A DNA stretch of 21,740 nt from a virus: IMG/VR virus record IMGVR_UViG_3300030389_004050, positions 1 through 21,740 of that record; one strand, written 5' to 3'. Under the pieces are notes generated by a model. The model made no database searches and was not told the origin of the DNA. It saw only the letters and a program-made list of their open reading frames with translations. This document shows, in pieces, positions 1 to 21,740 of this stretch (the first letter of the stretch is position 1; each line of letters opens with the position of its first letter). The position numbers were made by a program, and so were the translations under genes.

Positions 1-75
1 CTATCCCCGACCACGATATTTTCTCTCTCTCTTGATATAAAACCTTTCTCTCTCTCTTTTCAGGGAAATCCCCCA
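1..75. other. Leader with two CT-dinucleotide tracts upstream of small terminase
   Basis: This non-coding stretch holds two nearly identical pyrimidine tracts, at about 19-33 and 45-60, each a run of five or more TC units flanked by T runs. Each is preceded by GATAT (15-19 and 34-38), so the arrangement is an imperfect direct repeat with a period of roughly 20-25 bp. A Shine-Dalgarno-like AGGGAA lies at 62-67, before the ATG at 76. Small terminases often bind repeats close to their own gene, so a packaging-recognition role is possible but is inference. No convincing promoter is seen; TATAAA at 36-41 lacks a matching -35 box. Confidence 0.5.
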
Positions 76-576
76 ATGGCAGAACGCAAACGAAAATTAA
101 CACCCGACCAACGAAAGGAAATCGTTGAACTTCGCAAGAAAGGATGGACGGCAAAAAAAATCGCTGACAAGTTTGGATGTACTACAGCCAATGTTTTCTA
201 TTTGGTTCGAAAGAGCAAAGAGCGTGAAAAAATTACAAATTCGGATTCTCCTGGTAACCAAAAACCAAAAAGTTCATACGAGTTAGACCCCATCGAATTC
301 AGGATTTCCAAACTTCGGGAAATCGAAGGGGACATCTGTTTGGCACGGGACAAACAAATTATTCATTCCCTTCCAACCCTGCACAAACTTCATCTATTGG
401 TCCATGATGAAGTTCGTTCTTTGGTGGAACAATCGAAAGACATCCATGGGGAAAGCGCCGAACAATTGCAAGCGGAAATCGTCGACGTAATTCGAAACCT
501 ACCCCCGATTTTGAAACAGGGAATCATTGATGAAATCATGGTGGATGGAAATAACGTGGTGAGATTGAAAACATGA
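76..576 (+). CDS. terS: Probable terminase small subunit
   Basis: This 166-residue protein has a basic N-terminal helix-turn-helix (about residues 8-47, with the pattern KGWTAKKIADKFGCTTANVF) like those that recognise DNA in small terminases and resolvases. A charged, helix-rich remainder suits oligomerisation. Small terminases bind the packaging site on phage DNA and hand it to the large subunit. Its stop overlaps the start of the large terminase gene by 4 bp (ATGA), a translational-coupling arrangement that supports the assignment. Position and the helix-turn-helix are the main evidence; sequence conservation of this family is poor. A regulatory DNA-binding protein is the alternative. Confidence 0.75.
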   Translation: MAERKRKLTPDQRKEIVELRKKGWTAKKIADKFGCTTANVFYLVRKSKEREKITNSDSPGNQKPKSSYELDPIEFRISKLREIEGDICLARDKQIIHSLPTLHKLHLLVHDEVRSLVEQSKDIHGESAEQLQAEIVDVIRNLPPILKQGIIDEIMVDGNNVVRLKT

Positions 577-2042
577 CATTGGGACTTTCAAATCTAAGAC
601 TGTTATCCGCCGCCAAGAAAGCGCGCCAAATCCAAGACCTAGCGAATCAAAATCCTCTTCGGTTCTTTCGTCCGTCCCGTGTTCAAAGGCTGGTTTTAGA
701 GGCGACGGAGCCCATTGTTTTATTTCGCGCGGCCAACCAACTTGGGAAAACCATGGTGGGCGCGGCGTATTGTTTATATGCCATGTTGGGAAAAAACCCC
801 TATCAAAATCTAACGTCAGAACCACCCATCACCGTTTGGACAATTGTTCATTCGTGGGAACAATCTAAAATCATCCAACAAAAGGTCCATGATTTGGTCC
901 CCCCATCGATGTATGCCCATGATAGTCCCACATTCCAAGTGGGGCGTGGATACCGTGCCAAAAATCCATGGTTCAAATTAAAAAATGGGTCCATGATGTT
1001 TTTTAAGACCGCCAACCAGGGCACCTTGGGTGCGGCATCTGGAACCATCGATATCTGTTGGGTGGACGAACCATGTCCACAGTCCTTGTTTGGTGAATTG
1101 GTTGCAAGACTTCTTCGAAAGAATGGAAAAATGTTGATGACGATGACACCCGTGGGCGGTGGTGATTTGACGTGGTTGAAAAATATGACGGAATCCAAGC
1201 CACCAAAAATTCGAGACATCCATGCGGCGTTGACGGTAGAGAACACGACCCCCATCGATTTTGATGGGACGGAGCTTGGTGCTCTCTTATCACAAGCGGA
1301 TATCGATAGGGTGTCAGATACATATCTTTCAATAGACAAGGGGGCGCGCCTTGAGGGGTCGTGGGATGTTGGGGTCCCCATGGATGGACGAATCTTCGAA
1401 CATTTCAGTGAAGAAAACATTTCAGATGCACCATGTCCACAGGGTGAATATACATTCTCGATTGGAATAGACCATGGACACACCCCATCCGCCCAATGTG
1501 CGATTCTTGTCGCCATATCGGAGGACAAGACCATATATGTTCTAGACGAATATTTCGCGGCGGGTGGGAGCCAAGAACAGCTAACAGCAAATCGACATGC
1601 TCGAGCTATCATTGCCATGATTCGACGGAATGGATTGGATGTTTTACAAATAAACAGATGGACCGGTGACAGACCCCACGGCGGCGGGAAACATGGTGGT
1701 CGAATGTCGAATTCACTTCTTCGCTCTGCGTTGGAAGTGGCGTTGGATTTCCCACAGAACAATCTTCCCTTTCGAATCCATACCGCCCATAAGCCGCGCT
1801 GGTCAGTGTATTATGGATGTCAATTGATAAGTGAAGCAATTTGCCAAGGCAGATTTATCGTCCACCCCAAATGTACAAGGTTGATTCGTTCCATGACGTC
1901 GTGGGTGGTAAAAAAAACGGGTGCCATGGACCGCAATTCACAGTGGAAACATGCAATTGACGCCTGTAGATACGCAATCGTTCCCATCCTTGATAACAAA
2001 TTTAGAGCCCCCAAATTTAGCAAAATCCCAATGAGGCGGTAA
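573..2042 (+). CDS. terL: Terminase large subunit (packaging ATPase-nuclease)
   Basis: This is the motor ATPase that pumps DNA into the prohead and cuts the concatemer. The 489 residues show a Walker-A-like loop RAANQLGKT (52-60), a Walker B IDICWVDEP with catalytic D165-E166, and a coupling-motif-like MTMTP (189-193). The RNase-H-fold nuclease half has acidic residues at D300 (SIGIDHG), D325-E326 (VLDEY) and D463 (HAIDACRY). Length is normal for the family. The start overlaps the small terminase stop, and the portal gene follows immediately. A 304-codon open frame on the opposite strand (848-1762) is a shadow of this gene. Confidence 0.95.
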   Translation: MTLGLSNLRLLSAAKKARQIQDLANQNPLRFFRPSRVQRLVLEATEPIVLFRAANQLGKTMVGAAYCLYAMLGKNPYQNLTSEPPITVWTIVHSWEQSKIIQQKVHDLVPPSMYAHDSPTFQVGRGYRAKNPWFKLKNGSMMFFKTANQGTLGAASGTIDICWVDEPCPQSLFGELVARLLRKNGKMLMTMTPVGGGDLTWLKNMTESKPPKIRDIHAALTVENTTPIDFDGTELGALLSQADIDRVSDTYLSIDKGARLEGSWDVGVPMDGRIFEHFSEENISDAPCPQGEYTFSIGIDHGHTPSAQCAILVAISEDKTIYVLDEYFAAGGSQEQLTANRHARAIIAMIRRNGLDVLQINRWTGDRPHGGGKHGGRMSNSLLRSALEVALDFPQNNLPFRIHTAHKPRWSVYYGCQLISEAICQGRFIVHPKCTRLIRSMTSWVVKKTGAMDRNSQWKHAIDACRYAIVPILDNKFRAPKFSKIPMRR

Positions 2043-2043
2043 T

Positions 2044-3492
2044 ATGTACACAATGACCCCACAGATACCAACGTTTACAGACCAATACACCAATGCGCGC
2101 GTGGAATGTACGGCGCGCCGTCGACGACTCCTCGAGGGTTCGTGGGGTGAAGACCTCGAGCTTTTCCTTCAAACCCAAATCCCAATCGATAGACGTGGAA
2201 CGTGGGGGTCACTGGATATGTCATCCAACATTTTCAAAAGTGGATGTAAGGCCCTTTCTGTTCTGTATTCCACCACCCCATCCGTGGGAGTGGAACGACA
2301 AAAGGCACAGGCGGCGCGTCCATATATTGGTCCCCATGGAGTTCTTGACAATAGCCATTATTTTGAAATGATGTCCACCATCCAAATGTTCACCATTGGA
2401 CTGCGTGAAATGTTGGTCAGAATCGATATATCAGATGATAACGCTGTCATGTTTCGACCAGTGACCCCAGATATGGTATTTGCAAGCGCTCCAGCGGGAA
2501 ATCCCACAAAGGCAAACTATCTTTATGAATATAGACTTCGAAGAAATGATTCCACCGGCGAAGAGTTTTGGACGGCGGATATCTTTGACCTTCGAGACAA
2601 AAACAATCCGCGTTTCGAGGTTCGAAAGGTCGAAGCCGATGGCAAGTTTTCCGACGATGTGACGAACATTTTCCTTGGTGGTGATAGAAGTGGAAACAAT
2701 TATCCGTATCGTGATGGACAAGGTGTTCCATTCATTCCATGGGTTTTTTATCATGCCGCCATCACTGGAAAACTGTTTTCACCATATGAGCTGTCCGAAG
2801 TTGTGCAAGGTTCTTTCGTTGCGTCAACATATTACACATATCTGAAGCATCTAATGTTCGATGCAAGTTACCCACAACGATATACGACAATGCAATTGGC
2901 AGGATTATCCGCTGTAGATATAGGAACGAAAGCGGCACGGCTATCCGTTCCCACAGACCCAGCGTCTATTTTATGTTTTGCACCGGACCCAGATATATCG
3001 TCCCAACCCATCATTGGGCAATTCGCGGCGGGAATGGATGACCCGTTATCCATGATTTCAGCAATAACCACATATGAAAGACGACTAGCGGCCCAAATGG
3101 GCATTGACCCAGCCTCTGTGCAAAAAGTTTCGAGTGACCCACGAAGTGGGTATTCCATCGCAATGTCCATGGACGCGATGCGCTCCGCCCAAAAGAAGTA
3201 TGAACCCACCCAAAGAGTGGCAGATATTGAAGCGATTTCCATGGGTGCCATGGTTTCCAATGCCATTTTGGGAACCTCTTATCCTACAGATGGATATGTC
3301 ATATCGTATGAATCCATTCCACTGACAAAAGGGGAACGGAAAGCCCAAATAGAGAACACATTGGCATTGATGGCAAAGGGTTTGCTTGGACCCGTGGATG
3401 CGATGATGGATTTGTATCCAGAAATATCGACAGAAGAACAAGCGATGGAAAAACTTCGGCAAATCAAACAACAGAAAATAGAGTTTGCATAG
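2044..3492 (+). CDS. Probable portal protein
   Basis: The 482-residue product sits directly after the large terminase, where portal genes almost always lie, and has portal-like size. The portal is the dodecameric ring at one head vertex that docks the terminase and later the connector. Visible features are a charged N-terminus, a mixed alpha/beta middle with IPWVFYHAAITG (about residue 230), and a helical, Met-rich C-terminal third ending in a charged, Gln/Lys-rich helix, typical of portal stem and barrel regions. AGGCGG at 2034-2039 supports the ATG at 2044; a second in-frame ATG at 2053 is possible. Assigned from position, length and general character, not from a diagnostic motif. Confidence 0.8.
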   Translation: MYTMTPQIPTFTDQYTNARVECTARRRRLLEGSWGEDLELFLQTQIPIDRRGTWGSLDMSSNIFKSGCKALSVLYSTTPSVGVERQKAQAARPYIGPHGVLDNSHYFEMMSTIQMFTIGLREMLVRIDISDDNAVMFRPVTPDMVFASAPAGNPTKANYLYEYRLRRNDSTGEEFWTADIFDLRDKNNPRFEVRKVEADGKFSDDVTNIFLGGDRSGNNYPYRDGQGVPFIPWVFYHAAITGKLFSPYELSEVVQGSFVASTYYTYLKHLMFDASYPQRYTTMQLAGLSAVDIGTKAARLSVPTDPASILCFAPDPDISSQPIIGQFAAGMDDPLSMISAITTYERRLAAQMGIDPASVQKVSSDPRSGYSIAMSMDAMRSAQKKYEPTQRVADIEAISMGAMVSNAILGTSYPTDGYVISYESIPLTKGERKAQIENTLALMAKGLLGPVDAMMDLYPEISTEEQAMEKLRQIKQQKIEFA

Positions 3493-3502
3493 GAATAATA
3501 AA

Positions 3503-3994
3503 ATGGCAAAGATTCGAAAGGTTCCCAAAAAATATACAACTGGAATAGCAAAAAGCACAGCCGCAAAAAGAAAAGCGCAAATTCGAAAGCGGATGCGCGG
3601 TGATGTTCCAAAAAGCGAATTGTACAAACCCCTTCCAGGTGACACAAAAAAAACGACAAGGAAATCCAAATACACGACGTCGATGGGTGTTCTTCGAAAA
3701 AAAATTAGTGAAACAGGGAAAACCATAAAATCAGATAGCAACAAAACCAAATTCATACGCGCTACGGCAAAGGAAACCGGTATACCAACGGGAATCATTC
3801 GTTCAGTGTATGAACGAGGGCAAGCGGCATGGGCGACGGGTGGTCATCGTGTGGGGGCTACACAGGCGGCATGGTCGAAAGCGCGTGTTTATTCATTTTT
3901 ACAAAAGGGTAAAACAGCCATCACGGCAGATAAGGATTTGTATGCGAAAGCAAAAAAACAACAACGAGGAACAAAATTTAAGCTAAAAAAATAG
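3503..3994 (+). CDS. Basic conserved phage protein (DUF5824-like)
   Basis: A 163-residue, strongly basic protein. Its C-terminal half carries GIIRSVYERGQAAWATGGHR followed by GATQAAWSKARVYSFLQKG, a signature I associate with the unknown-function phage family DUF5824. ATG 3503 is chosen over an upstream TTG at 3485 because AGGA at 3491-3494 is well spaced from it. It lies between portal and scaffold, a slot that in many phages holds a prohead protease or minor head protein. No protease motif is evident. The function is unknown; the high lysine and arginine content would suit contact with DNA or with acidic scaffold. Confidence 0.8.
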   Translation: MAKIRKVPKKYTTGIAKSTAAKRKAQIRKRMRGDVPKSELYKPLPGDTKKTTRKSKYTTSMGVLRKKISETGKTIKSDSNKTKFIRATAKETGIPTGIIRSVYERGQAAWATGGHRVGATQAAWSKARVYSFLQKGKTAITADKDLYAKAKKQQRGTKFKLKK

Positions 3995-4005
3995 GAGCAA
4001 AAACC

Positions 4006-4683
4006 ATGAAAACAATAACACACGAAGGCCAAGAATATATCCTGAAATCAGATGTCGATGGGATTGTTCAATCGAGACTATCAAAAATTACAGAATCAAA
4101 AAGAATGGGCGAATCGAAGATTTTAGAACTCGAGGGACGGTTGGCACAGATGACCAAATCTATCGATGGGGTCGAGTCATTGAGAACAAAAATAACAGAG
4201 TTAGAATCATCATTGAAAACAGCGAATCAAAAATATGATAGACACAGCGCCATCACCCAATCTGGAATCACAAATCCAGAAGTCAGAGATTTGGTAGAAT
4301 GGCAATATACGAAAAGCATGGATGCCCTTCCCAAAAAAGACAGGGTTTCCATGGGTCACTGGTTGTCATCCATCCAAGAAACCGGACAGGTCCCCAAATT
4401 ATTGGCTCCGTATTTGTCACAACCAAACAGTGGAACAATTGAAGCCGGGACTCCAGAACAGCTTTCATCTTTGGCACAGGCCCAACCGGTTCCAGCCCAA
4501 CCGGTTCCAGCCCAACCGGTTCCAGCCCAACCGGTTCCAGCGACCAACGCTGGAGTTCAACCATCCCATGGAACGAATGCAAGCATACTAGAAAGAGCAT
4601 CTGATTATCAGTTTTTTAAGGCAAACCGCCAGAAAATCAAAGAAGCCTATTATGCAAAACGTGGCAACGTATGGCAAAAGTGA
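4006..4683 (+). CDS. Probable scaffolding protein
   Basis: A 225-residue, charged, helix-rich protein between portal and major capsid. Residues about 5-75 look like a coiled coil, with heptad-like Leu/Ile spacing in LELEGRLAQMTKSIDGVESL and KITELESSL. A Pro/Gln/Ala-rich linker with four tandem AQPVP units follows (about residues 159-178), then a short basic C-terminal tail ending in Lys-rich helices. This helical body plus a short basic C-terminus is typical of phage scaffolds, which bind coat protein through that tail and are lost before or during packaging. Located by context and architecture only. A GGAGCAA ribosome site precedes the ATG. Confidence 0.65.
   Translation: MKTITHEGQEYILKSDVDGIVQSRLSKITESKRMGESKILELEGRLAQMTKSIDGVESLRTKITELESSLKTANQKYDRHSAITQSGITNPEVRDLVEWQYTKSMDALPKKDRVSMGHWLSSIQETGQVPKLLAPYLSQPNSGTIEAGTPEQLSSLAQAQPVPAQPVPAQPVPAQPVPATNAGVQPSHGTNASILERASDYQFFKANRQKIKEAYYAKRGNVWQK
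4481..4540 (+). repeat. 15-bp tandem repeat, four perfect copies
   Basis: The unit cccaaccggttccag occurs four times without change at 4481-4495, 4496-4510, 4511-4525 and 4526-4540. It stays in frame and encodes four AQPVP pentapeptides in the linker of the scaffold-like protein. Identical codons in every copy indicate recent slippage or unequal recombination; copy number probably varies between relatives. Confidence 0.97.
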
Positions 4684-4740
4684 CCAATATCACAGCCTAT
4701 CGAATCAATGATATATATTATTTCAGGAAGGGCAAATACA

Positions 4741-4896
4741 ATGGCAAGAAAAAAAAGCGCCTACAAGAGCAAATCAAAAACGGCGAAGACGTCCCCATCT
4801 ATATCGAAGAAAATTCGACTTTTGAAAAAAGAAGGAAAAAAACAAAAACAAGCCGTGGCAATAGCCTTGTCCATGGCCAAAAAGAAGAAGAGGTGA
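4741..4896 (+). CDS. Small Lys-rich conserved phage protein
   Basis: A 51-residue, extremely basic peptide with the core KKIRLLKKEGKKQKQAVAIALSMA. This pattern of short basic helix, Gly turn and 'QAVAIALSMA' helix recurs in small proteins of phage head regions. ATG 4741 is chosen because AGGAAGG at 4725-4731 is ideally spaced; the in-frame ATG at 4708 has no ribosome site. An overlapping 85-codon frame starting at 4671 is rejected because it lacks a good ribosome site and has poor composition. Function unknown; a DNA- or capsid-bound minor protein is a guess. Confidence 0.65.
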   Translation: MARKKSAYKSKSKTAKTSPSISKKIRLLKKEGKKQKQAVAIALSMAKKKKR

Positions 4897-4900
4897 AAAA

Positions 4901-5209
4901 ATGGCAGCAATTGACCTTAGGACTTTGAACTATTCCAATGGCGGAGCCATGAAAAAGGTTTCGACTGGTACCAATATGCAACAAGTGATAATCCCGCGAT
5001 GGTGTAAGACGGTAACAATCCAACCCAAGGACCAAGCGATTTTTATGAATTATGATGGGACAGACGGCGCGGCCCCTTCAGGTGATTCGTTTCCGCAACC
5101 TGTGGACGTCATTATTCAATACAATCCACAAAAAACCCCCACCATCAATCAATCGATATTCTTTGCTGCGCAGGCTGGAACGGCGAATGTCTATTTGATA
5201 TTCGAATAG
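4901..5209 (+). CDS. Small beta-rich virion-type protein
   Basis: A 102-residue protein of alternating polar and hydrophobic residues suggesting a beta-sandwich, e.g. KTVTIQPKDQAIFMNYDG and a C-terminal NVYLIFE strand. AGAGGTGA just upstream, overlapping the previous stop, serves as its ribosome site. Such compact beta proteins between scaffold and capsid genes are often head decoration or fibre-base proteins. I do not recognise the family, and the role is inferred from position. Confidence 0.6.
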   Translation: MAAIDLRTLNYSNGGAMKKVSTGTNMQQVIIPRWCKTVTIQPKDQAIFMNYDGTDGAAPSGDSFPQPVDVIIQYNPQKTPTINQSIFFAAQAGTANVYLIFE

Positions 5210-5223
5210 AGAACGGGTGAACC

Positions 5224-5445
5224 ATGGCGATTCCAATCTATTCCCCATCCGGTGGGGAACAACAAACTACGACTGAATTCACAAATCAATCCAGTGTATC
5301 GATTTCACACAGTCTTTCCCACGTTCCACGGGTTATCATCACTGATTTATCAGGAAATGTAATCATGGGGGATATTCGATATACGTCCAATACAGTATCA
5401 ATAACCTTTGTGATTTCCACTTCAGGATACGTGTATATCACTTAA
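5224..5445 (+). CDS. Small beta-strand protein resembling the fibre C-terminal module
   Basis: A 73-residue protein preceded by GGGTGA. Its body (FTNQSSVSISHSLSHVPRVI...DLSGNVIMGDIRY) has the same order of elements as the last 65 or so residues of the next gene product (VTLTANVASTITHNLGKRLVH...DSGGNQIQLEVVY). Both have a strand, an SxSHSLxxxP or TITHNLxxR turn, a strand ending in D-x-S/G-G-N, and further strands. It thus looks like a free-standing copy of a fibre-tip module. It may be a fibre cap, a decoration protein or a trimerisation partner. The similarity is visible but modest. Confidence 0.6.
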   Translation: MAIPIYSPSGGEQQTTTEFTNQSSVSISHSLSHVPRVIITDLSGNVIMGDIRYTSNTVSITFVISTSGYVYIT

Positions 5446-5465
5446 TATATAGATGACCCTTACCC

Positions 5466-5482
5466 ATAGAATGGAGTTCTAT
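5466..5482 (+). promoter_or_regulatory. Hairpin presenting the fibre-gene ribosome site in its loop
   Basis: ATAGAA (5466-5471) and TTCTAT (5477-5482) form a 6-bp inverted repeat whose 5-nt loop is TGGAG, containing the GGAG (5473-5476) for the ATG at 5485. The Shine-Dalgarno sequence would be displayed in, or constrained by, the loop. The structure is visible; a regulatory effect is inference. Confidence 0.4.
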
Positions 5483-5484
5483 CA

Positions 5485-7191
5485 ATGCAATTTTATAATC
5501 CTACTGTAACGTTTAAAGGTTCTGTCATTTGCGAATCTGCCCCCAGTGGCAACACCGATTTGGTCAGAAAACAAGACGTTTCAGGTCTTTCCTTCATTTC
5601 AGCAATTGCCTCCGGCTCTTCGTCAATGTTGGACGTCACCAATGGTGAACTTTCGATTTCATCGTTGGCCCTTACAGATGTTCATGTCGATAATTCACAG
5701 ACAAGTCTCGCCAATTTCATTTCCAATGAATCATCCACAGCGGCGTCTCTTAAAGAAGGCGACGTTCTTGTTTTGACAGCCCCTTCCGATGGGACCGAGA
5801 CGTATATCGTTTCAGGTGCGGATGGTTCCAGCGCTTCCAACTACACCCAAATCGAAAGCCCTTTGACAGCCGCAGAAGTTGGTTCTGTTATTCAAGCCGG
5901 TGATGGGATTTCCATCAATTCATCCACCGCCCAAATCAGTGCAAACATCGCCGCTGGAACAGGTATTTCGTCCTCTGTCAACAGTGGACAAATCACCTTG
6001 GCTATCAATGCCACTTCAGACCAAATTTCAGAAGGAAGTTCGAATCTATTCTATACCAATGCCAGAAGTCGAAGCGCTCTTAGCGCCGCTACTGTCAGTG
6101 CTCCAGAAGTGCAACTTCTTACATACAACAGCGGAACCGGTGCTTTTTCCGTTCCTTTGTCGTCGATTTATTCAGAGTTTGCCGCTGGAACTGGTCTTTC
6201 CTATTCAAACGGAACCTATTCCATCAATGCCAACACTGACCAAATCACAGAAGGAAGTTCTAACCTATATTATACAGATGCCAGAAGTCGCGCCGCTTTA
6301 AGCGCTGGAACTGGCATTGCTTACAATAGTTCTACCGGTGCCATTAGTGCAAATCTTACCGGTGGAACCGCGATTGGAATCAGTGGCGCCACCATATCGT
6401 TCAACGGTTCCAGTGATGATGTATCAGAAGGAAGTTCCAATAAATACTTCACGGATGCCAGAAGCCGCGCCGCTATCAGTGCCGCTGCAGCCGGTGGTGG
6501 TGATGTTCAGCTGATGACCTATAACAATTCCAATGGTCAAATGGGTGTTCTTCGTTCTTCTGTTTTCAGTGAATTTAGTGGTGGAACCGCCATTTCATTC
6601 AATGCCGGAGTCATTGCCTTCAATGGTTCCAGTGATGATGTATCAGAAGGAAGTTCCAATAAATACTTCACGGATGCCAGAAGCCGCGCCGCTATCAGTG
6701 CCGCCACTGTCAGCGCTCCAGAAGTTCAGCTTCTGACATACAACAGTGGAACCGGTGCTCTTTCCGTTCCATTGTCGTCTATCTATTCAGAGTTTGCCGC
6801 TGGAACCGGTCTTTCCTATTCAAACGGAACCTATTCCATCAATGCCAACACTGACCAAATCACAGAAGGAAGTTCGAATTTATTCTTCACCGCTGCAAGA
6901 AGTCGAAGCGCCGTCACTGTTTCTTCTCAATCGGATGAACTTCTGAACTACAACAATGGAACCGGCGAATTCTCTCTTCGTTTGCAAGAACTTCGATTTG
7001 AAACCTCTGTCACATTGACTGCCAATGTCGCGTCCACCATCACCCACAACCTCGGAAAGAGATTGGTTCATGTTTCAGCGATGGACAGCGGTGGAAACCA
7101 AATCCAATTAGAAGTAGTGTATTCTTCCACATCGGCTTTGACCGTCAAATCTGCTGTGGGTGTTACTGTTTCACTTGCTGTATCAGTCTAA
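5485..7191 (+). CDS. Repetitive fibre-like structural protein
   Basis: A 568-residue protein rich in Ser, Ala, Gly and Thr. The motif EGSSN-[LK]-[FY][FY]T-x-ARSR occurs five times, with repeats beginning at 6019, 6238, 6415, 6634 and 6853; spacings are 219, 177, 219 and 219 bases. Between copies are GTGLSYSNGTYSINAN-type strands. Such EGS(T/S)NLYYT-ARxR repeats are known from phage tail fibres and related trimeric fibres. The last 65 or so residues form a separate beta module. Placement between scaffold and capsid genes, far from the tail-tip genes, suggests a head fibre or a transposed adhesin. No S74 chaperone or enzymatic motif is seen. A terminator follows. Confidence 0.8.
   Translation: MQFYNPTVTFKGSVICESAPSGNTDLVRKQDVSGLSFISAIASGSSSMLDVTNGELSISSLALTDVHVDNSQTSLANFISNESSTAASLKEGDVLVLTAPSDGTETYIVSGADGSSASNYTQIESPLTAAEVGSVIQAGDGISINSSTAQISANIAAGTGISSSVNSGQITLAINATSDQISEGSSNLFYTNARSRSALSAATVSAPEVQLLTYNSGTGAFSVPLSSIYSEFAAGTGLSYSNGTYSINANTDQITEGSSNLYYTDARSRAALSAGTGIAYNSSTGAISANLTGGTAIGISGATISFNGSSDDVSEGSSNKYFTDARSRAAISAAAAGGGDVQLMTYNNSNGQMGVLRSSVFSEFSGGTAISFNAGVIAFNGSSDDVSEGSSNKYFTDARSRAAISAATVSAPEVQLLTYNSGTGALSVPLSSIYSEFAAGTGLSYSNGTYSINANTDQITEGSSNLFFTAARSRSAVTVSSQSDELLNYNNGTGEFSLRLQELRFETSVTLTANVASTITHNLGKRLVHVSAMDSGGNQIQLEVVYSSTSALTVKSAVGVTVSLAVSV
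6091..6260 (+). repeat. Fibre long repeat, copy A (partner at 6706-6875)
   Basis: This segment recurs 615 bases downstream with only scattered, mostly silent differences. Its last 68 bases (6193-6260) are identical in the second copy (6808-6875). It encodes TVSAPEVQLLTYNSGTGA through the next EGSS motif. Divergence in the first part and identity in the second suggest duplication followed by partial gene conversion. Confidence 0.9.
6406..6485 (+). repeat. Exact 80-bp repeat, copy A (partner at 6625-6704)
   Basis: These 80 bases are identical to 6625-6704, offset 219 bases (73 codons). They encode GSSDDVSEGSSNKYFTDARSRAAISA-type sequence. Perfect identity, including silent positions, points to a recent duplication or gene conversion. 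Confidence 0.93.
6625..6704 (+). repeat. Exact 80-bp repeat, copy B (partner at 6406-6485)
   Basis: Second identical copy, located within the fibre-like gene and encoding its fourth EGSSN motif. Confidence 0.93.
6706..6875 (+). repeat. Fibre long repeat, copy B (partner at 6091-6260)
   Basis: Second copy of the 170-base segment, in frame (615 = 205 codons). It leads into the fifth EGSSN motif. Confidence 0.9.
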
Positions 7192-7225
7192 AATTTTGTT
7201 GTAGCCTATACCAGGAAAATGTTTT

Positions 7226-7260
7226 GGGGATGATATGTTGTTCATATCATCCCCATTTTT
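7226..7260 (+). terminator. Rho-independent terminator after the fibre gene
   Basis: A perfect 12-bp stem (ggggatgatatg at 7226-7237 with catatcatcccc at 7243-7254) and a 5-nt loop are followed by ATTTTT (7255-7260). On the minus strand the stem is followed by A-rich sequence, so it acts on + strand transcripts only. It ends the packaging/scaffold/fibre transcript 12 nt before the lipoprotein start codon, so that gene depends on readthrough or its own promoter. Confidence 0.9.
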
Positions 7261-7271
7261 ATGGAGTAGAA

Positions 7272-7640
7272 ATGAAAATACTTTTTATCGTTGGGGCGTT
7301 GTCGTTTTTCATGGGTGGATGTGTCACCGCTGGATTTGTTGGATGCCAATGGAAAACACCCCCACCCGTCATCATCCCACCCGACCCCATAAAACAAGAA
7401 CTATCGAGACTTGACATTATACAACCCATCTGCGAACCAGGGTTCATAGAAAAAAACGGTGATGGGCTATGTCGTGAAATGTTTTGCCAAGCCCAATCCC
7501 ATGGGGATGCCACTACAGAATCAACGTGTGAAAACATTATCAATGTCAGAAACAAAATCCAAATCCAGAATCATTGTCAATCCGTGGACGAAGCCCACCG
7601 CGCCCAATGTATTGACCTATTCTTCAGAAGGGGGTCATAA
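7272..7640 (+). CDS. Predicted Cys-rich lipoprotein
   Basis: The 122-residue product begins MKILFIVGALSFFMGGCVTAG: a short charged start, a hydrophobic stretch and a lipobox-like MGGC, with C17 as the probable lipidation site. A Pro-rich linker follows (KTPPPVIIPPDP), then a domain with six more cysteines spaced as in a disulphide-bonded fold. GGAG at 7263-7266 supports ATG 7272 over the in-frame ATG at 7224, which lies before the terminator stem. It would be exported and membrane-anchored. Phage lipoproteins include superinfection-exclusion proteins (T5 Llp type) and Pro-rich outer-membrane spanins; either role is possible here. It sits among head genes, away from the lysis genes. Confidence 0.75.
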   Translation: MKILFIVGALSFFMGGCVTAGFVGCQWKTPPPVIIPPDPIKQELSRLDIIQPICEPGFIEKNGDGLCREMFCQAQSHGDATTESTCENIINVRNKIQIQNHCQSVDEAHRAQCIDLFFRRGS

Positions 7641-7984
7641 TGGCACGCTATCCAGTTCCCAAATCCATCCAAGACATAGCAGAAAGAGCACTAAAACAAA
7701 ACCTAGAACTACCCATATCACAAAGGGCTGCGTATAAAGACGACAAGGGCAAACGTGTAGCCGGAACCGGAATGCGCACAGCGCGAAGATTGATGTCTGG
7801 TTCTGTTGACGAAGACCAAATTATTTTGATGAGTGCTTGGTTCGCTAGACATGGGAAAAGTCCCAAAGAGGCACAGGCACGAAGAGACAAAACTTCGAAG
7901 GCTTCGATTGCATGGCGATTGTGGGGTTCAAATGCGGGACGTTCTTGGGCCAACCAAATGAAAAAAAAATTTGATAGGGACTAA
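7640..7984 (+). CDS. Conserved small phage protein (IAWxLWG motif)
   Basis: A 114-residue basic helical protein. Its ATG overlaps the preceding stop (TAATG), and GGGGG lies just upstream. It contains AGTGMRTARRLMSGSVDEDQ, then ILMSAWFARHGKSP, then ASIAWRLWGSNAGRSWANQM. The layout (Gly-rich, R-x-L-x-x-G, AYFARH-like, IAWxLWGGxxGRxWA) is one I recognise from many phage proteins of unknown function, sometimes joined to head-maturation proteins. No catalytic motif is evident. Translational coupling to the lipoprotein gene suggests co-expression. Confidence 0.75.
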   Translation: MARYPVPKSIQDIAERALKQNLELPISQRAAYKDDKGKRVAGTGMRTARRLMSGSVDEDQIILMSAWFARHGKSPKEAQARRDKTSKASIAWRLWGSNAGRSWANQMKKKFDRD

Positions 7985-8118
7985 ATAGAATACGACCCCA
8001 GAATAATCGATTCGATTCGATGGAAATCAGATATGATGGTGGAAAGCGCTTCGTCTTTATCGAGAACGATAACGTGTCCTGTCTTGTATGTGATGACGAC
8101 AACATCTTTGTGTGGCAT
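7981..8118 (-). CDS. Probable 45-residue antisense-strand small protein
   Basis: On the minus strand an ATG at 8118-8116 opens a 45-codon frame ending TAG (7983-7981), which overlaps the TAA of the + strand gene at 7982-7984, so the two genes converge stop to stop. The product is MPHKDVVVITYKTGHVIVLD, then KDEALSTIISDFHRIESIIL and GSYSI: an amphipathic beta-beta-alpha-like pattern with ordinary composition and the phage's usual codons (CTC GAT, CGA, ACC ATC). GGTGA lies 5 nt before the ATG, matching the GGTGAACCATG context of the + strand gene at 5224. A 40-codon + strand frame (8020-8142) covers the same bases but lacks a ribosome site. Function unknown. Confidence 0.5.
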   Translation of the reverse strand: MPHKDVVVITYKTGHVIVLDKDEALSTIISDFHRIESIILGSYSI

Positions 8119-8145
8119 GGTTCACCAATGAAAAGGATATGATGT

Positions 8146-8151
8146 TATAAT
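8146..8151 (+). promoter_or_regulatory. Possible promoter -10 box for the capsid gene
   Basis: TATAAT at 8146-8151 is a perfect sigma-70 -10 match in the only untranslated gap upstream of the capsid gene. The best -35 candidate, TTCACC at 8121-8126, is weak and 19 nt away. A new transcript start here would make sense, because transcription from the left is stopped at 7260. Confidence 0.35.
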
Positions 8152-8160
8152 AACGAAGAA

Positions 8161-8220
8161 ACCGTAGGGTCGCACCCGTCAACAGCGCGAACGGTACAAG
8201 CCACAAAAGGAGAAAACAAA
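8161..8220 (+). promoter_or_regulatory. Structured 5' leader and strong ribosome site of the capsid gene
   Basis: ACCGT (8161-8165) and ACGGT (8191-8195) can pair around an inner hairpin GGGT-CGC-ACCC (8167-8177). AAGGAG at 8207-8212 with an 8-nt spacer gives the best Shine-Dalgarno of the window, as expected for the most abundant virion protein. A 5' stem may stabilise the message. Confidence 0.45.
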
Positions 8221-9150
8221 ATGGCTACAATTACTTATAGCGCTCTTGAAGGCGCGAATCTTCGCCTTGCGGCGATGCTTGAAAATGAAATCCGTGCATT
8301 GATTCACGATAGCGCATCCATTCGTAATTCTGGAGCTTTACTTTTTGCAGGAGATGTGCAAAATGTAGGTTCGGACGCGCTGACAATTCGTTATGCGGGC
8401 CTTGATGGATATGATGGCATGGCCAGTGTCGCAGATGGTTCTGAAATCACTAATACCAGCCTAACCACCGCCACAGCCACCATCACCGTGGGACGAATCG
8501 GCTTGCGTTATGACCTTACCGATTTGGCTTCGTTGTCCAAGTTGGGCGGTGGTTCTGACGTCGATGTTTTCCGACTCGCCGAAAGCATGAGCGGCGCATT
8601 TGAACGAAAGTTCATGGAACTTGTATGCGCTACCTTTGCCTCTATTTCAACCAGCGTTGGAACCAGCGGCGTAGATATGAGCGTGGACGATTTTCTGGAT
8701 GCCATATATGCGCTTGAGATTGCAAACAATCCATCTGATTTGTTCGCCGTCCTCCATCCTCGTCAAGTTGCTGATTTGGTCTCGAGTATCAGAAATGAGT
8801 CCGCGAATTCCATCGCTTTCAATCCTGCTACCCACGACATGATTCAAAGCCATGGAACTGGATTGGTCGGTGATTTCCTTGGCGTACAGGTTCATAAGAG
8901 TTCTTACTGTGCATTGAACGGCGCAAATCGCGAAGGTGCCATGTTTTCACGTGGTGCAATCGGATATGCGTTGGGGACTCCTCTTCCCTTAGCAGCCCCC
9001 AGCGGCGAAATTCGTCCCGCTGGAACCCCAATTTTGGTCGAACTCGAGCGTGATAGCGCCTTCAGCTTGACAAAAATAGTGGGTTCGGCGTATTGTGGCG
9101 CTGCGCTGTGTGAAGATGCTCGAGCTGTGTTGATTTCAACAGATGCCTAA
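8221..9150 (+). CDS. Major capsid protein
   Basis: The 309-residue product has HK97-fold coat-protein features: an N-terminal helix with LRLAAMLENEIRALIHDSASIR (about residues 12-33), and then a beta-rich region (DALTIRYAGLDGYDG, ATITVGRIGLRYDLTDL). A long spine helix region follows (about 115-135), then a P-domain-like part with DLFAVLHPRQVADL (175-188). The C-terminal segment has REGAMFSRGAIGYALGTPL and GTPILVELERDSAFSLTKIVG. There is no obvious N-terminal delta domain, so scaffolding is probably supplied by the separate protein at 4006. The strongest ribosome site in the window, in a dedicated leader, fits a protein needed in hundreds of copies. Confidence 0.88.
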   Translation: MATITYSALEGANLRLAAMLENEIRALIHDSASIRNSGALLFAGDVQNVGSDALTIRYAGLDGYDGMASVADGSEITNTSLTTATATITVGRIGLRYDLTDLASLSKLGGGSDVDVFRLAESMSGAFERKFMELVCATFASISTSVGTSGVDMSVDDFLDAIYALEIANNPSDLFAVLHPRQVADLVSSIRNESANSIAFNPATHDMIQSHGTGLVGDFLGVQVHKSSYCALNGANREGAMFSRGAIGYALGTPLPLAAPSGEIRPAGTPILVELERDSAFSLTKIVGSAYCGAALCEDARAVLISTDA

Positions 9151-9249
9151 TGAATGATTTGGGGTGGGAACGTGGGCGTTTTTCATGGTTCCCGACCCGT
9201 TTCCTTTGGGGGGCGAAAGCCCCCACCCTACCTATCAGGAGAAAAAACC
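9151..9249 (+). promoter_or_regulatory. Hairpin-rich gap downstream of the capsid gene
   Basis: A compact hairpin GGGGGC-GAAA-GCCCCC (9209-9224, GNRA tetraloop) is preceded by GGGAAC/GTTCCC (9166-9171 with 9188-9193). A competing 7-bp pairing is possible between GGGTGGG (9162-9168) and CCCACCC (9222-9228). No U-run follows, so it is not a classical terminator. It could protect the 3' end of capsid mRNA or reduce readthrough into later genes. AGGAG at 9237-9241 serves the next gene. Confidence 0.5.
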
Positions 9250-9876
9250 ATGACAACAAATCAACCATGGACAGGACAGGATTCTTTTCACAATTCCGCC
9301 CTTCCTATACCAGCAAATCAGCCGTTTTGGTTGATGCACCACCCAAACACATGTTGGGAATTTATACATTTACAAGACAGGTGGATGTTTATCCCGGACT
9401 TCAGGCGATTGTTTGAAATCGCTGGATGCAATGGGGTTCGAATGATTCCACGTGGTGGAACAGATAGCCAAATGGCACGGGTCAAAATGATGGATGATGG
9501 ATTCGAAGTATTGGACCTCGAACTTGGATACCAAACAAGACATCGATGTACGAATGGATGGTATTATGCCAATGTATTCGACACCCCCAAAATTTTGGGG
9601 AATCGTGTCATCTGGAAACGTGACGAACAAGGATGGGCGGAGTGGCGCTTGCAATTATTGAAAGACTCTGTCCTCCAACAACCAGACCCAGACATTCTCG
9701 AGCTGTTCCTAGAAAAACAGGAAAAGCGAGTAAATCGAAACGAGGGGAAAAATTTCACCCCACGACTCAAGAAGATGTATGATTTTGATGTGCTTCGTCT
9801 GGAAATGATGAAAAAATGTATTGAGGATGGAAACCCCATCCATCCACCACGGAAAAAGGGGAAGCGGAATGTCTAA
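9250..9876 (+). CDS. Conserved head-region protein of unknown function
   Basis: The 208-residue product starts MTTNQPW; ATG 9250 is chosen because AGGAG lies 8 nt upstream, whereas an ATG at 9154 would translate the hairpin region. The N-terminal two thirds are Trp/Phe/Gly-rich and beta-like (RWMFIPDFRRLFEIAGCNGV, RCTNGWYYANVFDTPKILGN). The last third is a charged helix (FLEKQEKRVNRNEGKNFTPR) ending in a basic tail. This build occurs in hypothetical proteins next to capsid genes of aquatic phages. A head completion or internal protein is a guess. Confidence 0.7.
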   Translation: MTTNQPWTGQDSFHNSALPIPANQPFWLMHHPNTCWEFIHLQDRWMFIPDFRRLFEIAGCNGVRMIPRGGTDSQMARVKMMDDGFEVLDLELGYQTRHRCTNGWYYANVFDTPKILGNRVIWKRDEQGWAEWRLQLLKDSVLQQPDPDILELFLEKQEKRVNRNEGKNFTPRLKKMYDFDVLRLEMMKKCIEDGNPIHPPRKKGKRNV

Positions 9877-10012
9877 TAGAGAAGTGTTTGAACGAATGAC
9901 AAAAAGAATATTGGACCATTCTAAAAAAACGGGAACCAACATCACAGAACGGGAAGCGAGGAAACAAGCGGAACGAATAGCAATACGCCACGACCGCAAA
10001 CGCGGGAAATAA
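9869..10012 (+). CDS. Small basic helical protein
   Basis: A 47-residue protein (MSNREVFERMTKRILDHSKK and on) overlapping the end of the previous gene by 8 bp; GGGGAAG upstream acts as its ribosome site. It is all helix, rich in Arg/Lys/Glu, with the pattern REARKQAERIAIRHDRKRGK at the C-terminus. Function unknown. Coupling to its neighbour and normal codon use support it as a real gene. Confidence 0.6.
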   Translation: MSNREVFERMTKRILDHSKKTGTNITEREARKQAERIAIRHDRKRGK

Positions 10013-10024
10013 GGAGATTTCGAA

Positions 10025-10348
10025 ATGGCTTATAATGGAAAAAGTGCTTTTGTACTACCACGACAATTACGAATGAAAGATGGAATCAATGTTGAAACCT
10101 TGGCGGGTGCCAAGACTTTGGACAAGGGTTCATCGATGATTCAGATTTTAGACCCAGACGGCGCGCCGCGCGTTGTCAATCTGCCTGATTTGATGAACGG
10201 TGGATTGTTCTGGATTTCAAATGCGGGTGGTGGTGGTCATGACCTCACAGTCACAAAACCAGATGCATCCACCATATTGGTGGGAAATGGGCAAGGGCTT
10301 ATGATAGCCTGTGATGGAAACCAATGGTATCAAGTTATCAACGCATAA
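10025..10348 (+). CDS. Probable virion decoration or beta-sandwich protein
   Basis: A 107-residue beta-rich protein with NVETLAGAKTLDKGSSMIQI, LDPDGAPRVVNLPDLMNGGL, FWISNAGGGGHDLTVTKPDA and a final DGNQWYQV strand. This 'LDPDG...VxLP...G..FxIxNxG...LTV...G..W' plan is found in small phage structural proteins and fibre domains. GGAG precedes the start. Position between capsid and connector genes suits a head decoration protein. I do not claim a family. Confidence 0.6.
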   Translation: MAYNGKSAFVLPRQLRMKDGINVETLAGAKTLDKGSSMIQILDPDGAPRVVNLPDLMNGGLFWISNAGGGGHDLTVTKPDASTILVGNGQGLMIACDGNQWYQVINA

Positions 10349-10359
10349 TAGGGTGATGT

Positions 10360-11130
10360 ATGACGGCATTGGATGATTTTTATGCGGCGCGGATTCGCGT
10401 TCCTCAAATGATACAACGGGCCAAAAACCAAGTGGTTGAACTGGCTATCTATCGCGATGGGTCCATTGTGACCCCAGATAGTGCCACATATCAACTATTG
10501 AATGATAGCGGTCAGGATGTTGTGTCTGTGAGTGCTGCAACCATTGATGCGTCAAAATGTAAATACACCATATCTGCGGCATCCATCCCATCGTCCACAT
10601 CTCTTTCAGATGGTTGGTTTGAATTGTGGGAAGTTGTTATTGGTGGGGTTAGCTTCACCTTTCAGCGTCCCGCATATTTGTGTCTTCGTCCTCTGTATCC
10701 GTGCATATCGGATATCGATTTGGAATCCACGTATTCAGATTTGGCGAATCTTCTTCCTCCTTCATACACAGATGGATGGCAGAGATTCATTGATGAATCA
10801 TGGGTTCGAATACTGGAACGACTACGGCAACAGGGCAACCTTCCTTATTTGATTACAGACCCACAGAGCCTTCGCAATCCTCATTTGGAATTATGTCTTG
10901 CTCTCATTTGGCGAAACATGCATAGCTCTTTGGGTCAATCAAATGGGCGATATATGGATTTGTATCGTGAGTCCTTGAAATCGTACGAATTCCATTGGAA
11001 GCAGGTGTCCTTCAGATATGATTTTGATGGTGAAGGACGTTCCAGCGATGAGGACAAAAGAACGGCGGCATATCCAATGATAACCACATGCTCACCACCT
11101 CGAATCAATCGATTTTTTAGGCGGTTTTGA
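10360..11130 (+). CDS. Probable head-tail connector protein
   Basis: A 256-residue protein in two parts. Residues about 1-115 are beta-rich (VVELAIYRDGSIVTPDSATY, WFELWEVVIGGVSFTFQRPA). Residues about 118-235 are helical: DIDLESTYSDLANLLPPSYT, RFIDESWVRILERLRQQGNL, and LIWRNMHSSLGQSNGRYMDL. The helical part resembles gp6-like adaptors that dock under the portal, with short helices around a 'hL..alali' core. It precedes the tail terminator, which is where adaptors normally lie. The N-terminal beta part is an unusual addition. Its stop overlaps the next start by 1 bp. Confidence 0.55.
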   Translation: MTALDDFYAARIRVPQMIQRAKNQVVELAIYRDGSIVTPDSATYQLLNDSGQDVVSVSAATIDASKCKYTISAASIPSSTSLSDGWFELWEVVIGGVSFTFQRPAYLCLRPLYPCISDIDLESTYSDLANLLPPSYTDGWQRFIDESWVRILERLRQQGNLPYLITDPQSLRNPHLELCLALIWRNMHSSLGQSNGRYMDLYRESLKSYEFHWKQVSFRYDFDGEGRSSDEDKRTAAYPMITTCSPPRINRFFRRF

Positions 11131-11579
11131 TGTCTCTAAAATTATCCACTATTCGTTCTCGTTTGGCAACTTCCATCACGTCGATGGCAGATGGACTGAA
11201 AGAGTCATATCTCCCATATGACGCGTTTGGAAGAACACCAAATTCCATCGCCCACAAAGCATTCGCTGTGGGCATTGGTGGAACCAGTGCCAACGATGAA
11301 CGACAGAGGACCACTGTGGGCGCTCTATGCTCTACAGATATAGACATCAAAATGGCCTATCGAATTCGACCTTTGGCACAGTTGCCGGATATCGATTCGA
11401 CGATGGACCTCGAGAATAACATTATAATAAAACTACTAGACAGAACAAATACAACCCAATACGCGGATGGTTTTCATCTCAAATTCACCAATGTTTCCCG
11501 TCAACTGACAGACTCCGGTGAATACATGATTTCCACCATCCAATTCGAATCTATTCACTATATACCGCTAACGGAGTAA
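11130..11579 (+). CDS. Probable tail terminator protein
   Basis: A 149-residue protein that would cap the tail tube and join it to the head (lambda gpU-like role). It has a helical N-terminus, then TDIDIKMAYRIRPLAQLPDI, DLENNIIIKLLDRTN, and a final beta part LKFTNVSRQLTDSGEYMIST with IQFESIHYIPL. The order 'YRIRP..q....E..ii..L.......r.l...geym.s.i.F...h' matches tail terminators in general pattern. Position directly before the tube gene agrees. ATG 11130 overlaps the previous TGA; AGGCGG lies upstream. Confidence 0.65.
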   Translation: MSLKLSTIRSRLATSITSMADGLKESYLPYDAFGRTPNSIAHKAFAVGIGGTSANDERQRTTVGALCSTDIDIKMAYRIRPLAQLPDIDSTMDLENNIIIKLLDRTNTTQYADGFHLKFTNVSRQLTDSGEYMISTIQFESIHYIPLTE

Positions 11580-11582
11580 ACA

Positions 11583-12065
11583 ATGGCCGAAAATACTGTA
11601 GTAGCCGTTCCACGAGATGGAACCATATCAATCATCAATGGGGATGCGACCACATATACTGTGTCCTATGAAAATGGCGACATGAACATGTCATTTGACC
11701 GCGCTGAACGTGTGACGGTATATGACAGAGGTTCCATTGTAGGTCTTAGATTTGCAAATGACCCAGTGCCACAGATTTCATTCACCGTACACTTTCGCGA
11801 ATTCACCAATGACAGCGCCGATACCATCATTGATTTTGTATACAAAACCGGTAACTCCGCCGCCGCCACGTCCACCGGTGGAACCGGTTTCGAACCCTAT
11901 TTGGTGACCGTGGAATTTCAAGAGAACATGGCATCCCTTAGCGGTTCCAATACAAAAACGACGTTTCAAAAAGTTTTGCTGACAGCTTCTGTAGCAGAAG
12001 GTTCACCGACATCCATTTCGTTCACCGGTGAAGTCTATGGCGCTATCACTCGAGCGACGGTGTAA
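11583..12065 (+). CDS. Probable major tail tube protein
   Basis: The 160-residue product is beta-rich throughout, with DGTISIINGDATTYTVSYEN, a central helix SADTIIDFVYKTGNSAAA and strands LVTVEFQENMASLSG and SISFTGEVYGAITRATV. This is the tube-protein plan of beta sandwich plus one helix. Tail tube proteins stack as hexamers around the tape measure. It sits between the terminator and the chaperone pair, exactly where the tube gene is expected. The size is normal. Confidence 0.75.
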   Translation: MAENTVVAVPRDGTISIINGDATTYTVSYENGDMNMSFDRAERVTVYDRGSIVGLRFANDPVPQISFTVHFREFTNDSADTIIDFVYKTGNSAAATSTGGTGFEPYLVTVEFQENMASLSGSNTKTTFQKVLLTASVAEGSPTSISFTGEVYGAITRATV

Positions 12066-12067
12066 CA

Positions 12068-12445
12068 ATGAAACCAAAAACCATGAAAAAAACAATGGGT
12101 CCCATGGATGTCGTCTTTGGGCTCCCATCCTCTCAATGTGCAATATGGGATGTGTTCTATATGATTTCCACCAACCCCAACCGCGCCCAGCTAGGAAGAC
12201 TCTTCGCGGCGTTGGTTGGGATTTGCCTGAAAAATGAAACAACCCATCCCAAATACAGTCTTTCAGATTGCGATTTGATGTCGTACGGTGGAAACATGCA
12301 AGGATGGTTGCACAAAAACAACGTATCACCCGTGGACGTTTTGACGGTGGGTTCGTCGTTGTTTGAAATGTTGTCTAATCATATTGCAACCAACAAAGCG
12401 GTGGAAGCTGCTGAAAATTTTTCCAATCCCCCTCTGGAGGAATAG
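12068..12445 (+). CDS. Tail assembly chaperone, short form (gpG-like)
   Basis: A 125-residue, mostly helical protein (RAQLGRLFAALVGICLKNET, SPVDVLTVGSSLFEMLSNHI) ending EAAENFSNPPLEE before TAG 12443-12445. Position between tube and tape measure, and the overlapping -1 frame downstream, identify it as the G partner of a G/GT chaperone pair, which binds the tape measure before tube polymerisation. Residues AEN-F near codons 116-118 contain the slippery site. Start context is weak (GGTG only), so a start at the in-frame ATG 12083 or 12092 is possible. Confidence 0.75.
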   Translation: MKPKTMKKTMGPMDVVFGLPSSQCAIWDVFYMISTNPNRAQLGRLFAALVGICLKNETTHPKYSLSDCDLMSYGGNMQGWLHKNNVSPVDVLTVGSSLFEMLSNHIATNKAVEAAENFSNPPLEE

Positions 12446-12654
12446 TTCAGACGGGGTTTACCATATCAAGATTCTGGAACAGGGAACCACATTGGTTTTT
12501 CAATCTAGACTGTGATGTCCAGGCGGAACTTATAGCAGATTTTAAAATCCATCACATGAAATCACAAGATAGAGAAAAAATGAAAAAACGACACAACCTC
12601 CAGCGACTGAAAAAACAACACGAAAGATTTCGTCGTGGTGGGTGTGATGGCTAA
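12068..12654 (+). CDS. Tail assembly chaperone, frameshifted long form (gpGT-like)
   Basis: A -1 ribosomal slip at 12415-12421 would carry translation past the TAG at 12443 into the -1 frame, to the TAA at 12652-12654. It gives 195 residues: 118 shared and 77 new. The new part includes FWNREPHWFFNLDCDVQAEL and ends in a highly basic helix (REKMKKRHNLQRLKKQHERF). This F..WHW-like, aromatic, DVQAELIAD then Arg/Lys-rich design is typical of T extensions in siphoviruses. The -1 frame is closed by TGA at 12412-12414 and has no good start of its own, so it is only reachable by slipping at this point. The next gene begins inside its last codons. Confidence 0.8.
12415..12456 (+). promoter_or_regulatory. 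-1 programmed frameshift signal
   Basis: The heptamer A_AAT_TTT (12415-12421) fits X_XXY_YYZ in the zero frame (AAT TTT). After a 6-nt spacer, CCCC-C-TCTG (12428-12436) pairs with CAGA-C-GGGG (12448-12456), giving two 4-bp stems separated by one C.C mismatch with an 11-nt loop. The zero-frame stop lies inside the loop. Loop bases 12439-12443 might pair with ATTCT at 12471-12475 as a pseudoknot, with one G.U pair. The spacing is what such signals require. Confidence 0.8.
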
Positions 12655-13138
12655 AAAAATCAGATATGGCAAAGGAAAAGGGTCCATCGAAATCGATGGG
12701 CTCTTTCGCGATTTGTTTGAACAAGCCCTTCGAGATGTGGCACCCATGACCATGTTGATTTTGGAATCAGAAGTGGATGAACGGGTGAAACATGCAAAAA
12801 AGAATTGGATTGTTCGTGGTGATAGACCCGTGGAAGAAAATGGACGGGTACGAATTGAAAAGCAAAAAAGCCAAAGAAGCATAGACAAATTTGAAAGCGG
12901 ATTCAGGATTTTATCCGGTGGAAAAGAAGTCGAAGCGTTTTTCAGAAATGATGCCGAATATGCCTATGCCATTCGCGCCGCCGATTATTCAAAACGAGAC
13001 GATGGTAGTCCATCCATCGTTCCCACGGGTGAACGAATCGCAGAACAAACCATGTGGAAACCGTCGAAGGCTGGTCTTCCCAAACTACTGAAAAAACTTT
13101 CGAAGGCGTATTTGAAAGAACAAAAGAAGGTGAAGTGA
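12647..13138 (+). CDS. Probable minor tail protein of unknown role
   Basis: A 163-residue basic protein from ATG 12647 (GTG 12635 is an alternative start), overlapping the end of the frameshifted chaperone by 8 bp and the tape measure start by 1 bp. It contains GLFRDLFEQALRDVAPMTML, KFESGFRILSGGKEVEAFFR, then NDAEYAYAIRAADYSKRDDG and a Lys-rich C-terminal helix. The 'YAYAI' segment inside a beta-alpha body faintly recalls HK97 gp10-type tail-completion proteins, but those normally lie before the tube gene. The location between chaperone and tape measure is unusual. Confidence 0.6.
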   Translation: MAKKIRYGKGKGSIEIDGLFRDLFEQALRDVAPMTMLILESEVDERVKHAKKNWIVRGDRPVEENGRVRIEKQKSQRSIDKFESGFRILSGGKEVEAFFRNDAEYAYAIRAADYSKRDDGSPSIVPTGERIAEQTMWKPSKAGLPKLLKKLSKAYLKEQKKVK

Positions 13139-15372
13139 TGGCAGATATCAATAAGACGATTCAGATTTCATACCGTGCCGAGACAGCCAATTTGGTGTCT
13201 GGTTTGACCCGTGTGGGGAAAATTTCAGAATCTGAAGCACGTCGAATTATGACGTCCTTGGACAAGGCCTACGACAAGGCGTCGAAAGAAGCTGAAAAAA
13301 GCGCCAAGAAACAAGTTCGCGCGCTGGATACGGTTCAGAAAAAGAGCAAAAACCTTTCCACGTCGATGATTCGTGGGTTCGGTGAAATCTCTGGCGCCAT
13401 GGTTGCCGCTGGAGCGGCTGTATTGCTATTTGGGCAACAGATAGCAGACCTATCCAACCAATTGGTGGACGCGTCCACGAAGACGGGTGTGGGTGTCGAA
13501 ACACTTAGCGGTCTTCGTCTTGCCGCTGAAGGCGCAGGTTTATCATTTGAAGAACTCGAAATGGGATTGGTTCGTCTTCCCCAAATGATGGACAAAGCCG
13601 CCAACGGTTCCAAACAAGCCCAAAGAGCCTTTGACAGATTGGGTGTATCCATTGTGGACACATCCCAAGGTTTTGACGAGCTAAGAAGCGCGGATGATGT
13701 TCTGAAAGATATTTTTCATTCGTTGCAACAAGTGGAAAGCGCTGAAAAAAAGGCGGCGCTTGCATCTGAAATATTTGGAAGACAAGCGGGTCCCAAATTC
13801 ATCCAATCTGGAGCGCTGGACAACCTGGAAGCATTCACGACTTTGGCTACAGAGTTCGGGGTGTCCACGGGTCCCGACATGCAAAAGAACATGGCAGAGT
13901 TCCAGCGGATATCCGCTGCGACTTTAACTGTGGTCCAAGGTGAAATGCAACGTCTATTGGACACCATCACAGGCGCCGAGGATGGGCAAGGATTGAACAC
14001 AGCCATCATAGGAGCGGCAAAAAGTTTTATCTTCCTTGGAAATGTAGCGCGTGACACGTTGGTGGGACTTCAAGCGGCCTTTGGGATTGTTCTTGCTGGT
14101 TCTATGGGATTGGTGACGGTTTTAACTGACACATCGCCCGGCGGTTTCATCTCTGCAATGCAAAGTTTTGAGCAAATGGGGGAATTTATAGATTCGGCTG
14201 CGGAGCCTTCTGAAAATTTTGTTCACATGTTTTCCCGTGCAAGCGCGGAAATAGAAAAGTTTGATGCGGCACTCCAAAAAACATTGTCTTCACCCGCGCA
14301 AAATCGAAGCCGTTCCTCCGGTGCCAACCGTGCTACAGAGCTATCAAAACAAGCCACCATCCAACAAGACCTAACCGATTCGTCTAAGCTCTTATCGATG
14401 ATAGAGAACAAGATTTTGGAGGATGAAAAACGAATCACAAAAGAACGGCGCTCCCACCTTGACGTTCAAACATTGCGAAACATCCAAATCAATGAAGAAA
14501 TCGCGGCATTGATGGAAGAACAATCCCTGCTAAATGAATCGGTGGAATCATCTGTTCAACGTTTGCAAGCGATGGAACAGACGGCAGAGACAGAACAACT
14601 TATCAACGACCTATTGGAAAATAGAGACTTTCGACTATCGCAAATCGACCAACGATTGGAACAAATATCCGATAATTTGACGTCGATGACGTTTCAGATT
14701 TCAGATGATGATTTTGAAGCAGATATGGAAAAGGTCGATTCATTCTTGGAAAAGCAAAAAGAGCAACAAGAAGGAATCCAGGCGATAACACAGGCACTTC
14801 GGGACGGCGCTGTGGATGCCGCCGAAGAAACACAAATGGCATGGAACCGAACATTTCAGGACATCCACACAGGGATTGGAATGTTGGTCACTGGATTGAA
14901 TGTCGCTGGAGATTTGGTGGATGCCTATTCCCAGAAGAACCGCCACAACGCTGAATTGGTTTTCAATCTTCGAAAAGCGGCGGCGATTGCAGAGGTGGCA
15001 ATGCAAACAGCCATCAATGTCACAGAGGTTTTCCCCAATCCATTCCTGATAGCTGGAGCTGTGGCATTGGGCGCCGCTCAAACCGCCGTCATTGCCGCCG
15101 AACAACCACAGTTCCACATGGGTGGTATCGTGGGACCATCCAGTGGGTTGGCACCGGATGAAACATTTATCCGCGCCAAACAAGGCGAAGCGGTTTTGTC
15201 GTCATCGGTGGTGAATCGATTGGGTGAAGATGGAATCAACGCGTTGGAAAATGGAGCCATGACCCAACCTGTGGTCATCGTGACAAATCCATTCAAACAT
15301 TATGATAGATTTATTCGTGGACGAACCGCGATGGGGATGGGCACCACATCTTCAGGTCAAATAGGATATTGA
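13138..15372 (+). CDS. Tail tape measure protein
   Basis: A 744-residue protein that sets tail length and is later ejected. The N-terminal 80 residues are a charged coiled coil. Hydrophobic segments lie at about 82-100, 288-330 and 634-655. Residues 110-175 carry the tape-measure core pattern VDASTKTGVGVETLSGLRLA ... AFDRLGVSI. Residues about 395-620 are a long coiled coil. The C-terminus (about 659 on) shows FHMGGIVGPSSGLAPDETFI then RAKQGEAVLSSSVVNRLGED, the usual GGiv...pDt....GEaVl ending. At about 0.15 nm per residue this predicts a tail of about 110 nm. ATG 13138 overlaps the previous TGA; an upstream ATG at 13054 lies inside the preceding gene. Confidence 0.92.
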   Translation: MADINKTIQISYRAETANLVSGLTRVGKISESEARRIMTSLDKAYDKASKEAEKSAKKQVRALDTVQKKSKNLSTSMIRGFGEISGAMVAAGAAVLLFGQQIADLSNQLVDASTKTGVGVETLSGLRLAAEGAGLSFEELEMGLVRLPQMMDKAANGSKQAQRAFDRLGVSIVDTSQGFDELRSADDVLKDIFHSLQQVESAEKKAALASEIFGRQAGPKFIQSGALDNLEAFTTLATEFGVSTGPDMQKNMAEFQRISAATLTVVQGEMQRLLDTITGAEDGQGLNTAIIGAAKSFIFLGNVARDTLVGLQAAFGIVLAGSMGLVTVLTDTSPGGFISAMQSFEQMGEFIDSAAEPSENFVHMFSRASAEIEKFDAALQKTLSSPAQNRSRSSGANRATELSKQATIQQDLTDSSKLLSMIENKILEDEKRITKERRSHLDVQTLRNIQINEEIAALMEEQSLLNESVESSVQRLQAMEQTAETEQLINDLLENRDFRLSQIDQRLEQISDNLTSMTFQISDDDFEADMEKVDSFLEKQKEQQEGIQAITQALRDGAVDAAEETQMAWNRTFQDIHTGIGMLVTGLNVAGDLVDAYSQKNRHNAELVFNLRKAAAIAEVAMQTAINVTEVFPNPFLIAGAVALGAAQTAVIAAEQPQFHMGGIVGPSSGLAPDETFIRAKQGEAVLSSSVVNRLGEDGINALENGAMTQPVVIVTNPFKHYDRFIRGRTAMGMGTTSSGQIGY

Positions 15373-15376
15373 TACT

Positions 15377-18300
15377 ATGGCAAATGTAACACCGGAATTC
15401 ATTAGAGGATTCATTCTTCCCATGGACATGGGAAAACAAAATGAATGGACGGCAGAGTCTTCGTTTTCCCAACAAGGTCCCGCCGCTGGGGACCCTATAC
15501 CAGGTCAGCCGTCAAAAATGAGACTACAGGCGACGGGTGGACAATCGGCGACAGGTGATATAACAATCAAAACTAGAGCGGCGGGTGTCGCTGGTTTTGG
15601 TTCTCGGTTCACGTTCACGAACAACCCCATTTCCACCACGGTGGAATATGGGCGCGATTCGTTCAATGCCATATCAGGATTTGAATTTTTAAAGGTTGCC
15701 GGTGCCGTGGGAGTCACAGACCAATACACCATCCCCACGGCTATCACCACCACAGAGGATACCCTCTTGATTGGTTATCATAAAACCACGACAACCACGA
15801 CAGATGTGGCCATGGTGACCAGAATCCTCAAGGATGGGACAGCTTCAGATATTGTTATCCACACATCGATTGGTCTATCCACGAATCAAAATCTTCATCC
15901 GGTGATGTGCGAAATGATGGATGGGTCTATCATATATGTCCATGTATTGGAAAGCGCTGGAACCGCTAATATTCGCGTATATAGGTCCACGGATGACGGT
16001 GCCACGTGGTCCACGGTATCAAGAGAAGGGTTCGCCATTCCCATCGACGTGGGAACAACCAGCGGCGCCGGAACTCAAACATACGACATTCAACGCTTGC
16101 GAATGGCATCCGTCAATGGAACCATCTTGTTGTTGGTTGAAACCGACTACAACAACACATCCATAACGAAGCGAAATGTATTGTTTCAATATGTCTCCAT
16201 TGACGGCGGTGGAACGTTTCAGAAAATCACCACAGATTCCAATGCTACATCAAATTCATTTCGAAATGTGCATGTGTCGATTCGTGATGGGCGATTCGTC
16301 ATTGCATATACAGCGTCCACCGGCGCCGCCCATTTTATGGAACTACCCACCGGATATTCAAATATCCATCTGCTAAGACAAGCGAGCGCCTATTCGTCTT
16401 TGATTTCCATTGGTGGGTTGGCGACTGGAACCAATGATTATATGACCGGTGGTGATTCGTCTATGTGGTGTGATGAAGATGGTTCCATTTATGCGGTCTA
16501 TTATTCACATACCAGAGAGGATATGGTGGGACGGTATTCTAGCGATGGAATAACGTTCAAATACACCAATGGAAATTTTGATGTGGACAGAGCTCGAGTC
16601 ATTGATTTTGATGACAGCGCTACCCGACTTGTTTCCATATTTGGCCTGCGTTGGTTGGGTCGTTCCATTTTGCTGTCGTCGTGTTCCAGCGGTTCCAATG
16701 TGGACAATAGTTTACTTCTGACAATATTGGGCGGCTATTCCACGGTAAACCTTCCTAAATCATCATATACAGACGTCGAAGCAGATTGGGCGCGGGTTGG
16801 ATTCACTGATAATTATCTGCCTATCGACCTACCATCAAACATCACCGGATTGACGGTATCAGGAACGGGAAGCGATGCCCTTTCCAATGGGTTCCTTCGA
16901 ATCACGTCATCATTGGCACATCCACAGCACAGATACTATTCGTTCACCCTAGATTCCACGGGAACCGCATCCCAATATGTGACAGAGGGTATTATTGTTC
17001 GCGCATCATTTAAAGCGGTCACCGGTGGTGATTTGTCGGCCAATGTGAGGGGGATTATTCTGACCACGGATGACGGTTCCAGCGCAGATTATGAGGTTAT
17101 TCTATACGTCACCCCCACCCAGTTTAAGCTTCGCGATTCCAATGGTTCCACCGATTTGGGCACGGTTACATTTGATTCGACCAATGGGATTGACGTCATT
17201 ATTGCATTGCAAAACAACGACGTTTCCATGTGGTATCGCGCTATGGACAATGGAGAGCTTCGAACATGGTCGACGGGTCCTTCTTCCAATGCCTTGTCGA
17301 ATGGTGGTGGTTCCAGCGCTGGAAGCAAGGTCGAATTTGGTCACATCAATTATGTCAACGGAACGATGGAAACAGATTGGAATGAATGCCATGTTTCGAC
17401 GTTGGGCGCCACTGGTTTGCAAATGGCCACAGGTTTCACCAACCCCACAGATTTGAATAGTCGACCCTATCCACCCATTGGTCAATTCGTTTATGTGTTC
17501 GATGGGGTTTCCATATCGTCGACAGATGGACCCACATACGAAGGCGATTCGTTCAACATCACACCACAGTTTCGGTATCCCATCGACAACATTTACATGG
17601 ATGTCGTCCCATCCCCACGGGTGGGTTGGCGCTCCTTGGCGGTGACCAGTGGCTCCGTATCACAACAGAGTATCTCTTGGAAATTTGACCCAGATACATC
17701 GCATACCAACAAAGACAATTTCCCCAATGATTTGATGGGATTACACCTAAATCAAATCAATTGGATTTCAGGTGAACTTTTTTATTATGATGGTGGGTGG
17801 GTTTCCTTGGGAACCATCACAAATCAAATCCGTTCTTCATGTACGGTGACTGGAAGAACGGCTCGAGGCGCCGTGGGTATCACAGAGCCCTATTTCACGC
17901 TGAATGAATTGGTGGGGTGGACGTGTTATTTCCTCGAAAGCGGAAGCGCGACACGTCACTATCGCAAAATCACCGCAAATACTGAGGGGAAATTTGGAGG
18001 CACTGCGACTGGAACCAAGCAAGCTGTCATAACTTTGGATACACAGCCCCCACAAACATCCATCGCTGTCTATTTCATACCGCCCATCATATCCATCGTT
18101 ATGAACATGAATGGGAAAACATCGACAGGAATCAAATTGGTGGTGTCATCTCAGCAAACATACACCAACGATATTCGCATTGGTGAAATCGTCTTTGGTC
18201 CTTGCGTATTACCTGGTCGTCAGTATTCTAGGGGTAGAACCATCACCATGGAAAGCGGAACGACAACCATCGAAACACAGGACGGGATGAGGTATAGCAG

Positions 18301-18682
18301 AGAATACAAACCGCCCATCCGCGTGTTTCGTGTGGCATGGACAGATGGAATCGATACATCACAGCTACAAGGAGCGGAGCCCACCGTGGATACATGGATT
18401 TCCAGTTCCAGCGCTGGAGCACAGCCCATCGCGGTGAACAATGACGCTCCAGATTTGATGATGGAAACCGTGAAACTGTTACAGGGTGCCAAAAAACACT
18501 TCGTCTATTTGCCGCTTATTGTTCAAAACGACGACTTTCGAGTTTTGCAACGTCAATCCGAACAAGCATTGGTAACACTGGAAACAGATGTATCTATCGA
18601 AAGCATTGTAGGTTCTGAACTTCAAAATGGAACCGGTGAAGTTTTCAGAATCGCGTCCATCAATATGAAAGAGGTAAAATAA
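15377..18682 (+). CDS. Large tail protein with Asp-box propeller and lectin-like domain
   Basis: An 1101-residue protein. Residues about 100-480 look like a beta-propeller with three Asp boxes: STDDGATW (204-211), SIDGGGTF (274-281) and YSSDGITF (387-394), the turns seen in sialidases and other sugar-binding propellers. Residues about 530-670 look like a concanavalin-A-type jelly roll (IIVRASFKAVTGG, YEVILYVTPTQFKLRDSNGS, SKVEFGHINYV). The last 150 residues, from about SREYKPPIRVFRVAWTDG, resemble a tail-tip scaffold domain. It occupies the slot between tape measure and hub, where a distal tail protein is normal, so it may be a distal tail protein carrying carbohydrate-binding insertions. The sialidase catalytic Arg triad is not established. 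Confidence 0.7.
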   Translation: MANVTPEFIRGFILPMDMGKQNEWTAESSFSQQGPAAGDPIPGQPSKMRLQATGGQSATGDITIKTRAAGVAGFGSRFTFTNNPISTTVEYGRDSFNAISGFEFLKVAGAVGVTDQYTIPTAITTTEDTLLIGYHKTTTTTTDVAMVTRILKDGTASDIVIHTSIGLSTNQNLHPVMCEMMDGSIIYVHVLESAGTANIRVYRSTDDGATWSTVSREGFAIPIDVGTTSGAGTQTYDIQRLRMASVNGTILLLVETDYNNTSITKRNVLFQYVSIDGGGTFQKITTDSNATSNSFRNVHVSIRDGRFVIAYTASTGAAHFMELPTGYSNIHLLRQASAYSSLISIGGLATGTNDYMTGGDSSMWCDEDGSIYAVYYSHTREDMVGRYSSDGITFKYTNGNFDVDRARVIDFDDSATRLVSIFGLRWLGRSILLSSCSSGSNVDNSLLLTILGGYSTVNLPKSSYTDVEADWARVGFTDNYLPIDLPSNITGLTVSGTGSDALSNGFLRITSSLAHPQHRYYSFTLDSTGTASQYVTEGIIVRASFKAVTGGDLSANVRGIILTTDDGSSADYEVILYVTPTQFKLRDSNGSTDLGTVTFDSTNGIDVIIALQNNDVSMWYRAMDNGELRTWSTGPSSNALSNGGGSSAGSKVEFGHINYVNGTMETDWNECHVSTLGATGLQMATGFTNPTDLNSRPYPPIGQFVYVFDGVSISSTDGPTYEGDSFNITPQFRYPIDNIYMDVVPSPRVGWRSLAVTSGSVSQQSISWKFDPDTSHTNKDNFPNDLMGLHLNQINWISGELFYYDGGWVSLGTITNQIRSSCTVTGRTARGAVGITEPYFTLNELVGWTCYFLESGSATRHYRKITANTEGKFGGTATGTKQAVITLDTQPPQTSIAVYFIPPIISIVMNMNGKTSTGIKLVVSSQQTYTNDIRIGEIVFGPCVLPGRQYSRGRTITMESGTTTIETQDGMRYSREYKPPIRVFRVAWTDGIDTSQLQGAEPTVDTWISSSSAGAQPIAVNNDAPDLMMETVKLLQGAKKHFVYLPLIVQNDDFRVLQRQSEQALVTLETDVSIESIVGSELQNGTGEVFRIASINMKEVK

Positions 18683-20406
18683 TGCTGTCTCGTTTGGATT
18701 GGGTTGAAACAGATTTGATATGGACGATGGAAATCATTTATGGTGGGGAAACCTATCGGTTCGCCAACATCCCCATGGATTTGGTGGATGGCAATACATC
18801 TTATCCATACATGGGGGGATTAGAAGATGTGTCCATCGAATCCACCATGGAACGGGTGGGAAATGTTTCCAGTCAATCCAATTCCATTTCTATCGCTATC
18901 CGGTTTCCACACAGAAACATCGCGCAGGACGTGATGAATGGAAAGATTTTAGAAGGTTCGACGGCGGAGATTGGGTTCGTCTTGTCTCGTAAAGGGGAGA
19001 TTATCACCCCATGGGATGAAAAACCAACTGTTTTCCGTGGTGAAATCACATCCCCTGTGTATGGGCACCCCAACCAATCCGTGGGATATGTAGAATTTAG
19101 CATTGAAAACCCTGCGCTTATATCAGAACAAGGATTGTTATCGTCTATCATTGGAAAGAACATGTATATCGAAGATGTGTCGTGTTCGAATGCTCTTTAT
19201 GTGTCACCCGAGTGGCCACAGGATGCCGGATTGACAGAGGTTCAAGACATCCACCGCGGGAAGACGATTCCGTGGGTCTTTGGTGATTTGGGAGCCCTTA
19301 GAAGAAGCAATAACAACCAAATATCCATACCGATTTCCCCTTGTTATTGTATCGCCTACGACCCAGCTACGACTGGAAAACCTGTATATTATATCATCGC
19401 GGGACATGCGACGAATGCCACCACGGTGAAAGCGTTTTCAAATACAGGAGAGACACAGGACGGTGTATCTGTGTCGACCTTCATCAACATTGATGGGCGG
19501 GTGTTGTCTTACATTGCCATTCTTCAGTCTTCGTCCATTCCGCAAAGTGTAGCCGCTGGAGATGACCGACAGGTTTGGATAGAATGGGATGATGGGGACC
19601 CGTATCCCAATCCATTGGGGAACGGCGATGGGCTTCGCGGTGGTGGTGATATTTGCCTGTGGATGTTGCAACAAATCACGGATGACATCGATTTTGATGC
19701 GTGGAATGCTCTTCGCCCATTTTTAAACCAATACGAATTCGCCGGATGGGTCAATGACCCAAAAATCACGATTATCCAGTGGTTGAACAAAAACATCATT
19801 TCCTATCTGCCCATATCGGTGGTCAATGGTGGCAATGGGCTCAAGCCCATTTTGGATATGTTTGTCTCTCATGTTTCAACCGGTGAACGTTTAAACATCA
19901 TTTCAGGACCTGAATGGTTTCGCGCGGGTCCCATCACCACAGAGACAAATCCAGAGGACATCATAAACAATGTTACGGTTCGATATGGAAAAAATGGCGT
20001 AAATGGAACCTATTCCGTCTTTGTGCAATGTGGGCATGAGGTTCCAGCGATGGGGACCCTTTCTTCCCAAAGTTACACCGCCAACCCAAAATCATTGATA
20101 TCCGTTCAGCGTTATGGGGTGAAATCTCGAGTTGTCGAACTGGATTATTGCTATTCGATGGACACCGCGCAAAGGGTAGCCAATGATATAATCGAACGGG
20201 ATTCGATTCCAATTCGTTCCATTCAATACAGTGTATCATCTCGCTATGGGTATCTGAACATTGGTGATATAGTCAGCATAACAGATGAAGATATTGGACT
20301 CGATGACCACCGAAGTCAAATCCTTTCCAAGGTATGGGAGGAAGGAAGATGGGCATTGACTCTTCGTCTGGATGACAACCCGTTGACTTATACCAGGAAA
20401 AATTAA
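18682..20406 (+). CDS. Probable tail-tip hub protein
   Basis: A 574-residue protein starting 1 bp into the previous stop (TAATG). The N-terminal 160 residues are beta-rich (GGETYRFANIPMDLVDGNTS, SNSISIAIRFPHRNIAQDVM, VFRGEITSPVYG). The C-terminal 120 residues have LDYCYSMDTAQRVANDIIER, then SSRYGYLNIGDIVSITDEDI and WALTLRLDDNP. This 'A..ian.ii.r......v......l.iGDiv.itd' pattern is the usual end of baseplate-hub (gp27-like/J-like) proteins. It forms the ring closing the tube and holding the fibres. Position between the large tail protein and the lysis genes agrees. There is no lysozyme or peptidase domain. Confidence 0.72.
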   Translation: MLSRLDWVETDLIWTMEIIYGGETYRFANIPMDLVDGNTSYPYMGGLEDVSIESTMERVGNVSSQSNSISIAIRFPHRNIAQDVMNGKILEGSTAEIGFVLSRKGEIITPWDEKPTVFRGEITSPVYGHPNQSVGYVEFSIENPALISEQGLLSSIIGKNMYIEDVSCSNALYVSPEWPQDAGLTEVQDIHRGKTIPWVFGDLGALRRSNNNQISIPISPCYCIAYDPATTGKPVYYIIAGHATNATTVKAFSNTGETQDGVSVSTFINIDGRVLSYIAILQSSSIPQSVAAGDDRQVWIEWDDGDPYPNPLGNGDGLRGGGDICLWMLQQITDDIDFDAWNALRPFLNQYEFAGWVNDPKITIIQWLNKNIISYLPISVVNGGNGLKPILDMFVSHVSTGERLNIISGPEWFRAGPITTETNPEDIINNVTVRYGKNGVNGTYSVFVQCGHEVPAMGTLSSQSYTANPKSLISVQRYGVKSRVVELDYCYSMDTAQRVANDIIERDSIPIRSIQYSVSSRYGYLNIGDIVSITDEDIGLDDHRSQILSKVWEEGRWALTLRLDDNPLTYTRKN

Positions 20407-20407
20407 A

Positions 20408-20989
20408 ATGTGGAAACCCAAGATTCTTAACAAGATAGAAAAGATGGGCTACAAGGTGTTTGATGATGGTGATTATGATTTGAACATCATTGGGGTCCGT
20501 AATTTGGAGAATAATCCAAATGAATACGATGACAAATTGCATGTTTGCTATTTGTTGAAGGGTTCATGGCGCGAACATATTTTTCAAGTTTCCACAGACC
20601 CTGGCTCGTATTGGTTGACAAAAGAAGATTATAAAGGATGTGCTATCTATAAACACCCACAACAAGCTCGAGGTGCGTATATGATAGGAAAGCACTGCGG
20701 CAAATATGACGCGCTTGTTCAGGTGACACCCGTAGAATACTGGAGAGACTGGAACAAGGACAACAAGGCAGATTTTGAAGATGCTGGAAAGGTTCACAAA
20801 GCGAAGATAGGCCTGAACATTCATCGTTCCACAACATTGGATGTCGGTTCCCATGAGGTAAATCGCTGGTCGGCTGGATGCATCGTGTTCTCCAGAAAAA
20901 ACGAGTTTGATATATTCATGGAACTGTGCCGGAATCAGGTCAAGCATTTGAACTATCGAACCTTCAGTTTTACCCTCATCGCGGAGTAA
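20408..20989 (+). CDS. L,D-transpeptidase (YkuD)-like protein, candidate lysin
   Basis: A 193-residue protein with no signal peptide. Residues 134-160 read IGLNIHR ... VNRWSAGCIVF, giving H139-X15-S155-A-G-C158, close to the YkuD signature HX14-17(S/T)xGC with C158 as the putative nucleophile. The N-terminal half has charged helices and a beta core (DDKLHVCYLLKGSWREHIFQ). Such GxNIHR...RWSAGC proteins are common in environmental phages. YkuD enzymes cut or join meso-DAP crosslinks in peptidoglycan, so an endolysin or virion wall-cutting role is reasonable. A holin-like gene follows within 3 bp. It lacks the His-Gly pair of canonical YkuD (SAGC, not SHGC). Confidence 0.65.
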   Translation: MWKPKILNKIEKMGYKVFDDGDYDLNIIGVRNLENNPNEYDDKLHVCYLLKGSWREHIFQVSTDPGSYWLTKEDYKGCAIYKHPQQARGAYMIGKHCGKYDALVQVTPVEYWRDWNKDNKADFEDAGKVHKAKIGLNIHRSTTLDVGSHEVNRWSAGCIVFSRKNEFDIFMELCRNQVKHLNYRTFSFTLIAE

Positions 20990-20991
20990 CA

Positions 20992-21372
20992 ATGACCCAA
21001 GATTTTCAGGATATAGCACTCCAATTATTCGTCAATTCTCCCTTTGTTGGGTTCTTGCTGTATCAGTGGTGGGATTCTCGCAAGCTGTACCGAGAACAAC
21101 GAATCGAGATGAAGGAAATCAGGAAAGAAGCAAAAGAAGAAGAACTCAAGCTCCGCGAAAGATTCGATGCCGTCATCAAGTCATTGAACGAAGACAAAGA
21201 CCAATTGGTTTTGTCATTGGAACGACGAATCCAAGCATTGGAAAAGCGATTCGAGTCGGTGGAAAGGAGCGTAAAAAAATTGTTTGCAACCATCCAAGAA
21301 CTTCGAGGTGTGAAAGACAAGTTGGAAAAAATAGAGATGAAGGAGGAGCTCAGAAAAGAACTTTGTTCCTAG
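20992..21372 (+). CDS. Holin-like membrane protein with coiled coil
   Basis: The 126-residue product has one probable membrane helix (ALQLFVNSPFVGFLLYQWW, about residues 9-27) and then a long, highly charged coiled coil (35-115). This N-terminal membrane helix plus cytoplasmic coiled coil is the layout of BhlA/UviB-type and XhlA-type holin-related proteins. GGAG upstream supports ATG 20992; an earlier in-frame ATG at 20926 lies in the preceding gene. Adjacency to a candidate lysin strengthens a lysis role. A spanin subunit or a membrane anchor for other proteins is the alternative. Its last 23 bases overlap the converging methyltransferase gene. Confidence 0.55.
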   Translation: MTQDFQDIALQLFVNSPFVGFLLYQWWDSRKLYREQRIEMKEIRKEAKEEELKLRERFDAVIKSLNEDKDQLVLSLERRIQALEKRFESVERSVKKLFATIQELRGVKDKLEKIEMKEELRKELCS

Positions 21373-21740
21373 AGGTTGAGAACAGCTGGAGCTGTGATTT
21401 GTGACGCTCTATCCGTTCCAATGATTTTTCATGAAATTCCTTGTCGATTTCATATCCCACAAAATCAAGATTCATGCCCATATTGTGGGCGGCGATGGCA
21501 CTGGAACCACTGCCCAGATGGGTGTCTAAAATCTTCCAATTTGGTTTTGCCAACAAGGAAAACACGTATTCATATAAAGCGATGGGCTTCTGTGTTGGGT
21601 GGATTCGTTTCACGGGTTCGCATTTTTTATATCCAGACCACAATAGTTTCACCATCTCCACGTGTCCCATGGCATTGGTCCACGCCAATTCACATTTCGA
21701 CAGCGTTGGCAATGATACAACCTTATCCCAAACAATCCAC
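21350..21740 (-). CDS. DNA N6/N4-methyltransferase, C-terminal part (truncated by window edge)
   Basis: On the minus strand an open frame enters from the right edge (at 21739) and ends in TGA at 21352-21350. It reads WIVWDKVVSLPTLSKCELAW, RIHPTQKP, then WKILDTHLGSGSSAIAAHNM and FVGYEIDKEFHEKSLERI. DTHLGSGSS is the AdoMet-binding motif I (usual FxGxG), and HPTQKP is the hallmark segment before it. This order is that of the beta class of amino-methyltransferases; the DPPY catalytic motif must lie upstream, outside the window. It methylates adenine or cytosine in DNA, probably to evade restriction. It converges on the holin-like gene with a 23-bp overlap. Confidence 0.85.
   Translation of the reverse strand, partial: WIVWDKVVSLPTLSKCELAWTNAMGHVEMVKLLWSGYKKCEPVKRIHPTQKPIALYEYVFSLLAKPNWKILDTHLGSGSSAIAAHNMGMNLDFVGYEIDKEFHEKSLERIERHKSQLQLFSTSRNKVLF

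Follow-up and report, generated by a model that had tools for sequence, protein, structure and literature searches.

A predicted phage nuclease family accompanies GATC-free genomes and is a candidate for an orphan GATC endonuclease

The DNA analysed here, referred to below as the window, is a 21,740-bp stretch of an IMG/VR virus record and represents a fragment of an uncultured phage. It holds the terminase, capsid and tape measure genes of a tailed phage, whose structural half it represents, and the end of a DNA methyltransferase gene at its right edge. Among cultured phages, megablast found no DNA match to the window, and the only matches to its terminase large subunit (TerL) are distant ones of 22-26% identity. 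The features required for the analysis are the following.

1..21740, no strand: the whole window, GATC-free (0 found, 116.7 expected)
573..2042, plus strand: terminase large subunit, TerL (phrog_2, E 2e-16; PF03237)
21350..21740, minus strand: beta-class N6_N4 DNA methyltransferase, C-terminal part, truncated where the window ends (PF01555, E 1.8e-12)

The initial annotation had claimed that the window lacks GATC and holds part of a phage DNA methyltransferase. The PF01555 match at the right edge shows that the latter is real, and the exact count of GATC is indeed 0. The expectation of about 80 sites given at that time was too low, the figure being 116.7 (z = -14.4) under a second-order Markov model built from the trinucleotides of the window itself. 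The comparison of 4-mer counts with Markov expectations that had been proposed as a check was run on the window and its relatives, and GATC stands out. In the window, it shows the lowest z of all 4-mers and the sole zero count among the most depleted words, the runner-up being TCGG with 29 occurrences versus 78 expected. GGCC, AGCT and GTAC occur, as the annotation had stated, GGCC being moderately low (22 versus 57 expected) and the other two in mild deficit (37 versus 48 for AGCT, 16 versus 28 for GTAC).

The TerL of the window was used as the query for both GATC-free relatives and a GATC-containing sister clade. Eleven related full contigs and the window together contain 0 GATC versus 1,356 expected, and 30 of the 32 TerL-related loci have none, while the other two have two each, located no more than about 150 bp from contig ends. 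Loci L009, L014 and L059 have their stray GATC sites at the ends of contigs, and in L059 the site falls within CTCTTCCGATCT, which is adapter-like in appearance. A scan for relatives with the capsid protein found none, though related contigs encode a capsid protein. An assembly or library artefact was considered and rejected, given that the same absence is seen in cultured genomes and across dozens of independent metagenomes. The sister clade, reached by a profile scan and sharing about 54% TerL identity, contains GATC at roughly 0.4-0.8 of expectation (153 found versus 227 expected, 148 versus 207 and 90 versus 207 in individual contigs), and the absence of the word is therefore lineage-specific.

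Codon choice reveals the level at which GATC is avoided. In the GATC-free clade, aspartate followed by a codon starting with C is encoded 359 times by GAC and never by GAT, which accounts for 82% in other contexts; isoleucine after a codon ending in G uses ATC in 0 of 902 cases, versus 39% elsewhere; and NGA-TCN codon pairs do not occur. The same contexts in the sister clade show GAT at 82%, ATC at 14% and 139 NGA-TCN pairs. Selection therefore acts on the DNA word, which bears out the strong selection against GATC that had been suggested from the window alone.

Regarding gene content, a fibre, a coiled-coil protein and a nuclease are the only genes present in 5/5 GATC-free and 0/3 sister genomes. 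The DNA methyltransferase was discarded as a strict tracker or as the cause of the absence, since a homologue is encoded by one of the three GATC-containing sister genomes (G013). The nuclease is an uncharacterised protein of 186-196 aa encoded by five near-complete GATC-free genomes of 28-31 kb (G006, G007, G008, G010 and G011), with a motif, DI...EVKED...TGN...E, typical of PD-(D/E)xK nucleases; in G008 it occupies positions 28109-28678. No match to it was detected in eight contigs of the sister groups, three of them of 25-30 kb. Its gene lies outside the window, about 4-7 kb past the methyltransferase in four near-complete relatives and, in G011, on the opposite side of that region. Because it is present in 5/5 near-complete relatives, we infer that the phage from which the window derives also carries it, beyond the 21,740 bp. 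The relatives of the window also encode RusA (PF05866). Searches of Pfam, PHROGs and PADLOC returned no named function for the nuclease of this lineage, and a match to AcrF8 in a profile search of PDB sequences (E 0.017) was weak and taken as chance.

Phage versions of the nuclease range from about 115 to 196 aa, and the one of the window lineage is a remote homologue of the short ones (about 20-25% identity). A short version (locus L184) and the window-lineage version were modelled with AlphaFold, at pLDDT 86.8 and 88.7 respectively, and both models display a PD-(D/E)xK core. The closest solved folds are those of archaeal Hjc (Z 9.2, rmsd 2.7 over 97; Z 10.6, rmsd 3.5 over 123), and further matches include the homing endonuclease I-Ssp6803I (Z 9.0) and several restriction enzymes, among them HinP1I (Z 7.8). 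DpnI is among the fold matches listed (Z 5.5-5.9); MutH/Sau3AI, MboI and DpnII are absent there, which is not evidence of difference, and no sequence match of the nuclease to R.DpnII or MboI was seen. The E-x-K motif is invariant in 12-14 aligned members, together with a glutamate in the first helix, and an upstream catalytic aspartate (DI/DL) is seen in the longer forms and not resolved in the shortest. On the strength of the modelled core and the E-x-K motif, with Z scores in the middle range, the protein is assigned to the PD-(D/E)xK superfamily. The predicted fold alone cannot separate a resolvase from a restriction enzyme, as the nearest folds are equally of both kinds.

A nine-member nuclease alignment was too diverse for a scan of the collection and narrower alignments were used instead, more than 530 nuclease loci being obtained in one IMG/VR scan. 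When the nuclease itself was the query, a single distant contig was recovered, G012, of 90,410 bp, with 0 GATC versus 213 expected. Searching from the G012 protein turned up cultured or named phages with homologues, such as gp20 of HTVC019P and gp19 of HMO-2011. The first eight of these phages, XacN1 (a Xanthomonas jumbo phage), the pelagiphages HTVC019P, Eistla, HTVC115P and HTVC031P, HMO-2011 (SAR116), C75C1 and C72C1, have 0 GATC in the stretches examined. In the case of XacN1, this holds for the whole genome of 384,670 bp (GC 50%), where 1,441 sites are expected. A further 16 phage records, five taken from homologue lists and eleven presumed negatives, were chosen with their GATC counts unknown; profiles detected the gene in five records, none of them with any GATC, and the eleven without it hold 21-217 GATC each. 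Among the phages picked for a homologue and free of GATC is roseophage CRP-143. Of 88 metagenomic loci selected because they carry the gene, 86 are GATC-free (78/80 and 8/8, the set of eight counting the 90-kb contig a second time).

Locus L107 has 2 GATC despite the gene, and the strongest exception is L124, with an intact gene yet 11 GATC versus 25 expected. Its nuclease segment is 99-100% identical to that of L125 and its flanks only 79-89%, and because a near-identical segment sits in divergent surroundings, it looks as if the gene was recently transferred or the contig is chimeric. Conversely, HTVC008M, in which no homologue was detected, has 21 GATC versus 109 expected, so that other causes of avoidance exist. 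No 4-mer other than GATC is missing from every one of 21 gene-bearing sequences, among which the window is included by inference. A Fisher test of GATC-free genomes (21/21 gene-bearing versus 0/16) gives p 8e-11, a figure made too small by relatedness, as the gene-bearing phages are partly akin to one another and the counts are not independent. The nuclease gene is thus a shared predictor of GATC absence across unrelated phages and hosts.

The surroundings of the gene differ between phages. In pelagiphages, which also encode endonuclease I, it lies directly before an exonuclease gene; in C75C1 it adjoins an exonuclease gene and an unspecified DNA methyltransferase; and in G012 it stands among genes resembling recombinase, SSB and helicase. 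No Dam-type partner was found beside the phage nuclease genes in the neighbourhoods examined.

The explanation that we consider highly probable is that GATC is absent owing to a phage-encoded orphan GATC endonuclease, to which the phage is immune by site elimination. The lineage of the window would encode a small PD-(D/E)xK-fold nuclease recognising GATC; such an enzyme would cut its own genome, and every GATC would have been purged, mostly by synonymous codon change, leaving no need for a methyltransferase that protects this word. Both the cleavage activity and GATC as its exact target are suggested by the complete absence of the word from gene-bearing genomes. DNA containing GATC in the infected cell would be cut, most likely the host chromosome, providing entry for exonucleases and nucleotide recycling, and competing phages with GATC would be cut as well. 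It is also likely that these proteins form a widespread family of phage orphan GATC endonucleases, for which elimination of a 4-bp word would be the sole means of telling self from non-self, in genomes of up to 385 kb, and for which gain of the gene would force the purging of GATC or be open only to genomes already purged.

The putative enzyme would serve to break down host DNA or to exclude rival phages. Endonuclease I and exonuclease of T7, and endonucleases II and IV of T4, are thought to turn host DNA into nucleotides. The position of the pelagiphage gene directly before an exonuclease gene recalls these enzymes and fits host DNA breakdown. T4 spares its own DNA by modified cytosine, in contrast to the missing recognition site proposed here. 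A variant compatible with the orphan endonuclease, and one that we regard as a tentative possibility, is that the enzyme acts mainly against competing phages or plasmids and not on host DNA. Many phages on the same hosts are rich in GATC, and the GATC restriction-modification system of Marseillevirus degrades the DNA of other viruses while sparing host DNA (PMC7253447). On the other hand, the exonuclease adjoining the gene in several pelagiphages and C75C1 suits DNA breakdown for nucleotides.

It has been established that elimination of sites is an anti-restriction strategy (PMC6286503), and the phages might accordingly have lost GATC in order to evade DpnII/MboI-type or DpnI-type host restriction, as site avoidance is classically explained. 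This is improbable. Gene-bearing and gene-free phages share the SAR11 strains HTCC1062, HTCC7211 and FZCC0015 and the roseobacter strain FZCC0023, and the gene-free phages of these strains contain GATC. Judged from phages of shared host strains, the avoided word does not behave as the target of a host enzyme, and host restriction as a general cause is contradicted because phages of one host differ by a phage gene, though it might have acted in the lineage of the window alone. Moreover, gene-bearing phages infect hosts from SAR11, SAR116, Rhodobacterales and Xanthomonas, and PMC9516812 states that no restriction-modification system had been reported from SAR11. The initial annotation had offered a host restriction system or a Dam-dependent host process as the cause; neither finds support, as phages of the same strain are split by one phage gene, a contrast that covers phages of SAR11 and roseobacter strains.

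It is very doubtful that the nuclease is a Holliday junction resolvase only indirectly linked to the absence of GATC. Its closest fold is archaeal Hjc and its neighbours in G012 look like recombination genes; however, other resolvases are already encoded by the relatives of the window (RusA) and by pelagiphages (endonuclease I), an unspecific resolvase would not account for the loss of every GATC from unrelated genomes, and the bacterial homologues described below adjoin adenine methyltransferases. In alphaproteobacterial hosts, Dam/MutH is not known to operate. It is extremely unlikely that the phages lost GATC to escape the methyl-directed mismatch repair of the host (MutH/Dam), as considered for the 5.4-kb genome of phiX174, which is without GATC and in which restored sites lower the mutation rate (PMC5014478). 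Such escape would not follow the presence of a single phage gene when the phages compared infect the same host, and that is the contrast seen.

Viruses with a GATC-directed function are not without precedent. The chlorovirus PBCV-1 (CviAI) and Marseilleviridae encode GATC restriction-modification (PMC7248222, PMC7253447), a virus-encoded activity like the one suggested here by sequence. While those viruses, whose hosts are algae or amoebae, shield the GATC sites in their DNA with a cognate adenine methyltransferase, the phages described here infect bacteria and are without any GATC. Likewise, site elimination is known in phages as an escape from host enzymes (PMC6286503) and has been discussed together with mismatch repair for phiX174 (PMC5014478). 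Those cases share the complete removal of a 4-bp palindrome, but the driver proposed for them is a host enzyme, whereas in the present case the absence is predicted by one of the phage's own genes and extends over up to 385 kb. A marine methylation study describes GANTC depletion in pelagiphages, and GATC depletion is not mentioned in passages of that article (PMC9516812); nor is GATC mentioned in the XacN1 paper. A search of the openly available journal literature found no report of the nuclease family, its target or a link to GATC, and a virus-encoded restriction-like nuclease with self-protection by site elimination would apparently be new.

If this is true, a function and a target would be provided for a protein that bears the label hypothetical in two kinds of phages common in the ocean, pelagiphages and those of HMO-2011 type. 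It would reveal a new way for a phage nuclease to spare its own genome, in which the site is removed and the base left unmodified, and would explain GATC-free genomes without a host enzyme. It would also caution that site avoidance in phages need not signal host restriction, and it yields a simple testable rule, that presence of the gene predicts absence of GATC.

Homologues also occur in bacteria. Among 84,980 species genomes, one scan recovered homologues at three loci. In L267 and L268, from Cytophagales-type Bacteroidota MAGs, the homologue is flanked by a DUF6997 gene on one side and an N6_N4 methyltransferase on the other, the latter being the only methyltransferase adjacent to it in L268; in L267, a Dam-family (Dam/DpnM type) methyltransferase, whose nearest PDB sequence is M.DpnII, also adjoins. 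Both contigs are GATC-poor (2 versus 31 and 2 versus 38 expected), and the bacterial homologue apparently stands in a setting of GATC restriction-modification, in which the DUF6997 protein may be the true restriction enzyme. As the bacterial homologues go with adenine methyltransferases, the phage enzyme probably cuts unmethylated rather than methylated GATC. The clustering in L267 of the homologue with N6_N4 and M.DpnII-like Dam-family methyltransferases recalls DpnII/MboI-type systems, although the phage versions are much smaller and are without a Dam-type partner in the genomes examined. L269, a Flavobacteriaceae contig, was rejected as a bacterial copy, since it bears a pelagiphage-like gene at the contig edge and was taken as chimeric. 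A further match, L272 in genome G340, has 0 GATC in 3.4 kb and lies beside a DNA polymerase III-like gene; it may be a phage contig.

The phage methyltransferases, both in the window and in six related GATC-free contigs (G001, G006-G008, G010 and G011), have near-identical termini and a strongly divergent middle part, corresponding to the target recognition region; two copies lie in tandem in G001 and in G011. On the sequences compared, this pattern of like ends, unlike middles and tandem copies looks as if target specificity had been swapped. In Cytophagales-type bacterial MAG contigs L267 and L268, the nuclease homologue and adenine methyltransferases are adjoined by DUF6996/DUF6997 proteins, which may be restriction-modification components.

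Window 21350-21740: methyltransferase
L267:3926-4726 and L268:9451-9993: DUF6996/DUF6997 proteins

GANTC is also almost absent (0-6 sites) from six GATC-free pelagiphages, a depletion already described for pelagiphages (PMC9516812). GATC-free HTVC115P and KM23-C739 are not GANTC-poor (86 and 63 sites, respectively).

GANTC-poor pelagiphage loci:
HTVC011P: L231-L232
HTVC025P: L236-L237
HTVC168P: L240-L241
Eistla: L098
HTVC031P: L100
HTVC019P: L096

Among the 21 gene-bearing sequences, CCTGG and CCAGG are absent from about half of the GATC-free genomes with at least 8 expected, and low GGCC is frequent. The sole GATC of metagenomic contig L059 lies within CTCTTCCGATCT at the contig start (L059:15-26), which looks like residual sequencing adapter. 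Finally, the putative scaffolding protein of the window (4006-4683) carries a short tract of identical PAQPV repeats.
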